From Actinomyces sp. HPA0247 (GTDB taxonomy: Bacteria; Actinomycetota; Actinomycetes; Actinomycetales; Actinomycetaceae): a DNA stretch of 64,000 nt. This document shows positions 1 through 64,000 of this stretch, one piece after another. The notes beneath the pieces are model-generated. The model did not search any database. It was not told the DNA's origin and was given only the letters and a program-made list of their open reading frames with translations. Within the stretch, counting starts at the first letter, position 1, and every line of letters begins with the position of its first letter. The translations under genes were made by a program, and so were the position numbers. Location: the NCBI GenBank assembly GCA_000411415.1, contig KE150450.1, positions 107,055-171,054 on the forward strand, read 5' to 3'.

Positions 1-1837
1 TGCCACCGGGGGCCGCGATCTCCGGCTTGAGCTTGAGATCGGGCGTGACACCCCACGAGGTGAAGTCGGAGACCGACGGGTTGGTCGAGGCGAGCTTCAG
101 GCCCGCGTGCGGATTGGAGATCGTGATGGAGCCGGACTCGCTGGCCTTGATGGCCTCGATGAGCGCGTCCTTCTCCTTCTTCGTGATGGTCACGGTCGGC
201 ATCGTGTGGGTGGTTTCAATGGTCGCCACGTAGGGGTTTTCGACCACCTCGGAGTCGCCGATGATGAGGGCGGCGGGCTTGGAGGTCAGCTGGGTGAGTC
301 CCTTGACCTTGGCCTCGTGGGTCATGTCCGCGCCCGTCGCACTGTCGGAGCCGCCGCGGTCTTCGAGGACGATGACCTTCGACAGGTCGCCGGGGTGCTC
401 GGCGACGAGCTTCTCGAGTGCGGCCGCGTCACCGATGCCCGCGTAGACGAGGGTGTAGGTGGCCTCGGGGATGTCGAGGAGGCTCGGCACGACGGCGTCC
501 TTGAGGCCGCGCGACTTGCGGTAGACGACCTGGCGGTCGCCCACCGTCAGGTAGGGCAGGGCGTCCTGGTTGTTGACCGAGGCGACGGCCAGGGTCGAGG
601 CGTAGGACCCGGGCTCGGAGACCGTGCCGGCGTCGGGGTCGGTAGCAAACGGCTTGTTCTTGCCGCTGTAGTTGGAGTATGCGCTGGAGTAGGAGTTACC
701 CGCGGCGGCGTTGACGGTCACGCCGGCGGCAGCGAGGTTCTTGTAGACCTCCGCGTACATGGTTCCGGCCTCGGTGCCCATACCCGCGTCCTCGCCGAGG
801 GAGAGGTTGATCGAGTCGGGCTTAATGACGACCGCGTCGTCAAGGGCCGCCAGGACAGTGTTGTCGGGGATCGATCCATCCTTGTCGGAGGCGACCTTAG
901 CGACGATGATCTGCGCGTGGGGCGCGGTGCCCTGCAGGTCGGCCGCGTTGGCGGCGGCGATCGCAGCGACGTGGGTGCCGTGCGACAGGTCCTTGCTGGA
1001 CTTGGGCAGCACGTCCGCGTCGTTATCCGCGTAGTCGAAGACGAAGGGGATCTTGTTGTTGAGGTAGGCACCGGTCTTGCCGTGCGGCAGCTTGCCGACA
1101 AGGGCCTCGACGTCCCCCTGGCTCAGGCGCACGTCGACGCCATCCATGGAGCCGGAGAACGCCTGGTGGGTGGCCTCGATGCCCGTGTCGATGACCTCGA
1201 CGACCTGATGATCCCCCTTCTGGGTGGTCTGGTTCGCGCGCGTCATCTCCAGGGAGGAGGCGTTTTGCAGGGCGGGATCCACGGCCTCGGAACCCAGCGC
1301 GCCCGCGTCCCCCTCGACGACCATGGGCTTGTGGTGGCGCTCAATGAACGCGGCCTTGACGCCCTCGGTCGCCTTGATGGCGTCCAGGGACGAGGCCGGG
1401 GCTTGGATCGCGAAACCGTCCAGTGCGTGCGTGTAGTCGCGCACATCGGTGATGTCCGCACCGGGGACCACTGCCTCGACCGAGGTTTCGATGCGGTCCT
1501 TGACCGTCTCGTGCTTGGTTGAGGACGACAGGCCGAAGACCCGCTGGTACCACGGGATTCCGACTGAGCCGTCCTCGAGCTGGACGATGATCGTCGTCGG
1601 GGTGTCGTCGGCGGGGACGGTCTCGGGGGTGGCGGTCGGGTTCGGGGCCCCGGCCTCGTCGGCAGCTCCCGACTGCGGGGTGCCGGACTGGGCGTCGACG
1701 GACGAGGCGGGGGCGGGGGTGCCCGACTGGCTTTCCTCGGGGCTGTTGGCCGCGAAAGCCGCCGGGGTGGTCACGGCGGTCATGGCAAGGGTGCCCGCGG
1801 TTAGCAGCACCAATGCCGAGGTTGTGCGATGGGACAT
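1..1837 (-). CDS. Subtilisin-like (S8) secreted serine protease, 3' part outside window
   Basis: The frame is open from an ATG at 1837 to the left edge, so about 612 N-terminal codons are present and the C-terminus is missing. Residues 1-30 form a signal peptide ending in a Pro/Ala-rich stretch, followed by a low-complexity Ser/Pro/Thr linker and an I9-like propeptide (about 80-160). The catalytic Asp is in VVEVIDTGIE (about residue 207) and the catalytic His in DLSHGTHVAAI (about 276). An Asn-containing AAAGNS motif follows, then a PA-domain-like insertion. The last residues visible, PEIAAPGG, normally lie shortly before the GTSMA serine motif, which is therefore just outside the window. The layout resembles lactocepin/C5a-peptidase-type cell-envelope proteases; that is family knowledge. 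Substrate and wall anchoring cannot be judged here. The gene carries three of the ACGAGGCCGGGG-type 12-mers or lies close to them (1390, 1648; next at 3285). Confidence 0.9.
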   Translation of the reverse strand, partial: MSHRTTSALVLLTAGTLAMTAVTTPAAFAANSPEESQSGTPAPASSVDAQSGTPQSGAADEAGAPNPTATPETVPADDTPTTIIVQLEDGSVGIPWYQRVFGLSSSTKHETVKDRIETSVEAVVPGADITDVRDYTHALDGFAIQAPASSLDAIKATEGVKAAFIERHHKPMVVEGDAGALGSEAVDPALQNASSLEMTRANQTTQKGDHQVVEVIDTGIEATHQAFSGSMDGVDVRLSQGDVEALVGKLPHGKTGAYLNNKIPFVFDYADNDADVLPKSSKDLSHGTHVAAIAAANAADLQGTAPHAQIIVAKVASDKDGSIPDNTVLAALDDAVVIKPDSINLSLGEDAGMGTEAGTMYAEVYKNLAAAGVTVNAAAGNSYSSAYSNYSGKNKPFATDPDAGTVSEPGSYASTLAVASVNNQDALPYLTVGDRQVVYRKSRGLKDAVVPSLLDIPEATYTLVYAGIGDAAALEKLVAEHPGDLSKVIVLEDRGGSDSATGADMTHEAKVKGLTQLTSKPAALIIGDSEVVENPYVATIETTHTMPTVTITKKEKDALIEAIKASESGSITISNPHAGLKLASTNPSVSDFTSWGVTPDLKLKPEIAAPGG

Positions 1838-1903
1838 CTATGGCTCACTTGGTTGACAACTGGGTCAGGGCATGGCCGTGGATACGGCATAACCCAGCGT
1901 CTA

Positions 1904-1921
1904 GGGTAGGGTTCCCTACCC
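1904..1921. promoter_or_regulatory. Perfect palindrome GGGTAGGGTTCCCTACCC upstream of the protease
   Basis: An 8-bp perfect inverted repeat with a 2-bp centre lies about 67 bp upstream of the protease start, in an otherwise AT-rich leader (about 1920-2040). Its position and symmetry suggest an operator for a dimeric regulator; no known consensus is recognised. The rest of 1838-2062 holds no gene that I can support. Confidence 0.4.
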
Positions 1922-2062
1922 TTACTGAAAAGCCCCACCCGGTTTTCTTCTCAGCATCCGTCAAGGGCTTTACGTGGACATTTATCCGCCGTAAACTATT
2001 TCTCTTAGTATCACCTTAGTTACAATAGTCGCCCTTAAATCGCGCTGGTCGCGGCAGGAAAC

Positions 2063-2121
2063 GACAAACCCGCCGAGGAGGGTGCGGACGCGGGGTCCGG
2101 ATCCCCTCCTGGCGGGTTGTC
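2063..2121 (-). terminator. Hairpin terminator after the YbjQ-family gene
   Basis: GACAAACCCGCCGAGGAGGG pairs imperfectly with CCCCTCCTGGCGGGTTGTC across a GC-rich loop. It lies about 30 bp past the stop of the minus-strand gene ending at 2151. The arms flank a GGGGTCCGGATCCCC inner palindrome. Confidence 0.6.
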
Positions 2122-2150
2122 AGTTGCGCGTGCTGCGGCGCGTGATGAGA

Positions 2151-2468
2151 TCAGAGGATGACGGCAGTGCCCGTCGCGATGGCGGCAAGCATGCCGTTGT
2201 CGGTGCCGGCCGTAAAGTAGTCGACCTTGACGCCGACGACCGCGTTCGCGCCCATGGACTGCGCGCGTGCACACATTTCGTTGACGGCGGTCGCGGAGGC
2301 GTTGCCGATCTCTTCCTCGTACTGGGAGGCGCGGCCACCGAACACGTTGGACAGGCTCGCGCCGAAGTCCTTGAAAACGTTCACACCGGCGATGGTCTCG
2401 CCCGACACCATGCCGATGTAGCGCTTAATCGGTACACCCTCAACGGTCGGGGTCGTCACAACAAGCAT
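2151..2468 (-). CDS. YbjQ/UPF0145 family heavy-metal-binding-domain-like protein
   Basis: A 105-residue protein that fills the whole family length. The fold-typical segments are visible: an N-terminal strand reading LVVTTPTVEG, a central stretch running from IGMVSGETIAG through NVFKDFGASLSNVFGG, and a C-terminal half with MGANAVVGVKVDY. The family is widespread and forms pentamers in solved structures; its function is not established, and the heavy-metal label comes from fold similarity only. There are two consecutive ATGs. AAGGAG is 3 nt from the first (2471) and 6 nt from the second (2468), so I prefer 2468. It is monocistronic, with a hairpin after it. Confidence 0.85.
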   Translation of the reverse strand: MLVVTTPTVEGVPIKRYIGMVSGETIAGVNVFKDFGASLSNVFGGRASQYEEEIGNASATAVNEMCARAQSMGANAVVGVKVDYFTAGTDNGMLAAIATGTAVIL

Positions 2469-2683
2469 CATTCACTCCTTCATGCGGGGGTAACGGATCA
2501 ACATTACCCGCCATCCCGCGCGGAGGCTAGTAGGTCCGCTCGCGCACGAACCCAGGGCGCCTGATGCCCCGCTCGTATCGGGACCTGAAACCCAATCGGT
2601 CAGACACGGCGGTGCTAGCATCCGAATGTCATCCACGTTCGCGGGCGCAGCGGTGCGCCCCACAGCTCATTCGGAGCGCCGAC

Positions 2684-3178
2684 ATGAAAATGCACGTCTA
2701 CGGTCCTGGCGGGCGGGACTGCCCCACCGTCCTCATCATTCACCCGATGCTGTCCTCGGCCTCGAGCATGAAGGCTGCGCTCTGCGACCACATGGGTCCC
2801 GGGCTGCGTTTCCTCGTTCCGGACTTGTCCGCTCACGGGGACGAGGCCTCGACCCCCTACGTGTCAGCTGCGGCCGAGGCGGCGGCTCACGCGATGGTCG
2901 CCAGTTTCTCCGCGATGAGTGAGGAGAGCATCCGCGCGATCGTGCGCGACTGCTCGCATGTCAGCCTGCCGCCCCTCTCCCCTGCCATTCAGCGGCACTG
3001 CACCTTCGCGTACGGGCAGAAAGACTCGGACCTGCGGCTCGCGCGGCGCGTGATCCCACGCCTCTACCCGGAGACCGAGCTACGCGTCTGGCCCGGCTGG
3101 GGACACTGCGAGCGCATGAGCCGCGACGCGCGAGCCTACGGGGCAATGCTGCGCGACCTCGTCACGGAGGGGCGTTAG
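2684..3178 (+). CDS. Alpha/beta-hydrolase-fold protein, apparently lacking the nucleophile region
   Basis: A 164-residue protein from an ATG preceded by CGGAG; an upstream in-frame ATG at 2564 has no ribosome site. The N-terminal part looks like a lipase/esterase-type hydrolase: VLIIHPMLSSASSMK is the oxyanion-hole loop, followed by FLVPDLSAHGD. The C-terminal part carries FAYGQKDSDL, with a candidate catalytic Asp, and WPGWGHCER, with the catalytic His. The segment that should hold the GxSxGG nucleophile elbow and the lid is absent. The sequence passes directly from SAAAEAAA to HAMVASF, as though roughly 70-90 codons had been removed in frame; family members are usually about 240-260 residues. 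It may be an inactive remnant. Convergent with the methyltransferase, 4-nt overlap of stops. Confidence 0.6.
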   Translation: MKMHVYGPGGRDCPTVLIIHPMLSSASSMKAALCDHMGPGLRFLVPDLSAHGDEASTPYVSAAAEAAAHAMVASFSAMSEESIRAIVRDCSHVSLPPLSPAIQRHCTFAYGQKDSDLRLARRVIPRLYPETELRVWPGWGHCERMSRDARAYGAMLRDLVTEGR

Positions 3179-3786
3179 CCCTCCTGCTTCCGGTTGGGAA
3201 AGACGGCGATTGCGCAGGGGATGCGTCCTCGCACGAGGCGGAAGCGGGCCTCGTCGTAGCCCATCCCCTCGACGAACGCCTGGTACGAGGCCGGGGTGAA
3301 GTGCTCCTGAAAGCGCACCCCCAGGCGGGACAACAGCCGCGGAATGGGGTTGTTCGCACCATCTGCGAGGCTCACGTAGGTGGGGACGATGATCGTGCCG
3401 CCCGGCTTCACGACTCGAGCAAGTTCTCGTAAGGCTTGCGCAGGGTCAGGCAACAGGTGGATGACATTGCCCGCGACGGCCACATCGAAGGAATCGGCGG
3501 CGTAGGACAGGGCCGTAATGTCGGCTTGCTCGACGGTGACGTTCGAGTGTGTCGTGAGCTTCTTACGGGCTTGCGAGAGCATGCCCTCGGAGTAGTCCGT
3601 GGCGACCAGATGGGCGCAGACCGGGGCAATGGCGGCGCTGATCGCGCCGGTGCCACACGCGCATTCGAGGACACGATCGTCGGGGCGGATCATGCGCGCG
3701 ACCGCCTCGCCCGTGCCGTCATAAGCAGCTCGGTTGAAGGTGTTTTCGAAGAAGTCGTAGAGCGGGGCAACCCGATCCCAGAACAA
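3175..3786 (-). CDS. Class I SAM-dependent methyltransferase
   Basis: A 203-residue protein of UbiE/Methyltransf_11 type. VLECACGTGAISAAI is SAM motif I, LVATDYSEGML the acidic motif II loop, FDVAVAGNVIHLLPDP motif IV and VVKPGGTIIVPTY motif VI. The substrate is unknown. I chose the TTG at 3786 because GGAGG lies 9 nt upstream and because the truncated paralogue at 5159 starts with ATG at the equivalent place (AGCATTGTTCTGGGAT here, AGCATGCTGTGGGAT there). A one-base insertion may have turned the original ATG into TTG. The frame remains open upstream to an ATG at 3921, but that part aligns with non-coding DNA of the paralogue. The 19-bp-period inverted array lies about 140 bp upstream. Confidence 0.8.
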   Translation of the reverse strand: MFWDRVAPLYDFFENTFNRAAYDGTGEAVARMIRPDDRVLECACGTGAISAAIAPVCAHLVATDYSEGMLSQARKKLTTHSNVTVEQADITALSYAADSFDVAVAGNVIHLLPDPAQALRELARVVKPGGTIIVPTYVSLADGANNPIPRLLSRLGVRFQEHFTPASYQAFVEGMGYDEARFRLVRGRIPCAIAVFPNRKQEG

Positions 3787-3922
3787 TGCTAAACACCTCC
3801 GTATTCCCATGCATCGCACGAGGCCGACGCTGCTTCGCGCTGCTGGACATGATACGCCCGCGTGGGAGATGCCGGGGCGGAAAGGGGTTCTGTGCACAGG
3901 AACAGAACCACGAAGGCGCACG

Positions 3923-4021
3923 CGGACAGGTTATGCGGATACGAATAGGTTATTCACTTGCGGATAGGTTAATAAGCTATCCGCATCGTCATAACCTATC
4001 CGCATGTTCGTAACCTATCCG
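3923..4021. repeat. Inverted array A of CGGATAGGTTA units, 19-bp period
   Basis: Three forward units begin at 3923 (CGGACAGGTTA), 3942 (CGAATAGGTTA) and 3961 (CGGATAGGTTA). Three reverse-complement units begin at 3973 (TAAGCTATCCG), 3992 and 4011 (TAACCTATCCG). Steps are exactly 19 bp in each arm and the symmetry centre is base 3972. The 8-bp spacers vary but often end in ATG next to the unit. The array lies upstream of the methyltransferase and downstream of the NADAR gene. The remaining intergenic DNA (3787-3922, 4022-4098) shows no gene. Confidence 0.9.
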
Positions 4022-4098
4022 CGTAGGCGATTACGGCGCCCCGATCCCAGATGAGATTATTCTTCCACCCTCGAACAAAGTGACAGGACAACAAAAAC

Positions 4099-4743
4099 CT
4101 ATTGATACCCGAGTTCCAGAAACGCTCGAGGCGACTGCAAGGCATCTGTCAGAAGCCCCGCCCGGGCAAGACCGACCACTTTAGCCACAGTCCTTGCCTG
4201 ACAGTTAATCGACCGCTCCGGATTATGCTCAATATCGGTGAATGCATCGAACGTCATAACCTGCTCAACGATCTTTTCATCACGACAGAGCGCAGACGCA
4301 TACAACCAGTCGTAAAAATATGTCTTCGGCTCTAGCGGGAATTCATCTGAAAAATACTTGAATCCAACAAGCTCTCCACTATTCCTCAATCGCCGATCTG
4401 TTTTTGCTGCACGACTCGAGGCGTTGAGAAGATCAACAAACGGACCCCCATGCCGAAATACTTTTGAAGCCTGGAAAGCACATTCAACACTGTAACTTCC
4501 GCGACCTGGATCCTCAATCATCAAATTGAACGCGCTTAACTGAACTCCAATGTCCCTTTTACTCCTGGACGACACCTCCAGAACGCGCGACGAAGGAAAC
4601 CTATCCACATACGACGCATGCAAACTTGCAACCGAACGCTGCTTCTGTCCAATAGAAGATCCGGGAAAATACTCAAAATCCAGAGACAGTTCCGAAACAT
4701 ACGGTTTGTCAGAGTCAGGTACAAAGACAGGCCTACGAGCCAT
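4099..4743 (-). CDS. NADAR-domain protein, DarT1-antitoxin-like (orphan)
   Basis: 214 residues, matching the DarT1-associated NADAR antitoxin family as I know it. It has an N-terminal extension (RPVFVPDSDKPYV, FEYFPGSSIGQKQRSV), then LEVSSRSKRDIGVQLSAFNL and the NADAR signature SVECAFQASKVF. After these come GGPFVDLLN, EPKTYFYDWLYASAL and FDAFTDIEHNPERSINCQAR. Family members remove ADP-ribose placed on guanosine in DNA by DarT1 toxins and are usually encoded next to the toxin. No DarT (DUF4433-like) frame exists on either side here. The gene is visibly AT-richer than its neighbours and lies between two copies of one methyltransferase/array block, which suggests horizontal acquisition. AAAGGGG lies about 9 nt before the ATG. 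Function as antitoxin or anti-phage-toxin defence is inferred. Confidence 0.8.
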   Translation of the reverse strand: MARRPVFVPDSDKPYVSELSLDFEYFPGSSIGQKQRSVASLHASYVDRFPSSRVLEVSSRSKRDIGVQLSAFNLMIEDPGRGSYSVECAFQASKVFRHGGPFVDLLNASSRAAKTDRRLRNSGELVGFKYFSDEFPLEPKTYFYDWLYASALCRDEKIVEQVMTFDAFTDIEHNPERSINCQARTVAKVVGLARAGLLTDALQSPRAFLELGYQ

Positions 4744-4937
4744 GATGAGCCCCTTTCTCGCTCAACACAGTATCCCAACGATCAAGGAAAGCAAAAACAC
4801 TCAAACTCATTAAAATTTTCACTTCCATTGACCACAAATACTTTCACACTTATTCAGACTGCGCAACCTTGCGCTCCTGTTACGAATGTGTGCCTCACAA
4901 ACAAGTCACTTCGTTCCTCTGTGTACCCATCCAGGTA

Positions 4938-5159
4938 TCAGACTCTCAATTTGTTCTCACGCGCATTCGCGATAGCTCGGCGCGCGAGTCCGAGGTGCGC
5001 ACAGACCGGAACGATGTCGGCGCTGATCGCGCCGGTGCCGCACGCACCTTCGTGGACGCAGTCATCGCGTGCGACCGCCTCGCCCGTACCGTCGTAGGCG
5101 GCTCGGTTGAACGCGTTGTCGAAGAAGTCATCGAGAGGGGCGCTCCAATCCCACAGCAT
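4938..5159 (-). pseudogene. Truncated second copy of the SAM methyltransferase
   Basis: From an ATG at 5159, with a good GGAGG upstream, the product reads MLWDWSAPLDDFFDNAFNRA and then AYDGTGEAVAR. This is nearly the N-terminus of the intact methyltransferase at 3175-3786. A few codons are missing before the SAM motif (GACGTGAISADI), homology stops after PVCAHLG, and an unrelated tail of about 16 codons reaches a stop at 4938. Everything after motif I is absent, so it cannot bind SAM normally. The DNA 5' of its start is also homologous to that of the intact copy, up to and including the inverted array. The block 3784-4021 is therefore duplicated at 5157-5391, and the NADAR gene occupies the place of the lost 3' half. 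The stretch 4744-4937 holds no gene that I recognise. Confidence 0.8.
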
Positions 5160-5292
5160 GCTCAGCACCTCCGTGTGCTTGTGCGTGACGCGAGCCTTAG
5201 GCCGTCGCGATACCGGGAATGCTACGCCCGAGAAGGCGGGGCCGGGACGAAACGGGCTTCTAGGCGCGGGGACAAATCCGCTAGGACACACG

Positions 5293-5391
5293 CGGATAGG
5301 TTGTGCAGATCCGGATAGGTTATTCGCATGCGGATAGGTTAATAAGCTATCCGCATCGTCATAACCTATCCGCATGTTCGTCACCTATCCG
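5293..5391. repeat. Inverted array B of CGGATAGGTTA units, 19-bp period
   Basis: Forward units begin at 5293 (CGGATAGGTTG), 5312 and 5331. Reverse units begin at 5343 (TAAGCTATCCG), 5362 and 5381 (TCACCTATCCG). Period is 19 bp and the centre is base 5342. The inner half is nearly identical to array A (including the odd AAGC variant), while the outer units and spacers have drifted. It lies upstream of the truncated methyltransferase copy. Confidence 0.9.
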
Positions 5392-5432
5392 CGTAGTCGC
5401 GTGCAGCGCGCGGAGCGGCCTCGTGCGCGCGA

Positions 5433-5798
5433 TTATGCCCGCTGCACGCGGCGCGTATGAATGAAGGCACCGACGCCGTGGGCGACGAAGCCGAGCAGAC
5501 TATAGCCGACCCCGTAGATGAGGGCGCTGTCGTTGAAGAACAGGTACATCGGCGCGAGGAAACACACGAAAGGCGCGAGCAGCCACAGGAGGCTGAACCC
5601 CTCCTTGGCTCCGTCCCAAGCGCCAAACCCCATCGCTAGGAGTGGATTGATCGCGAGCAGGATCAGGAACGCGAGGCTCTTCACGATCTCCATCGAGTCC
5701 GAGACGCGCGAGACGCCAAACCACGCTGCGGGTACCAGCAGGTAGATGCCGAACAGCACGGCGATACGAATCCACGTTGATTTTGTCGCCCACCTCAT
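5433..5798 (-). CDS. Small multi-pass membrane protein, unknown
   Basis: 121 residues with about four hydrophobic helices: IAVLFGIYLLVPAAWFGV, SLAFLILLAINPLLAMGFG, SLLWLLAPFVCFLAPMYLFF and YGVGYSLLGFVAHGVGAF. The C-terminus is basic (IHTRRVQRA), placing it in the cytoplasm by the positive-inside rule. The start at 5798 has only a weak ribosome site (TTGAGCC). I do not recognise a family. It may belong with the duplicated accessory block beside it. Confidence 0.6.
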   Translation of the reverse strand: MRWATKSTWIRIAVLFGIYLLVPAAWFGVSRVSDSMEIVKSLAFLILLAINPLLAMGFGAWDGAKEGFSLLWLLAPFVCFLAPMYLFFNDSALIYGVGYSLLGFVAHGVGAFIHTRRVQRA

Positions 5799-5921
5799 GG
5801 CTCAATCATATCCGCGTTCTGCGAGGAATAATCCGTTTTGACACATCAATCATGTATGCCTTGAGAAAGGCGCACGACATCGAACGTCGCGGCGCACACG
5901 AGGCCGCCACAGGGCCACAGG

Positions 5922-6101
5922 CTAGCTGCAGAAACTACCGAAGAAACCGCTCTTTTTCTCAGCGAGGGCGTACTCCTCGTCGGTATGGTTCTTATCGCAC
6001 CACTGATCCGGGGGAACCTCTTCCTTCACCGAGTCGATGTGCTTGCCGCAGCCCTTCCAGGTGATCTTTCCGCATACCTCGCAGGTAGTGGGTCGACACA
6101 T
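5922..6101 (-). CDS. Small Cys-rich zinc-ribbon-like protein
   Basis: 59 residues from an ATG preceded by GAAGGAG 7 nt upstream. The N-terminus CRPTTCEVCGKITWKGCGKH has five Cys and a His in two CxxC-like knuckles, suggesting one zinc site. It is followed by VPPDQWCDKNHTDEEY and a short C-terminus KKSGFFGSFCS. Proteins of this size and pattern are scattered through Actinobacteria as conserved hypotheticals; I know of no assigned function. Transcribed alone. The tail end of the sequence is variable in such proteins. Confidence 0.75.
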   Translation of the reverse strand: MCRPTTCEVCGKITWKGCGKHIDSVKEEVPPDQWCDKNHTDEEYALAEKKSGFFGSFCS

Positions 6102-6315
6102 GATTGTCTCCTTCGTTGTCGCGCCTCGAGCCCCTCGTTGGACCCGGTGCATGGTGTTGCGAGCTTGCGCTCTCAGGCTGGTTGCACCATCGCATGAGGC
6201 CAGTCGGAGGACCGAGTGCTCGGGTTTGTTGATCGGGACGCTCCCGGTTGTGACTAGAGATTCTACTGCTTCGATCTCCGACGCGGGGTCGTTTGCGAGG
6301 CAGGAATCCTCATGC

Positions 6316-7992
6316 TTATTCCTTCCCGGTGACCAGCACGGCCTCGGCCTTCTCTCCGAGCCATGCCCGCAGCGTCTGGATGCCGCCCGACGCCATGGTG
6401 ACGTTGAAGCCCGCCGCGCGCACGATGCGGTAGCCGATCCAGGAGCGCACGCCCGCGGCGCACATCACGACGAAGGGCTGGTCGCCGACGCTCTCGTCGA
6501 CCCAGGCCTGAACCTCATCGAGGCGGTCGCGCAGCTGCGTGTGCGGGATGTTGAGGGAGTTCGGCATGTGCCCCGCCGCGTACTCCCCCACCGTGCGCAC
6601 GTCCAGAACCGGTATCTCTTCGATGAGGGCCTCCGGGCCGGTAAGGACAAGCTGGCCAGTCAGGACATTGTGGGCGACCATGCCGGTCTGATTGACGGGG
6701 TCCTTGGCCTGGCCGTAGGGCGGCGCGTAGGCGAGGTCCAGGTCGATCAGGTCCGTCGCCTTCAGGCCCGCTCGCATGGCGGTCGCGATGACGTCGATGC
6801 GGCGGTCCACGCCGTCGGCGCCCACGGCTTGCGCGCCGAGAATCTGTCCGTCGGTGCCCACATGCATGAGGATGTGCACGGGTTTGGCACCGGGGAAATA
6901 GCCCGCGTGCTGGTTGGCGTGCGTATGCACCGTGAAGTACTCCGTGCGCGAGGCGTCCAGGGTCTCGCGGTTGGCGCCAGTCATGGCGACGGTCAGGCTC
7001 CCGATCCGGACGATCGCCGTGCCCTGGGGGCGCGGGATGGGGCGCGCGGTGGCCTCGCCGTGCTGCGCGTCAGCGATCGCGTCGGCGACGAGGCGTCCCC
7101 CGCGGTTCGCGGGTCCGGCCAGGGCGACGGGGCGTTCGTGGTCGCGACTGATCGTGCCGTCACCGACCGCGTAGACGTCGCTTGCACTCGTACGCCCATG
7201 CTCATCAACGAGGATGTAGCCGCGGCTGGTCTCGATGCCCGCGGCCTCGGCAAAGGCGGTGTCGGGGCGGACGCCGGTCGACAGGACGATGACGTCGGCG
7301 TCCAGCACGGTGCCGTCGGAGAGTGTCACGGAGTCGTAGTCGTCGCCGCGGGTGATGGACTGGGCGGCGACGCCGGCGTGAACGTACACGCCGAGGGCGC
7401 GCAGCTCCTGCGTGACCAGCGTGGCCATCTCGACTTCGAGGGGCGGCAGGACGTGTTCGGCGAACTCGACGAGGTGGGTCTCGAAGCCTCGCTGTGCGAG
7501 GGCTTCGGTGGCCTCGATGCCGATGAAACCGGCGCCGAGGACGACCGCTCGCATGCCCGAGGCCTCGCGCAGGGCGAGGGCGTCGTCGACCGTGCGCAGG
7601 GTGTGCACGCGCGGGGAGTCGAGGCCGTCGATCGGGGGCCTGCTTGCGAGGGCTCCCGGGGAGAGGATGAGGTAGTCGTAGGTGAGCTCGTAGGTGTCGC
7701 CCGTCTCCGTGTTGGTGACCTGGACGCTGTGGGCTCCGGGGTCGATCGCGGTGGCCTCGGAGTTGATGCGCACGTCGAGGTTGAGGGCAGCCTTGAGTGA
7801 TTGCGGGGTGTGGAGGAGGAGTTTGGCGGGGTCTTCGATCTCGCCGCCGACGTAGTACGGGAGCCCGCAGTTCGCGAAGGACACGTATTTGCTGCGCTCC
7901 AGCACGATGATCTCGGCGCCCTCGTCGCGCCTGCGCAGGCGCGCTGCCGCGCTCATGCCACCGGCGACTCCTCCGACGACTACTACTCGCAT
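6316..7992 (-). CDS. CoA-disulfide reductase / NADH oxidase-type flavoprotein fused to rhodanese
   Basis: 558 residues. The N-terminal FAD/NAD(P) module starts VVVVGGVAGGMSAAARLRRR and carries the single redox Cys42 in SFANCGLPYYVGG, typical of CoA-disulfide reductases and NADH oxidases. A second nucleotide site (AVVLGAGFIGIE) and the FAD-binding DVYAVGDG follow, then the dimerisation domain. The C-terminal rhodanese domain (about 450-558) has its active Cys511 in VVMCAAGVRS. Such CoADR-RHD fusions reduce CoA-disulfide or persulfides with NAD(P)H in other bacteria, so a role in thiol or sulfane-sulfur homeostasis is likely. An upstream in-frame ATG at 8082 has no ribosome site and would add 30 low-quality residues. 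I prefer 7992, although its AAAGTGAG site is also weak. Transcribed alone. Confidence 0.88.
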   Translation of the reverse strand: MRVVVVGGVAGGMSAAARLRRRDEGAEIIVLERSKYVSFANCGLPYYVGGEIEDPAKLLLHTPQSLKAALNLDVRINSEATAIDPGAHSVQVTNTETGDTYELTYDYLILSPGALASRPPIDGLDSPRVHTLRTVDDALALREASGMRAVVLGAGFIGIEATEALAQRGFETHLVEFAEHVLPPLEVEMATLVTQELRALGVYVHAGVAAQSITRGDDYDSVTLSDGTVLDADVIVLSTGVRPDTAFAEAAGIETSRGYILVDEHGRTSASDVYAVGDGTISRDHERPVALAGPANRGGRLVADAIADAQHGEATARPIPRPQGTAIVRIGSLTVAMTGANRETLDASRTEYFTVHTHANQHAGYFPGAKPVHILMHVGTDGQILGAQAVGADGVDRRIDVIATAMRAGLKATDLIDLDLAYAPPYGQAKDPVNQTGMVAHNVLTGQLVLTGPEALIEEIPVLDVRTVGEYAAGHMPNSLNIPHTQLRDRLDEVQAWVDESVGDQPFVVMCAAGVRSWIGYRIVRAAGFNVTMASGGIQTLRAWLGEKAEAVLVTGKE

Positions 7993-8109
7993 GTGCGGCT
8001 CACTTTCTGGCTTGAGGACGGGTCTTCTTTGACTGTTTCGATGATACCCGCTGGAGAATCTGAAAACGCGAGGTCTCGGCAAGCTCTTCTACCGCTTCCA
8101 GGCACAGAA

Positions 8110-8140
8110 AACCCCGGGATTCCAACGGAAACCCGGGGTT
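8110..8140 (-). terminator. Hairpin terminator with AAC loop
   Basis: AACCCCGGGATTCC-AAC-GGAAACCCGGGGTT: a 14-bp stem with one mismatch, 25 bp past the stop of the DUF4041/GIY-YIG gene. It is almost the same hairpin, with the same AAC loop, as the one after tmRNA at 10376. Confidence 0.75.
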
Positions 8141-8164
8141 CCAGGTTCTCACGGCTGTGCCGCC

Positions 8165-9559
8165 TCAGCGTCGAGCAGATGCTCGTGCTTCTTCAAGGCT
8201 GAGTCGATACTGTTCCGCTTCTGGTTCTTCAGTGAATTCGAGAAGGTTCCCGGCAATGTCTTTGAGGGCTTCACGAACCTCTGCGGGGGTAGCGTAAAAG
8301 AACTCGCGCCGCGCGTTGATGCGGTTGACACGTTTGGCTGCAAAGCGGTGGTGCAGCTCAGTTTCGACGCTTACAGCGTCATCGGAGAAGAACAAGGCGT
8401 GGACATCAAAGTTGAATGGCACGGACGCATCTCCGAGTTCACGGACACGATCCATGGGGTCGAGGCGGCGTGTCATACCGATCTTGACCATACGTTCGCC
8501 GAAAGACCCAATGTTCGAGATGACGTAGACATATCCAGCACGGCTGTTGGCCTCCCGTTTTTCGACATCGTTGATGCCTTCTTCGATCTCGGCGAGCTGC
8601 TGGCGCAACTTCTCCGCTTCGGTACTGTTGCCCGCCTCCTCAACGGCTTTGAGGACATTGAGGTAGTGCTGGCGTTCTTTTTCGAGACGTTCGCGTTCGG
8701 CCCGGAGTTCCTTCTCAGCGCGCGCTTGTTCGCGTAGCCGTGCGCGCTCTTCCCGCTCAGCTTCTTTCTCAGCTTTCTTGGCATTCTGGTACTGGAGCGT
8801 GAGTTCAAGTTCCTTGATGCGCAGCCGGTGGTAGTGGAAATTGATCTGGAGGTTGATGAGTGCGCCAAGTTTGACTATCTGATCCCGGGCTCTTTCGAGT
8901 CGGTTGCGGGCAACGTTCCCGTTACCTGCCTTAACGGTGAGGACGCAGTTCTCCGCCTCGGCGTTGTAGGCGCGGAGCATCATTTTCGCCATGTCGTGGA
9001 CGAACTTGCGGCCCTTCGCCTTGGAGTCGTTGAAGGTAAAGGTTTCACTCGCATCTACTGCGGCACCTGTACGGATCATCTCCTTGATCGTGGCTCGAAC
9101 CTCATCAAGCTGACCTTTCAGAGCGACCGAGGAGGCGGCGGGACTTTCGTAGTCGGTCCACCCAACATCAAGCATCTTGATACCCTCGTCGTAGCGGATC
9201 CCTAGGGCGTGCAGCTCCGCCTTCTGCTCCATGGTCTTCGCTTTGACGCGCTCGAGTTTCGCCGCGCTCCTTTCAACTTCCATGTTGATATCGCGAAGGC
9301 GCTTCTCCGCAGCTGCCTGCCCCTGAGCGAGTTGCTTGGCATGCTGCTCATGCTGCTGGCGGAGAGACGCGATAGCGGCTTCCTGCTCTCGGCGCGTCTG
9401 TTCGACAAGGGCGCGCATTCTCGTAATCTCGCCGCCACCTGCCCGCTCGATGAGGCCCGACAACTCGGCGATGGTGCGTTGCGCGTCGTTGTACTGCTGT
9501 TCACCAATCGCGAGTTTCTGCTGCAGTTCTGCGATTTGTTTGCCTCCGAAGATGGGCAT
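8165..9559 (-). CDS. DUF4041 coiled-coil protein with C-terminal GIY-YIG (MUG113/T5orf172-like) domain
   Basis: 464 residues. The N-terminal half is coiled coil (residues about 5-115), then a DUF4041-type segment with YDEGIKMLDVGWTDYESP and AFNDSKAKGRKFVHDMAKMM-like text. A second highly charged coiled coil (about 265-335) follows. The C-terminal domain begins YVYVISNIGSFGERMVKIGM and contains RVRELGDASVPFNFDVHALF and ETELHHRFAAKRVNRINARREFF. This is the GIY-YIG nuclease-like fold, with Y-V-Y as the first strand and the Glu in ETELHHRF. Proteins of this architecture occur in phages, plasmids and bacterial accessory regions; their role is unsettled and DNA-end or defence-related activity is only a guess. 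GAGGAGG lies 10 nt before the ATG. Transcribed alone, with a hairpin after it. Confidence 0.85.
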   Translation of the reverse strand: MPIFGGKQIAELQQKLAIGEQQYNDAQRTIAELSGLIERAGGGEITRMRALVEQTRREQEAAIASLRQQHEQHAKQLAQGQAAAEKRLRDINMEVERSAAKLERVKAKTMEQKAELHALGIRYDEGIKMLDVGWTDYESPAASSVALKGQLDEVRATIKEMIRTGAAVDASETFTFNDSKAKGRKFVHDMAKMMLRAYNAEAENCVLTVKAGNGNVARNRLERARDQIVKLGALINLQINFHYHRLRIKELELTLQYQNAKKAEKEAEREERARLREQARAEKELRAERERLEKERQHYLNVLKAVEEAGNSTEAEKLRQQLAEIEEGINDVEKREANSRAGYVYVISNIGSFGERMVKIGMTRRLDPMDRVRELGDASVPFNFDVHALFFSDDAVSVETELHHRFAAKRVNRINARREFFYATPAEVREALKDIAGNLLEFTEEPEAEQYRLSLEEARASARR

Positions 9560-10008
9560 GGCGTCTTCGCCTCCTCATAAGTTGTATGACGCAGCTTACC
9601 TTATCAGTGATAGTTTTCAGGTATAAGCATACCCATGTGCTGAGCATGAGTATCGCTTCGTTGCACTGACCGCGGATCGCGCAGCTCCGCACTGAGGGGA
9701 GTCGGGGCGGACCTGAGGTATCACGACATAAGAGAATTCGCCGCACTTCCCCAAACTAACCCCCAAGCGAGTTGAACACAGCTGATACGACGCTTGTTCC
9801 TCATAGATGCCGATGCGAAGAACTGTGGAGAGACTCCTCTTCGAGACGAACAAGGAGCGAGGCCCACTTCCGGGCCTTCTGACGGTTGATTATTTCACAA
9901 CTAGCCCAGGGGGAATCCTCGCTCCATCCACGAAAGTACCAAACGTCCTCGCGCATGATGCGCGTACGCCACCATGCGGGAAAGTAGTTCATCAGTTAGC
10001 GTCAACGC
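9560..10008. other. 449-bp gap with no recognisable gene
   Basis: Only short, unconvincing frames are present, and none has both a ribosome site and family-like sequence. The first 100 bp is the AT-rich upstream region of the DUF4041/GIY-YIG gene. The rest may be degraded coding DNA, since base composition shifts along it, but I recognise nothing in it. Confidence 0.5.
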
Positions 10009-10269
10009 ATGGACCACGGCACAGTGACGACGTTTGTTGAAGACGCCATCGAAGAGCTCGAGCAGCGCAACGCGCTCGAGGAAGCTGAATACCTGCGTAT
10101 GATGCTCGAGTGCGACGGCCCCGACGTTGACGGCGCAGTCTCGTCGCTCGTCAAATACGGCGCGGTCACGGTCGCCTGGGTTGAGCGGCTCGCAGCGATC
10201 AACGAAGAATCTGTGGGGTTCTTCGACGAAGAACTGGCGGAACTGCGCGAGGGGCTCTCGGGCGCCTAG
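10009..10269 (+). CDS. Small acidic hypothetical protein
   Basis: 86 residues, strongly acidic and predicted all-helical (FVEDAIEELEQRNALEEAEY, then WVERLAAINEESVGFFDEEL). Codon use is typical of the genome (GC-rich third positions), which favours this strand over the overlapping opposite frame. No ribosome site is obvious before the ATG. No family recognised. It lies between the DUF4041/GIY-YIG gene and tmRNA and may belong to the accessory segment. Confidence 0.55.
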   Translation: MDHGTVTTFVEDAIEELEQRNALEEAEYLRMMLECDGPDVDGAVSSLVKYGAVTVAWVERLAAINEESVGFFDEELAELREGLSGA

Positions 10270-10375
10270 GCTCGCTACACGCCAGAGAGACCCCTGATCA
10301 GGCCATGCCGCACGCCGGCGGACAGGCACCGAGGCTCGCGTCGCGCCAGACAGGAGCGCCCGAGACGCACACAAA

Positions 10376-10402
10376 CCCCGGGCTTCCAACGGAAGCCCGG
10401 GG
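10376..10402 (-). terminator. tmRNA terminator
   Basis: CCCCGGGCTTCC-AAC-GGAAGCCCGGGG is a perfect 12-bp stem with a 3-nt loop, 10 nt past the mature 3' end of tmRNA on the minus strand. A T-containing tract (TTTGTGTG) follows in the direction of transcription. Confidence 0.85.
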
Positions 10403-10411
10403 TGGTGATTG

Positions 10412-10786
10412 TGGAGATGGGGGGAATCGAACCCCCGTCCAGCAGCCGGCCCCGAATTCTTCTCCGAGCGCAGTCTACGGTTTTATTTCTCAGCCCCCAG
10501 CATTGCGTAGACACACCGCCAGATAGGCTCAGTTGATGAAGTGTCGGAGGCGCCCCACCAACATGGGCGACTCCCAGTGGCTCCCTAGACGACGCCAGAC
10601 ACCGGGCCGGAAGCAACTCCCGGGCTGACGGACTAAAGGTTCAGGCTGCGATATCAGGCAGCGAGAACGTAGTCGGTGCGATTCTGTTCGGCACCTATTG
10701 GTTTGCACGCATCGTTAACGAGATGAGCGTACATTCTCGGCTCGCTTCACTTCGATCGACGACCACTGTCGAAACCGATCATCCCC
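10412..10786 (-). ncRNA. ssrA: Transfer-messenger RNA (tmRNA)
   Basis: Read on the minus strand, the 5' end is GGGGATGATCGGTTTCGACAG. GGGGATG pairs with CATCTCC at the 3' end to form the acceptor stem, and GGTTTCGACAG is the tmRNA D-loop-like signature. The 3' T-arm is GGGGGTTCGATTCCCCC. CCA is not encoded. The tag frame runs 10692-10654: GCC GAA CAG AAT CGC ACC GAC TAC GTT CTC GCT GCC TGA, giving AEQNRTDYVLAA with the usual LAA degron end. The resume codon is assigned by tag length and is an inference. The product rescues stalled ribosomes with SmpB, whose gene is 5 kb away on the same strand. Confidence 0.95.
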
Positions 10787-10841
10787 TCTTGAGTTTTCAA
10801 CTCCCCGACGCCCAGCGTTACCGCAGACCGTCGGACACATC

Positions 10842-10870
10842 AGTTTACGCCCGCAGTCCCCACCCGTCAA
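10842..10870 (-). promoter_or_regulatory. Sigma70-type promoter of tmRNA
   Basis: On the minus strand TTGACG (10870-10865), a 17-bp spacer and TAAACT (10847-10842). Transcription would begin near 10835, leaving a leader of about 50 nt to be removed at 10786, as RNase P does for tmRNA. Confidence 0.6.
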
Positions 10871-10885
10871 GGGAAAACCAAAGCC

Positions 10886-13090
10886 TCAGAGCAGCTTCGT
10901 CGACTCCAGCTTTTCCACCATGCGCCGATTGTTGCGCACCAGCAGCGGGCGCAGAGCCAGCCCCAGGAACGCGGTGAACAGGATGAAGGAAGCCAGGAAC
11001 CACATGGCGTCCCCGTACTCGTGGCCCGCGTATCCGGCGATCGACGCACGCAGCGCCGTGATCGCGTGCGTGGCCGGCAGGAACGGGGAAACGGACGAGA
11101 AGAAGGAGGGCAGGATCGCCAGCGGGAACGCTCCCCCGGCGCCCGAAATCTGCAGGACCAGGAGCAGCACGCCCAGGGCCTTACCCGCATTTCCGAACGT
11201 CGCGATGAGCGTGTACATGAGGAAGGAGAACACGACGGCGGTCAGCCACAGCGTGCCCATGAACTGCAGCGGGTGAGCGTGCTGCACCTTCAGGAAGTAC
11301 AGGTCCCCCAATCCCACCAGGGTCGCCTGCGTGAGAGCGATTGTCCCAAAGATCAGGTAGCGCCCCAGGTATCCGGCGGCCAGGCCGACGGGCTTCGCGG
11401 TGAGGGTCGCGCGCAGCGGGTCGCCTTCCGGCAGACCGTCGGCGACGGTGGCGTCCGTGACGTCCGAGCGCAGCGACACGACCATCAGGATGGAGCCCAC
11501 CCACAGCGCCAGGATCGTGTACAAGGGCGCCATCTGGGAGCCGAAGTTCGCGACCGGGTAAACGGGAGTCTTCTCCACGCCGACAGGGGCCGCGATGGCC
11601 GCCGCCAGGGCCTCGGGATTATTCCCGATGATGGTCCCGAGCGTTGTCAGGTCGCCACTGGCAAGCGCCTCGCTGATCGAAGCGTGCAGGGAGTCGAGCT
11701 TTCCGGCGGCCTCGCGCAGGCTCGTGGCCGCGCCAGCCAGGTTATCGTGCAGCTGGGTGAGCCCCTCGCGCGCACTCCCGCTCCCGTTCGAGGCCGTGGA
11801 CGTCGCACCCTCGAGGGACGTGCGGGCGGCGCTCAGCGAGGATTGGGCCGAGGCCAGGGTGGAGGCCAGCGATTCGAGCTGGGGCCGCAGGTTGGTCTCG
11901 TAGTCGGAGGACAGGCCGTCGACCGCGGAGCGCGCCTGAGCAATCAGGCCGTTCACCGTGTCATGCCCGGCCTGCGCGTTCGCGACCTTGGAGTCCAGCT
12001 CGGAGGCGGAGGAACGCAGCCCGTTCGCAACCGCCGTCAGACGGTCGGAAGCGGCCTGCAAGCGATCCAGCGAGGACTGGGAGACAGGCGAGCCCGGCAG
12101 CGCCGCGAGCGTCGACTTGATCGACGCGAAGCTGGCGGCCTGCGTGTCCAGCACGGAGGCCTGCGAGCGCAGCGTCGAGGCTGCGTCCGATGCGCTCGTC
12201 GAGCCGTTCGCATACACGTTCTCGACGGCGTTCGACAGGGAGGACAGCGAGGACTGCGAGGAGGAGATCGCGTCGGATACCGCGGAGACCGCCGCCGACG
12301 CAGCGGATCTGAGTCCGCTCGCTCCGGCCTGAGCGCTCGAGACCGCGGACTGCGCGGAACCCTTCGCGCTGCCCAGCCCGTTCACGAGCGTGGTCGTCGA
12401 GTCGATGAGCGTCACCGAGGAGCCCACGAGGGACGCGTAGGCATCCGCACTATCGGCCGCGGTACGCAGGCGCGAGGCGACCGTCTGCACGCGATTATCG
12501 AGGGCCGTCACCGTGTTGACTGCGGTCGGCGACGACAGCGCGTCCCCCACCGACGTCGCCGTATCGAGGGCAACCTCGGAGAGCGTCTGCACGAAGATCT
12601 GGTTCACCTGGGCGCTCACGGCCTCGGCACCCTGCCCGGCGATCTTCGGCGAGATGCCGTTCTTCTTCTCGTTGACGTAGTAGGTCATCGGCGCGGAGGA
12701 GGCTCCCCCGTCGAAGAAGGTGAGCATCTCCTGGGAGAAGTCCGACGGGATGACGATGGCCGCGTAGTACTCACCCGAGCGCGTCCCCTCGACCGCCTCG
12801 TCCTCGGACGCGATGACCCAGTCGAAGTTGTCGTTCTTACGCAGCGCGGACACCACGGAATCGCCGATGTTGACGTGCAGCGGTACCAGGTCCGACTTGT
12901 AGCCCGCGTCCGTGTTTGCAATCGCGATGCGCAGGCTCTTCGTGTTCCCGAACGGGTCCCACGACGCCGCCACGTTGAACCACGTGAACAGCGACGGAAT
13001 GACGACCAGGCCGAAGACAACGACGCTCGCGATCAGGGAACGATGCGCGCGGCGCAGGTCGGCGCGGTAGATAGCCCAGATGGTCCTCAC
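10886..13090 (-). CDS. YhgE/Pip family membrane protein (second of pair)
   Basis: 734 residues. An N-terminal transmembrane helix (SLIASVVVFGLVVIPSLFTW) leads into the conserved Pip motif region WFNVAASWDPFGNTKSLRIA and VNEKKNGISPKIAGQGA. A long Ser/Ala-rich, helical extracytoplasmic region (about 200-480, many SxxxS heptads) follows, then five hydrophobic segments at the C-terminus (LYTILALWVGSILMVVSLRS to ILFTAFLGLALRPLLVRNN). The family includes the lactococcal phage-infection protein Pip and Bacillus YhgE, and the ABC-2-like C-terminus suggests an export or envelope role. Its start ATG overlaps the stop of the upstream paralogue (ATGA), so the two are translationally coupled and may form a heteromer. 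Confidence 0.85.
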   Translation of the reverse strand: MRTIWAIYRADLRRAHRSLIASVVVFGLVVIPSLFTWFNVAASWDPFGNTKSLRIAIANTDAGYKSDLVPLHVNIGDSVVSALRKNDNFDWVIASEDEAVEGTRSGEYYAAIVIPSDFSQEMLTFFDGGASSAPMTYYVNEKKNGISPKIAGQGAEAVSAQVNQIFVQTLSEVALDTATSVGDALSSPTAVNTVTALDNRVQTVASRLRTAADSADAYASLVGSSVTLIDSTTTLVNGLGSAKGSAQSAVSSAQAGASGLRSAASAAVSAVSDAISSSQSSLSSLSNAVENVYANGSTSASDAASTLRSQASVLDTQAASFASIKSTLAALPGSPVSQSSLDRLQAASDRLTAVANGLRSSASELDSKVANAQAGHDTVNGLIAQARSAVDGLSSDYETNLRPQLESLASTLASAQSSLSAARTSLEGATSTASNGSGSAREGLTQLHDNLAGAATSLREAAGKLDSLHASISEALASGDLTTLGTIIGNNPEALAAAIAAPVGVEKTPVYPVANFGSQMAPLYTILALWVGSILMVVSLRSDVTDATVADGLPEGDPLRATLTAKPVGLAAGYLGRYLIFGTIALTQATLVGLGDLYFLKVQHAHPLQFMGTLWLTAVVFSFLMYTLIATFGNAGKALGVLLLVLQISGAGGAFPLAILPSFFSSVSPFLPATHAITALRASIAGYAGHEYGDAMWFLASFILFTAFLGLALRPLLVRNNRRMVEKLESTKLL

Positions 13091-15777
13091 TGCTGCTCTC
13101 CCTTCGCCGCCTCCGATGCTTCGCCCGCGCCGTCCTCATCGACGAGGCCGGGGCCGGCCTCGTCCGCGTCCTCTCCCCCGCGCTCACCCAGGGTTGAGGC
13201 AAGCGCCGACGAGATCGACGCCCCCACGGCGGCCGCGCCAAGCGCGAGACGCGATCGCGCGCCCTGCACGCGGCGGGTGAGCAGGGAACGCACGTCCTGC
13301 TCGTCCATGGCACCGAGGAGCTGCTGACGCGCCAAAGCCTCGCGCAGGTACTCCAGTCCAATCAGGAAAGTGATGACGAGGAGGACCCAGACGATCCAGG
13401 CGCCCAGAATGATCGGCACCTCCGCCACATTCGCGACGGACAGCACCGCCAGAGCCACCGGCACGATAACCCCGAGAATGATCGCGATGCGGCGAATCGT
13501 CGGGTAACGACGTTCGAAGCGCGCGGCACGGCCGCTCACCGAGCGCTGGAAGCCGTCGTGATCGGCCAGGGCCGCCACGATCTGCGTCAGGCGATAGCGG
13601 TTGGAGGGAACGCGCGTGGCCTCGGCCAGGAAGAGCCCGGAGGACGCCAGGTCGCGGGTGATCATCGCGTTCAGATTCACCAGGAACGGGCGCAGCGCGA
13701 GGCCGATCGCGAAGGCAACCAGCGCCTCGGCACCGAGAACCGCCAGGCACGACAGGTAGGTGTGCCCATAGAACCCGGCCACGATCTCACGCAGCGCGTT
13801 AATGCCGTAGGTGAAGGGGAACAGCGGGTGCAGGAAGCGGAAGAAGGACGGGAGCATCTCGATCGGATACAGGCCGGCAGACCCGGGAATCTGCATGACC
13901 ATGATGATGACGCACAGGCCCTTGCCGATGTGCTGGAAGCAGGTCGAGAGCATGTAGACGATCGACACAAACACCAGCGAGATGATCATCGCCGTCCCCA
14001 CGAACGCGGGACGCGACACCGTCTGCACGCCGATAATCAGGTCGCCGATCGACACAACGAGCCCCTGAATGACCCCGAAGAAGGCGAGAAGCATCCACCG
14101 GCCCATGTACTTGGCGGCAGAGGACGTGGGGCCGATGCCCTCCTCATCCACATCGAGCTTCAGGAGGAGGACGAGCGAGAACGCGCCGATCCACAGCGCC
14201 AGGTTCGTGAACAGCGGGGCCATCGCCGAACCGTAGGCGGCCACGGGGTACACGGCCTTCGTCTCGATCTGCGTCGGCGAGGCCATGAAGGAGGCGATCG
14301 ACTCGGCGTTGACTCCCAGGGAATCCGCGAGGTCACGCAGCGTGTTCGAGGAGGACAGCGAGGAGATGTCCGTGGCCACCGAGTTCAGGTCGGTCGTGAT
14401 CGCAGCGACGTTCGTGGCGCTCGTCTGGGTCGCCGTCTTTGCCCCGTCCAGGAGGGAGTCGAGCTGGTCAAGCAGGCCCGACACCTGGTCGCGCTGGCTG
14501 CGCAGTGTATCGAGGGAGCCTCGCATCGAGGAGGACGCGCTCGAAAAATCATCGAGCGCCGAGGAAATGGCGGGCAGCTGGGCGGAGACGCCACTGCGCG
14601 CGTTCGTGACAGCGGTCGACACGGCCACTGACGCGTCGGACGCCGACGTGAGCGCGGTCGTGATCGACGAGGAAGTTGACGAGAGATCCGAGTTGAGGGT
14701 CGTCAGGCTACTCAGGGCCGTGGACAGCGCAGCGTTCTGGTTCGTCAGGTCGTTCAGTGCCGTGCCTGCAGCGGGCAGGTTCCCGATCCCCAGGGCGTTC
14801 AGATCCGCGAGCACCTCGCCCACCGAGTCGTTAATCGACGCACCCTCAGTGAGCAGCCCACCGACGCGCCCGGTGGCGCCCTGCACGGCACCGTCAAGGG
14901 TGCCTGCGTCGGCCGAGACACCCGCCAGGGCGCTCGCCGCATTCGAGGACAGGCCATCAAGAGCCCCGCCCATCTGGCTCGAGAATGAGGCCAGCGACGT
15001 GCGCGAGTCGCTCACAAGCTGGTCCGCTTGGTCCAGCGACGCCGACAGATCCGAAGCCGCGCTATCCAGCTCACCCAGGGTGCCGCGCGCCGAGGCCACC
15101 GAGGCCTTCGCCGCGTCAATCTTCTCCCCCATGCCGTCCAGGGTCTGCGAGGCACTGCCGAGCTTGGCCGAGGCCTCGGACACCGACGCGGACACGTCCG
15201 AACGCTTCTGGTCAGCGTTGTTCGCGATGCTCACCCCGGCCTCGGACGCCTTCTCCGACAAAACCTTGGCCACCGTCGAGACGAACGCGGAATTGATCTG
15301 GCGATCCAGCGCCGTCGCACCCGCCCCCGTGATCTTCGGGGCGACCGCGTTGTTCTTCTCGTTGACGTAATACTGGATATTTGGCTTGACGTAGGTTCCG
15401 TCAACGATGCCCGTCAGGTCGCGCGAGAAAGACGCCGGGATGATGAAGGCCGCGTAGGAATCGCCGCGCTCGACCTCCGCGCGGGCCTCGTCCGCGCTCA
15501 CGAAGTGCCAGCCCAGCTGATCGTTCTGCTTCAGCTGAGTTTCCAGCATCGCACCCACGTTCACGGTGCCGATCCGGTCCTTGGTCGCGCCCTCGTCCTC
15601 GTTCGCCACCGCCACGCGGATGTGGGAGGTCTGCGAGTACGGATTCCAGAACCCGACGATGTTGAACCACGCGTAGAGCGCGGGCACGAACGCCATACCG
15701 ATGATGACAATCCATGCGGCCGGTACACGTACCAGCCTCAGCAGATCACGACGAAAAATCCTGACGGGACCCCGCAC
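13087..15777 (-). CDS. YhgE/Pip family membrane protein (first of pair)
   Basis: 896 residues with the same plan as its downstream partner. The N-terminal helix is AAWIVIIGMAFVPALYAWFN, then GFWNPYSQTSHIRVAVANED and YYVNEKNNAVAPKITGAGA. A long Ser/Ala/Asp helical region (about 195-500) is followed by the C-terminal membrane block from MAPLFTNLALWIGAFSLVLL to FAIGLALRPFLVNLN. It is about 160 residues longer. After the last family helix comes a cytoplasmic-looking stretch, then two extra hydrophobic helices (RRIAIILGVIVPVALAVL and VPIILGAWIVWVLLVITFLI) and an acidic tail. One ACGAGGCCGGGG 12-mer lies in the tail and a near-match at 15234. It starts 18 nt past the SmpB stop, so it could be co-transcribed with smpB. 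Confidence 0.85.
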   Translation of the reverse strand: MRGPVRIFRRDLLRLVRVPAAWIVIIGMAFVPALYAWFNIVGFWNPYSQTSHIRVAVANEDEGATKDRIGTVNVGAMLETQLKQNDQLGWHFVSADEARAEVERGDSYAAFIIPASFSRDLTGIVDGTYVKPNIQYYVNEKNNAVAPKITGAGATALDRQINSAFVSTVAKVLSEKASEAGVSIANNADQKRSDVSASVSEASAKLGSASQTLDGMGEKIDAAKASVASARGTLGELDSAASDLSASLDQADQLVSDSRTSLASFSSQMGGALDGLSSNAASALAGVSADAGTLDGAVQGATGRVGGLLTEGASINDSVGEVLADLNALGIGNLPAAGTALNDLTNQNAALSTALSSLTTLNSDLSSTSSSITTALTSASDASVAVSTAVTNARSGVSAQLPAISSALDDFSSASSSMRGSLDTLRSQRDQVSGLLDQLDSLLDGAKTATQTSATNVAAITTDLNSVATDISSLSSSNTLRDLADSLGVNAESIASFMASPTQIETKAVYPVAAYGSAMAPLFTNLALWIGAFSLVLLLKLDVDEEGIGPTSSAAKYMGRWMLLAFFGVIQGLVVSIGDLIIGVQTVSRPAFVGTAMIISLVFVSIVYMLSTCFQHIGKGLCVIIMVMQIPGSAGLYPIEMLPSFFRFLHPLFPFTYGINALREIVAGFYGHTYLSCLAVLGAEALVAFAIGLALRPFLVNLNAMITRDLASSGLFLAEATRVPSNRYRLTQIVAALADHDGFQRSVSGRAARFERRYPTIRRIAIILGVIVPVALAVLSVANVAEVPIILGAWIVWVLLVITFLIGLEYLREALARQQLLGAMDEQDVRSLLTRRVQGARSRLALGAAAVGASISSALASTLGERGGEDADEAGPGLVDEDGAGEASEAAKGEQQ

Positions 15778-15795
15778 GGAATCGCCTTCTTTCCC

Positions 15796-16323
15796 CTATC
15801 GGCGGGCCTGCTTCACGTAGCGGCGCATCGCCCGCTCGGCCTCGCGCTGATCCTGCTTTTCGCGCAGCGCCTGACGCTTATCCCACTCCTGCTTGCCCTT
15901 GGCCAGGGCGATTTCGACCTTGACGCGGCCGCCGATGAAGTAGAGCTCCAGGGGCACGATCGTGTAGCCCTTCGCGGCCACCCGGTCCTGCATACGGTCG
16001 ATCTCCGCGCGGTGCAGCAGCAGCTTGCGCTTGCGCGTGGGCGCGTGGTTCGTCCACGAGCCCTGCGAGTACAGGGGAATATTGGCGCCGTAGAGCCACG
16101 CCTCTCCCCCGTTGATCTCGACCCACGAATCCACGAGGGAGGCGCGCCCCATGCGCAGCGCCTTCACCTCGGTGCCCATGAGAGCCAGGCCGGCCTCCCA
16201 CGTGTCCTCAATCGTGTAGTCGTGGCGCGCCTTCTTGTTGCGGGCAATCGTCTTCTTCGCGTCGGAGGCAGCCTTAGCGCGCTGCCCCTCCGTGGGCTTG
16301 GGCTTCTTCCAATCCTTGGGCAT
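15796..16323 (-). CDS. smpB: SsrA-binding protein SmpB
   Basis: 175 residues. The SmpB beta-barrel core is clear: IARNKKARHDYTIEDTWEAG, LMGTEVKALRMGRASLVDSW, GGEAWLYGANIPLYSQGSW and RKRKLLLHRAEID. The C-terminal tail that mimics the anticodon/mRNA path is KGKQEWDKRQALREKQDQ. An N-terminal extension of about 20 Lys-rich residues is common in Actinobacteria. It binds tmRNA and delivers it to stalled ribosomes. The partner RNA gene (ssrA) lies 5 kb downstream on the same strand, separated by the two YhgE/Pip genes. GGAGGCAGC precedes the ATG. Confidence 0.96.
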   Translation of the reverse strand: MPKDWKKPKPTEGQRAKAASDAKKTIARNKKARHDYTIEDTWEAGLALMGTEVKALRMGRASLVDSWVEINGGEAWLYGANIPLYSQGSWTNHAPTRKRKLLLHRAEIDRMQDRVAAKGYTIVPLELYFIGGRVKVEIALAKGKQEWDKRQALREKQDQREAERAMRRYVKQARR

Positions 16324-16365
16324 GCTGCCTCCTTTCAGACTCGTTTTCCGCGCAACGTGCGGAAA

Positions 16366-16394
16366 GACCCCCGTAGCAAAACGCTACGAGGGTC
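16366..16394 (-). terminator. Hairpin terminator after the M23 hydrolase gene
   Basis: GACCCCCGTAGC-AAAAC-GCTACGAGGGTC, a 12-bp stem with one mismatch. It starts 15 bp past the stop of the M23 gene and separates it from smpB. Confidence 0.75.
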
Positions 16395-16408
16395 CATCCT
16401 AACGCGGA

Positions 16409-17683
16409 TTACAAATAATCCATCGGTTCAACGTAGCTTCCGTTCTGAATGACACCAAAATGCAGGTGGCATCCGGTCGCGTAGCCGGTCGAGCCGACCT
16501 CACCCAGCGCGTCGCCCGCGTTCACGTACTGCCCCGGAGACACGTACTGGGCCTGCATGTGCAGGTACTCGGTGATGACGGAGTTACCACCGACGAGGCC
16601 GTGGTTGATGTCCACGTAGTTGCCCGCCGAGTAGTCCGAGGACACCGCGTTGACGTAGCCCGAGGCCACGGCGCGAATGATCGTGCCACAGTCGGCGGCC
16701 ATGTCGGTGCCCGAGTGGCCCTTCATGACGCCCAGGACCGGGTGGTAGCGCATGCCAAAGGGGCTGGTCACGACGATCGGAATGTCGAGCGGGCTACGGA
16801 AGCCCGAGGCCGACACGTAGGAGGCCCCCGACGCGATGTTTGCGGCATCAATCGCCGCGAGCTCCGCGCTGCGCGCCTGATAGTCCGCTTCGGCCTGGTC
16901 GAGCGAGGCCTGAACCTGGCCCTTCTGGGCATCCCACTCGGCCTGCTTGGCCTGCGCCTGCGTCTTCAGGTTATTGAGCTCCGTGAGCTTGGAGTCAGCC
17001 TCGCTCTTCGCAGCCTTCGCCTCGGCCTCGGCCTGCGCGGCCTTCTCCTCCAGGTCGGAAATACGGTCCGTGATCGCGTTCTGACGAGTGGCCTGCGTGC
17101 GCTGGGACGAGGAGACATCCAGCGCGGCGGTCATCGTCTGGCTCTCCGTGCGCAGCGCCATGTCGGCGGCCGCCGCACGGTCGGTAATCGACTCCGTACC
17201 ACCCGCGGTCAGGGCCACGGCGACAGGATCAACGTTGCCTTCGCGGTACTTGCGACGCACCAGATCGGCAATCGCACGCTGAGCGTCGTCGGCCTGCGTG
17301 GTGGCCGCAGTTAGCGACTGGTCGATGCGGTTCTGCTCGCCCTGGGCGGCATTCAGCTCGCCCAGGATCGTCGCGTGCTCACGCGACTTCGCGTCGTACG
17401 TCGCGGTCGCACTCTCGTAGGCGGCCTGCGCCACCGGAATCTGCCCGTTGAGAGCCTGCAGGTCGATGAAGACCTGCGCGAGCGACGCGTCGATGCCCTC
17501 CAGCTGTGACTGCAAAGCATTGACCGTCGCCTCAGCCTCTGCGGCTGCGTTCGCGGCGGCGTCGCGCTCGTCGTCGGCACGAGCAGGCAACGCCTGACTC
17601 ATCGCCGCGAAGGACGCCACCGCCAGAGCGAGCGCGCCGACACGCAGCGCGCGACGGCCACGATGATGCAGGAAACGGGACAT
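16409..17683 (-). CDS. Secreted coiled-coil M23 peptidoglycan hydrolase, FtsEX-associated
   Basis: 424 residues from an ATG six nt past the ftsX stop. Residues 1-33 are a signal peptide (RRALRVGALALAVASFAAMS, cleaved after LPARA). Residues about 35-270 form long Ala/Glu/Gln coiled coils (DDERDAAANAAAEAEATVNA, AQAEAEAKAAKSEADSKLTE). The C-terminal domain is a LytM/M23 endopeptidase with the zinc ligands in VTSPFGMRYHPVLGVMKGHS-GTDMAADCGT and in CHLHFGVIQNGSYVEPMDYL. Coiled-coil plus hydrolase, next to ftsEX, is the plan of EnvC, PcsB and RipC, whose activity is switched on by FtsEX at the division site. That role is inferred from architecture and position. The frame stays open upstream to 17809 inside ftsX, but the signal peptide fixes the start. 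Confidence 0.9.
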   Translation of the reverse strand: MSRFLHHRGRRALRVGALALAVASFAAMSQALPARADDERDAAANAAAEAEATVNALQSQLEGIDASLAQVFIDLQALNGQIPVAQAAYESATATYDAKSREHATILGELNAAQGEQNRIDQSLTAATTQADDAQRAIADLVRRKYREGNVDPVAVALTAGGTESITDRAAAADMALRTESQTMTAALDVSSSQRTQATRQNAITDRISDLEEKAAQAEAEAKAAKSEADSKLTELNNLKTQAQAKQAEWDAQKGQVQASLDQAEADYQARSAELAAIDAANIASGASYVSASGFRSPLDIPIVVTSPFGMRYHPVLGVMKGHSGTDMAADCGTIIRAVASGYVNAVSSDYSAGNYVDINHGLVGGNSVITEYLHMQAQYVSPGQYVNAGDALGEVGSTGYATGCHLHFGVIQNGSYVEPMDYL

Positions 17684-17688
17684 GAGAC

Positions 17689-18603
17689 TTACGCCTTCGT
17701 GTACTTCGCGAGCGAGAACGCCGACGCGATAACCGCCAGCGCAACCGCTGCCAGGACGAGGATCGGCGTCATGATCGCCACCTCGCCCATACCGATAAAG
17801 TTCGTCCACTTAAAGGAGGGGGCCATCCACCCCTGGACGATGAAGTGGACGCCGGCGAACAGCGAGCCGATCGCGAACACAGCGCCCACCAGCGCGGCCA
17901 GCGCGCCCTCAATCATGAAGGGGGCCTGAATGAACAGGTTCGAGGCACCGACGTATCGCATGATCTGCGTTTCCTGCTCGCGGCTCATCGCGCTCAGGCG
18001 GATCGTCGTCGAGATCAGCAGGATCGCCGCGACGACCATGATCGCGCCGAGGCCCAGGGCGGCCGTGCGAGCGGCGCCCAGGACGCGGAACAGGGGCTCA
18101 ACGACCTCGCGCTGGTCGCGGACCTCGGACACGCCGGGAGTCCCGGAGAATTCCTCCTTGACCACCGAGTACTGCTCGGGGTTGACCAGCTTGATGCGGA
18201 ACGCGAACTGGAGCATGTCCGGCGTGGTCCACTGGGTCAGCGCATCGTTACCGTTGAGACGCTTGAAGTTCTCGTAGGCCTCTTCCTTCGTCTCCTCGTA
18301 CACGTTCGCCACGTACGGGCTCATCTCGGCGGAAGCCAGCTTTTGGCGCACCGCGTCGATCTGCGCATCGGTCGCCTCGGTTGCGTTGCAATTCGGGGCT
18401 GCGTCGTTGATGGCGCACATGTAGATGGTGACCTCGATCTTGTCGTACCACTCCGACTTCATCTTGGACACCTGCATCTGGGTCAGGCCCGCGATGCCCA
18501 CGAAGAGGAGGGACACGAAGGTCACGAGGATGACGGCAACGCTCATCGCGCGGTTACGCGACAGGCCCTTGCCGACCTCGGACAGAATAAAACGAAGTTT
18601 CAC
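17689..18603 (-). CDS. ftsX: Cell-division ABC transporter permease FtsX
   Basis: 304 residues. The N-terminal helix (MSVAVILVTFVSLLFVGIAG) is preceded by the conserved ILSEVGKGLSRNR. A large extracytoplasmic loop (about 50-165) follows, with IEVTIYMCAIN, SPYVANVYEETKEEAYENF and FRIKLVNPEQYSVVKEEFSG. Three more helices (ALGLGAIMVVAAILLISTTI, GALAALVGAVFAIGSLFAG, TPILVLAAVALAVIASAFS) and the signature RLSAMSREQETQIMRYVGAS are present. The loop contains two Cys (CAINDAAPNC) that could pair. FtsX with FtsE controls a periplasmic hydrolase rather than transporting a substrate; the M23 gene directly downstream is the likely partner. Five nt separate it from ftsE. Confidence 0.95.
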   Translation of the reverse strand: MKLRFILSEVGKGLSRNRAMSVAVILVTFVSLLFVGIAGLTQMQVSKMKSEWYDKIEVTIYMCAINDAAPNCNATEATDAQIDAVRQKLASAEMSPYVANVYEETKEEAYENFKRLNGNDALTQWTTPDMLQFAFRIKLVNPEQYSVVKEEFSGTPGVSEVRDQREVVEPLFRVLGAARTAALGLGAIMVVAAILLISTTIRLSAMSREQETQIMRYVGASNLFIQAPFMIEGALAALVGAVFAIGSLFAGVHFIVQGWMAPSFKWTNFIGMGEVAIMTPILVLAAVALAVIASAFSLAKYTKA

Positions 18604-18608
18604 TGGTG

Positions 18609-19298
18609 TTACCTCCCGGCCCCGTAGACGCCGCGGTTCTGATCGCGAACGACGTCGCCGGCCTCAAGCTCGATGACTCGCTTACGCATCTGGTTGACGA
18701 TGTCCGCGTCGTGGGTGGCCATGACGACGGTCGTGCCCGTGCGATTGATTCGATCCAGGAGACGCATGATGCCCAGCGACGTCTCCGGATCCAGGTTGCC
18801 GGTGGGCTCATCCGCCAGCAGCAGCTCGGGACGATTCACCATGGCGCGCGCGATAGCGACGCGCTGCTCCTCACCGCCGGAGAGTTCGTGCGGCAGACGC
18901 GACTCCTTGCCGGACAGACCCACGAGATCGAGGGCGTCCGGGACGGCCGTCTCGATCGCATGACGCGGCTTTCCGATGACCTGCATGGCCAGCGCGACGT
19001 TCTCGTACACGGTCTTAGAAGGCAGCAGTCGGAAGTCCTGGAAGACCGTGCCGATCTGGCGGCGCAGCTTCGGGACCGCCCACGTGGACAGCTTGGACAC
19101 GTCCTTGCCGAGCACCCACACCTTGCCGCTGGTCGCCTTCATCTCGCGCATGACGAGCTGCAGGAACGTGGACTTGCCGGAACCCGACTTGCCGACGAGG
19201 AACACGAATTCTTCGCGTTCCACCTCCAGCGAGACGTGGTCCAGCGCGGGCTGGGCACCTGGCGTGTACACCATGGTGACATCTTCAAAACGAATCAT
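18609..19298 (-). CDS. ftsE: Cell-division ATP-binding protein FtsE
   Basis: 229 residues. Walker A is [11 protein letters not shown], the Q-loop is in [11 protein letters not shown], the ABC signature is [13 protein letters not shown], Walker B is [16 protein letters not shown] and the switch His is in VMATHDAD. The N-terminus [20 protein letters not shown] is typical for FtsE. It energises FtsX and, through it, septal peptidoglycan hydrolysis. It is the first gene of the ftsE-ftsX-M23 operon. prfB lies upstream but is separated by a strong hairpin, so ftsE probably has its own promoter in 19299-19429. Confidence 0.96.
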
Positions 19299-19429
19299 GG
19301 GACCGTCCGATCGGGGTCAATAGTCCCTGTCAGATTAGGTAACGATCGTGTCACGACCCGGCTGCGACACGCGGAAAACCGCCGGTGTGTCACTCAGCCC
19401 TCCGCCTGGGATGCCTTGGACACGCACGC

Positions 19430-19467
19430 GGCCCCGGCCTCGTGCATAGATTGACGAGGCCGGGGCC
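19430..19467 (-). terminator. prfB terminator made of an inverted pair of ACGAGGCCGGGG
   Basis: GGCCCCGGCCTCGT, a 10-nt loop and ACGAGGCCGGGGCC form a perfect 14-bp stem 22 bp past the prfB stop. It is one of four terminators in the window built from the same repeated 12-mer. Confidence 0.85.
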
Positions 19468-19489
19468 GGGTGATGCGTTGACGCGCTGC

Positions 19490-20611
19490 TCAGTCCTGGG
19501 CGGCGTTCTGCTCGTTCTTGCGCCAGCGGATACCGGCGTTGATGAAGCCGTCGATGTCGCCGTCGAAGACGGACTGGGGATTGCCGGACTCGTACTCGGT
19601 GCGCAGGTCCTTGACCATCTGATACGGCTGGAGGACGTAGGAGCGCATCTGGTCGCCCCACGACGCCTTGACGTCGCCGGCGAGCTCCTTCTTCTTCGCC
19701 TGCTCTTCCTCGTGGCGCAGGACGAGGAGGCGGGACTGCAGGACGCGCAGAGCGGCCGCGCGGTTCTGGATCTGCGATTTCTCATCCTGCATGGACACGA
19801 CGATGCCCGTCGGGATGTGGGTCATACGCACGGCCGAGTCGGTCGTGTTCACGGACTGACCACCGGGGCCCGAGGAGCGGAAGACGTCGACCTTCAGCTC
19901 CGACTCGGGAATCTCGATGTGGTCCGTCGTCTCGATCAGAGGAATGACCTCGACGGCAGCGAAAGACGTCTGGCGGCGGCCCTGGTTATCGAAGGGGCTG
20001 ATACGCACGAGGCGGTGGGTGCCGGCCTCGACGCTCAGCGTGCCGTAGGCATAGGGGGCCTGGACCTCGAAGGTCGCCGACTTCAGGCCGGCTTCTTCAG
20101 CGTAGGACGTATCCATGACCTTCGTCGGGTAGCCGTGACGCTCCGCCCAACGCAGGTACATGCGCAGGAGGATCTCGGCGAAGTCGGCGGCATCCACGCC
20201 GCCCGCGCCGCTTCGGATCGTAATGACGGCATTGCGCTCGTCGTACTCGCCGTCCAGCAGCGTGCGGATCTCCAGGTCACTCAAGTCCTTGCGGAGCTTC
20301 TCCAGATCAGCCTCGGCCTCGGCCAGGATGTCGGCGCTCTCGTCCGGGTCCTCGGCGGCCATGTCCACCATGGCCTCCAGGTCGTCGATGCGCTCGCTCA
20401 TCTGCGTGACGCGATCGAGCTCGCTCTGGCGGTGGCTGAGCGCGCTCGTGACAGCCTGGGCGGCGCTCGGGTCGTCCCACAGGTCGGGCGCGGCCGCCTT
20501 CTCATTCAGCTCGGCGATCTGCGCGCGCAGCTTGTCCGGCTGCACGACCGCGAGGATGTTCTCCATGGTGGTGCGCAGGGACGGGATCTCTTCAGAAAAT
20601 TCAATGGCCAC
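19490..20611 (-). CDS. prfB: Peptide chain release factor 2
   Basis: 373 residues. The catalytic GGQ lies in [16 protein letters not shown] and the stop-codon-recognition tripeptide is SPF in [15 protein letters not shown], so this is RF2 (UGA/UAA) and not RF1. N-terminal helices run from [20 protein letters not shown]. The coding frame is continuous through the N-terminus: there is no in-frame UGA at the position of the programmed frameshift found in many prfB genes, so autoregulation by frameshifting is absent here. In Actinobacteria prfB commonly sits upstream of ftsEX and smpB, as in this window. Confidence 0.96.
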
Positions 20612-20700
20612 CCATCCAGGGTAGCGGATCGGGCCGCCAACGAGGAATGCTACGGCGCTGTGGTGGCAGGGCTTACTCCCCCGCCAGCGGCAGAGACGAC

Positions 20701-20733
20701 GGTGCCCCGACGCCAGTAAGACGCCGGGGCACC
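20701..20733 (-). terminator. gdhA terminator
   Basis: GGTGCCCCGACGCC pairs (with two G-T wobbles) with GACGCCGGGGCACC around a short loop, starting 14 bp past the gdhA stop on the minus strand. Confidence 0.7.
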
Positions 20734-20746
20734 AACAAGAAGCGGA

Positions 20747-22111
<1,365 letters not shown>

Positions 22112-22180
22112 CTAAAGTTTACGTTTCGTTTACCCGAGCGTCCCTCGCCGTCCCACAATGTGACCGTAGCGGACGCCACT

Positions 22181-22621
22181 TTAGCGCTGCCCGTGAGCCT
22201 CTCGAAGACGCGCACTCGAGGTCCGCATCAGCTCGGGAACCGCCGTCGTACGCAGGACAGGAGGCACCAACGACACGGTCGGCCGTGCACTCACTGTGAC
22301 CTCCACCTCGGTATCACTGACATTCACCGCGCTCACAGTCACGCCATCACCCACCTTGCACGTGGTGTCCGACAGCGCCGCAAGGCCCTCCTCGACCCGA
22401 GAACGCACCCCCGCCTCGTCGACTTCGAGCGCGTCCCCTTCCACGAAGAACGAGCCGCTTGAGGCGTTGCCACCTCCAACGCTCGCCAGGGCGTCAGCGC
22501 ACGACACAAGCCTGCGATCCTGCATCGCGACCTCGGTCAGCGCGAGGGAGACGAAGAGAAACAGACAGACGAACGCACAACCTGCCCCCATCACCACGCC
22601 GACGCGCCCCTCATCACCCAT
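22181..22621 (-). CDS. TadE-like secreted protein (Rv3654c-type), end of Tad operon
   Basis: 146 residues. A single N-terminal hydrophobic helix (GAGCAFVCLFLFVSLALTEV) is followed by a soluble domain rich in Val/Thr (VSCADALASVGGG, VTVSAVNVSDTEVEVTVSAR). It fits the helicase/secretion-neighbourhood TadE-like family that closes this operon in Actinobacteria (Rv3654c position). The start ATG at 22621 overlaps the preceding gene by 8 nt; the frame is open further upstream but reads as the shadow of that gene. Predicted minor pilin-like or exported component. Confidence 0.7.
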   Translation of the reverse strand: MGDEGRVGVVMGAGCAFVCLFLFVSLALTEVAMQDRRLVSCADALASVGGGNASSGSFFVEGDALEVDEAGVRSRVEEGLAALSDTTCKVGDGVTVSAVNVSDTEVEVTVSARPTVSLVPPVLRTTAVPELMRTSSARLREAHGQR

Positions 22622-23012
22622 GGGCCACCACCTCCCGGACGGGCACGCGCGCACTCGAGGACACACCCACACCTGCGCTTCCCAGCCACGCGGGCACGAA
22701 GGGCAGGGGGACGCGCACGGACACCCGCACGTCGACGACGCCCCCATCGCCCTCGCACCCAACGCAATTTGGGGACACGTCCGCCTGAGCATCGATCCCA
22801 AAGTCCTCCACGATGAGCGCAACGGCATGGGACGCGTCGGCTTCGCGAGCGGGGTCCTCAGCGAGAATCCGCGCGGCCTCACGCGCCCCCGCGTCCACCG
22901 CCATCGCACCGGCACTCACCTGCCCAACCGCGAGAACAATGTAGAGGACTGGAATGACGAGGACGACCAGGATGCCCAGGAATTCCACGCTGGCGTCCCC
23001 GCGCTCGTTCAC
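22614..23012 (-). CDS. TadE-family pilus-assembly protein (second)
   Basis: 132 residues from a GTG start with GTGGAGGGG just upstream. The N-terminus NERGDASVEFLGILVVLVIP is the TadE-type pseudopilin signature (Glu followed by a hydrophobic helix). AMAVDAGAREAARIL follows, and the C-terminal domain has CVGCEG. It overlaps the previous gene by 4 nt and the next by 8 nt, showing tight translational coupling. TadE-family proteins are minor pilins processed by a prepilin peptidase; no such peptidase is encoded in this window. Confidence 0.8.
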   Translation of the reverse strand: MNERGDASVEFLGILVVLVIPVLYIVLAVGQVSAGAMAVDAGAREAARILAEDPAREADASHAVALIVEDFGIDAQADVSPNCVGCEGDGGVVDVRVSVRVPLPFVPAWLGSAGVGVSSSARVPVREVVAHG

Positions 23013-23410
23013 GGCCCCTCCACGAGAGCACGACCGTGCACGGTGAGCCACCGCGGCCCAAAGCCTCCAACGAGGGGCAGGCGCGTACGAACAGTGACAA
23101 CGAGCACGTCGACTCCGCCGTCATCCTCGCGCCCGACGTCGATCTCACGATCCTTCGGAGCACCCACGAGAGAATCGAGGAGTTCTCCCGTCCGAGCCCT
23201 CGCCTCGTCTTCATCGCCGCCGAGGAGACCGCCGCGGCGCGCACCCTCGGACGCAGCGCTCACACTCATCGTGCGCACGTGCGAGGCGAAGGCAATCTGG
23301 GCGAGCAGGAGAATCACGAGGACGACGAGGCCCTGGACGAGGACTGTCGACACGACCTCGGAGCCTCGCTCGGGATGCGCGTCAGATTCCTGAAATCGAA
23401 TCCATCGCAC
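23009..23410 (-). CDS. TadE-family pilus-assembly protein (first)
   Basis: 133 residues by the longest frame, starting GTG at 23410 inside the end of the preceding small gene. The TadE-type segment is ERGSEVVSTVLVQGLVVLVI followed by LLLAQIAFASHVRTMSVSAA and GARRGG. The C-terminal domain is mostly beta (VDVLVVTVRTRLPLVGGFGP). The start lacks a clear ribosome site, so translation may be coupled to the gene before it, or initiation may lie a few codons further in. Equivalent in position to Rv3655c. Confidence 0.75.
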   Translation of the reverse strand: MRWIRFQESDAHPERGSEVVSTVLVQGLVVLVILLLAQIAFASHVRTMSVSAASEGARRGGLLGGDEDEARARTGELLDSLVGAPKDREIDVGREDDGGVDVLVVTVRTRLPLVGGFGPRWLTVHGRALVEGP

Positions 23411-23552
23411 GATTAAATATCTCCACGAGGCGCTCCGAGGCGACTCCCCAAATAAGGACGACGAGGGCGGCCGTCATCAGCGTGATAAGCACCCATCCGG
23501 GCACGTCACCGCGCTCCCCGAGGGGAGTTTTCCTCAGGAATAGTTTCTTCAT
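23382..23552 (-). CDS. DUF4244 / Flp-pilin-like small protein
   Basis: 56 residues from an ATG with AAGGAAGG upstream. A basic N-terminus (MKKLFLRKTPLGERGDVPGW) is followed by one hydrophobic helix (VLITLMTAALVVLIWGVASE) and a short amphipathic tail (RLVEIFNRAMDSISGI). Size and position after tadC match the Rv3656c-type DUF4244 protein, probably the major Flp-like pilin of the system. It overlaps the next gene by 29 nt. Confidence 0.8.
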   Translation of the reverse strand: MKKLFLRKTPLGERGDVPGWVLITLMTAALVVLIWGVASERLVEIFNRAMDSISGI

Positions 23553-23568
23553 GACTGTTTTCCTTCCT

Positions 23569-24465
23569 TCACGGTGTGAAATCCAGGGCGATGAGTCCCG
23601 GGTAGAGGGCGAACATGACGGTGACGGGCAAGATGAGAAAGACGACGGGCAACAGCATGGCGATCTCACGCCTGCCTCCCTCCTCCATCAGGGCGGCGAG
23701 GGATCGTTCTCGCTGATCGCGCGCCTGGTCATGCAGGACCGAGGCCAGGGGCGAGCCACGCTCAATCGCGGTCGTGAGTGTTCGACTCAGGCGCGTGAGA
23801 GCAGGCGATTCGGTGCGCTCAACGAGGTCAGAGAGCGCACGCACGGAGGGCGTACCGTTGCGGATATGACCAGCGGTGAGGGACAGTTCCACCCCCAGTG
23901 GCCCACCCGCACACCCCGCAACCCGCTCGATGGCAGCAGGAATCGACTCCCCCGCCGCAACCGCGAGCGCCAGCAGCTCCGCACAGTCGGGAACGGCGAC
24001 GTCGATCGCGCGCTGCCTGGCGTGGGCCCGCAGCGTGAGGAAACGGTCCATCCCCGCGACTCCCAGCAGTGTGCCGACAAGAGCGCACGCGCACAGGGGC
24101 ACGAGCGAGGCGCGCAGCGAGGAGGCTGGGCGCGCCGTGAGGGTGAGGCAGGCGAGGATGAAACCGGCGATACCCGCCAGTGCCTGGTGTAGCCGGAAGA
24201 CGGAGACCTCCGGTGTCATTCCCGCCAGGGCGAGACGGCGCGAGACGGAATCCGTGGTCGACCCCAGGGATTCGAGGGCGGCCGCACTGACGCGCCGAGC
24301 CCATGCGCTCACGGGGGACGGGGCCTCCTCGCTGACGCGCCCCTGCGCCACTCGGGCCGCGAAGGAGGGACGGCGTGCGAACCATGCCGCCACGAGGAGG
24401 GCAATGCCTCCCACGAATAGCGCACTGACTGCCACGTCGAGGATGCGCGCGGTCCAGGGGCTCAC
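23569..24465 (-). CDS. tadC: TadC-like type II secretion F-domain protein
   Basis: 298 residues from a GTG that overlaps the tadB stop (GTGA), with GGGGGGTGG upstream. Hydrophobic segments: ILDVAVSALFVGGIALLVAA, ALAGIAGFILACLTLTA, SLVPLCACALVGTLLGVAGM and a C-terminal IAMLLPVVFLILPVTVMFAL. The cytoplasmic T2SF domain has DCAELLALAVAAGESIPAAI and DLVERTESPALTRLSRTLTT. It forms the inner-membrane platform with TadB on which the TadA ATPase works. Confidence 0.85.
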   Translation of the reverse strand: MSPWTARILDVAVSALFVGGIALLVAAWFARRPSFAARVAQGRVSEEAPSPVSAWARRVSAAALESLGSTTDSVSRRLALAGMTPEVSVFRLHQALAGIAGFILACLTLTARPASSLRASLVPLCACALVGTLLGVAGMDRFLTLRAHARQRAIDVAVPDCAELLALAVAAGESIPAAIERVAGCAGGPLGVELSLTAGHIRNGTPSVRALSDLVERTESPALTRLSRTLTTAIERGSPLASVLHDQARDQRERSLAALMEEGGRREIAMLLPVVFLILPVTVMFALYPGLIALDFTP

Positions 24466-25328
24466 GATCCACCCCCCAGGTTGCGCGGATCGGAGCTCAG
24501 CCGACTCATTGCCTTCATCGCCAGATAGGCGATGACGCAGATCCCGGCACCGGAGCACAGGACGGCGATGCCTCCCGGGGAGTTCCAGACGCTCGCGCTG
24601 GCGCCTCCTCCCGACAGGAGCAGGAGGACGACCCACGGCGCGGCGATTCCGAGACGGGCCGCCCCAACCGTCCAGGACTGGCGGGCCTCGAGCTCACCGC
24701 GCACGCGCGCATCCTCGCGCAGGAGCGTGGCCAGGTCCTGCAGGAGGCGCGTCAGGTCGGCACCGCCGACGGAACGCGCAATCCGCAGCGCCTCGATAAT
24801 GCGATCGGCGACGGGGTCTGCGACTTCTTCTTTCATCCGATCGAGCGCGGGAGCAAAACGCCCGTGAGCACTGTAGTCCCGGGAGAAGGCCTCGAAGGCA
24901 AAGCGGATGGGGACGGGGCCCTCCTGCGCGAGGTCGCACAGCACTTGGGGCAACGAGGTGCCCGCGCGCACGCCGGACACCATCGCATCGATGACCTCTG
25001 GCCATGCGGCACGAACGGTCTTGGCGTGGGCACGCACCCGGGAGACGACCCAGGCGTAGGGGAGGAACGACACGCCGAGCGACACAATGAGGGCGACCGG
25101 CCATGCGCTGGTAACAACGAGGACGAGCACCGCGACGACCGCCCCGATCGCACCGCTGAGCAAGACGAGGCGCCCCGCCGTCAGCCCCGGAACGCGTGCG
25201 CGCGCAACGTCCTCACGCACGCGCTTCCACGGCCCCCACGGCCTCCACACGGGCGCGGGGAGGAACCACGGGGACAGGGCCACAACGATCCCGATCCCGA
25301 ATACGAGCCCACACACAATGGCGATCAC
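24462..25328 (-). CDS. tadB: TadB-like type II secretion F-domain protein
   Basis: About 288 residues. The T2SF domain is visible as VIDAMVSGVRAGTSLPQVLC and FEAFSRDYSAHGRFAPALD plus IIEALRIARSVGGADLTRLL. Helices lie at the N-terminus (VIAIVCGLVFGIGIVVALSP), in the middle (LVLLSGAIGAVVAVLVLVVT) and at the C-terminus (LGIAAPWVVLLLLSGGG, GGIAVLCSGAGICVIAYLAM). I favour the GTG at 25328, which overlaps the tadA stop as GTGA, exactly as the next junction does. A GTG four codons earlier (25340) is possible. Confidence 0.85.
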   Translation of the reverse strand: MIAIVCGLVFGIGIVVALSPWFLPAPVWRPWGPWKRVREDVARARVPGLTAGRLVLLSGAIGAVVAVLVLVVTSAWPVALIVSLGVSFLPYAWVVSRVRAHAKTVRAAWPEVIDAMVSGVRAGTSLPQVLCDLAQEGPVPIRFAFEAFSRDYSAHGRFAPALDRMKEEVADPVADRIIEALRIARSVGGADLTRLLQDLATLLREDARVRGELEARQSWTVGAARLGIAAPWVVLLLLSGGGASASVWNSPGGIAVLCSGAGICVIAYLAMKAMSRLSSDPRNLGGGS

Positions 25329-26539
25329 AGCGTCCCCCACTCGAGCAGGGACGCCAGGTCGAACCCGGCCGCAGCAAAACGATCATGCAGGTCCAGTCCG
25401 CCGCTGCCGCGTTCACAGCGGATCCCGTCGTACGTAAAGAGCGACGCAGTTTCGATCCGATCACCTTCAACGCGCCCGGGAACCGCGAGAATCTCGGCGA
25501 CGTGGCGGTGCCCATCGGCTCCTCGTTCAACGTGACACACGAGGTCGATCGACGAGGCCAGGGTCGGTGTGACGAACGCCGTCGTGACGTTTTCTCCCGC
25601 GAGGAGAGGCAGAATCGAGAGTTTATCGAGGGCCTCGCGCGCCGAATTGGCATGCACGGTCGCCATGCCCGGCACGCCTGCGTTGAGAGCGACCAGCAGA
25701 TCGAGGGCCTCAGGGCCTCGCACCTCGCCGACGATCAGGCATTCGGGGCGCATACGCAGGGACTCGCGCACGAGATCACGCAGGGTAATCTCACCCGTCC
25801 CCTCCGCGCCCGCCGGACGAGTCTGCATCGCAACGTGGTCCCAGTTGGCCAGCCCCAGCTCGAAGACTTCCTCGCAGGAGATAACGCGGCGCGAACGCGG
25901 AAGCTCCCCCGCCAGGGCGCGCAGCAGCGTCGTCTTGCCCGCCTGAGTTCCTCCCGAAACGAGCACGGACAGCCCGCAACTGACGGCGGCCGAGAGGAAG
26001 TCGCGCATCGGGGCAGCGACCATCTCGACCGCAACCAGATCCTCCAGGGTGCGTGCCCGCTGGATATGTTTGCGGATGTTCACGCTCCACGACGCACCCG
26101 TCACCGGCGGAATGACGACATGGAGGCGCTCGCCGCCCGCGAGCATCGCGTCCACGAAGGGACTCGACAGGTCGAGCCTGCGTCCCGAATGGTGGAGCAT
26201 CCTCTCCACGAGGGCCCGCACATCCTCGTCCGTGAGGATGAGGCTGGTCAACTCGGCCACACCGCCGCGCGCGACAAACACACGCGAGGCGGCGTTAATC
26301 CATATTTCCTCCACCGACGGATCGTCCATGAGCGCCTGGAGCGGCCCGAGGCCGCAGATGTCGTCCATGAGGTCTGCCTCGATCTGCGCGCGCGCAGCGG
26401 GCAACAGGTCGGGTGCATGCCGATCGATGGCACGCTCGATGAGCGCGCGCACCGCCGCAGGATCGCGAGCCGCGTCAATGCCGCCCGCAGCCAATCCCTC
26501 TCGGACACGTGCCGCGAGAGAACGCGTCATGGCTTCCAT
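25325..26539 (-). CDS. tadA: TadA/CpaF-family secretion ATPase
   Basis: 404 residues. Walker A is VSGGTQAGKTTLLRALAGEL. The Asp box, Walker B (MRPECLIVGEVRGPEALDLL) and His box (ATVHANSAREAL) follow in order, and the N-terminal domain has DDICGLGPLQALMDDPSVEE and IWINAASRVFV. It powers pilus or pseudopilus assembly as a hexamer at the inner face of the membrane. GGAGG lies 7 nt before the ATG. It is the first gene of the operon. The regulator ssd/tadZ that usually precedes it in Actinobacteria is missing: the next gene upstream is the divergent APH-like gene, 144 bp away. Confidence 0.92.
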   Translation of the reverse strand: MEAMTRSLAARVREGLAAGGIDAARDPAAVRALIERAIDRHAPDLLPAARAQIEADLMDDICGLGPLQALMDDPSVEEIWINAASRVFVARGGVAELTSLILTDEDVRALVERMLHHSGRRLDLSSPFVDAMLAGGERLHVVIPPVTGASWSVNIRKHIQRARTLEDLVAVEMVAAPMRDFLSAAVSCGLSVLVSGGTQAGKTTLLRALAGELPRSRRVISCEEVFELGLANWDHVAMQTRPAGAEGTGEITLRDLVRESLRMRPECLIVGEVRGPEALDLLVALNAGVPGMATVHANSAREALDKLSILPLLAGENVTTAFVTPTLASSIDLVCHVERGADGHRHVAEILAVPGRVEGDRIETASLFTYDGIRCERGSGGLDLHDRFAAAGFDLASLLEWGTL

Positions 26540-26683
26540 CGCTGCGCCTCCTTGCTACAGACCAAGCCAATGTGTCGAAAGTAACAGAGTTTTTCGGAAA
26601 GGAGCAAACCCACACCCACCCAATCTCCCCCGACTCCGCGCGGGGAAGCACTCGCGCGCCCCCACACGCGATACGTTAAGTCA

Positions 26684-27865
26684 ATGACCTCCCCGAAGAG
26701 CCCCCTCGAACTGGCAGCCCTGGCCACCGCCGCCGTCCCCGGTATGCGCGTCACCGCCCTGCGCCCGCCCTCCTACAGCGACGAGCTCTCTACCGTGACC
26801 GGCATCGAAGACGCCGCAGGCAACCGCTGGATCGTCACCTGCCCCCACGAGGAGGTCTCCGGCCCCGCCCTCGAAGCGACCTCCGGAATCCTCGACCGCC
26901 TCGGGCAGGCACACGACCACGACTACATCCCCTTCGACGTGCCCCGACTGGCCGGGCAAGCCAAGCTTGCACATGGCGGAAGCGTCTACGTCCACCGCGA
27001 TCCGGGCGGCACCGCCCCCACGGACGAGGACCTCGACACGGACCCGCTCCTGCCCGCCTCTCTCGGACGCGCCCTCGCAGCTCTCCACAACCTCCCCGAG
27101 ACCGTGTTTTCCGCGATCGGACTGCCCACCTACACGGCCATCGAATGCCGCGACCGCAACCTCGCACTCCTCGACGAGGCCGCCCGCGAGGTCACCATTC
27201 CCGCCGCCCTGTGGAGCCGCTGGGAAGCCGCCCTCGAAGACGTCTCCCTCTGGCGATTCCCCGCCGCCCCCGTCCACGGCGACATCCAAGAACACTGCCT
27301 GTCCGTCAAACGCGGTTCACTCCTGGCCATCAGCGGCTGGACCAGCGCGCACGTGGGCGACCCCGCCCTCGACATCGCATGGATCCAGGCCACCGCATCC
27401 GATGCATTCCTCGAACGCTTCCGCGAAACCTACGGCCACGAGCGCCGCGCTACCGACCTGCACGTCTTTACACGCGCACAGCTCATGAGCGAGATCGCCC
27501 TCGTCCGCTGGCTCGTCCACGGCCTCCACGCCGAAGACGCTTCCGTCGTCGACGAGGCACGCGCCATGCTCGACGACCTCGCCAAGGACCTCGACGGCGA
27601 ACCCCTCCTGCCCTCGCACGCATCCGCGATGGGGGCCCGCATCTCCCTGACCCCCGTCGAGTCTCCCTCCGCCTCGCCGATCGAGGCCTCGGAACCCACG
27701 CCGAGCGCAGCGGACGAAGCCGACGAGGACGCCACCGGCGAACCCACCGTCCCCGTCTCGCGCCCCGCCTCCGCACTCAGGCGCAAGCTCGCACAAGGCG
27801 AAGTCGACCCCGCAGCCCCCACCGAGCGCCTCAGCCTCGGCCCTGACGGCACGCTGCTGCGCTAA
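26684..27865 (+). CDS. Phosphotransferase (APH/kinase fold) with disordered C-terminus
   Basis: 393 residues. The APH core is recognisable. An N-terminal lobe reads YSDELSTVTGIEDAAGNRWI, the catalytic Brenner-type loop is FPAAPVHGDIQEHCLSVKRG (HGD, His-Gly-Asp) and the metal-binding Asp is in AHVGDPALDIAWI. The last 80 residues are Pro/Ser/Glu-rich and end VSRPASALRRKLAQGEV; this tail looks unstructured. Related actinobacterial proteins are annotated macrolide 2'-phosphotransferase-like, but the substrate is not predictable, and resistance should not be assumed. Convergent with the DUF2304 gene; a bidirectional hairpin separates them. Confidence 0.75.
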   Translation: MTSPKSPLELAALATAAVPGMRVTALRPPSYSDELSTVTGIEDAAGNRWIVTCPHEEVSGPALEATSGILDRLGQAHDHDYIPFDVPRLAGQAKLAHGGSVYVHRDPGGTAPTDEDLDTDPLLPASLGRALAALHNLPETVFSAIGLPTYTAIECRDRNLALLDEAAREVTIPAALWSRWEAALEDVSLWRFPAAPVHGDIQEHCLSVKRGSLLAISGWTSAHVGDPALDIAWIQATASDAFLERFRETYGHERRATDLHVFTRAQLMSEIALVRWLVHGLHAEDASVVDEARAMLDDLAKDLDGEPLLPSHASAMGARISLTPVESPSASPIEASEPTPSAADEADEDATGEPTVPVSRPASALRRKLAQGEVDPAAPTERLSLGPDGTLLR

Positions 27866-27920
27866 CCGCACCGAGCCGCCCGCGGACCACCCGCCCGGGA
27901 GCGCTCCGACGTCACAAACC

Positions 27921-27952
27921 GGGGCCCGCCAGGTTTCCACCTGACGGGCCCC
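27921..27952. terminator. Bidirectional hairpin terminator
   Basis: GGGGCCCGCCAGGT-TTCC-ACCTGACGGGCCCC, a 14-bp stem with one mismatch, between the convergent APH-like and DUF2304 genes. Confidence 0.75.
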
Positions 27953-27983
27953 GACCTCGTTGATTGCCTTGAAGGCGAGCGCC

Positions 27984-28376
27984 TCAGCGGGAGCGATCAT
28001 CCCCCTCACCCGATGCCTCGAGAGCATCAACACGGCGCTGCAGATCCTCCAGCTGGAGGCGCAAGATCGCAGCCTCCTCCGTCAGGCGACGACGATCCTC
28101 ATCCGAACGCGACAGATCCACCGAAAAACGCAGCGACAGGAGCAGCAACACCACGCCGGCCACAAAGTAGCCCAAATTCAGCGGAACAACGACACCCAGC
28201 TGCATCGCCGTCCACTTCAGTGTCTGCGGGAAAATGGAGAGCAGCGCGGTAAAGAACGCGATGCAATACCACCACAGACCGTAGCGCTCCTTCAGACCCG
28301 AGTTACGCATCTTGACGAACACCATCACCAAGATGATGATCGCGAACACCAGTCCAAGCACATAGGTGGGGCTCAT
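27984..28376 (-). CDS. DUF2304 membrane protein, partner of glycosyltransferase
   Basis: 130 residues: three transmembrane helices (VLGLVFAIIILVMVFVKM, YCIAFFTALLSIFPQTL, GYFVAGVVLLLLSLRFSVDL) with the conserved GLKERYGLWW between the first two. A cytoplasmic coiled coil follows (RRLTEEAAILRLQLEDLQRR, VDALEASGEGD). DUF2304 proteins are regularly encoded next to DPM1-like glycosyltransferases and are thought to anchor or assist them. Here the start overlaps the stop of the GT2 gene by 4 nt. A second GT2-DUF2304 pair lies at 43728-44875. Confidence 0.85.
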   Translation of the reverse strand: MSPTYVLGLVFAIIILVMVFVKMRNSGLKERYGLWWYCIAFFTALLSIFPQTLKWTAMQLGVVVPLNLGYFVAGVVLLLLSLRFSVDLSRSDEDRRRLTEEAAILRLQLEDLQRRVDALEASGEGDDRSR

Positions 28377-29128
28377 GCGTTCTCCTCCGGCGCCTGGGCG
28401 ACCTTCTCACCGGGGCGCGAGAGAGAAACCGCGAGGGCCATCGTCGCACGCACCAGGAACAGCGCCGATTTAATCGGATTATGCGAGGGCTCCCCGCCGG
28501 CCCGCGGGTGCATCTGCACGCCAACCTCACGCACGACCAGGTGCGAGCGCGCCGCAATGACGAGCGCACCAATCGTGTCACCCAGGTACTCAGCCGGGTA
28601 ATTGTGCGCAAACAGCGCCAACGCCCGGGGACCGTAGAGCTTGAAGCCACTCGTCGTATCACTGAGGCGAGTCTTGCACACGCGCGAGAGGATCAACGAG
28701 AAGAGGTTCATTGCCCACTTACGAGGACCCCGCGCACGATAGTCGCCCTTGCCCGCAAAACGCGAACCGATCACGACGTCCGCATGCTCGCGCGAAGCCG
28801 TCTCGATCAGGGTCTCAATCTCGCGCGGATCATGCTGGCCATCCGCGTCGAGCTGACACGCGTACTCGTACCCCATGCGCTGGGCGTACTGGAAGCCGGC
28901 GCGCATGGCGCCGCCGACACCCAGATTGAGGGGCAGGTCAAGGACGGCGACGCCCGCGGCGCGCGCGATATCGGCGGTCGCATCCGTCGACCCGTCGGAG
29001 ACCACGAGAATGTCCGCGAAAGAAGGCTTCTCAACCTTCACCATCTCGAGGACATCACCGAGCACCTCCTCCTCGTTCCACGCAGGGATGACGATGAGCA
29101 GGCGGGATTGAGCGCTGGGACGGCTCAC
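28373..29128 (-). CDS. DPM1-like family 2 glycosyltransferase
   Basis: 251 residues. The GT-A core has LLIVIPAWNEEEVLGDVLEM, ILVVSDGSTDATADIA and the metal-binding DADGQHDPREIETLI. The acceptor-side motif DVVIGSRFAGKG and TSGFKLYGPRALALF complete the dolichyl-phosphate-mannose-synthase-like pattern. It most likely transfers a sugar to polyprenyl phosphate or a related lipid acceptor; the sugar is not predictable. Its stop overlaps the start of the DUF2304 partner and its start lies directly after rmlA, so rmlA-GT2-DUF2304 is one operon. Confidence 0.88.
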   Translation of the reverse strand: MSRPSAQSRLLIVIPAWNEEEVLGDVLEMVKVEKPSFADILVVSDGSTDATADIARAAGVAVLDLPLNLGVGGAMRAGFQYAQRMGYEYACQLDADGQHDPREIETLIETASREHADVVIGSRFAGKGDYRARGPRKWAMNLFSLILSRVCKTRLSDTTSGFKLYGPRALALFAHNYPAEYLGDTIGALVIAARSHLVVREVGVQMHPRAGGEPSHNPIKSALFLVRATMALAVSLSRPGEKVAQAPEENA

Positions 29129-30001
29129 TCAGAGCCCCTCGCGCTCAAGCAGCTCAAGCAGGTACGCACCGTAGCCGGACTTCACCAGGGGTTCGGCGCG
29201 CTGGCGCAGCCCCTCGTCGTCAATGAAGCCCATGCGCCACGCGACCTCCTCGGGGGCGCCGATCTTCATGCCCTGGCGGGCCTCAACCGTGCGCACGAAA
29301 GCCGTGGCGTCGGCGAGGGAGTCGAACGTGCCCGTGTCCAGCCACGCGGTGCCGCGCGGCAGGACCTCGACCTTAAGCTTGCCGGCCTCGAGGTAGGAGC
29401 GGTTCACATCGGTAATCTCGTACTCGCCGCGCGCACTCGGCTTGAGGTTGCGGGCAATCTCGACCACGTCGTTGTCGTAGAAGTACAGGCCGGGCACCGC
29501 GTAGTTCGACTTGGGGTTCTCGGGCTTCTCCTCGATCGACAGAGCATTGTACTCCTCGTCGAATTCCACGACACCGTACGCACGCGGATTGGACACGTGG
29601 TAGGCGAAGACCGCGCCGCCGTCGGGGTCGACGTGGCGACGCAGCTGGGCGCCCATGCCGGGGCCGTAGAAGATGTTGTCGCCCAGGACCAGGGCGGCGC
29701 TGTCATTGCCCACGTGATCGGCACCGAGCACGAAAGCCTGCGCGAGGCCGTTGGGCTCGTGCTGGACCGCGTAGGAGATGTTGACGCCGAGCTGGCTGCC
29801 GTCGCCCAGCAGGCGATGGAAGGAGGGCGCGTCATGCGGCGTGGTGATGACGAGCACCTCGGAAATACCCGCCAGCATCAGGGTTGACAGCGGGTAGTAG
29901 ATCATCGGCTTGTCATAGACGGGGACGAGCTGCTTCGATGTCCCCAGCGTGATCGGGTTCAGACGGGTGCCCGAGCCGCCCGCCAGGATGATGCCTTTCA
30001 T
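29129..30001 (-). CDS. rmlA: Glucose-1-phosphate thymidylyltransferase
   Basis: 290 residues, normal for RmlA. The nucleotide-binding signature is [20 protein letters not shown] and the sugar-site region is [51 protein letters not shown] and the C-terminal helical part are all present. It makes dTDP-glucose from dTTP and glucose-1-phosphate, the first step toward dTDP-L-rhamnose. GCGGAGG lies 4 nt before the ATG at 30001. Divergent from the rmlC-rmlD fusion; the 195-bp gap holds both promoters. rmlB (4,6-dehydratase) is not in the window. Confidence 0.95.
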
Positions 30002-30045
30002 GTTGCCTCCGCTTCCCGGCGCGCCCTCGAGTGGGTCGCGCGTCG

Positions 30046-30075
30046 TTGACAATTATCCCTATCACCGAGTATTTT
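30046..30075 (+). promoter_or_regulatory. Candidate promoter of the rmlC-rmlD fusion
   Basis: TTGACA (30046-30051), an 18-bp spacer and TATTTT (30070-30075) in an AT-rich stretch of the divergent gap. It would give a leader of about 115 nt. A second -10-like TAGTAT near 30141 is an alternative. Confidence 0.4.
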
Positions 30076-30196
30076 TCCACAACTTTGCCCCTGCGCGCGC
30101 CCATGGGGCGGCGCACACCGCCGCGAGGGTGTAGATCGGATAGTATTTACATGGAATGTTACGTCCGCACACAATCCACGCACGTAAGGAAGAACC

Positions 30197-31624
30197 ATGG
30201 CGCCCACCGCTAAGCCCCTGGGGATTACGACCACGCCGATCCCCGGCTTTTTGCGCATTGATCTGACTGTTCACGGCGATAATCGAGGCTGGTTCAAGGA
30301 GAACTGGCAGCGCGAAAAGATGGTCGCGCTGGGCCTGCCGGATTTCGGCCCCGTGCAGAACAACATCTCGTTCAACGACGAGGTTGGGGTAACCCGCGGC
30401 ATTCACGCGGAGCCGTGGGACAAGTTCGTGTCGGTCGCAACCGGCCGCGTGTTCGGCGCATGGGTGGACCTGCGCGAAGGCCCTTCGTTCGGCACCGTCT
30501 ACACGACGATCATTGATCCGGGTGTCGCGGTCTTCGTGCCTAAGGGCGTAGGAAACTCCTACCAGACCCTGGAGCCGAACACGGCATACACGTACCTGGT
30601 CAACGACCACTGGTCGCCGGACGCGCGCTACACCTTCCTGAACCTGGCTGACGAGACGGCCGCCGTGGATTGGCCGATCCCGCTTGAGCGCGCCATCCTG
30701 TCGGACAAAGATAAGGCTCACCCGCGCATGGCGGAGGTGACCCCCTTCCCGGCTCCCGCCCCGGTGGGTCGCCGTGCGCTCGTGACGGGTGCGAATGGTC
30801 AGCTGGGCCGCGAGCTCATGCGCGCCCTGCCCGAGGCCGGCTTCACGGTCACGGGCGTGGACCTGCCCGAGGTCTCGATTTCCGACGCCGAGCAGGTGGC
30901 CGCGCTGCCGTGGGACGACATCGACGTGGTCATCAACGCTGCCGCGTGGACGAACGTGGACGGCGCCGAGACGCCCGAGGGACGCCGTGCGACCTGGCAG
31001 GCGAACTCGACCGGCCCGGCCGTCCTGGCGCGCGAGGCGACGGCTCACGGCGTGACGATGGTCCACATTTCGACTGAGTATGTCTTTGATGGCACTCAGG
31101 ATGTGCACCTTGAGGATGAGGCCCCCTCTCCCCTGGGCGCGTACGGCCAGTCGAAGGCGGGCGGCGACGCTGCGGTGGCCTCGACGCCGAAGCACTACAT
31201 CGTGCGCACCTCCTGGGTCGTGGGCGACGGCAAGAACTTCCTGAAGACCATGGCATCCCTGGCAGATCAGGGCATCTCCCCCTCGGTCGTGTCCGACCAG
31301 GTGGGTCGCCTGACCTTCACGTCCGACCTGGCGCGCGGCATCATTCACCTGCTGACCACCGGCGCCGAGTTTGGCACCTACAACCTCTCTGGTGAAGGCC
31401 CGGTCATGAGCTGGGCGCAGGTCGCCAAGCGGGTGTTCGAGCTGTGCGGCCGCGATCCGGAAGACGTCACGCCCGTGACCACGGAAGAGTACTTCGCTGG
31501 TCGCGAGGTGGCACCGCGTCCCCTGTCCTCCGTCCTGGACCTGACGAAGATCAAGGCCACCGGCTTCACCCCCGAAGATTCCTCGCAGCACATCGACTCC
31601 TACGTCGCATCCCTGCGCGGCTGA
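30197..31624 (+). CDS. rmlCD: Fused dTDP-4-dehydrorhamnose 3,5-epimerase / 4-reductase
   Basis: 475 residues. Residues 1-185 are RmlC-like: FLRIDLTVHGDNRGWFKENW, VGVTRGIHAEPWDKFVSVAT, VFVPKGVGNSYQTLEPNTAY. Residues about 195-475 are RmlD-like: Rossmann motif RRALVTGANGQLGRELMRAL, DVVINAAAWTNVDGAE, ISTEYVFDG and the YxxxK pair in GAYGQSKAGGD. The fusion is known in Actinomyces and bifidobacteria and would carry out the last two steps to dTDP-L-rhamnose. The epimerase catalytic His is kept (RGIHAEP), but the region matching the catalytic-Tyr motif reads YLVNDHWSP instead of the usual YKxTDYYxP, so epimerase activity is less certain. AAGGAAG precedes the ATG. Confidence 0.88.
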   Translation: MAPTAKPLGITTTPIPGFLRIDLTVHGDNRGWFKENWQREKMVALGLPDFGPVQNNISFNDEVGVTRGIHAEPWDKFVSVATGRVFGAWVDLREGPSFGTVYTTIIDPGVAVFVPKGVGNSYQTLEPNTAYTYLVNDHWSPDARYTFLNLADETAAVDWPIPLERAILSDKDKAHPRMAEVTPFPAPAPVGRRALVTGANGQLGRELMRALPEAGFTVTGVDLPEVSISDAEQVAALPWDDIDVVINAAAWTNVDGAETPEGRRATWQANSTGPAVLAREATAHGVTMVHISTEYVFDGTQDVHLEDEAPSPLGAYGQSKAGGDAAVASTPKHYIVRTSWVVGDGKNFLKTMASLADQGISPSVVSDQVGRLTFTSDLARGIIHLLTTGAEFGTYNLSGEGPVMSWAQVAKRVFELCGRDPEDVTPVTTEEYFAGREVAPRPLSSVLDLTKIKATGFTPEDSSQHIDSYVASLRG

Positions 31625-31637
31625 CTTGTGTTGCAGT

Positions 31638-31674
31638 GAGGCCCCGGTTGCTCACGGCGAGCACTCGGGGCCTC
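31638..31674 (+). terminator. Terminator of the rmlC-rmlD fusion
   Basis: GAGGCCCCGGTTGCTC pairs with GAGCACTCGGGGCCTC around ACGGC, 13 bp past the stop. Confidence 0.75.
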
Positions 31675-31795
31675 GCTGTATGTGGCTCAGTGTTGCCCCC
31701 GCTCGCCTGTTCTCACCGTTGACGCTGCCCCACACGCGTCTGAACGCCGACTGTCGCACAGCCGGGCGCACACACGCGGATGTGCACCCAACATC

Positions 31796-31913
31796 CGGAT
31801 AGGTAACGACGATACGGATAGGTTAGAAGCATGCGGATAGGTTAGTAACCTATCCACATCTGAATAACCTATCCGCATGCGCACAACCTATCCGGATGCG
31901 CACAACCTATCCG
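31796..31913. repeat. Inverted array C of CGGATAGGTTA units, 19-bp period
   Basis: Forward units begin at 31796 (CGGATAGGTAA), 31815 and 31834. Reverse units begin at 31846 (TAACCTATCCA), 31865, 31884 and 31903 (CAACCTATCCG). Every step is 19 bp and the centre is base 31845. A decayed fourth forward unit (CGGATGTGCAC) sits one period further left at 31777, which would make the array 4+4. Unlike arrays A and B it lies between two convergent genes, away from any start codon. Spacers again tend to end in ATG. Confidence 0.9.
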
Positions 31914-32026
31914 GATGCACACGATCGAGGGGTAGCTGTGGACGCTCAACCACCGGAGCGCAGCATCACCGGAGCACCCCACAACACCGGGACACTCCAG
32001 AGCACCACTACGCGTCCCCACCAATT

Positions 32027-32131
32027 TCGCATGCAATTCCCCGACACCTCTTTCAACTTTTGAAATCACAACGTTGGTATTCCAACGTTTTCTCGATACT
32101 GCAAAACAGACCTGATGGGAATTGCATGCGA
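32027..32131. repeat. 105-bp AT-rich element with inverted ends TCGCATGCAATT (copy 1)
   Basis: The left end ATTTCGCATGCAATTCCC is exactly complementary to the right end GGGAATTGCATGCGAAAT. The interior is AT-rich and contains the hairpin AACGTTGG-TATT-CCAACGTT. A second element with the same ends and similar length but a different interior lies at 38204-38310. The 614-bp gap between the rml fusion and the amidase holds this element, array C and two terminators, and no gene I can support. Confidence 0.8.
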
Positions 32132-32175
32132 AATGGGAGGCGGCATAAAGCGCGAGGGATCTTGCACATACACCA

Positions 32176-32225
32176 ACGAGGCCGGGGCCAGCCGCACTCA
32201 CACGCGCGGCTGGCCCCGGCCTCGT
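32176..32225 (-). terminator. Amidase-gene terminator made of an inverted ACGAGGCCGGGG pair
   Basis: ACGAGGCCGGGGCCAGCCGC and GCGGCTGGCCCCGGCCTCGT form a perfect 20-bp stem with a 10-nt loop, 14 bp past the amidase stop. Confidence 0.85.
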
Positions 32226-32238
32226 CACGGAACAACTC

Positions 32239-34299
32239 TCAGAAGTAGGCCTTCATCATAGACACCAGGTCGTAGCCGTAGTTCTTGGCAGCGGCCCAAC
32301 CGGTATGGCTCGGGTTCTCCTGGATGCCCAGGTACTCGACGACGGGTGCCGCACCCTTGCGCACGTAGGTGAAGCGCGGGTCGACGACCGCGTTCGCGAG
32401 CGACGCCGTGGTCACCGAGGAGTCCGCGTAGGCGCGCAGGTGCTGGACCTGGGCGCGGATGCCGGTGCGCACGTCTGGGAAGGAGGCCCCCGTCGCGCCG
32501 CCGCCGACAGCGCCGATGCCGGAGAAGTTGTACTGACTCACGCTCACGTCACCGCCGAAGCGCAGCCAGCCCGTCTCCTTCATGGCCTGCACGAAGACCA
32601 GCTCGGGGGACACACCCTCGGCCACGGCCTCGTCGTAAACGATGGACGCGAAGTCACGGATCGTCGGCGCACCGCCAGCGGCAAGCGCACTCGGATAGCT
32701 GTAGCCCGCCTGATCCCAGGCGTCTTCCATCTCATCGATGACCTCGGAGCGCGAGGCGGTGGGTGCACTCATGATGAGGCGCTGACCCGCGGCGTTCGTC
32801 ACGGAGGCGTTACGATCGGCCGAACGAGAAGCCGCAGGAGCACCGCTACCATCCGCATAGCCCAACCACGCGCCGGAGGACGCGAAGTTGGATGCGCGGC
32901 CCTCAACGGTGACCGTGCCGGTCGCCATAGCACCCGAGTTCGGGTCCAGCCAGTACCAGGCGCCATCGAGGAGCCAACCGGTGCTCATCGCGCCGGAGGA
33001 CTGCATGTGGTACCAGGTGCCGCCGACCTTGACCCAGCCGGTCACCATGGCGCCGTCCCCGTCCAGGTAGTACCACGTGCCGCCGTCGAGGAGCCAGCCG
33101 GTGACCATCTGACCATTGGGCCGCATGTAGTACCAGCGGTTATCATCCTCAGTCAGCTGCCAGCCGGTGAGCATGCGCGCGTCGTCTTCGAAGAGATACC
33201 AGGCGCCGCCGACGTTGGCCCAACCGATAGCTGCCGCGCCGTTGGCACGCAGCCAGTACCAGTTGTTACCGTCCTTGAGCCAGCCGGTGGCCATGACACC
33301 GTCGGAGCCGAGGAAGTACCAGGAGCCGCCGTCCTTCACCCATCCAGTGGCCATATCGCCGTCGGGACGCAGGTAGTACCACTTGCCGTCTTCCTGCTTC
33401 CAACCCGTCACCATGGCGGTGGAGTCGTCGAAGAAGTAGCGGCGTCCATTGATCGTGGACCAGCCGCGGATCGTCCGCTTGTCAGCACCCGCCCAGTACC
33501 AGCGACCGCCGGTGGAGAACCAGCCGGTCTTAGCGGTGCCATTGGAGATGAAGCTCCAGGAGTTGCCGTCTGCGCGCCAGGTGCCCTTGCTCAGGCCGTA
33601 CGCCTGGGCGATGCCGGTGGCATCGGCGATGCCGAGTGAGCGCACGAAGTTCGCGTCGTGCAGGAGTGCGGCGTCGGACGCGGAGGTCACGAAGGCATGC
33701 TCGACGATAATGCCGGTCATGTTCTCTTCGCGGGCCTGGCGGATGATCGCGTAGTAGTCGCCAGTGGAGCCGTCCGGGTAGTCGTAGTAGGGGTTGTCGC
33801 GTGTCTTGATGCCGCGGTCAGCCAGCCCGAGGCTGGTGAGCTGCTTCTGGATGGCGTTGGACAAGGTACGTCCCTGCGTGTGGGTGGCGTAATTGTACGA
33901 GGAAGAGTTTCCGTACCAGACCTCGGCGCCCTTCGCGATGGGCGAGCCCGAGTTGAAGTGGATGGAGACGAGGGCGTCCGCATCCGCCGCAGCTGCCATG
34001 TCGACGCGGCTCGACAGGTCGGCGCTGGTGTTTTCCGAGGGACGGGTGTCCGTCGTGCGGGTCATGACGACGCGCACGCCGTCGTAGCTTTCCAGTTCTT
34101 CCTTCAGGGCCAGGGAGACCGCGAGGGTCAGGTCCTTTTCACGCAGGCCGTTGGCGACCGCACCGGGGTCTGAGCCGCCGTGACCGGGGTCAATGGCGAT
34201 CGTGATGCCAGCTGCGTGCGCCGGCGGCACGAGGGCCGATACGGCGGCACCGAGGGCCAGGACGAGCCCGGCGACGATGGTCCTCCACGAGGAGCGCAT
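32239..34299 (-). CDS. Bifunctional autolysin: N-acetylmuramoyl-L-alanine amidase, cell-wall-binding repeats, glucosaminidase
   Basis: 686 residues. Signal peptide 1-29 (TIVAGLVLALGAAVSALVPP). Amidase_3 domain (about 31-235) with the zinc-site motifs IAIDPGHGGSDPGA, GLREKDLTLA, ALVSIHFNSG and the catalytic Glu in GIIVEHAFVTS. Then about a dozen 20-residue aromatic repeats of choline-binding/glucan-binding type (GWFSTGGRWYW, GWVKDGGSWYFLGSDGVMAT, GWLLDGGTWYYLDGDGAMVT; about 238-490). The C-terminal domain (about 545-686) resembles a Bax/FlgJ-type glucosaminidase (FIDMKET-like VQAMKETGWLRFGGDVSVSQ, YNFSGIGAVGGG). It probably cleaves peptidoglycan at two bond types while bound to a wall polymer. 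It is embedded in polysaccharide genes but has its own promoter and terminator. Confidence 0.9.
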   Translation of the reverse strand: MRSSWRTIVAGLVLALGAAVSALVPPAHAAGITIAIDPGHGGSDPGAVANGLREKDLTLAVSLALKEELESYDGVRVVMTRTTDTRPSENTSADLSSRVDMAAAADADALVSIHFNSGSPIAKGAEVWYGNSSSYNYATHTQGRTLSNAIQKQLTSLGLADRGIKTRDNPYYDYPDGSTGDYYAIIRQAREENMTGIIVEHAFVTSASDAALLHDANFVRSLGIADATGIAQAYGLSKGTWRADGNSWSFISNGTAKTGWFSTGGRWYWAGADKRTIRGWSTINGRRYFFDDSTAMVTGWKQEDGKWYYLRPDGDMATGWVKDGGSWYFLGSDGVMATGWLKDGNNWYWLRANGAAAIGWANVGGAWYLFEDDARMLTGWQLTEDDNRWYYMRPNGQMVTGWLLDGGTWYYLDGDGAMVTGWVKVGGTWYHMQSSGAMSTGWLLDGAWYWLDPNSGAMATGTVTVEGRASNFASSGAWLGYADGSGAPAASRSADRNASVTNAAGQRLIMSAPTASRSEVIDEMEDAWDQAGYSYPSALAAGGAPTIRDFASIVYDEAVAEGVSPELVFVQAMKETGWLRFGGDVSVSQYNFSGIGAVGGGATGASFPDVRTGIRAQVQHLRAYADSSVTTASLANAVVDPRFTYVRKGAAPVVEYLGIQENPSHTGWAAAKNYGYDLVSMMKAYF

Positions 34300-34333
34300 A
34301 GTGATCCTTCGAGTTGCTGATGTGACAGTCGTG

Positions 34334-34379
34334 ATTGTAGGTACTTATGATGTAACTGTAAACATGAGAATGGTTACAT
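34334..34379 (-). promoter_or_regulatory. Amidase promoter with overlapping inverted repeat
   Basis: On the minus strand TTTACA (34362-34357), a 17-bp spacer and TACAAT (34339-34334). An inverted repeat ATGTAAC (34350-34356) / GTTACAT (34373-34379), separated by 16 bp, brackets the -35 element, so a bound dimeric regulator could block or aid polymerase. Confidence 0.55.
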
Positions 34380-34501
34380 GCATGAACTAATACGAACTAA
34401 AACGATTGCTTTTCCGCATGTGAGACGAGGCCGAGTCCCCCAGAGAACACCGCGCGGCATCGCCGCCGTGTCAGCGTCACAGAGAAGAGAAACCGCCAGT
34501 C

Positions 34502-35701
34502 CTACGCGAGCGCCGAACGCACCACCGCAGCCGCCGCGCGCGACGAAGCTAAGACCGACCGGTGCTCGCGCACCCACGCGCGCGCACCATCGCGTCCGAC
34601 CCACGAGGCGGCCCCCGATGCGAGGGCGACCATGGCCTCGGCAATCTCATCGACGTCGAGAGAACACGCCACACCGAGGGCGCTCTCCTCGACGTCTCGA
34701 GCCGCCTGCCCGGGCCCGGCGTAAATGACGGGAGTTCCCTGCGCGAGGGAGGCGAGGATCTTCGTGGGGTACGCGTAGTCGTATCCGCCCGGGCGCAGCG
34801 AGGCGAGCGTGGCGGTGGCTCGCGCCATCCACCGGTCAGCTTCGTCGGCACTGACGGCAGGAATCAGATCAACGCCGGCCACGCCCTTCGCACGCTCAGC
34901 GAGGCCGTCCCATCCACTCCCCTGTCCCACGAACACCAGGCGCGCATCCCCGAGCTGTGCTCGCGCACGCTCGAAGGCGTCGACGAAGACCTCGGGAGCC
35001 AGCCACTGGGCGACCGTTCCCGCGTAGACGAAGACGGGACCCGAGCAGGCGGGAAAGCCGTCGGGCACGCCGGTGGCCACAGCCTCGGGCACGCGAACAC
35101 CGTTGGGGACGACGGCGACGTCGCGGGCACCCAACTCACGGGCACGGAGCGCTACCCCGTCAGAGACGGCGATGACGCGGCGCGCACCGCGCAGCGCGAA
35201 GGACTCCAGGCCAGCGACCGTGCGCACGACCAAGCCGGGAACCCCCGCGAGCGCGGCCGCGTCCGAGACAATATCGGCGCAGTAGTACACGTAGGGAACG
35301 CGGCGGAGCGCGCATGCAAGGCGCACGGCGACGCCGGTCGTCGGCGGGGGCTCACAGACGACGACATCGGGGCGGGGGCCGCCGAGGAGCCGGGCGAGGA
35401 GGGGCAGGTCGAAGGACATGTAGGAGACGTATCCTCGCACCGCACCCGTGCGGTCGCGCAGGACGGGGGCACGGCGCACCTCGACGAGGCCGGGGCCCTC
35501 CCCTGCGTGAGCGCTAACGCCCTCGGGAGCCTGGGTTTCCTCGGTTTCTCGGGCGTCGCGGGCGACGGAGGACGCCAGGCGTGAGGTGAGGACACGGACC
35601 GTATCGCCGCCCACGGCGAGCGCGCGGGCGAGGGCCCCGAGGCGCAGCGCGGCGGCTGTGGGCTCGGGTGTAAAGGTGCGGGTCGCCAGAGTGACTAGCA
35701 T
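34502..35701 (-). CDS. Family 4-type glycosyltransferase
   Basis: 399 residues, GT-B fold. The N-terminus MLVTLATRTFTPEPTAAALR and the donor half have VFVYAGTVAQWLAPEVFVDA, RLVFVGQGSGWDGLA and GTPVIYAGPGQAARD, the last being the region after the nucleotide-sugar Glu. It is close to WbuB/Fuc4NAc-transferase-like enzymes in plan. Its start overlaps the end of the dehydrogenase gene by 7 nt, so the two are translationally coupled. An upstream frame to 35890 is a shadow of the dehydrogenase. Sugar donor not predictable. The C-terminus is Ala/Arg-rich. Confidence 0.8.
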   Translation of the reverse strand: MLVTLATRTFTPEPTAAALRLGALARALAVGGDTVRVLTSRLASSVARDARETEETQAPEGVSAHAGEGPGLVEVRRAPVLRDRTGAVRGYVSYMSFDLPLLARLLGGPRPDVVVCEPPPTTGVAVRLACALRRVPYVYYCADIVSDAAALAGVPGLVVRTVAGLESFALRGARRVIAVSDGVALRARELGARDVAVVPNGVRVPEAVATGVPDGFPACSGPVFVYAGTVAQWLAPEVFVDAFERARAQLGDARLVFVGQGSGWDGLAERAKGVAGVDLIPAVSADEADRWMARATATLASLRPGGYDYAYPTKILASLAQGTPVIYAGPGQAARDVEESALGVACSLDVDEIAEAMVALASGAASWVGRDGARAWVREHRSVLASSRAAAAVVRSALA

Positions 35702-36999
35702 GCGGGAGCGCTTCCCCCGCCGATCGTGATGCGCGGCGTGCCCGCCCAGGCTTCGGGCGAGGTGATCGCGCGGCCGTCGACGAGGAGGCGCACGCCGGGC
35801 AGGTCCGCGGGCATCAGGTTCCGGTAGCCGGCATGGTCGGCCTGGACGATGGCGACATCCACCGGTTCTCCGAGGTGGTAGGCGTCCCACCCGAAGTCGG
35901 CGAGCTCCTCATCGCTGTAGAGGGGGTCGTGGACGCGCACCCGCGCCCCGGCCTCGCGCAGGGCATCGACGACACCAAAGACGCCGGAGAACGCGGTTTC
36001 CTTCACCCCGCCGCGGTAGGCGGCACCCAGGACCGCGACGCGCAGGCCCGCAAGGGATCCCAGCAGGGCGGCGGCGCGCGCGACCGCATAGGCGGGCATC
36101 GCGGCGTTGGCGGCGCGGGCTGCGGATACGACGGTCGCCTCCGGGTCGCCGGCCAGGTACAGGCGCGGGTAGACGGGGATGCAGTGGCCGCCGACCGCGA
36201 TGCCGGGCCGGTGGATGTGGGAGTAGGGCTGGGAATTGCAGGCCTCAATGACACGCGCGACGTCGATGCCAACAGCGTCCGCGTAGCGTGCGAACTGGTT
36301 GGCCAGGCCGATATTGACGTCCCGGTAGGTGGTTTCGGCGAGCTTAGCCATCTCGGCGGCCTCGGCACTGCCCATGGGCCACACGCCGTTGGGGCGCGGC
36401 AGGTCGTCGCGCTCGTCGAAGGAGAGGACGACCTCGTAAAAGCGAACGCCGCGTGCCTCGCCGGATTCGCTCAGGCCCCCCACGAGCTTCGGGTAGCGCG
36501 CCAGGTCGGCGAATACGCGGCCGGTGAGGACGCGCTCGGGCGAGAATACGACATCGAAGTCGCGGCCCTCAACCAGGCCGGAGACCTCCTCGATGAGGGG
36601 CTTATAGCGTCCGCGCGTCGTCCCCACAGGCAGGGTCGTCTCGTAGGAAACGAGAGTACCGGGGGTCAGGTGCTCGGCCATGGAGTGGGTCGCGGCATCC
36701 ATGATGGTGAAGTCGGGTCGACTCTCGTCATCGACGACGAGGGGCACGACCATGACGACCGCGTCGGCTCCGGGGATCGCCTCGGCGTACTCGGTCGTAG
36801 CCCGCAGGGCGCCGGAGGAAGCGAGCGAGGGCAGATACTCGGCGAGGTGCGCCTCGCCCGGGAAGGGTTCTTCTCCCCCGTTGATCAGGTCAACCACTCG
36901 GGGGTTCACGTCCACGCCGACGACGGTGTGCCCGCCGCGCGCGTAGTGCACCGCCAGCGGCAAACCGATCTTGCCCATGCCGACGACCGCGATGCGCAT
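35695..36999 (-). CDS. UDP-N-acetyl-hexosamine/mannosamine 6-dehydrogenase (WbpA/WecC-like)
   Basis: 434 residues. Rossmann start MRIAVVGMGKIGLPLAVHYA, TLPVGTTRGRYKP, DVVFSPERVLTG, AEMAKLAETTYRDVNIGLAN and the catalytic Cys in GIAVGGHCIPVYPRLYL. The GGHCIPVYP form is typical of the UDP-GlcNAc/UDP-ManNAc dehydrogenases (WbpA, WbpO, WecC) rather than UDP-glucose dehydrogenase. With the oxidoreductase, aminotransferase and acetyltransferase at 40.9-43.6 kb it suggests a 2,3-diacetamido-uronic acid pathway. AAAGGGG lies 4 nt before the ATG at 36999. Two copies of the repeated 12-mer lie in or next to this gene (35485 in the neighbour, 35946 near-match here). Confidence 0.85.
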   Translation of the reverse strand: MRIAVVGMGKIGLPLAVHYARGGHTVVGVDVNPRVVDLINGGEEPFPGEAHLAEYLPSLASSGALRATTEYAEAIPGADAVVMVVPLVVDDESRPDFTIMDAATHSMAEHLTPGTLVSYETTLPVGTTRGRYKPLIEEVSGLVEGRDFDVVFSPERVLTGRVFADLARYPKLVGGLSESGEARGVRFYEVVLSFDERDDLPRPNGVWPMGSAEAAEMAKLAETTYRDVNIGLANQFARYADAVGIDVARVIEACNSQPYSHIHRPGIAVGGHCIPVYPRLYLAGDPEATVVSAARAANAAMPAYAVARAAALLGSLAGLRVAVLGAAYRGGVKETAFSGVFGVVDALREAGARVRVHDPLYSDEELADFGWDAYHLGEPVDVAIVQADHAGYRNLMPADLPGVRLLVDGRAITSPEAWAGTPRITIGGGSAPAC

Positions 37000-37071
37000 G
37001 GGGTCCCCTTTCCGTCTCCGGCCTCGTTGTTCCCCTCCAGTGTAGTGCCCCGCCCCACCTACAATGGGGGC

Positions 37072-38190
37072 GTGGATCGCGCGCTCAACCTCCTGCTCTA
37101 CCCGTCGAACCTGGCCTCGCCCGGCCGGCTGGTGAAGATCGCGCGTTCGCTGTCCCCGTTGTTCTCGGGCACGCACGTCGTCGGCATCGATCAGGGCGGT
37201 CTGCCTACGGACGAGGCCATGGCCCCCACCGTGCACCTCACCCGGATCCGGGGCGCGTCCCTGGGTGCGCACCTGGGCGGGGTGAGGGTCGTCGTGGCGT
37301 GGGGGGCGCGCGTATACCGGCGGTTCGCGAGGCAACGCGTCGCGGCCGTCTCCGCGCAGAACCTGTTCCTGCTGCCGCTCGCGCACGCGTTGGCGCGGCG
37401 AACGGGCGCGGTGTTTGCCTACAACGCGCACGAGTTGGAGACGGAGACGGTGGGGTCGGCGGGGCTGCGCCAGCGCCTCCAGCGCGTGATTGAGCGCCGC
37501 TACATCCGCCGCGCGGACGTGGTGTCCGTGGTCAACGAGTCGATCGCCCAGTGGTACCGCGAGGCCTACCCGGGCGTGGATCCGGTGGTCGTGACGAACG
37601 CTCCGACGGGCTCGGATGGGGTCATCGACCTGCGCGGGCAGCTGGGAATCCCGCAGGACGCGCTCCTGTACCTCCATTCGGGCTACCTGGCGCCTGGGCG
37701 TAACATTCCCTTGATTCTGCGGGCGTTTGAGCAGGTGAAGAGCGCGCACGTGGTCTTCGTCGGCGCGGGTGCCCTGTTGCCCGAGGTCGAGCGGGCCGCA
37801 GCGGAACACGCGAACATCCACCGTCTGCCTCCCGTGGAGCCGGATCAGGTCTTGGCGATGACGCGCGGGGCTGACGTGGCGTTGTGCCTCATCGAGTCCG
37901 GGTGCCTGTCGCACCGCATGTCCACGCCCAACAAGATGATGGAGGCCTTCGCGGCCGGGGTGCCCGCGCTGTGTTCTCCCCTGGCCGAGGCCCGCCGTTA
38001 CCTGGGCGATCAGGCCGACACGTGGGTGCTGGAGGACCCGGAGCGCGACCTCATTGGGGCCCTGGAATCCATCACGCGAGAGGACATCGAGGCTTTTTCA
38101 GCCCCGGAAATCCCGACGTGGGAGGAGGGCGCGGCGCGCTTGCGGCAGGCCTACGAGCAAGCCCTCGCCGCGCGAGCGACACATCAATAG
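37072..38190 (+). CDS. Glycosyltransferase, GT-B fold
   Basis: 372 residues from a GTG with GGGGGC just upstream. The frame is open for another 1.2 kb upstream, but that part reads antisense through the dehydrogenase gene. Recognisable parts: LNLLLYPSNLASPGRLVKIA, AQNLFLLPLAHALARRTG, AYNAHELETE, RADVVSVVNESIAQWY, LLYLHSGYLAPGRNIPLILR, ADVALCLIESGCLSHRMSTP and NKMMEAFAAGVPALCSPLAE. The last two form the donor-binding end of GT4-type enzymes. Divergent from the dehydrogenase, 72 bp apart. Donor and acceptor unknown. Confidence 0.8.
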   Translation: MDRALNLLLYPSNLASPGRLVKIARSLSPLFSGTHVVGIDQGGLPTDEAMAPTVHLTRIRGASLGAHLGGVRVVVAWGARVYRRFARQRVAAVSAQNLFLLPLAHALARRTGAVFAYNAHELETETVGSAGLRQRLQRVIERRYIRRADVVSVVNESIAQWYREAYPGVDPVVVTNAPTGSDGVIDLRGQLGIPQDALLYLHSGYLAPGRNIPLILRAFEQVKSAHVVFVGAGALLPEVERAAAEHANIHRLPPVEPDQVLAMTRGADVALCLIESGCLSHRMSTPNKMMEAFAAGVPALCSPLAEARRYLGDQADTWVLEDPERDLIGALESITREDIEAFSAPEIPTWEEGAARLRQAYEQALAARATHQ

Positions 38191-38203
38191 TTCCCCCAAA
38201 ATC

Positions 38204-38310
38204 TCGCATGCAATTTGGGTTCACTAACTTTTCTTAGCATTCCTAAAAATGGCGGAATATCAAGGTTTTTGACCTTACACAGAAATGGACCACATGGGAA
38301 TTGCATGCGA
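38204..38310. repeat. 107-bp AT-rich element with inverted ends TCGCATGCAATT (copy 2)
   Basis: TCGCATGCAATT at 38204 and AATTGCATGCGA at 38299. The pairing extends outward as CCCCCAAAA/TTTTGGGGG with a small bulge. The interior has the short hairpin AAGGT-TTTTG-ACCTT and shares with copy 1 the right-end sequence GACC-N2-ATGGGAATTGCATGCGA. It lies between convergent genes (stop at 38190, stop at 38396) and may act as their bidirectional terminator. Confidence 0.8.
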
Positions 38311-38395
38311 CTTTTGGGGGAGAGGCGTGTCAGGAGGCGACGAGATCACCTGTTTCACAATCGCTCGTTTCACAAAGGTTTCACGCGGTCGCGCA

Positions 38396-39676
38396 CTACG
38401 CCGTCGGGCGCGCACCATCCCCGCGGTCGTAAGCGCGCGCCGTCAGGACAGCCATCACGAGCATCCCCACCAACAACACGGCCATCAGGGCCCCCAGCAC
38501 GGCGACCGTTGTCTCGACGCGGTAGGGGCTGCACGCGAGCCAGATCAGCGGCGCCGCGCAGTACGCGCACGCGAAGGCCAGCATACGCCGCTGGTGGTAG
38601 GTCGCGACGAACACGTTTGACAGCGGCGAGGTCGCCACCGTCAAGGCCAGCCACGGAGCCAGGGAGCGCGCGAAGTATCCGGCTGCCTCCCAGCGAGCCC
38701 CGAACACGAGGGGAAAGAGCGCCGGGCTGGCCCACGCGAGCAGCGCGAAGACGGGGATCGAGCAAGCCAGGGCGATGCCACCGATACGCACTACCACGCG
38801 GGTCATCTGCCCAGCGGGCGTATCCGACAGGCGCGGCAAGTACACCTGCGACAAGGCCCCCGCGATGAGTGCGACCGGGGCCTGCAGGGCCAGCCACGCC
38901 ATGTTGAATTGGCCGAGCGAGGCCACGGAATAGGTAGCAATCAGCAGAGGGATCGCGCTCGTGCGCACCGCATCGACGACAACGTTGGGCACGCCGACGA
39001 GCGCCATCTTCCGGTAGCGCGAGGCCACCTCGCGCAGGGTCGGATCCGTAGCCCCGCGCACGCGGGCGTCGCGGGCGCGCCACGACAGGTAGGCGACGGC
39101 GAGGCCCTGGCCAGCGATCGTCGCACCGATGGCGGCCCCCAGGCCACCACCAGCCAGGAAACCGCACAGCAGCTGCAGGGCTGCGATCCCCAGAGAGCGC
39201 ACGACCGACGAGCTCGCAATCGCCTGAAAACGGCGGTGGCGAGTCAGCCAGTAGGAGCACACCTGCCCCTGCGCCAGGAACAGGACGGACACGCCAACGG
39301 CAAGCATCCAGCCCGAGAGCGCACTTCCGTAGCGCCCGCTCACCCACGGCCATGCGGCGGCCGCACAGAGGGTGGCCAGCGCGGAGGTAAGCAGCACGCA
39401 GCGCGAGGCGAGGCGGGCCAGGGACCGGGCCGAGGCCTCGTCGCCGGGAGCAGGCAGGACGATGCTGAGGTCGAAGCGGGCGCCCGCGACGGCCGCGCCG
39501 AGCGTGGCAGCGGAGGTAAAGATTCCTAGGTAGCCCAGGTCCGTGTCCGTATAGAGGCGGGCGATGCCGATCTGGGCGACGAAGGCGATGACCTGGGCGA
39601 GGAGAGTGCCGCCGAGGAGGGTGAGCACCTGCGCGAGGACGCCCGAGCGGGCGGGGCGGGCAGGTGCGTTCGTCAT
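38396..39676 (-). CDS. Polysaccharide flippase (Wzx/oligosaccharide translocase family)
   Basis: 426 residues with about 12 transmembrane helices, beginning VLAQVLTLLGGTLLAQVIAF and DTDLGYLGIFTSAATLGAAV and ending VAVLGALMAVLLVGMLVMAV. The loop GARFDLSIVLP after helix 2 is typical of the polysaccharide biosynthesis (PST) family. It would move a lipid-linked repeat unit across the membrane. It is the only flippase in the polysaccharide region; no Wzy-type polymerase is recognised nearby. Flanked on both sides by glycosyltransferases on the opposite strand. Confidence 0.85.
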   Translation of the reverse strand: MTNAPARPARSGVLAQVLTLLGGTLLAQVIAFVAQIGIARLYTDTDLGYLGIFTSAATLGAAVAGARFDLSIVLPAPGDEASARSLARLASRCVLLTSALATLCAAAAWPWVSGRYGSALSGWMLAVGVSVLFLAQGQVCSYWLTRHRRFQAIASSSVVRSLGIAALQLLCGFLAGGGLGAAIGATIAGQGLAVAYLSWRARDARVRGATDPTLREVASRYRKMALVGVPNVVVDAVRTSAIPLLIATYSVASLGQFNMAWLALQAPVALIAGALSQVYLPRLSDTPAGQMTRVVVRIGGIALACSIPVFALLAWASPALFPLVFGARWEAAGYFARSLAPWLALTVATSPLSNVFVATYHQRRMLAFACAYCAAPLIWLACSPYRVETTVAVLGALMAVLLVGMLVMAVLTARAYDRGDGARPTA

Positions 39677-39766
39677 GAACTCATTTAATCACCTGGGGCG
39701 TGCGGCTTGCCCCTAGGATGGTGGCATGCCCGCTCCCCGCTCCGCGCCCACACTCGGGTGGAACTC

Positions 39767-40873
39767 GTGAGGGTCGCCCTGACGAAGGGAACCCTGCTGG
39801 TTCCCCCGACCTACTTCGCACTCTCGCACGCCCTGGCGATACCCCAGCTCGATTGGCGGGTTTTCGCGCTCGCGGCACGCATCGCCGATCCGACCGTCAC
39901 GATTCCCATTGACGAGGCCGCACCGCGCGCACTCGGTGGCCCTCTCCCGCTTCGCGTGGCCGCGCAGGCACGAGGCCTGGGACGGATGCGCCGCGCAATC
40001 AGCGCGTGGGATCCGGACGTTATTCACCAGCACCAGGCAACATGGTCGCTGCCTGCCGTGGCGGCGGCGCGGGAGACGGGCGTGCCCCTGGTGGTGACGC
40101 TGCACGGCGGGGACGCCTACCCGAGGCTCGGGCGCGGCGCGGGTGCCGCGTGGAACGCGCGCAATCGGCGGGCGGCCTTCGAGGGTGCGTCGCGACTACT
40201 CGCCGTCTCGAGCTACCTGGCGGATGTCGCACTGGGAGCGGGGGCCGATCCGCAGCGGCTGAGCGTGCACTATCAGGGCGTGGACACCGACTTCTGGGCA
40301 CCGTTCACCCCTAAGTCCACGGATTTACGCGAGAAGCCCATCGTCCTGTTCGTGGGCGCTCTGAGCCACTTGAAAGGTGTGGATGATCTGGCCCGGGCGT
40401 CCGCCGACCTCGTGGGGCGCCGCCCGCATCGCCTCGTCCTCGTCGGCGAGGGACCGCTGGCCCCCGCACTGCGCGCGCACGCGCCCACCCACGTGACGTT
40501 CACGGGCAGGCTGGATCGCGAGGGCGTGCGCGGCTGGATGCGCCGCGCCCACGTCCTCGTCTTGCCCACGAAACCGACGCAGGGACGGCAGGAGGCCGCG
40601 GGCCTCGTCCTGCTTGAGGCGCAGGCGTGCGGCGTTCCCATCATCGCGTATTCCACGGGCGGCACGCCGGAGATGGTCGCGCCCGGTGCCTCGCTGCTCA
40701 CGGCCGGACGCTCGCCGGATGCCCTCGTCCGTTCGATCGACGAGGCCTTGGCCTGGTCGGAGGATGAACGCGCGGATCGGGCGGCGGCGTGCCGGGCGTG
40801 GGTGACGCGCGAGCGATCACTGCGTGGTGCAACCCGCCAGCTCCGTGCGATCTACGACGACCTCACACGGTAG
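39767..40873 (+). CDS. Family 4 glycosyltransferase
   Basis: 368 residues from a GTG (GGTGG 6 nt upstream); an ATG at 39707 would add 20 residues unlike the family. Motifs: PDVIHQHQATWSLPAVAAAR, VPLVVTLHGGDAYPRLGRGA, LLAVSSYLADVALGAGADPQ, IVLFVGALSHLKGVDDLARA and EAAGLVLLEAQACGVPIIAY (EX7E). The last is the GT4 donor site. It is probably a retaining cytoplasmic enzyme acting on lipid-linked intermediates. Divergent from the flippase by 90 bp and convergent with the oxidoreductase (10 bp between stops). Confidence 0.88.
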   Translation: MRVALTKGTLLVPPTYFALSHALAIPQLDWRVFALAARIADPTVTIPIDEAAPRALGGPLPLRVAAQARGLGRMRRAISAWDPDVIHQHQATWSLPAVAAARETGVPLVVTLHGGDAYPRLGRGAGAAWNARNRRAAFEGASRLLAVSSYLADVALGAGADPQRLSVHYQGVDTDFWAPFTPKSTDLREKPIVLFVGALSHLKGVDDLARASADLVGRRPHRLVLVGEGPLAPALRAHAPTHVTFTGRLDREGVRGWMRRAHVLVLPTKPTQGRQEAAGLVLLEAQACGVPIIAYSTGGTPEMVAPGASLLTAGRSPDALVRSIDEALAWSEDERADRAAACRAWVTRERSLRGATRQLRAIYDDLTR

Positions 40874-40882
40874 CGCCGCATC

Positions 40883-41866
40883 TTAAAGCTCGACGGACCG
40901 TCCGGTGTCAGCCGATGTCAGAATGGCCTCGACGACGCGCAGGTTCTCCAGGGCCTCGTCCATCGTGACGTGCTCGGCGCCCACGCCGAGGATCGCGTCG
41001 CGGAAGCGCTCGTGTTCGAGGGCGAGGGGTTCGCGCTTGGTAAGCGCGTAGCGTACGACCTGTCCCTCGCTGACCCCGCGGAAGGCGGCGATAGCGTCCC
41101 ACTGCAGGGGCGCGTGGCCGTTCTCGTAGAAGGTCAGGTCCCCCATCGCGGTGTCTGCGACGAGCGCGCCGCGCTCCCCCGTCACGATCGTCGTGCGGTC
41201 CTTGTAGGGGGTGAGCCAGTTGACGAGGTGGTTGACGAGGATGCCGCCACGAAGCACGCCCGAGGCGACCATCATGTCCTCGTGGGGGCGCCCCGAGCGC
41301 GCGGACGTGCGCGCGTAGATGCTCTCGTACGGGGCGCCGGCAACCCACGCGGCCAGGTCTACGTCGTGCGTGGCCAGGTCTTTCACGACGCCGACGTCAC
41401 TAATGCGCGCGGGGAAGGGCGACTGGCGACGCGTCGCGATCTGCTCGATCTCGCCAAGCTGGCCCTCCGCGATGCGCCGCCGCATGTCGATGAGCGCGGG
41501 ATTGCAGCGCTCGACGTAGCCGACGGCGCCGACGAGGCCCGCGGCCGCGAAGGCATCGCGGATGCGCCGACCCGCCTCGACGCTCGTGGCGAGGGGCTTT
41601 TCGACGAGGGTGTGTACCCCGGCCTCGGCGAGCGCGAGGGCTGCGGCCTCGTGGTGGGCGGTGGGAGCGGCGACGATCGCGGCGTCAATACCGGCCTCGA
41701 TCAGCTCCTCGACGCCGCCCAGGACGGGCAGGTCACCGGCGACGCCGAAGCGGTCGCCGCCCGGGTCAGCGAGCGCAATGAGGTCCACGCCGGCGGTCGC
41801 GCGCGCGTTGCGCACGTGGTGCCGGCCCATCGAGCCGATACCGAGGATTCCCAGGCGAATAGTCAT
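40883..41866 (-). CDS. Gfo/Idh/MocA-family oxidoreductase (WbpB-like)
   Basis: 327 residues. Rossmann start IRLGILGIGSMGRHHVRNAR, the sugar-site EKPLATS motif in VHTLVEKPLATSVEAGRRIR, and KDLATHDVDLAAW with the conserved His/Asp pair. In the WbpB/WlbA pathway such an enzyme oxidises the 3-position of a UDP-2-acetamido-uronate before transamination. That assignment rests on the neighbouring aminotransferase and acetyltransferase. It follows the aminotransferase by 1 nt, in one operon. One near-match of the 12-mer lies inside (41617). Confidence 0.85.
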   Translation of the reverse strand: MTIRLGILGIGSMGRHHVRNARATAGVDLIALADPGGDRFGVAGDLPVLGGVEELIEAGIDAAIVAAPTAHHEAAALALAEAGVHTLVEKPLATSVEAGRRIRDAFAAAGLVGAVGYVERCNPALIDMRRRIAEGQLGEIEQIATRRQSPFPARISDVGVVKDLATHDVDLAAWVAGAPYESIYARTSARSGRPHEDMMVASGVLRGGILVNHLVNWLTPYKDRTTIVTGERGALVADTAMGDLTFYENGHAPLQWDAIAAFRGVSEGQVVRYALTKREPLALEHERFRDAILGVGAEHVTMDEALENLRVVEAILTSADTGRSVEL

Positions 41867-41867
41867 G

Positions 41868-42968
41868 TCAGGCCCCCGCTTCCGCGAGCGCGTTGACGCC
41901 CTGTGCGATGCGTTCCAGCTCGCCGGGAGTCAGCGAGGGGTAAATCGGCAGGGAGAGGACCTGGGCGGCGGCCTCACGGGTGGCGGGCAGCTCCGCGTCG
42001 GGGGCGAAACGGGCCAAGGAGGGCAGCTCGTGGTTCGGGATCGGGTAGTAGACGCCCGAGCCGATGCCGTATTCGTCGCGCAGAGCATCGGCGAAGCCGT
42101 CGCGATCCTCGGGCACGCGAATCGTGTACTGGTGGTAGACGTGCACGGCGCCGGGAGCGACGTGAGGGACGGTGACGCCGCGCAGGTGCGCGTTCAGGAA
42201 CGCGGCATTCTCGCGGCGCTTGGCTGTCCAGGCCCCGACTTTGGTGAGCTGAACGCGCCCGATCGCCGCATGGATGTCGGTCATGCGGTTATTGAGGCCC
42301 ACAATTTCGTTGGCGTAGCGCGTCTCCATGCCCTGGTTGCGCGCGAGGCGTACGCCTCGGATGATGCCGGGGTCGGCGGAGGTGACCATGCCGCCCTCGC
42401 CGCTGGTCATGTTCTTCGTCGGGTAGAAGGAAAAGGCAGCGAAGCTGCCGAAGGAGCCGACCGCCGTCCCGTGCAGGGTCGCGCCGTGGGCCTGGGCGGC
42501 GTCCTCGAAAATCATGAGTCCGTGCTCAGTGGCAATCGCCTGGAGCGCGTCCATGGGCGCGGGGTGGCCGTAAAGATGGACGGGCATGATGGCGCGCGTG
42601 CGCGGGGTGATCGAGGCTTCGACGGCGGCCGGGGAGAGCGTGAAGGTGAGCGGGTCAATGTCGGCGAAGACGGGGGTCGCGCCCGTGATGGCCACCGAGT
42701 TCGCTGTGGCCGCGAAGGTGAAGGAGGGGACGATGACCTCGTCGCCCGGCCCGATCCCCGCGGCGAGCAGGCCCAGGTGCAGGGCGGAGGTCCCCGAGTT
42801 GACCGCGACGGCTCGGGTTCCGGGCACGAGGGCGGCCACAAACTCGTCCTCGAAGGCTGCCACCTGCGGGCCCTGGGCGATCATGCCGGTGCGCATGACG
42901 GCCGCGACCGCGTCGATCTCCTCCTCGCCGATCAGCGGGCGAGCGGGCGGGATGAACGGTTGCGTCAT
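41868..42968 (-). CDS. DegT/DnrJ/EryC1/StrS sugar aminotransferase (WbpE-like)
   Basis: 366 residues. IPPARPLIGEEEIDAVAAVM is the family N-terminus. AVNSGTSALHLGLLAAGIGP and GDEVIVPSFTFAATANSVAI bind PLP, MIFEDAAQAHGATL carries the PLP-stacking region, and SFYPTKNMTSGEGGMV holds the Schiff-base Lys. QYTIRV and YPIPNHELP follow. It is expected to add an amino group at C3 of a UDP-3-keto-uronic acid. Its start overlaps the stop of the acetyltransferase gene (ATGA). Confidence 0.9.
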   Translation of the reverse strand: MTQPFIPPARPLIGEEEIDAVAAVMRTGMIAQGPQVAAFEDEFVAALVPGTRAVAVNSGTSALHLGLLAAGIGPGDEVIVPSFTFAATANSVAITGATPVFADIDPLTFTLSPAAVEASITPRTRAIMPVHLYGHPAPMDALQAIATEHGLMIFEDAAQAHGATLHGTAVGSFGSFAAFSFYPTKNMTSGEGGMVTSADPGIIRGVRLARNQGMETRYANEIVGLNNRMTDIHAAIGRVQLTKVGAWTAKRRENAAFLNAHLRGVTVPHVAPGAVHVYHQYTIRVPEDRDGFADALRDEYGIGSGVYYPIPNHELPSLARFAPDAELPATREAAAQVLSLPIYPSLTPGELERIAQGVNALAEAGA

Positions 42969-43633
42969 GGCTGGTCCTCACGGGTCTGGGCGGGTGTCGC
43001 GGGTGCGCTCGGGGACGAGGCGTGGGCCTCCTTGGGCGACAGGGCACCGCCACGCTCGACGTAGCGGCGTCCCGTGGCCGGGCACACCCACGTGCGGTCC
43101 CCGGCCTCGTTCGTCGGTTCCTCATCGGCGGCCACGAGAGGCACGCCGGCTTCGCCGACCCACCCGATGCGGCGTGCGGGCACGCCGACGACGAGGGCGT
43201 AGGGGGTCACGTCCGACGTGACGACCGCGCCCGCGCCGACCGACGCCCACGCGCCGATGCGCACGGGGGCGACGCACACGGCGCGAGCACCGATGGCAGC
43301 GCCTCGATCGACAGTGACACCGACGCGTTGCCAGTCACTCGCGCTCTTGAGGCTCCCGTCGGGGTTGATCGCGCGGGGGCAATGGTCGTTCGTGAAGACG
43401 GCCGCGGGCCCGACGAATACACCGTCGGCCAGGGAGGCGGGCTCATAGATGAGGGCGTAGTTCTGGATCTTGCAGCGATTCCCGACGCACACGCCTTCGC
43501 CGACGTATGCACCCCGACCGACGATCGTCTCCTCGCCGATAGTTGCATCTTCTCGAACCTGGGCGAGATGCCACACGCGGGCGCTGGGGGCCACCATCGC
43601 ACTGGGCGCCACGTCGGCGCTGGGCTCGATCAC
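42965..43633 (-). CDS. Left-handed beta-helix N-acetyltransferase (WbpD-like)
   Basis: 222 residues from a GTG preceded by GGAGAGGGA; an ATG at 43660 is possible. Hexapeptide repeats are obvious (VAPSAMVAPSARVWHLAQVR, IGEETIVGRGAYVGEGVCVG, GVTVDRGAAIGARAVCVAPV), with the catalytic region VFTNDHCPRAINPDG. After residue about 160 comes a C-terminal extension with WVCPATGRRYVERGGALSP, found in several WbpD/WlbB relatives, and then a Ser/Pro tail. It likely acetylates the C3 amine made by the adjacent aminotransferase, giving a 2,3-diacetamido sugar. First gene of the acetyltransferase-aminotransferase-oxidoreductase operon. Confidence 0.87.
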   Translation of the reverse strand: MIEPSADVAPSAMVAPSARVWHLAQVREDATIGEETIVGRGAYVGEGVCVGNRCKIQNYALIYEPASLADGVFVGPAAVFTNDHCPRAINPDGSLKSASDWQRVGVTVDRGAAIGARAVCVAPVRIGAWASVGAGAVVTSDVTPYALVVGVPARRIGWVGEAGVPLVAADEEPTNEAGDRTWVCPATGRRYVERGGALSPKEAHASSPSAPATPAQTREDQP

Positions 43634-43727
43634 GGTGCTTCCCTCTCCTTGTTGCTGCACGCGCGGGCGCGCTCACAGATACCCTCACTATAGGCGCGTG
43701 CCCACCCCGATGTGCGACACTAATCGA

Positions 43728-44408
43728 ATGCAGATGCGCTCCGACACGTGGGTCGTCATCCCCGCGTTCAACGAGGCGCCCGTCATCGGGGGCGTCGTCG
43801 CGGGCGTTCGCACCCTTTTCCCGTATGTCCTCGTCGTCGATGACGCGTCAACGGATAACACCGCGGCCCTGGCCCGCGCGGCCGGCGCCTACACGGCCAC
43901 CCACCCTCTCAACCTCGGTCAGGGCGCTGCCCTGCAGACCGGATTCGAAGCGGCGCTCGCGCGTGGGGCCCGCTACGTCGTCACTTTCGATGCCGATGGC
44001 CAGCACGATCCGTCGGATGCGGCGGCGATGGTTGATCGGGCGCGCGAGGAGGACCTCGCTTTCGTCCTCGGATCTCGCTTCCGCGACGGCGCGCATGCAC
44101 AGGTCGGCTCCGTCAAGCGCGCGATGCTGCGCCTCGGAGCCCTCATCGCCCGCCTGCGCACCGGCATGGCTCTGACGGACACACATAACGGGCTGCGCGT
44201 GATACGCGCCGATGCCCTCGCTCATGTGCACCTGACCCACTCACGCATGGCCCACGCCTCGCAGATCGTCTCCCAGCTGGCGGCCTGTGGCCTGCCCGGC
44301 GCGGAACACCCCGTGACGATCTCCTACACGGACTATTCACGGGCGAAGGGCCAGCCCCTGCTCAACTCAGTCAATATCGCCGTCGACCTGGCGTTGGGGG
44401 GACGATGA
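43728..44408 (+). CDS. Family 2 glycosyltransferase, partner of DUF2304
   Basis: 226 residues. TWVVIPAFNEAPVIGGVVAG, VLVVDDASTDNTAALA and the metal-site FDADGQHDPSDAAAMV followed by VLGSRFRDG are DPM1/undecaprenyl-transferase-like. TDTHNGLRVIRADALAHV completes the domain. ATGs at 43710, 43728 and 43734 are all possible; no strong ribosome site separates them. Its stop overlaps the DUF2304 start by 4 nt. It begins a plus-strand operon that continues through both LCP genes. Confidence 0.87.
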   Translation: MQMRSDTWVVIPAFNEAPVIGGVVAGVRTLFPYVLVVDDASTDNTAALARAAGAYTATHPLNLGQGAALQTGFEAALARGARYVVTFDADGQHDPSDAAAMVDRAREEDLAFVLGSRFRDGAHAQVGSVKRAMLRLGALIARLRTGMALTDTHNGLRVIRADALAHVHLTHSRMAHASQIVSQLAACGLPGAEHPVTISYTDYSRAKGQPLLNSVNIAVDLALGGR

Positions 44409-44875
44409 GCGCCTACATCGCTATCCGTGTCCTCCTACTCCTCGCCCTCGCACTCACCGCGTGGTGGCTCGTGCGCCCGGTATCCTCGGCCTCGTCCCTG
44501 GCTCTGCGCCGCATCGGCATCGGCGTCCTCGTGGCGGCGGCCATCGTGGCGATCCTCGTGCCGTCGCTGGCCAACACGGTCGCCCGCGCCATCGGCGTGG
44601 AGCGTGGCGTCAACCTGATCGTCTACGGGCTCGTCATCGCATTGATTGCGCAGATGGTGACCGGGTACCGGCGCGAGGCCCGGGCCGAGGCACGCATGGC
44701 GAGGCTGGCCCGCTCGCTCGCCCTCGCACACGTCCTTCCGCCCGAGGACACAACCCCTGAAAACGCCATCGACCCTCTTGTTCACACTGATGACCCGGAA
44801 GTGGAACGCGCCGCTAACGGCCCTGATTCCCCGACAAACCCTCCAGATAACGATATGGTTACAAACGATGAGTAA
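44405..44875 (+). CDS. DUF2304 membrane protein
   Basis: 156 residues with three hydrophobic helices (IAIRVLLLLALALTAWWLV, IGIGVLVAAAIVAILVPSLA, GVNLIVYGLVIALIAQMVTG). A basic helix RREARAEARMARLARSLALA follows, and the C-terminal tail is acidic and probably disordered. It forms the second GT2-DUF2304 module of the window; unlike the first, the DUF2304 tail is Pro/Asp-rich instead of coiled coil. The stop (TAA) overlaps the ATG of the following LCP gene. Confidence 0.8.
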   Translation: MSAYIAIRVLLLLALALTAWWLVRPVSSASSLALRRIGIGVLVAAAIVAILVPSLANTVARAIGVERGVNLIVYGLVIALIAQMVTGYRREARAEARMARLARSLALAHVLPPEDTTPENAIDPLVHTDDPEVERAANGPDSPTNPPDNDMVTNDE

Positions 44876-46187
44876 CGTGAATCTGCGACCGATCCAGCAC
44901 TCGGCCGTCAACTACGGACGCTTCGGCCTCCTGCGCGGCGCGCTCGCCGTGCTCCTGGCCGGCGTGCTCTTCGTGGTGTCATCGGCGGGTTTCGTGTACG
45001 CCAGTTTGAGTAGCCAGTTCGCCAACCGCGTCGTCAACATCGACGCATACTCGGTTGATGGGCAGAGCAAGGCGACCCCCGATTCCTTCGAGGGGCGTGC
45101 CGTCAACATCCTCGTGGTCGGAACCGACTCGCGCAACGGCGCCAGCGGCGAGCTGGGTGCAGGCGACGCAGATGATGTCCCCGGCCTGCGTAATGACTCG
45201 ACGATGGTGATTCACGTCAGCGCGGACCGCTCCCGCGTGCAGATCGTGTCCATCCCCCGTGACACGCTGGTTGACATCCCCGCGTGCAAGCATCGCGACG
45301 GCACCACCAGCGAGCCGACCAGCGACGACATGTTTAACAACGCGATGGTCTATGGTTCGAACGGCGGGGATGATCAGGAGGACATCGCCCCCGGCATCGC
45401 CTGCGTGAAGTCGACCGTTGAAAAGCTCTCTGGTATGTCCATCGACGCCTTCATGGTCGTTGATTTCGCGGGCTTTATTAACATGATCGATGCGCTCGGC
45501 GGCGTCTGGTTCAACATCCCCGAGCACATCGAAGATGAGTCCGCCCAGCTCTACATCGATGCGGGTTGTTGGAAGCTGTCGGGCACTCACGCGCTGGCCT
45601 ACATGCGCTCGCGCAAGGGGCAGGGCGACGGTTCCGACATTTCGCGCATCGGCCGCCAGCAGCAGCTGATTTCCGCGATGCTGCGCGAACTGCAGGAGAA
45701 AAACTACGTGACCGATCCCGGCGCGCTCATTAACTTCCTGCAGGCCGCGATTTCCGCCGTGAACGTCTCCGATAACCTCGGAAACGCCAGCTCGGACGCA
45801 TCCCTGCTCATCAACGTGCTGCAAAAGGTGGATCGCACCAACATCCAGTTCATCACCATGCCGGTCGAGGAGCCGTCCTGGGATCCGAATCGCCGTATCC
45901 CCTCCGAGCCAATGGCTCGCAACGTGTGGACCGCGTTGAAGAACGATCAGGCTCTGCCCGTGGGCACGACGTTCACGGACGGCAACGGCGCGCAGCTGGT
46001 GGTGCCCGATCCGACCGCGACAACGGCACCGTCGACGCCCAATCCGACGCAGGCTCCCACGACCGATCCCAGCTCCGAGGAGACCACCACGGATAACACC
46101 GAGCAGTCCGCTTCCGTCGCGAATAACGCGGCGAACGAGGAAGCTGCTAAGCAGACAGCCGCCACCTGCCCGCCGAAGGACCAATGA
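44868..46187 (+). CDS. LytR-CpsA-Psr (LCP) family glycopolymer ligase, first
   Basis: 439 residues. One N-terminal membrane helix (GALAVLLAGVLFVVSSAGFV). The LCP domain has VNILVVGTDSRNGASGELGA, RNDSTMVIHVSADRSRVQIV, SIPRDTLVDIPACKH, VDFAGFINMIDALGGVWFNI and AYMRSRKGQGDGSDISRIGR-QQQ. It contains the Arg/Asp residues that bind polyprenyl pyrophosphate. The C-terminal tail is Thr/Pro-rich. LCP enzymes transfer lipid-linked polymers to peptidoglycan or proteins outside the cell. The start at 44868 overlaps the previous stop; the longer frame to 44778 runs antisense to nothing useful and reads poorly. Confidence 0.9.
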   Translation: MSNVNLRPIQHSAVNYGRFGLLRGALAVLLAGVLFVVSSAGFVYASLSSQFANRVVNIDAYSVDGQSKATPDSFEGRAVNILVVGTDSRNGASGELGAGDADDVPGLRNDSTMVIHVSADRSRVQIVSIPRDTLVDIPACKHRDGTTSEPTSDDMFNNAMVYGSNGGDDQEDIAPGIACVKSTVEKLSGMSIDAFMVVDFAGFINMIDALGGVWFNIPEHIEDESAQLYIDAGCWKLSGTHALAYMRSRKGQGDGSDISRIGRQQQLISAMLRELQEKNYVTDPGALINFLQAAISAVNVSDNLGNASSDASLLINVLQKVDRTNIQFITMPVEEPSWDPNRRIPSEPMARNVWTALKNDQALPVGTTFTDGNGAQLVVPDPTATTAPSTPNPTQAPTTDPSSEETTTDNTEQSASVANNAANEEAAKQTAATCPPKDQ

Positions 46188-47578
46188 GCACTCCCCCCTC
46201 GTTTACACCGGATCCGAAACGACGCCGCCCAGGATCCGACGACGCTCACGTCATCGGTGAAGAGGTGCGCGGCAGCGCCCCCACTCCCCCACCTGAGGCC
46301 CTCGCGCCACAGATGTGGAGGATCTCCGACGACGAGGCCGACGCCTCGCGTCCCCTGATGCCGCGCACGCTGGACCAGCCACAGCGCGACTCTCAGTCGA
46401 TTTTCCCGCGCCGCACCCCCGCCCAGCAGCCGCCGTCGTTCCAGCCGGCGTCGGCCTCCAATCCCCCGTCCTACGCGCCGGGCTCTGGCCGTTCCTCGGG
46501 TGCGAACACCTACGCGCCCTCCGGGAACGGGCCTCGTCAGGTGACGATCAATCGCGCCCAGGGTGCGCCCGCGGCCGCCCCCGCGCCGACTGCTGTCCCT
46601 GCGGGCCCTTCGGTCCCGGCTGCGAAGCCGAGGCGACGCAAGCGCCGTCACCCCATCCTGAAGACCCTGTGCCTCTTCCTGGTCATCGTCCTGGCGTGGG
46701 GCGGCTTCCTGTTGTGGGACGCCAACACGTACATGGGTCGCGTGAGCGCGCTGTCGGGCGCCGCCGATACGCCCGGCACGACCTACCTGCTGGCTGGCTC
46801 GGACTCGCGCGCGGACGGCGCCGTGAAGGATGGTTTCGACGAATCCGAGCGCGCTGACTCGATCATGCTCGTCAACGTCGCCCCGAACGGGCAGACGGTT
46901 GCGCTCTCGATTCCCCGCGACACGTACGCGGAGATCCCGGGCGTCGGCTGGGACAAGATCAACGCCTCCTACGCTTATGGCGGGCCGCAGCTGCTCGTCG
47001 AGACCGTCGAGAAGCTGACGGGCCTGACGGTCGATCACTTTGTTCAGATCGGCATGGGTGCCGTGCCCGACATGGTGGATGCCGTCGGCGGCGTTGAGCT
47101 GTGCTACGACAACGACGCCGACGACCAGTATTCCGGCCTGAAGTGGACCGCGGGTTGCCACACGGTTGACGGCACGACGGCCCTGCAGTTCTCGCGTATG
47201 CGCTACCAGGACCCCGAGGGCGATATCGGCCGCACGAAGCGTCAACGCCAGGTGATTTCGAAGGTCATTTCCTCGGCGGCCTCGCCGTCAACCCTCATTA
47301 ATCCCGCGAAGACCCTGCGTGTGGAGCGCGCGGGCTCCAAGTCCTTCACGGTTGACGAAGACTCCTCTGTGTTCACGGTGGCGTCGCTCGTGTGGGCGCT
47401 GCGCTCCGCTTCGTCGAATCAGATGATGGGCGTCCCGCCGATCGAGTCATTGAACTTCACAACGAACGCGGGAGCATCTGCTGTTTTGCTGCGCGATACG
47501 ACCGCCGACGACTTCTTCGCCAAGCTGCGTGCCGGTACGCTGACGACGTCGGACCTCAACCAGGTCGACGGGTTCTAA
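46184..47578 (+). CDS. LytR-CpsA-Psr (LCP) family glycopolymer ligase, second
   Basis: 464 residues; the ATG overlaps the first LCP stop (ATGA). Residues 1-150 are a Pro/Ser-rich cytoplasmic stretch, then basic KPRRRKRRHPILKTL and one helix (LCLFLVIVLAWGGFLLWDAN). The LCP domain has TYLLAGSDSRADGAVKDGFD, RADSIMLVNVAPNGQTVALS, IPRDTYAEIPGVGWDKINAS, GVELCYDNDADDQYSGLKW and FSRMRYQDPEGDIGRTKRQR. It differs from the first paralogue in its long N-terminus and shorter extracytoplasmic tail, suggesting different acceptors. Followed by a strong bidirectional terminator. Confidence 0.9.
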   Translation: MSTPPSFTPDPKRRRPGSDDAHVIGEEVRGSAPTPPPEALAPQMWRISDDEADASRPLMPRTLDQPQRDSQSIFPRRTPAQQPPSFQPASASNPPSYAPGSGRSSGANTYAPSGNGPRQVTINRAQGAPAAAPAPTAVPAGPSVPAAKPRRRKRRHPILKTLCLFLVIVLAWGGFLLWDANTYMGRVSALSGAADTPGTTYLLAGSDSRADGAVKDGFDESERADSIMLVNVAPNGQTVALSIPRDTYAEIPGVGWDKINASYAYGGPQLLVETVEKLTGLTVDHFVQIGMGAVPDMVDAVGGVELCYDNDADDQYSGLKWTAGCHTVDGTTALQFSRMRYQDPEGDIGRTKRQRQVISKVISSAASPSTLINPAKTLRVERAGSKSFTVDEDSSVFTVASLVWALRSASSNQMMGVPPIESLNFTTNAGASAVLLRDTTADDFFAKLRAGTLTTSDLNQVDGF

Positions 47579-47607
47579 GTCGGCCTGCAGTCCTCCAATG
47601 GGTGACA

Positions 47608-47655
47608 AAAGCCCCCGGCCTCGTTCCTCTGTGAGGGAACGAGGCCGGGGGCTTT
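47608..47655. terminator. Bidirectional terminator made of an inverted ACGAGGCCGGGG pair
   Basis: AAAGCCCCCGGCCTCGTTCC and GGGAACGAGGCCGGGGGCTTT form a stem of about 20 bp with a 7-nt loop and T-runs at both ends, between the convergent LCP and galE genes. Confidence 0.9.
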
Positions 47656-47673
47656 ATCTGTGCGACAACGCGC

Positions 47674-48669
<996 letters not shown>

Positions 48670-48732
48670 GGCTCCAGGATACGACGCGCCGCCCCTTCAG
48701 GGCTACCCGCGCAGTCCTTGTGTTCGCCTCGC

Positions 48733-49287
48733 TCAGCGTGCCTGACTGACGCGTTGGGCGAGGGCCACACCCTTCGCACTGGCCACATCGCGCAGGTCCT
48801 TCTGGAAAGAACGCATCTTCGCGCGTAGGGCCTCGGCCTGCTCACCCTCACCCGCGCCGAGGATCCGGGCAGCGAGCAGACCCGCGTTGCGCGCGCCCGC
48901 GATGGAGACGGTCGCGACGGGCACGCCGGCGGGCATCTGGACGATGGAGTGCAGGGAATCCACGCCGTCGAGGTGCTTGAGGGGCACGGGCACGCCTACG
49001 ACGGGCAGCTCGGTGAGAGCCGCGAGCATGCCGGGCAGGTGAGCGGCACCGCCGGCTCCGGCGATGATGACGCGCAGACCGCGCGCCGAGGCGCTCCTCC
49101 CGTAGGCGACCATGTCCTCGGGCATGCGGTGGGCTGAGACGACGCCGACCTCGCAGGCGATGCCGAACTCTGCGAGAGCAGCAACAGCGGGCTCCATGGT
49201 CGGCCAGTCAGAGTCGGACCCCATAACGACGCCGACGAGCGGGGCCTCGCCGGTGGCGGTCAGCTGAATGTCGAGCTCGGTGGTCAT
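48733..49287 (-). CDS. purE: N5-carboxyaminoimidazole ribonucleotide mutase
   Basis: 184 residues. [60 protein letters not shown] and [32 protein letters not shown] are the PurE signature segments. It converts N5-CAIR to CAIR in purine synthesis, after PurK. CGAAAGGACCGCTC precedes the ATG. It lies downstream of purK on the same strand with 65 bp between, in which a single ACGAGGCCGGGG 12-mer sits (49309). Confidence 0.95.
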
Positions 49288-49308
49288 GAGCGGTCCTTTC
49301 GGGAGGGA

Positions 49309-49320
49309 ACGAGGCCGGGG
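49309..49320 (+). repeat. Unpaired intergenic copy of ACGAGGCCGGGG
   Basis: The only intergenic copy of the 12-mer that is not half of a terminator hairpin. It lies between purK and purE (ACGAGGCCGGGG followed by TACC). Confidence 0.8.
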
Positions 49321-49352
49321 TACCTATCCCTCAGCCGTCAGTGGGGAGAAGG

Positions 49353-50507
49353 TCAGTCGGTGGGCGCGTCGCCGCGCAGGGCACTCACGGCAGCCCGAGC
49401 GCGCTCGAGAGCGAGAGCGGGGTCCTGATCGACGACGGTGACGTGCCCGAGCTTGCGGCCCGGGCGCACTTCCTTGCCGTACAGGTGGATCTTCGCGCCC
49501 GCTCCCCCGGCCCTGAAGGCTTCGGCGAGGGCACGCGCTGGCTGGTCATAGGAGGAACCGAGGAGATTCACCATGACGGAGTAGGTCTCCGGTGCGCGCA
49601 GGTCGGTCGAACCGAGCGGCAGGTCGAGGACGGCGCGCAGGTGCTGCTCGAACTGGCTGGTGACAGCTCCGTCGATGGTCCAGTGCCCCGTATTGTGCGG
49701 ACGCATGGCGAGCTCGTTGACGAGGACGCGCTCGTCTGCACCCTCCCCGACGACGAACATTTCGACGGCGAGGACGCCGGTGACGCCCAGCTCGGACGCA
49801 ATACGCTCGCCGATGCGACGGGCCTGCGCAGCCGTCTCAGGTCGGATTCCCACGGCGGGGGCGCTCACCTCGGCGCACACGCCGTCCACTTGCACGGTGG
49901 AGGCCACGGGCCACGAGGCGATGTCACCCGACGGGGTGCGCGCCAGCAGAGCAGCAACCTCTCCGGTGAAGGGAACCAGGGCTTCGGCCAAGAGGGGACC
50001 ATTGCCCCACCACGAGGCCACGTCCGCGGGACTGTGGGCGACAGCCACACCGTGCCCGTCGTAGCCGCCGCGCGGGGTTTTGACGATGAGCGGCCAACCG
50101 ATCGTGGCGCCAAATTGCTCCAGCTGCGCCTCATCCTCGACGCGTGCCCACGCAGGGCACGGGATCCCCATCTCGGTCAGGCGCTCACGCATGGCGAGCT
50201 TGTCTTGCGCATACAGCAGGGCGCTCGCCGGGGGCTGAACGGAGACGAGACGCGCGGCCTCCTCCATAGTGGCTGCGGGAATGTGCTCATGCTCGAAGGT
50301 CAGGACGTCCGCGCCGTCGATGAGCGCGCGAACCGCGTCCAGGTCGGCGGGAGCCCCAACGGCCTTATCAACCGTCACCTGTCCGGTTGAGCCGTCCTCG
50401 GCCTCGACAAGAGGGCGCAGGTTAATCCCGAGCGCGATCGCGCTCTCCTGCATCATCCGTGCCAGCTGACCGCCGCCAATGACGGCAACGGTGGGAGGTG
50501 TGCGCAT
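49353..50507 (-). CDS. purK: N5-carboxyaminoimidazole ribonucleotide synthase
   Basis: 384 residues. VAVIGGGQLARMMQESAIAL is the N-terminal dinucleotide-like motif. The ATP-grasp part has WPLIVKTPRGGYDGHGVAV, LLAEALVPFTGEVAALLART, GVLAVEMFVVGEGADERVLV-NELAMRPHNTGHWTIDGA. It carboxylates AIR to N5-CAIR with ATP and bicarbonate. The ATG at 50507 is preferred: AAGGAG is 11 nt upstream, while the GTG four codons earlier overlaps that site. Forms a purK-purE unit. Confidence 0.95.
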   Translation of the reverse strand: MRTPPTVAVIGGGQLARMMQESAIALGINLRPLVEAEDGSTGQVTVDKAVGAPADLDAVRALIDGADVLTFEHEHIPAATMEEAARLVSVQPPASALLYAQDKLAMRERLTEMGIPCPAWARVEDEAQLEQFGATIGWPLIVKTPRGGYDGHGVAVAHSPADVASWWGNGPLLAEALVPFTGEVAALLARTPSGDIASWPVASTVQVDGVCAEVSAPAVGIRPETAAQARRIGERIASELGVTGVLAVEMFVVGEGADERVLVNELAMRPHNTGHWTIDGAVTSQFEQHLRAVLDLPLGSTDLRAPETYSVMVNLLGSSYDQPARALAEAFRAGGAGAKIHLYGKEVRPGRKLGHVTVVDQDPALALERARAAVSALRGDAPTD

Positions 50508-50539
50508 CTTGTGTTCCACTCCTTCAATCTACCGCGCCG

Positions 50540-51868
50540 CTAGAAGCGCCGCGAGCGGCGTCCCATGGACATGAGGGGCCCTTCGGGCATCACGCGATCG
50601 GGGTCCAGCGATGCGGGGATCGCCGCGACCGACACCGTGAAAACGGGGGGCTTGTTCGTCTTCAGCTCGAGGCGCCCGCCCATCGCCTGCGCAAGGTCAT
50701 GGGCGAGGGCTAGGCCGATGCCGGTCGAGCCATGCCCAGAGACGCCTTTTTCAAAGATATCGGGGGCGAGGCTCTCATCGATGCCCTCGCCTTCGTCACT
50801 CACCTCAATGACGACTCCGCGTTTGGACGTGCCCGCGTGCGCCCACACGCGCGTCGTCCCATCGCCGTAGCGCAGCGAGTTTTCGATGAGGGTGGCCAGG
50901 ACCTGACCGAGCTTCCCGGCGTCAGCGAGGATCGGGCGCTCAGCTTCGTCGAGGAAAACGAGCGAGCGCCCGGCCGCCTCGAACTGGTCCTCCCACTCCT
51001 CGCGGGCCGTGTTGAAGACCTCGAGAATGTGGATGGCTTCGGTCTGGCTGGTCTGGCGCTTGGAGACGTCGAGAAGCTCCGTCACGACGTTCGTCATGCG
51101 TTCAACCTGTTCGAGGCAGGTGCGGGCTTCGGCACGCACCTCGTCCTCTGTGGAGATCAATTCGATCTCCTCCAGGCGCATGGACAGCGCCGTCAGAGGG
51201 GTACGCAGCTGGTGCGACGCATCGGCGGCCGCCTGGCGTTCTGCCGCCAGACGTCCGGCCATGCGTTCGCCGGTGCGCGCAAGTTCCTCGGAGACCAGGT
51301 CGATTTCCTCAATGCCGGACTTTTCCACGCGGGCGCGCACGCCACCCGATCCGATCTGCTCGGCCTGTGCAGCCAGGTAGATGAGGGGTGCGGACAGATC
51401 ACGCGACAAGGCACGCGCCATGAGCCAGCCGATCAGCATCGACAGGGCCATGCCACCGCCAAAGAGCGAACACGTCCACACAATGCGCCCCAGCGCGTTG
51501 GATGCCGATGCTGTGAGCTGGACAGACACTCCAGAGGGTGAGGACGCCACAGCGGTCAACGTGCGTCCCGAAATAACCTTGCCGTTGGTCGCGATGTTGG
51601 AGTCGGGCACCTTGATGCGATAGCTCAGTTCACCACCGCGACTATTCGCTTGATCCGCCACCAGCGACGCCAGGGTCGCAGGGTCATTCCCCTCCCCCGC
51701 AGCGCGTCGGCGCTCAATATTTTGCAGGATGAGCTGCGACTGAACGTCGAGGCTACGCTGTTCGGAGGTCCAGATGGATACCGACGCGAAAAACGCGCCG
51801 GGAAGCCCCATCAGGAGGCACACGACGGCGACGACCGAGACGATCATCCTCACCGCGCGTGCGCGCAT
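50540..51868 (-). CDS. Two-component sensor histidine kinase
   Basis: 442 residues. Two membrane helices (VRMIVSVVAVVCLLMGLPGA and IVWTCSLFGGGMALSMLIGW) bound an extracytoplasmic domain of about 100 residues, followed by a HAMP-like segment. The phospho-acceptor His is in AADASHQLRTPLTALSMRLE. The ATPase has the N box LATLIENSLRYGDGT, G1 VSDEGEGIDESLAPDIFEKG and G2 GSTGIGLALAHDLAQAMGGR. The response regulator is directly upstream with 22 bp between, so they are co-transcribed. Signal unknown. Confidence 0.92.
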   Translation of the reverse strand: MRARAVRMIVSVVAVVCLLMGLPGAFFASVSIWTSEQRSLDVQSQLILQNIERRRAAGEGNDPATLASLVADQANSRGGELSYRIKVPDSNIATNGKVISGRTLTAVASSPSGVSVQLTASASNALGRIVWTCSLFGGGMALSMLIGWLMARALSRDLSAPLIYLAAQAEQIGSGGVRARVEKSGIEEIDLVSEELARTGERMAGRLAAERQAAADASHQLRTPLTALSMRLEEIELISTEDEVRAEARTCLEQVERMTNVVTELLDVSKRQTSQTEAIHILEVFNTAREEWEDQFEAAGRSLVFLDEAERPILADAGKLGQVLATLIENSLRYGDGTTRVWAHAGTSKRGVVIEVSDEGEGIDESLAPDIFEKGVSGHGSTGIGLALAHDLAQAMGGRLELKTNKPPVFTVSVAAIPASLDPDRVMPEGPLMSMGRRSRRF

Positions 51869-51890
51869 GACGAGCCTCCCTCAGCGACGC

Positions 51891-52568
51891 TCAGCGAGCG
51901 TTTTCGAAGCGGAAACCCATCCCGCGGACGGTTGTGATGTAGTGCGGGTCAGTCGCATCGTCGCCGAGCTTGCGGCGCAGCCACGACACGTGCATATCGA
52001 GGGTCTTCGTGGAGCCGGTCGGATCCGAACCCCACACCTCGCGCATGAGGGTGTCGCGAGCGACGACGGAACCGGCTTCACGCAGCAGGACGCGCAAAAG
52101 ATCGAACTCCTTCGCCGTCAGGCTCAGCTCCACATCACCGACGAAGGCACGATGCGCGGCGACATCCATGCGGATGTCCTGCGCACGCAGCTCACCCTCG
52201 ACCGGTTCCGCGGCCTGGCGGCGCAGCAGCGCACGCACACGGGCAAGAAGCTCGGCCAGACGGAAGGGCTTCGTCACGTAGTCATCTGCACCGGCGTCGA
52301 GGCCGACGACCATGTCAACTTCGTCCGTGCGGGCAGTGAGGATCAGGATCGGGACTCGGTTGCCGGAGGAACGGATCTCGCGAGCGACATCCAGGCCGTC
52401 CATGTCCGGCAGGCCGAGGTCCAGGACGACCAGGTCAACACCACGGACATCCGCGAGGGCCTCAGCGCCCGTCGCGTGCGCACGCACGTCGTAACCCTCC
52501 CTGCCCAGTGCGCGGGCAAGGGGCTCAGAGATGGCCGGATCGTCTTCAACGAGGAGAACTGTAGTCAC
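51891..52568 (-). CDS. OmpR-family response regulator
   Basis: 225 residues. Receiver domain: acidic pocket LLVEDDPAIS, phospho-acceptor Asp in DLVVLDLGLPDMDGLDVARE, Thr in ILTARTDEVDM and Lys in DYVTKPFRLAEL. The winged-helix DNA-binding domain has LSLTAKEFDLLRVLLREAGS and VWGSDPTGSTKTLDMHVSWL-RRKLG. First gene of the pair with the kinase. Targets unknown; nothing in the neighbourhood shows an obvious repeated operator for it. Confidence 0.93.
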   Translation of the reverse strand: MTTVLLVEDDPAISEPLARALGREGYDVRAHATGAEALADVRGVDLVVLDLGLPDMDGLDVAREIRSSGNRVPILILTARTDEVDMVVGLDAGADDYVTKPFRLAELLARVRALLRRQAAEPVEGELRAQDIRMDVAAHRAFVGDVELSLTAKEFDLLRVLLREAGSVVARDTLMREVWGSDPTGSTKTLDMHVSWLRRKLGDDATDPHYITTVRGMGFRFENAR

Positions 52569-52661
52569 GCGTTCATCTTAGCAATTCCGAACCAAAACTT
52601 GCACCTTTCTTGACCCGTTCTCCGAGCCAATCCGGCACTCGTTCACACTGCGAGATGAACG

Positions 52662-53696
52662 TTAGTTAACAACGCTTGATAGCAGGTACGGCGAGACCGG
52701 ACCGAAACCGCGCAAGTCCGCGGTCGGGAACTCTTCAAGCTCATAACCGTCACCGACCTCGCCGGCGGCAATGGCGGCGGCGGTGGTCGGATCCGTCAGG
52801 ATTTTACCCACCGGCGCGATGTCCACGAGGCGAGATGCAAGGTTGACGGTGGGGCCGAAGACATCGCCCGAACGCGAGAACACATCGCCGCGCACAAACG
52901 AGGCGCGCACCGGCAGCATCTCATCGTCAGCATTGAGGCGTTCGACCAGGGACGTCGCCACCCGCAGGCCCGTCGACAGATCGTCCGCAATATAGAGAAC
53001 AGCATCGCCGATCATCTTGACGACGCGACCGCCCTCCTCAATGACGGCGTTACGACTCTCCTCTTCGAAGCGCTCAATGAGCCCCACGAGAGCGTCACCG
53101 AGGATCGTCGAGGAGGACGTGTAGGACACCATGTCCACGAAACCAAGGCAGCGGTTGAGCGGGAAACGATTATGGCGTTCCTCGTGCCCACGCTGCGACA
53201 CCTCGCGGTCGAAACGGGACAGCGTCGCCTCAAGCTGACGCCGCCACGCGTAGGTGAACATTTCCTGGAAGACATCGATGTACTCACGCATATGGTCGAG
53301 CACGTACATGCGAGCCGTCGTGTCATCCAGCATGAAACGACGCATCGAGTCCTCAACCAGAGCCTCGAACTGCCACAGAGCCAGACGGTCAGCCAAGTGA
53401 GCGTTCGCGCGCAGGAGGGACCGAGAGGTCGATGTATCAATGCCGCCCGATTCGACAAGCTCATGCCAGCGACTGAAAACATCCAGGTCGCGCTGCGAGA
53501 AAACCTTATCGTCGGCGGTAGGGGCCTGAAAACCGAGGGCGATCCAGAAACGGAAGACGCGTTCGATCGGTGTATCCGTCGCCTGAGCAATGTCGCGGGC
53601 GGAATACGACAGATGACCACCGAGCAGCTGAGGAACGTAGCTTGTTGCGGTCAGATCATCAGGAGTTGCAGGGGACGAAGCCGCGCGCTCATCCAT
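52662..53696 (-). CDS. Class III adenylate/guanylate cyclase with N-terminal regulatory domain
   Basis: 344 residues from an ATG with GAGGAGG 8 nt upstream. N-terminal part (about 25-90): LSYSARDIAQATDTPIERVF and RFWIALGFQAPTADDKVFSQ. This resembles the actinobacterial adenylate-cyclase regulatory domain (Rv1264 N-terminus type), a helix-turn-helix-like fold. Catalytic domain: GFVDMVSYT (metal Asp), GGRVVKMIGDAVLYIADD (substrate Lys and second Asp region) and SGDVFGPTVNLASRLVDIAP (Asn/Arg transition-state pair). All key positions expected for an active homodimeric cyclase appear present. No membrane helix, so cytosolic. The intergenic 53697-53922 contains only promoter-like AT-rich DNA. Confidence 0.85.
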   Translation of the reverse strand: MDERAASSPATPDDLTATSYVPQLLGGHLSYSARDIAQATDTPIERVFRFWIALGFQAPTADDKVFSQRDLDVFSRWHELVESGGIDTSTSRSLLRANAHLADRLALWQFEALVEDSMRRFMLDDTTARMYVLDHMREYIDVFQEMFTYAWRRQLEATLSRFDREVSQRGHEERHNRFPLNRCLGFVDMVSYTSSSTILGDALVGLIERFEEESRNAVIEEGGRVVKMIGDAVLYIADDLSTGLRVATSLVERLNADDEMLPVRASFVRGDVFSRSGDVFGPTVNLASRLVDIAPVGKILTDPTTAAAIAAGEVGDGYELEEFPTADLRGFGPVSPYLLSSVVN

Positions 53697-53922
53697 CGCA
53701 AATCCCTCCTCTTTGAGCTGACTCAACACCACATCAGCGGGTAACGGTATATCAGATCACTTTTCAAAGTCACATCGGGAATGCGACCTCGCACATTGAC
53801 AATTGTAGTAGTCTGATGAGTTTTTCTCTAGAGAATTGCACGTTTACCTGCGAAAATCGAGATTCCTGCACCAAATTGCACCTTGTCTGTACGCCGGAGG
53901 CACGTTGGGAGACAATGTCCTC

Positions 53923-54633
53923 ATGCGCCTTGTTCTTGCCTCAGCATCCCCCGCCCGCCGAGCGACCCTCATTGCGGCGGGCATCACACCAATCGTTCAT
54001 GTATCAACGGTTGATGAGGACGCAGTCCTCGCCGCGCTGCCCGGAGGGCGAGCGTTTTCAGGCGGCGCAACCACCCCTGCCGACGAAGTCGCAGCGCTTG
54101 CGGCGGCCAAGTGCGCGGACGTCTGCGAGGCCTTGAGCGCCCCCAGCCAGGCTTCCGAGCTTCCCGAGGGCAAGCCCGTCCTCGTCGTCGGCTGCGACTC
54201 GATGCTCGAGATCGGCGGCCAGATGCTCGGCAAGCCCCACACTCCCGACGTCGCACGCGAGCGCATCCGCGCCATGCGCCGCACGACCGCAACCCTGTGG
54301 ACAGGCCACTGCGCGGCCCTCCTCGCCCCGGCCTCGTCGACGCATAAGGACACGACCCCGGGACGCACCGTGAGCGCCAGCGTCACTCGCTCCGCCTCGA
54401 CCCAGGTCCACTTCGGGGACATCTCGGATGCTGAGATTGACGCGTACGTCGCCACTGGCGAACCCCTACACGTTGCCGGTTCTTTCACCGTCGATGGACT
54501 GGGAGGCCCCTTCATCGAGGGCGTGACGGGCGATTACCACTCCGTCGTCGGTATCTCCCTGCCCCTGCTGCGGTCCATGGCCACCGAACTCGGGGTGTTC
54601 TGGCCGGACCTGTGGGATGCGCCGCGCCCCTGA
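53923..54633 (+). CDS. maf: Maf-family nucleoside triphosphate pyrophosphatase
   Basis: 236 residues. [19 protein letters not shown] is the Maf N-terminus, [20 protein letters not shown] carries the catalytic Asp region, [19 protein letters not shown] follows, and the C-terminal [39 protein letters not shown] is diagnostic. It hydrolyses non-canonical or specific NTPs. The ATG at 53923 matches the family start; the frame is open to 53836. One 12-mer (54326) encodes APAS in a variable loop, which is longer than usual here. Confidence 0.92.
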
Positions 54634-54677
54634 GTTTCAGCGCTTGTCCCCCTCCCATCGCCCCGTACTGTAGGGGC

Positions 54678-55634
54678 ATGGACAACAGCACCGCATGGGG
54701 CATCGGCCTCGCAACGATCACTCTGGACGGAACGACACTCGACACGTGGTACCCCGCCCCGCACCTGGGCGAACCCGGCAGCGACGAGGAGCTGGCGACC
54801 TCGCTGTCCGTGCTGGAGCGCGTCGATGACGCGCGCCGCGTGCGCACCGTCGTCGTGACCACGACGATTGACCTGCAGGAGGCCCCCGCCTCGACGGAGG
54901 ACGCCTACCTGCGCCTGCACCTGCTCTCCCACCGCCTGGTACAGCCCAACACGATCAACCTCGACGGCATCTTCGCGGTGCTGCCCAACGTCGTGTGGAC
55001 GGATGCCGGCCCGTGCGCCGTCGCCGACTTCGAGGCCACCCGCCTGCGTCTGCGCGCTCGCGACGGTCACCCCGTGACCGTGCAGGGCGTTGACAAGTTC
55101 CCGCCGATGGTCAACTACGTGCTGCCGCCCGGCGTACGCATCGCCGACGGGACGCGCGTGCGCCTGGGCGCCTACCTGTCCGAGGGCACGACCGTCATGC
55201 ACGCCGGCTTCGTGAACTTCAATGCGGGCACACTGGGCCGTTCGATGGTCGAGGGCCGTGTCTCGCAGGGCGTCGTCATCGGCGACGGCTCGGATGTGGG
55301 CGGCGGTGCTTCCACGATGGGCACGCTCTCGGGCGGCGGCAAGCAGCGCGTGCGCCTGGGCGAGCGTTGCCTCCTGGGCGCGAACTCGGGCCTGGGCATC
55401 GCTCTGGGCGACGACTGCGTGGTCGAAGCCGGCCTGTACGTGACCGCCGGCGCGAAGGTCACACTCATTGATTCCTCCGGCGAGGCCGAGCCGCGCACGA
55501 TCGCCGCGCGCGAGCTGTCGGGTGCGTCGAACATCCTGTTCCGCCGCAACTCTCAGACCGGCCGCATCGAGGCCATCGCCCGCGCGGGCGTCGTGGGCAT
55601 CGAGCTCAACGACGCTCTGCACGCGTCGAACTGA
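54678..55634 (+). CDS. dapD: Tetrahydrodipicolinate N-succinyltransferase (DapD, actinobacterial type)
   Basis: 318 residues. An N-terminal domain ([20 protein letters not shown]) is followed by a left-handed beta helix with [40 protein letters not shown] and [20 protein letters not shown]. The succinyl-CoA-site region [20 protein letters not shown] precedes [20 protein letters not shown]. It commits tetrahydrodipicolinate to the succinylase branch of lysine/DAP synthesis. TGTAGGGGC precedes the ATG. Convergent with dapC, the next enzyme of the same branch. Confidence 0.95.
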
Positions 55635-55645
55635 GTGTTCTGACA

Positions 55646-55695
55646 ACGAGGCCGGGGCCGCCCGCGCGCAGTGCGCAAGGTGGCCCCGGCCTCGT
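55646..55695. terminator. Bidirectional terminator made of an inverted ACGAGGCCGGGG pair
   Basis: ACGAGGCCGGGGCC and GGCCCCGGCCTCGT form a perfect 14-bp outer stem around an inner loop, between the convergent dapD and dapC genes. Confidence 0.88.
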
Positions 55696-55711
55696 GCTAT
55701 GACAGAGTCTG

Positions 55712-56857
55712 TCAGCGCACGTTCCACGCTTCTCGGATGCGCTCGGCTGCGGCAGCCACGCGCTCGTCGGTGGCGGTCAGGGCCACGCGGACGCGCCCGT
55801 GTGCGGCCGTTCCGTAGAAGTCGCCGGGGGCCACGAGGATGCCGAGATCGGCCAGGCGGTCCACGAGCGCCCATGAGTCCGTCGGGTTGGCGGGGTCGGC
55901 GACCCACAGGTACAGGCCAGCCGCCGTGTCGGGGTCGACGTCGAGACCGGCCTCGGTCAGCGCGTCAAGGAGGAGCGTACGACGCGCCGCGTAGACGCTG
56001 CGCTGGCGCTCCACGTGCTCAGTGTCGTGCAGGGCGACCGCCATCGCATGCTGGACTGGAGCGGGCACCATGAGCCCGGAGTGCTTGCGCACGCTCACGA
56101 TGGGGGCAACCAGCGCGGGATCACCGTAGATGAGCGCGCCGCGGTAGCCCGCAAGATTCGACTGCTTGGACAGCGAGTACAGGACGAGCAGGCCGCTCGC
56201 ATCGCCGTCGCACACGTCCGTATCCAGCAGGGAAGGCACTCCCTCACTCACGTAGGGCTCGGACCAAGGCAGGGCCGCGTAGCACTCGTCGGAGACGACG
56301 ACGGCGCCATGGGCACGAGCCCAGGCGACGACGGCGCGCAGCTGGTCCGTGCTCATGACGTGGCCATCGGGGTTGCCCGGGGAGTTCAGGTAGACGAGGG
56401 CGGCCTCGGGCCAACACTCAGGGGTCGTCGGGTCGACAGCAACCGGGGTGGCACCGGCCAGGCGCGCGCCGATGTCGTAGGTCGGGTAGGCGACCTCGGG
56501 CACGAGGACCGTGTCACCCGCACGCACGCCTAAGAGGGCGGGAATCCAAGCGACGGCTTCCTTCGAGCCAATCGTGGGGATCACACCGCCGTGACCAACG
56601 TCGACCATGTGTCGGCGCGCGCCCCACGCGAGGATCGCATCACGCACCTCGGCGGTGCCGATCACCGTCGGATAGCCGTGCGCGTTGGACGCCTCAGCCA
56701 GGGCCTCGCGGATGAACGCCGGGGTGTCATCGACGGGGGTTCCGACGCTCAGATCACAAATTCCCCCGGGATGGCCAGCCGCGCGCGCTTTGGCGGGCGC
56801 CAGCTGGTCCCAGGGGAATTCGGGCAGGTCAAGAGGGCGGGGAAGGATCGTGGTCAT
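55712..56857 (-). CDS. dapC: Succinyldiaminopimelate transaminase
   Basis: 381 residues, class I aminotransferase. ICDLSVGTPVDDTP, AILAWGARRHMVDVGHGGVI, VLVPEVAYPTYDIGARLAGA, LVYLNSPGNPDGHVMSTDQL, VVVSDECYAALPWS and the PLP Lys in LLVLYSLSKQSNLAGYRGAL. It converts N-succinyl-2-amino-6-ketopimelate to N-succinyl-DAP. The fdxA gene lies 19 bp upstream on the same strand, the usual actinobacterial fdxA-dapC pair. Confidence 0.94.
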   Translation of the reverse strand: MTTILPRPLDLPEFPWDQLAPAKARAAGHPGGICDLSVGTPVDDTPAFIREALAEASNAHGYPTVIGTAEVRDAILAWGARRHMVDVGHGGVIPTIGSKEAVAWIPALLGVRAGDTVLVPEVAYPTYDIGARLAGATPVAVDPTTPECWPEAALVYLNSPGNPDGHVMSTDQLRAVVAWARAHGAVVVSDECYAALPWSEPYVSEGVPSLLDTDVCDGDASGLLVLYSLSKQSNLAGYRGALIYGDPALVAPIVSVRKHSGLMVPAPVQHAMAVALHDTEHVERQRSVYAARRTLLLDALTEAGLDVDPDTAAGLYLWVADPANPTDSWALVDRLADLGILVAPGDFYGTAAHGRVRVALTATDERVAAAAERIREAWNVR

Positions 56858-56876
56858 ACCCCTACCCTATCGACTG

Positions 56877-57218
56877 TCAGAGGTTTTCGGCCTTCCATTC
56901 CTCATTCTGAGGCGGCAGCGCGGCGATCATCGGATCGTCGAAGTCCTGGACGCCGGTCTTCTGGGCGCCACCGGGGCTGCCCAGGTCGTTGAAGAAGTCG
57001 ACGTTAGCGCGCAGGTAGTCGGACCACTCGGAGGGCAGGTCGTCCTCGTAGAAGATGGCCTCGGTCGGACACACGGGCTCGCATGCGCCGCAGTCCACGC
57101 ACTCCTCGGGGTGGATGTAGAGCGAACGGGCACCCTCGTAGATGCAGTCGACGGGGCACTCGTCCACGCATGCGCGATCCTTGACGTCCACGCAGGGCTG
57201 CGCGATGACGTAGGTCAT
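56877..57218 (-). CDS. fdxA: Seven-iron-type bacterial ferredoxin
   Basis: 113 residues. Cys pattern CVDVKDRACVDECPVDCIYE and CVDCGACEPVCPTEAIFYED: the first cluster motif has a spacing typical of a 3Fe-4S site and the second is a CxxCxxCxxxCP 4Fe-4S site. The C-terminal 50 residues (PSEWSDYLRANVDFFNDLGS) are the usual FdxA extension. Small soluble electron carrier. CAGGAGGAACGTCTC precedes the ATG. First gene of the fdxA-dapC pair. Confidence 0.95.
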   Translation of the reverse strand: MTYVIAQPCVDVKDRACVDECPVDCIYEGARSLYIHPEECVDCGACEPVCPTEAIFYEDDLPSEWSDYLRANVDFFNDLGSPGGAQKTGVQDFDDPMIAALPPQNEEWKAENL

Positions 57219-57270
57219 GAGACGTTCCTCCTGGTCAGTTCTAAAGACTCGTTGATTCTATTATTCACGT

Positions 57271-57597
57271 ATGAGCAACCCCGAGTCACCCCGCGTCACC
57301 AAGAGCCCCACAAGCGGCGGAAATACGCCAATTCAGTCGAGCGCGACGGATGGGGCGCGCGAGGAAATTTCCGCACGCGGCCCTGGCGCAATTCCCGCCT
57401 TGCCGTGGATGAGCTTCAGGGTCGGCGAGAGGATCGTCATCCGCTACCGCCTGGCAGACGGACTGCACGACGCCCTCGGAGAGGCGCTCGAGGTTGCACC
57501 CACGCACGTCACCGTTGCGACGAGGCGGGGGCCGGTCCGCGTGGACGCCCGCACGATGGTGACGGGCAAGCGCGTACCTCCCCCGCCCACCATCTAG
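57271..57597 (+). CDS. Small protein with the SH3-like N-terminal domain of actinobacterial GNAT proteins
   Basis: 108 residues. The first 45 are low complexity (Ser/Thr/Gly/Pro). Residues about 47-105 (SFRVGERIVIRYRLADGLHD, ALGEALEVAPTHVTVATRRG, PVRVDARTMVTGKRVPPPP) form a small beta domain. I know it as the N-terminal part of acetyltransferases found next to fdxA in other Actinobacteria. Here no GNAT domain follows, so this is either a natural stand-alone form or a truncated gene. Divergent from fdxA by 52 bp. Confidence 0.65.
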   Translation: MSNPESPRVTKSPTSGGNTPIQSSATDGAREEISARGPGAIPALPWMSFRVGERIVIRYRLADGLHDALGEALEVAPTHVTVATRRGPVRVDARTMVTGKRVPPPPTI

Positions 57598-57619
57598 CGG
57601 GCGGAGGAAGCAGCGCTGG

Positions 57620-59539
57620 TCAGCGGTTGGCGCGGCGCTCGCGAGCGGCAATCTTGAAGCGCTCCTGGGCGTCCAGGACGACCTTGCGCACGCGCACGGC
57701 CTCGGGCGTGACCTCGACGCACTCGTCGTTGGCCGCGAACTCGAGGGATTCCTCGAGGGTCAGCTTGCGCGAGGGGGTCAGCGACTCGTACACGTCGGCG
57801 GTCGCGCTGCGCGTGTTCGTCTGCTTCTTCTCACGACAGATGTTCACGTCCATGTCTTCGCCGCGCGGGTTTTCACCCACGACCTGGCCCTCATAGACCT
57901 CGGAAGAGGGCTCGACGATGAAGGAGCCACGCTCCTGCAGGTTCGTCATGGCGTACGGGGTGGCCTGGCCTGCGCGGTCGGCGACGAGGGAGCCCGTGAG
58001 ACGCTGCTCGATGGTGCCCTGCCAGGGCGCGTAACCGTCCGCGATGGACGAGGCGATACCGGTGCCGCGCGTTTCAGTGAGGAAGCGCGTGCGGAAGCCG
58101 ATGAGGCCTCGTGCGGGAACCACGAATTCCAGGCGGATCCAGCCCGAGCCGTGGTTCGCCATGGTCTCCATGCGGCCCTTGCGGGCGGCCATCAGCTGCG
58201 TGACGGCACCGAGGTACTCCTCGGGGATGTCGATCGTCATGCGCTCCATGGGCTCGCTGAGGACGCCGTCGATCTCCTTGGTGACGACCTGCGGCTTGCC
58301 GACGGTGAGCTCGAAGCCCTCGCGGCGCATCTGCTCGACGAGGATTGCCAGCGCGAGTTCGCCACGGCCCTGGACCTCCCAGGCGTCGGGGCGCTCGGTG
58401 GGCAGAACCTTCAGGGACACGTTGCCGATGAGCTCGCGGTCGAGGCGGTCCTTGACCTGACGAGCCGTGACCTTCGCGCCCTTGACGCGGCCGGCCATGG
58501 GCGAGGTGTTGATGCCGATGGTCATCGAGATGGCCGGGTCGTCGACCGTGATGAGCGGGAGAGGACGCGGGTCATCGAGGTCGACGAGGGACTCACCGAT
58601 CATGATGTCCTCGATACCGGCGACGGCGACGATGTCGCCGGGGGCGGCGGAGTCGGTGGACACGCGCTCGAGGCCCTCGGTGGCCAGCAGCTCGGAGATG
58701 TGGACGCGCTGGATGGTGCCGTCGTGGCGCGCCAGGCCCACATCCGCGCCCTTCTTGAGGGTGCCGTTGTGGATACGCAGCAGGGCGAGACGACCCAGGA
58801 ACGGCGAAGCGTCCAGGTTGGTGACGTGGGCCTGCAGCGGCATGTCCTCATCGTAGGAGGGGCCGGGGATACGGTTGAGGATGGTCTCGAACAGGGGCTC
58901 GAGGTCCTCGGTGGGCAGCTGGCCGTCACCCGGGTTCTCCAGGGAGCACTTGCCTGCCTTGGCGGAGGCGTAGACAACGGGGACGTCCATGAGGGAGTCC
59001 ACGTCGATGTCGATGCCCTCATTCATGAGGTCCTCGCCCAGGGAGAGCAGCAGGTCGGTCGTCTCGGAGACGACCTCTTCGATGCGCGAGTCGGGACGGT
59101 CAACCTTGTTGACGACGACGATGACGGGCAGGTGTGCCTGCAGGGCCTTGCGCAGCACGAAACGGGTCTGCGGAAGCGGGCCTTCGGAGGCATCGACCAT
59201 GAGGACGACGCCGTCGACCATCGACAGGCCGCGCTCGACCTCGCCACCGAAATCGGCGTGTCCGGGGGTGTCGATAACGTTGATGGTGACGCCGTTTTCC
59301 AGGCCGAGGGCCTGCGCCGCGGGGCCACGATAGTGGACGGCGGTGTTCTTCGCGAGAATGGTAATGCCCTTCTCGCGCTCCAGATCGCCGGAGTCCATGA
59401 CGCGCTCGCCGGTCTTTTCGACCGTGTCACGCTCGGAGAACGCTCCGGACTGCCAGAGCATTGCGTCAACCAGCGTGGTCTTTCCGTGATCGACGTGTGC
59501 GACGATCGCGACGTTTCGCAGGTCGGGACGCGTGGACAT
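57620..59539 (-). CDS. typA: Translational GTPase TypA/BipA
   Basis: 639 residues. G1 in [21 protein letters not shown]2 switch in [18 protein letters not shown]3 in [21 protein letters not shown]4 in [13 protein letters not shown] and G5 near [15 protein letters not shown]. The BipA-specific C-terminal half includes [40 protein letters not shown] and [20 protein letters not shown]. It binds 70S ribosomes and supports large-subunit assembly under stress or cold. GAGGAG lies 7 nt before the ATG at 59539. The 237-bp gap upstream shows no gene. Confidence 0.95.
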
Positions 59540-59776
59540 ATGTGGACTCCTCAAATGTGGATACAGATTTATGCGTGTTGGGAGGCGAGCACGTCGCGGG
59601 GGCGACCGGTTCGAATCGATTTCACGCACATACGTCTTCAAGAATATCGGCTCAACAACGGGCAATGCGATCCCCATCCTGCGAATTCCACCACGTCGCA
59701 GATGCCAGGCGTTCATTTGGACGCCCTCCGGCCGGTCTATTTGCTCGATACCGACCGATGGCGTTTACTGAATACT

Positions 59777-60631
59777 ATGACTGACATCGCGACGCTCAGC
59801 GCTGACGTTTCGACGGCCTCGGCCCTTGTCACCCCCTTCGGCGCGCATCTGTTGTCATGGCGTCCCACCGGGCATTCCGACGTCCTGTGGCTCTCCTCCC
59901 GCGCGGTGCTCGATGGCACGAAGGCAATCCGCGGCGGCATCCCCCTGTGTCTCCCCTGGTTCGGTAGCCCCACCGATTCGCCGACGAGGCCGGGGGACGG
60001 TGCAGGTGCGCACGGGTTTGCCCGCACATCGCTGTGGACGCTGCGCTCAAGCACGCAACCCGCGGACGACGCCCCGGCCTCGTTCACCTTCGAGCTGCAC
60101 CACACGGGCGAGACGTCCCCCCTCTACCCCCACTCGTTCTGCGCGCGTCTTGACATATCCGCGGGGGACGAACTGAACGTCACCCTGACCCTCACGAACG
60201 AGGACGACCACCCCTTCGCGATCGAAGCGGCCCTGCACACCTACCTGCACGTCGGCGACGTCAAGGACGTGACGGTGGAGGGATTGAACGGCGAACGCTA
60301 CTACGACAAGGTCCGCGAACGCTACGCCACCCAGAGCGGCGACATCACTTTTATCGGGCCGACCGACCGCGTCTACACCTCCACGGCGCAGGTCCAGGTC
60401 GTCGACCCGAAGCTGGGACGGCGTATCGTCGTGGACAAGAACGGCTCGGGCTCGACGATCGTGTGGAACCCCTGGTCGCAGGGCGCGGCCACGATGAGCG
60501 ACATCGGTGAGGGCGAGTGGCAGAACTTCGTATGCGTGGAAACAGCGGCAGTGCGCGAACGGGCACTCACGCTGTGGCCGGGGCATCCCCACATCATGAC
60601 GCAGACGCTCGCCGTGGAGTCACTGGACTGA
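59777..60631 (+). CDS. Glucose-6-phosphate 1-epimerase-like (aldose 1-epimerase family) protein
   Basis: 284 residues. FGAHLLSWRPTGHSDVLWLS, AIRGGIPLCLPWFG, GAHGFARTSLWTL (His of the active site), AALHTYLHVGDVKDVTVEGL (second His) and IVVDKNGSGSTIVWNPWSQG with the catalytic Glu region FVCVETAAV. This is the D-hexose-6-phosphate mutarotase (YeaD) plan. It has no ribosome site and TACTAT lies directly on the ATG, so weak or leaderless initiation is possible. Two copies of the 12-mer lie within (59984, 60072). Opposite to typA; upstream in-frame sequence is antisense to typA. Confidence 0.88.
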   Translation: MTDIATLSADVSTASALVTPFGAHLLSWRPTGHSDVLWLSSRAVLDGTKAIRGGIPLCLPWFGSPTDSPTRPGDGAGAHGFARTSLWTLRSSTQPADDAPASFTFELHHTGETSPLYPHSFCARLDISAGDELNVTLTLTNEDDHPFAIEAALHTYLHVGDVKDVTVEGLNGERYYDKVRERYATQSGDITFIGPTDRVYTSTAQVQVVDPKLGRRIVVDKNGSGSTIVWNPWSQGAATMSDIGEGEWQNFVCVETAAVRERALTLWPGHPHIMTQTLAVESLD

Positions 60632-60678
60632 CCGCCCCACGGGTAGGATTAGCCCCAGCTACGACCAGAAAGGCCCTC

Positions 60679-61257
60679 ATGGCTCTCACTTCCGCGATCG
60701 CGTCCGCTTACCTGTCCGTTTCCCGGTGGAAGCTCTCCACGCAGCCTCTGCCGGACAAGGTCATCGTCATTGGCGCTCCACATACCTCAAATTGGGACGG
60801 CGTCTTCATGGCGATTTCCATGTGGAAGTCCGGGCGCACGTTCTCCTTCCTGGTGAAGGATTCCGTTGTCAAGGCGCCTGTGCTCGGCTGGTTCGTCAAG
60901 AAGATCGGCGCCGTCCCGGTAGAGCGCAGCGCCGCGCACGGCCTCGTCGACCAGGTCGCTTCGCGCATCCGCGAGGCGGACTCGTTCACGCTGTGCATCA
61001 CTCCCAAGGGCACGCGCTCGCACCGTGACTTTTGGAAGTCCGGGTTCTATCGCATCGCGATGGAGGCGGGCGTGCCGATTCAGCTGGGCTTCATCGACCG
61101 CAATACCCGCACGTTCGGTTGGGGTCCGACATACCAGCTGACGGGCGACGTGCGCGCCGACATGGAGGTCATCCGCGCGTTTTACGCGGATAAGGTGGGC
61201 ATTCGCCCGGAGAAGACGTCGGTTCCTCGCCTGCGCGCGGAGGACGAGGCCGCATGA
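60679..61257 (+). CDS. PlsC-like 1-acyl-glycerol-3-phosphate acyltransferase family protein
   Basis: 192 residues. VIVIGAPHTSNWDGVFMAIS contains the catalytic HxxxxD box (HTSNWD). FLVKDSVVKAPVLGWFVKKI, GAVPVERSAAHGLVDQVASR and ITPKGTRSHRDFWKSGFYRI are the further acyltransferase blocks, with TPKGTR in place of the PEGTR box. Short members like this occur in Actinobacteria and other bacteria; acyl acceptor not predictable. AAAGG lies 6 nt before the ATG. Its stop overlaps the start of the next gene. Confidence 0.85.
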   Translation: MALTSAIASAYLSVSRWKLSTQPLPDKVIVIGAPHTSNWDGVFMAISMWKSGRTFSFLVKDSVVKAPVLGWFVKKIGAVPVERSAAHGLVDQVASRIREADSFTLCITPKGTRSHRDFWKSGFYRIAMEAGVPIQLGFIDRNTRTFGWGPTYQLTGDVRADMEVIRAFYADKVGIRPEKTSVPRLRAEDEAA

Positions 61258-62207
61258 GGTGTGTGCGAGCGTTGCTCGGTACCGCAGGGGCTCTCGCCCT
61301 GACCGCGGGCGGGAGTGCAACGCTCGCCGACAACCCAACGCAGATCCGCCTCACCGAGGTCTACGACATGACGCCGGGCGTCAGCGCGACCCATCAGGTG
61401 ACGCTGGTGACGGATCAGGCACTCATTGGCGAGCAGTGTCAGTCGATGGGCACGGCCACCAAGGCTACCTCTTCTCTCCTCGTGACGGTCGACGGCGTGG
61501 ACGGGTGCCGTTTCACGTGGGACCTTGCCGATGGCGGCGCCGAGATTGTCTCCGTCGACGACGGCGGCGTGTTCCACTTCGAGTCAACGTCAACGCGTCT
61601 CCTGGAGGGCTTCGCATCGCCCGATGCTTCTGCGTCCATCGAGTCCGTCACCCTGATCGCGCATAGCTCCGTCATCGTCGAGGCCTCTGACGACGGACAG
61701 ATCACCACCCCCGGGGCATCGACGAAGACGGACGCGAGCACGGTCACCTGGCATGGCGTCACCGGCAACGTGAGCGCGACGGGCACCGTTGACGCCGATG
61801 CGCCCACTGCGGGTTCCTCCACCGGTCCATCACCGTCGACGCCCGTTTCAACGTCTTCTTCATCCCCTCGGGAACGCGAGCACGCCTCCACCGCACGCTC
61901 ACTCACACCGATCATGGCGATCACGGCCGGTGTCCTTGCGCTGGCCGTTATCACCGGCCTCGCGCGACGATCGGCACGTTCGCGCCGGGCGGCTGCCGAC
62001 GCGCAGTTCGACCGTGATGCTGCGCTACGTGAGGCACAGCGACGTTCCGCCTCTGCACGAAAGAGCGCTGCCGCTCCCTACGGGAGGCGGTCTCTCGCTC
62101 CGACCTCGTCAACGTCCGAGGAGAACGCACCCGCGAGCGCGCAGGCCCACGACCGCTGCGACGCGCAGTCGGGCACTGAACGCTTTTCCCCGCCCGACCA
62201 CTCGTAG
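61254..62207 (+). CDS. Exported, single-pass hypothetical protein
   Basis: 317 residues; ATGA overlap with the acyltransferase gene. Signal peptide 1-25 (VRALLGTAGALALTAGGSAT). An extracytoplasmic beta-type domain (about 26-185) contains two Cys (GEQCQSM, DGCRFTW) that could pair. A Ser/Thr/Pro spacer (about 186-220) and one helix (IMAITAGVLALAVITGLARR) follow, with a basic, low-complexity cytoplasmic tail of about 75 residues. The beginning TQIRLTEVYDMTPGVSATHQ resembles LppM-like or DUF3153-type lipoprotein domains only vaguely; I do not assign a family. Confidence 0.75.
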   Translation: MRCVRALLGTAGALALTAGGSATLADNPTQIRLTEVYDMTPGVSATHQVTLVTDQALIGEQCQSMGTATKATSSLLVTVDGVDGCRFTWDLADGGAEIVSVDDGGVFHFESTSTRLLEGFASPDASASIESVTLIAHSSVIVEASDDGQITTPGASTKTDASTVTWHGVTGNVSATGTVDADAPTAGSSTGPSPSTPVSTSSSSPREREHASTARSLTPIMAITAGVLALAVITGLARRSARSRRAAADAQFDRDAALREAQRRSASARKSAAAPYGRRSLAPTSSTSEENAPASAQAHDRCDAQSGTERFSPPDHS

Positions 62208-62223
62208 GCGTCCATTGACCACA

Positions 62224-62257
62224 GTGGCCCCGACCTCGGCGATGAAGTCGGGGCCAC
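62224..62257. terminator. Bidirectional hairpin terminator
   Basis: GTGGCCCCGACCTC and GAAGTCGGGGCCAC around a 6-nt loop, between the exported hypothetical gene and the convergent GS-family gene. Confidence 0.75.
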
Positions 62258-62268
62258 ATACTGATGCC

Positions 62269-63762
62269 TCAGCCGATGTGGAAGTAACGCTCCACGAGTT
62301 CCTCGACAGAGACACGCGAGTCCGCCAGGTCATCACGCAGGTGTTCATCTCCCAGCTCGATCAGGCGCGATGCCCACGAGTCGATGAGACCCGCGGGGAA
62401 GACGTCCTTCGCCTCGTAGTCTTCACGCTGGGCGAGGAGCCTGCCCGCGGCCTCGAAGCAGGAGGCTGGCAGCTGGTCGAGGCCGGGGGTCTGCGATGCG
62501 TCGCCGTCGACCTTACGCTCACGCGCGTACTCTTCCATGCCCGGCTCGGTCAGGCCAATACGCGCGGCGACGGCAATGCCAGCAAGGAGCAGGTGGACCG
62601 CTGCGGACCCGTCGGGGCTGCGCAGCTCCACCGTCTGAGAGTCATTGGGCAGGTCGGCAATCGGAGGCTCAAGGGGGTTGGCATCGCGGAACATCGAGTC
62701 GTCGATGTTCTGCCAGCCAAGAGGCACGCGCACCAGAACGGAGCGGTTGCGGTCACCCCAGCAGATCGAGGTCGGCGCCTCCTGATGGGGAACAAGACGC
62801 AAGAACGATGTGGGGACGGTGTTACCAAACGCTGTGAGCGATGCTGCGTGCGACAGGTAGCCTCCGATCACCTTGAGCGCGGTGTCGGTGAGACCAGATC
62901 CCGTGGAGAACTGGTTGACGCCATCCTTGACGATGCGGGTATGGAAGTGCATGCCCGATCCGGCTTGCCCCACGGCGATCTTCGGCGAGAAGGAGACATG
63001 AATGCCATAGGAATGAGCGACTTCGCGCAGCACCCACTTGGCGAGCACCATCTGATCGGCGGCATCGAGCGCATCAACGGGCAGGAATTCGATCTCTTGC
63101 TGGACCATCTGACGCCCGTCGGCGACGAAGTTACCGACCTCGGAATGGGCGTACTTCACCGAGCAACCGATGGCAACGAGGTGCGCGAGGGTCTCCGTGC
63201 GCACTTCCTCCCACTTGGAGAAGGGCCCGGATTCGTGGTAGCCGCGCTGAGGCTCGACGGGGAACAGCTCCTCTTCCTCCGAGAAGAGGTAGTACTCGAG
63301 TTCACCGAGGGCCTGCAGCTCGCAGCCCGTCTCCTCCTTGAGTGCTCGTTGAGCCTTCCGCAGGATTTCCTGGGGCGCCGAGGCCAGGGGGCGACCGTCA
63401 ACATCGTAGAAGCCGCACAGGATATCGAGGGTCGGGATGTGCGAGAAGGGGTTGAGGAACGCGGTAGCCACGCGCGGCACGACATACAGGTCCGAAGAGG
63501 TCGCCTCGACGAATGTGAACAGGGAGGAACCATCGACGCGCTCTCCGAGAGTCAACACCCGATCGAGGTGAGCCTTGGATTGGATCGCGAAGTTCAGGGT
63601 CTTCAGGCGTCCGTCCCCTCCGACGTAGCGGAGGTTGAGCATTTGGATGCCATTGTCCTCGATATAGCCGATGATGTCGGCTTTCGTAAACTCCTTCGCG
63701 GGCTTTCCGAGGGCCTGCACGAGCGGGTTGGGGTTCAGAGACACTGTGTCAGTCGACAGCAT
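62269..63762 (-). CDS. Glutamine-synthetase-family protein, divergent
   Basis: 497 residues from an ATG with GAGGAG 6 nt upstream. The beta-grasp domain has MLNLRYVGGDGRLKTLNFAI. The catalytic domain has LGELEYYLFSEEEELFPVEP, AHSEVGNFVADGRQMVQQEI, QAGSGMHFHTRIVKDGVNQF and SVLVRVPLGWQ. The final Glu region is VELRSPDGSAAVHLLLAGIA. The metal and ammonium-site residues seem present, but the EVxxGQxE loop carries an insertion and no adenylylation motif (NLYDLP) is seen. It could be a true glutamine synthetase of a minor class or a gamma-glutamyl ligase. A -10-like TACAAT lies at 63808-63813 on the minus strand. The 3' end meets a hairpin. Confidence 0.82.
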   Translation of the reverse strand: MLSTDTVSLNPNPLVQALGKPAKEFTKADIIGYIEDNGIQMLNLRYVGGDGRLKTLNFAIQSKAHLDRVLTLGERVDGSSLFTFVEATSSDLYVVPRVATAFLNPFSHIPTLDILCGFYDVDGRPLASAPQEILRKAQRALKEETGCELQALGELEYYLFSEEEELFPVEPQRGYHESGPFSKWEEVRTETLAHLVAIGCSVKYAHSEVGNFVADGRQMVQQEIEFLPVDALDAADQMVLAKWVLREVAHSYGIHVSFSPKIAVGQAGSGMHFHTRIVKDGVNQFSTGSGLTDTALKVIGGYLSHAASLTAFGNTVPTSFLRLVPHQEAPTSICWGDRNRSVLVRVPLGWQNIDDSMFRDANPLEPPIADLPNDSQTVELRSPDGSAAVHLLLAGIAVAARIGLTEPGMEEYARERKVDGDASQTPGLDQLPASCFEAAGRLLAQREDYEAKDVFPAGLIDSWASRLIELGDEHLRDDLADSRVSVEELVERYFHIG

Positions 63763-63949
63763 GAAACACTCCTCTTCGAGTATGACTAGGTTCACATTAG
63801 CAGAGACATTGTATCCCTAAACGACAAACCCGACAGTCGGAAAATATTTGCCATTTCCCCCAGAAATGAAGGGATTGGCACCCTCCAAACCCGCCCCCAA
63901 CATAAGTGACGCTTGTTACACTTTGCGTAGTCCACTTCTAGGAAGCGCA

Positions 63950-64000
63950 ATGGCGACGACACCCTCTCCCCTCCCTCACGATCCCACGAGGCCACCGGCA
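63950..64000 (+). CDS. Start of an unidentified gene, cut by the window edge
   Basis: An ATG at 63950 follows AGGAAG by 5 nt and opens a frame of 17 codons to the edge (MATTPSPLPHDPTRPPA). The Thr/Pro-rich start gives no clue to function. TTGTTACACTTT about 25-40 bp upstream is promoter-like. Divergent from the GS-family gene; the gap 63763-63949 holds both upstream regions. Confidence 0.5.
   Translation, partial: MATTPSPLPHDPTRPPA

Follow-up and report, generated by a model that had tools for sequence, protein, structure and literature searches.

A lineage-variable, strand-symmetric 12-mer in Schaalia genomes as a probable DNA-uptake sequence

The window, by which we mean the whole stretch of 64,000 nucleotides analysed here, carries 18 exact copies of the 12-mer ACGAGGCCGGGG, ten on the forward strand and eight on the reverse, together with 14 further copies with one mismatch, among which are the four first-base variants listed in the first-pass annotation (15234-, 35946-, 41617- and 62477+). 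All 18 exact copies reported there were recovered at their sites, except that the copy placed at 35485 starts at 35484, and the unpaired copy described between purK and purE does lie there (Table 1). An order-3 Markov model predicts 0.059 exact copies on both strands of the window, in agreement with the earlier estimate of far fewer than one, and the 32 copies with at most one mismatch compare with 1.18 (sd 1.04) in 100 dinucleotide shuffles. Four inverted pairs had been described as terminators; the pairs are real and all four fold as stem-loops (z -6.8 to -9.2), while their role in termination can only be presumed, because T-runs flank the stem at the 47.6-kb pair alone (three T and four T). 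A fifth facing pair sits within a gene, not at a gene end. At gathering scores, the tmRNA was the sole Rfam match in the window, and no phage record was similar to the 47.6-kb hairpin. The window also includes one of the two tad-type (Flp pilus) loci of the source genome.

Table 1. Copies of the 12-mer and genes of the tad-1-like locus in the window.
Feature	Position	Strand	Context
Exact copy	1390..1401	+	inside subtilase-family gene (2-1810, -)
Exact copy	1648..1659	-	inside subtilase-family gene (2-1810, -)
Exact copy	3285..3296	+	inside methyltransferase gene (3175-3921, -)
Exact copy	13142..13153	+	inside ABC-2 membrane protein gene (13087-15696, -)
Inverted pair 19432-/19454+	19432..19465		between ABC-transporter ATPase gene (18609-19298, -; presumably FtsE, by position) and peptide-release-factor gene (19490-20611, -); stem-loop z -9.2
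tad-1-like Flp-pilus locus	22614..26539	-	candidate part of uptake machine; putative link to the motif
Small protein, named TadF1 by position	22614-23012	-	no family match
TadE-like, weakly	23009-23353	-	tad-1-like locus
TadC-like	23569-24465	-	tad-1-like locus
TadB-like	24462-25283	-	tad-1-like locus
TadA	25325-26539	-	tad-1-like locus
Inverted pair 32176+/32214-	32176..32225		directly 3' of amidase/choline-binding-repeat gene (32239-34299, -); stem-loop z -9.2
Exact copy	35484..35495	+	inside glycosyltransferase gene (34502-35701, -)
Exact copy	43099..43110	-	inside hexapeptide-transferase gene (42965-43633, -)
Inverted pair 47613-/47639+	47613..47650		between LytR_cpsA_psr gene (46313-47578, +) and galE (47674-48669, -); stem-loop z -7.4, short T-runs
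Unpaired copy	49309..49320	+	between purE (48733-49287, -) and purK (49353-50519, -)
Exact copy	54326..54337	-	inside Maf-like gene (54133-54633, +)
Inverted pair 55646+/55684-	55646..55695		between convergent dapD (54678-55634, +) and dapC (55712-56857, -); stem-loop z -6.8
Facing copies 59984+/60072-, 76 bp apart	59984..60083		inside aldose 1-epimerase gene (59777-60631, +)

The source genome (G000), whose genus is Schaalia, contains 426 exact copies of the 12-mer, 216 forward and 210 reverse, at a density of 1 per 5.7 kb; the same word read backwards occurs 0 times forward and once in reverse. A genome-wide comparison with a Markov model had been proposed in the first-pass annotation, and in a 400-kb sample the observed number exceeds expectation by more than two orders of magnitude (85 copies versus 0.34). 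The consensus around ACGAGGCCGGGG is rACGAGGCCGGGGc. Copies with one substitution number only 5 in total at positions 2-6 (CGAGG) and 90 at positions 9, 10 and 13, alongside 78 exact copies; the rigid part of the word is CGAGG, and its edges are tolerant.

Copies are concentrated between genes, with 61 of 103 lying in sequence called intergenic, which makes up 21% of the total, at 1.0 copies per kb in convergent gaps, 0.83 in tandem and 0.26 in divergent ones. Nearly all of the exactly paired intergenic copies (24/25) are within 60 bp of a stop codon; inverted pairs at gene 3' ends occur together with single copies inside genes, as in DNA-uptake sequences (DUS). At orthologous sites, where conservation had also been suggested as a check, intergenic copies were exact in 27 of 50 site-species combinations versus 4.4 expected from matched 12-mers, and coding copies in 6 of 21 versus 2.1, a modest excess; the intergenic conservation may derive partly from terminator function. 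The purE/purK copy at 49309 is exact in five of the seven species aligned there. The slot between the release-factor and ABC-ATPase genes was compared at 18 loci, of which 6 (5 species) have both flanking genes and 12 lack one or both: it holds a C-type pair in G020, a pair of G-type core in S. cardiffensis (two loci), and no pair in G003, G030 and S. vaccimaxillae, all with both flanking genes present.

A genus-wide comparison showed that the base following CGAGG switches by lineage between C, A and G. The totals for the 9-mer ACGAGG-C/A/G-CG, which in high-GC relatives include a codon-type background, were 1062/228/240 in the source genome, 285/1039/257 in G005 and 292/294/1586 in G015. The G-type 12-mer ACGAGGGCGGGG has 1001 copies in G015 versus 7 in the source genome, and the C-type 12-mer has 167 in G015 versus 426; two dialects retain the right half, GGGGC. 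Variation around a conserved core by lineage is a property of DUS, and the comparison spans nine genus genomes in which no base dominates, as well as G032, which has no excess. In G060 the first base of the core also varies, at 4-4.8 times expectation, and G014 has several core variants at 2-2.8 times expectation. When dialect labels (threshold 1.6-fold) were placed on a tree of ComEC from 30 genomes, built by a quick method without bootstrap, 7 changes were counted versus a shuffled mean of 14.8, and none of 200 shuffles was as low; dialect follows the ComEC tree. On a second tree of 14 helicase rows from 20 loci the clustering was not significant, with 42 of 200 shuffles as low.

Genes for ComEA and ComEC, which had been named as genes to look for, are present and adjacent in the source genome, and ComEC was found in 33 of 35 Schaalia genomes, the two misses being genomes 70% and 88% complete. 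The genes of the competence machinery expected alongside a DUS, namely ComEA, ComEC and an uptake pilus, are present; relatives lacking the 12-mer carry them too. Of 37 genomes from other genera of the family, 27 encode a tad-1-like TadA (best E values of 2e-93 or lower), and none of the 37 has more than 15 copies of the 12-mer. The tad-1 ATPase was absent from six near-complete genus genomes (G017, G018, G019, G024, G026 and G032), and five of them, all except G032, keep the motif excess. The presence of tad-1 does not predict the motif, and tad-1 as the sole reader of the word is not supported. Decay of a dead motif in the species without tad-1 is disfavoured, because core variants stand at 0 to 1.8 times expectation in G017 and G024+G026 against a 7-8-fold excess of the exact 8-mer, with one core-variant exception (4 copies versus 0.9). 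No protein was singled out as a surface receptor for the word; the 132-aa tad-1 protein is the most divergent of the tad-1 set, with 34-50% identity between the source genome and species outside the odontolytica group, versus 61-73% for TadA-1, and is only a lead as a candidate receptor.

We consider that ACGAGGCCGGGG is probably a DNA-uptake sequence of this Schaalia species. The first-pass annotation had likened the pattern to DUS and to the uptake signal sequences (USS) of Pasteurellaceae, and the excess, strand symmetry, conservation, competence genes and lineage dialects described above support that comparison.

The word could instead be the site of a chromosomal protein involved in segregation, nucleoid organisation or Chi-type recombination, under selection within the cell for reasons other than uptake. 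At 1 per 5.7 kb, its density falls in the range of Chi, and a rigid core with tolerant edges would be expected of any binding protein; facing pairs 3' of stop codons, and one-base switches between sister species that change hundreds of copies, would not be expected of such a housekeeping site, which we regard as unlikely. Polar signals (KOPS, AIMS, Chi) are disfavoured, as had been proposed, because there is no strand bias: in addition to the genome-wide balance, copies number 59 forward and 50 reverse in 522 kb sampled (47/34 on the first contig and 11/16 on the second, the contigs being unplaced relative to origin or terminus). Among 24 sampled stretches, both strands are represented in 17, one strand in two multi-copy stretches (3/0 and 0/2), and five have no copy or one. 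Both strands are thus used alike, as in DUS.

HIP1 is a highly iterated cyanobacterial octamer, and a similar word kept here by mutation, repair or methylation bias, with no role in uptake, would account for an excess on both strands in coding and intergenic sequence and for lineage-specific variants. This seems very unlikely, given that ACGAGGCCGGGG is not palindromic, that its copies cluster at the 3' ends of genes and as facing pairs, and that its long right half is kept in two dialects.

Slightly less probable still is the spread of a terminator family or of some other RNA signal, an idea that draws on the strength of the stem-loops formed by the four pairs in the window and on the placement 3' of stops. 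More than half of the sampled copies (56/108) have no inverted partner even at three mismatches or fewer, 45 of 109 are found inside genes, with both orientations represented, and a T-run is missing at three of the four window pairs, so that hairpins with T-runs are far from accompanying nearly every copy; one terminator family as the sole cause, which the first-pass annotation had named as a possible refutation, was rejected. Nor does orientation fit an RNA signal, with 16 coding copies in the direction of transcription and 29 opposite, and intergenic singles near 3' ends at 13 same to 9 opposite. Chance, composition or codon usage, to which common codons matching parts of the word (GAC GAG GCC; GGC CTC GTC) and the background in the 9-mer totals might point, is refuted for the 12-mer in the source genome by its Markov excess, by the reversed control and by 45 coding copies in 409 genes versus a mean of 2.4 and a maximum of 7 in 100 synonymous shuffles, the other refutation that had been foreseen, and is of negligible probability; as in DUS, the excess goes beyond composition and codon use. 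A mobile element was also rejected, the shared flank extending at most about one base either side of the 12-mer.

If ACGAGGCCGGGG is an uptake sequence, competent cells would prefer free DNA bearing the word, using ComEA/ComEC and a Flp/Tad-type pilus with a presumed receptor. Transformation would swap word-less alleles for word-bearing ones, and the word would therefore build up on either strand, inside genes at points where the encoded protein permits it and most of all just 3' of stop codons, where two facing copies could also form a hairpin. The difference in the base after the core between species would bias exchange towards the own lineage.

The best-known uptake sequences are those of two Gram-negative families, in which they are considered to have independent origins (PMC12616744). 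The DUS of Neisseriaceae have dialects around a conserved core, CTG, with many one-off copies and inverted pairs in all dialect genomes (PMC3630211). The Schaalia word is likewise short, non-palindromic and present in many copies on both strands, with a rigid core, dialects and many one-off copies; inverted pairs, tied to terminators in Neisseriaceae, are also found. In contrast, its core CGAGG is unrelated to CTG, its host is an actinobacterium with Tad/Flp loci whereas the reader of DUS is ComP, a type IV minor pilin (PMC12616744), and its density is lower (1 per 5.7 kb versus ~1900 10-mers in N. meningitidis/gonorrhoeae; PMC3630211). The USS of Pasteurellaceae, of separate origin and with a receptor only predicted (PMC12616744), is also a self-tag, although its sequence and pilus type differ; within genes, one orientation is reported as commoner in both known groups (PMC2346458), as is perhaps the case in Schaalia (29 versus 16). 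By shared sequence the word, with its core CGAGG, is neither a DUS nor a USS proper. The closest parallel for the machinery is Micrococcus luteus, whose transformation needs the Flp pilus (tad loci) and ComEA/ComEC; in the layouts compared, both organisms have two distant tad loci and comEA/comEC, with separate tadB and tadC in one locus, and the text of that paper contains neither 'uptake sequence' nor 'sequence specific' (PMC4322843).

We are inclined, with some reservation, to propose that a DUS system, the first in Gram-positives, evolved separately in Schaalia and some neighbouring Actinomycetaceae; it would be read by a Flp/Tad-pilus competence machine, and its CGAGG-N-CG dialects would act as barriers to exchange between related species. 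Among top-ranked matches in open-access PMC, neither a report of an uptake sequence in Actinobacteria (titles and abstract openings) nor a study of competence in Schaalia itself was found. If correct, a further origin with a different pilus type would imply that DNA self-tags arise repeatedly in evolution, would add a second dialect system in which to study how such words change, and could make donor-DNA tagging a genetics tool in this group, which is described as including hosts of Saccharibacteria (PMC10633639). As a separate observation, the 14-mer GACGAGGCCGGGGC occurs in at least 120 stretches of viral contigs, with one copy each in 80 among the matches listed.

The 12-mer ACGAGGCCGGGG occurs in the window in 18 exact copies (10 forward, 8 reverse), the number and presence given in the first-pass annotation being confirmed, apart from one coordinate that needs shifting by one base; copies with no more than one mismatch number 32, vs 1.18 in shuffles. 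Across the entire genome (2,430,444 bases, three contigs), of which the window occupies 107055-171054 of contig C1, exact copies number 216 on the forward strand and 210 on the reverse, in keeping with the proposed lack of strand bias, and the control, the word read backwards, has one copy. A count near Markov expectation, the outcome that had been named as speaking against a genuine signal, was not observed, as 400 kb of further stretches held 85 copies against 0.34 expected under an order-3 model.

Codon usage, named earlier as part of the other outcome that would speak against such a signal, is ruled out: 409 genes (410 kb) called with a simple hexamer-scoring script contain 45 copies, whereas 100 synonymous shuffles within genes averaged 2.4 and never exceeded 7. 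Intergenic sequence is likewise enriched, with 67 occurrences of ACGAGGCCGG vs 0.4. Among 103 copies in 464 kb, 61 were intergenic (an upper estimate, because the gene caller may miss genes; intergenic sequence makes up 21% of the total), 41 coding and 1 partial, and copies per kb amounted to 1.0 in convergent, 0.83 in tandem and 0.26 in divergent gaps. The word is preceded by G or A in 92 of these 103 copies and followed by C in 73, while bases further out showed no strong preference.

Inverted pairing at gene ends, as previously described, holds for part of the copies. In 482 kb, 28 of 108 copies lie close to an exact inverted partner; 25 of the 28 are intergenic, and 24 of these 25 are within 60 bp of a stop codon; the four inverted pairs of the window fold, with z from -6.8 to -9.2. 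A partner with 1–3 mismatches accompanies another 24 of the 108, and 56 have none; among random 12-mers, 251 of 2000 have a partner within three mismatches.

Conservation at orthologous sites, a check proposed in the first-pass annotation, was evident across eight species: window sites were exact in 27 of 50 site-species combinations in intergenic sequence vs 4.4 expected, and in 6 of 21 vs 2.1 in coding sequence, relative to 12-mers of equivalent GC content and flank identity and leaving out the 6 of 18 sites outside the fetched stretches (1390, 1648, 3285, 13142, 59984, 60072). A ninth species (G005; G-numbers denote compared genomes) offered only 2.8 kb of alignable sequence.

The core of the motif is rigid. 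In 522 kb, where ACGAGGCCGGGGC has 78 exact copies, versions with a single substitution total 5 for positions 2–6 (CGAGG) and number 4, 1 and 4 for positions 7, 11 and 12, compared with 20 at position 9, 39 at position 10 (T in 30) and 31 at position 13. In 100 kb of G015, the word with G after the core (G-type) has 16 exact copies and its fifteen core variants together 1. The 8-mer CGAGGCCG exceeds expectation 7.6-fold in G017 and 6.9-fold in G024+G026, CGAGGACG 7.1-fold in G005 and 16.2-fold in G060 (another genus of the same family), and CGAGGGCG 3.3-fold in G014. In G017, core variants remain at 0–1.8x apart from a single one (4 vs 0.9), and they reach no more than 1.5x in G024+G026 and 1.3x in G005; the tolerant base in these genomes is the one after CGAGG (1.6–4.2x). 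The core is less sharp in G014 (variants up to 2.8x) and in G060, where its first base varies too (4.8x, 4.0x) and G (11.8x) and T (5.5x) are tolerated after CGAGG, with C not seen. In 60 kb of G060 (stretches L248-L250), CGAGGACG numbers 58 vs 3.6 and CGAGGGCG 62 vs 5.2, an excess that is a related motif beyond the genus; CGAGGGCG also reaches 26 vs 1.8 in 40 kb of G039.

The base after the core defines dialects. More than 100 copies of the C-type 12-mer are present in 12 of 35 Schaalia genomes, including our own, with 0–45 in the other 23 and 0–24 in 83 genomes outside the genus; the G-type has 1001 copies in G015 (500/501, control 1) vs 7 in our genome. No dominant base was found in G001, G004, G006, G008, G009, G013, G021, G022 and G027. 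Placed on a tree of ComEC from 30 genomes, dialect labels need 7 changes vs a shuffled mean of 14.8 (0/200 as low), a clustering helped by near-copies; on a 14-row helicase tree it was not significant.

Genome-wide totals of ACGAGG-C/A/G-CG, from a survey of 118 genomes (35 of the genus); in high-GC genomes these 9-mer totals include codon background that the reversed control leaves in, the codon-preserving test having covered samples only
Genome	C	A	G
Own genome	1062	228	240
G005	285	1039	257
G015	292	294	1586
G014	325	498	1717
G018	304	495	1427
G016	426	552	1034
G007	320	521	1056
G003	75	147	443
G017	379	43	29
G032	22	50	21

The suggested search for competence genes located both ComEA and ComEC, adjacent in our genome (stretch L074); ComEC is present in 33 of 35 genus genomes and in 10 of 12 further genomes, motif-bearing and motif-less alike, the two misses being incomplete genomes. 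Our genome has two T2SSE ATPases above the family cut-off, each within a tad-type (Flp-pilus) locus. The window locus (tad-1) encodes TadA, distinct TadB-type and TadC-type proteins, a protein with weak similarity to TadE and one more small protein; the second (L131), 0.55 Mb off, has TadA, a single gene of TadB/C type, a DUF4244 protein and likewise a weakly TadE-like protein, the TadE matches in both falling under the curated cut-off. Transformation in M. luteus depends on two loci of this kind (PMC4322843). The presence of tad-1 is no predictor of the motif, because a motif excess is seen in 5 of the 6 near-complete genus genomes that lack it, and the locus occurs without the 12-mer in 27 of 37 genomes from elsewhere in the family. 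In a scan of named genomes, the window TadA is 89–92% identical to those of Schaalia sp. ORNL0103, S. odontolytica FDAARGOS_732, Actinomyces bouchesdurhonensis and two records under the names Xylanimonas and Sanguibacter, which makes a Schaalia from the odontolytica group the likely source of the window. The two records, filed as Xylanimonas cellulosilytica and Sanguibacter keddieii (L172, L173) contain Schaalia-like DNA, with 5 copies of the 12-mer each in 21 kb and a TadA 91–92% identical to that of the window, and are probably misnamed assemblies.

Considering together the excess, the balance between strands, the facing copies that close off genes, the rigid core, the descent-following dialects, conservation, and the com and tad genes, the DUS-like pattern first noticed in the window fits, and we regard ACGAGGCCGGGG as a putative DNA-uptake sequence with good probability, its receptor being hypothetical. 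The same joint pattern is reported for the DUS (PMC3630211), the shared features being excess, both strands, facing gene-end pairs, rigid core and dialects.

Some stretches are free of copies. L169 (20 kb) has none and carries polysaccharide-synthesis genes, including a flippase above and a Wzy-type ligase slightly below the family cut-off; L170, which follows, contains one copy along with a transposase-like gene. Two further stretches, L072 and L079, begin at contig starts, and their first 5.4–5.6 kb, in which no genes were called, are perhaps rRNA.

Other repeats were also observed. The 19-bp-period repeat (T)AACCTATCCGCATGnnnn forms two diverging sets about GGATAGGTTA(A/T)TAAGCTATCC, is present too in samples of G025, G011, G010 and G012, and by its arrangement looks like candidate clustered protein-binding sites; AACCTATCC has 50 copies in 522 kb, none within called genes among the matches listed. 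Elements of ~113 bp, with no Rfam match in the window at gathering score, have outward inverted ends AATTTCGCATGCAATTC / GAATTGCATGCGAAATT 95–97 bp apart and mostly an inner AACGTTG...CAACG-like dyad; nine were found in 522 kb, all intergenic. In G031 (L090-L092), an intergenic repeat is built from AGCACCGTGGGG / GGTGCTCCCCAC, each 12-mer having 12 copies in 60 kb.

Positions of other features in the window
Feature	Position	Strand	Source
tmRNA gene	10409-10786	minus	Rfam
19-bp-period repeat array	3962-4030		
19-bp-period repeat (also)	4598		
19-bp-period repeat array	5294-5380		
19-bp-period repeat array	31816-31900		
~113-bp element	32027-32132		
~113-bp element	38204-38310
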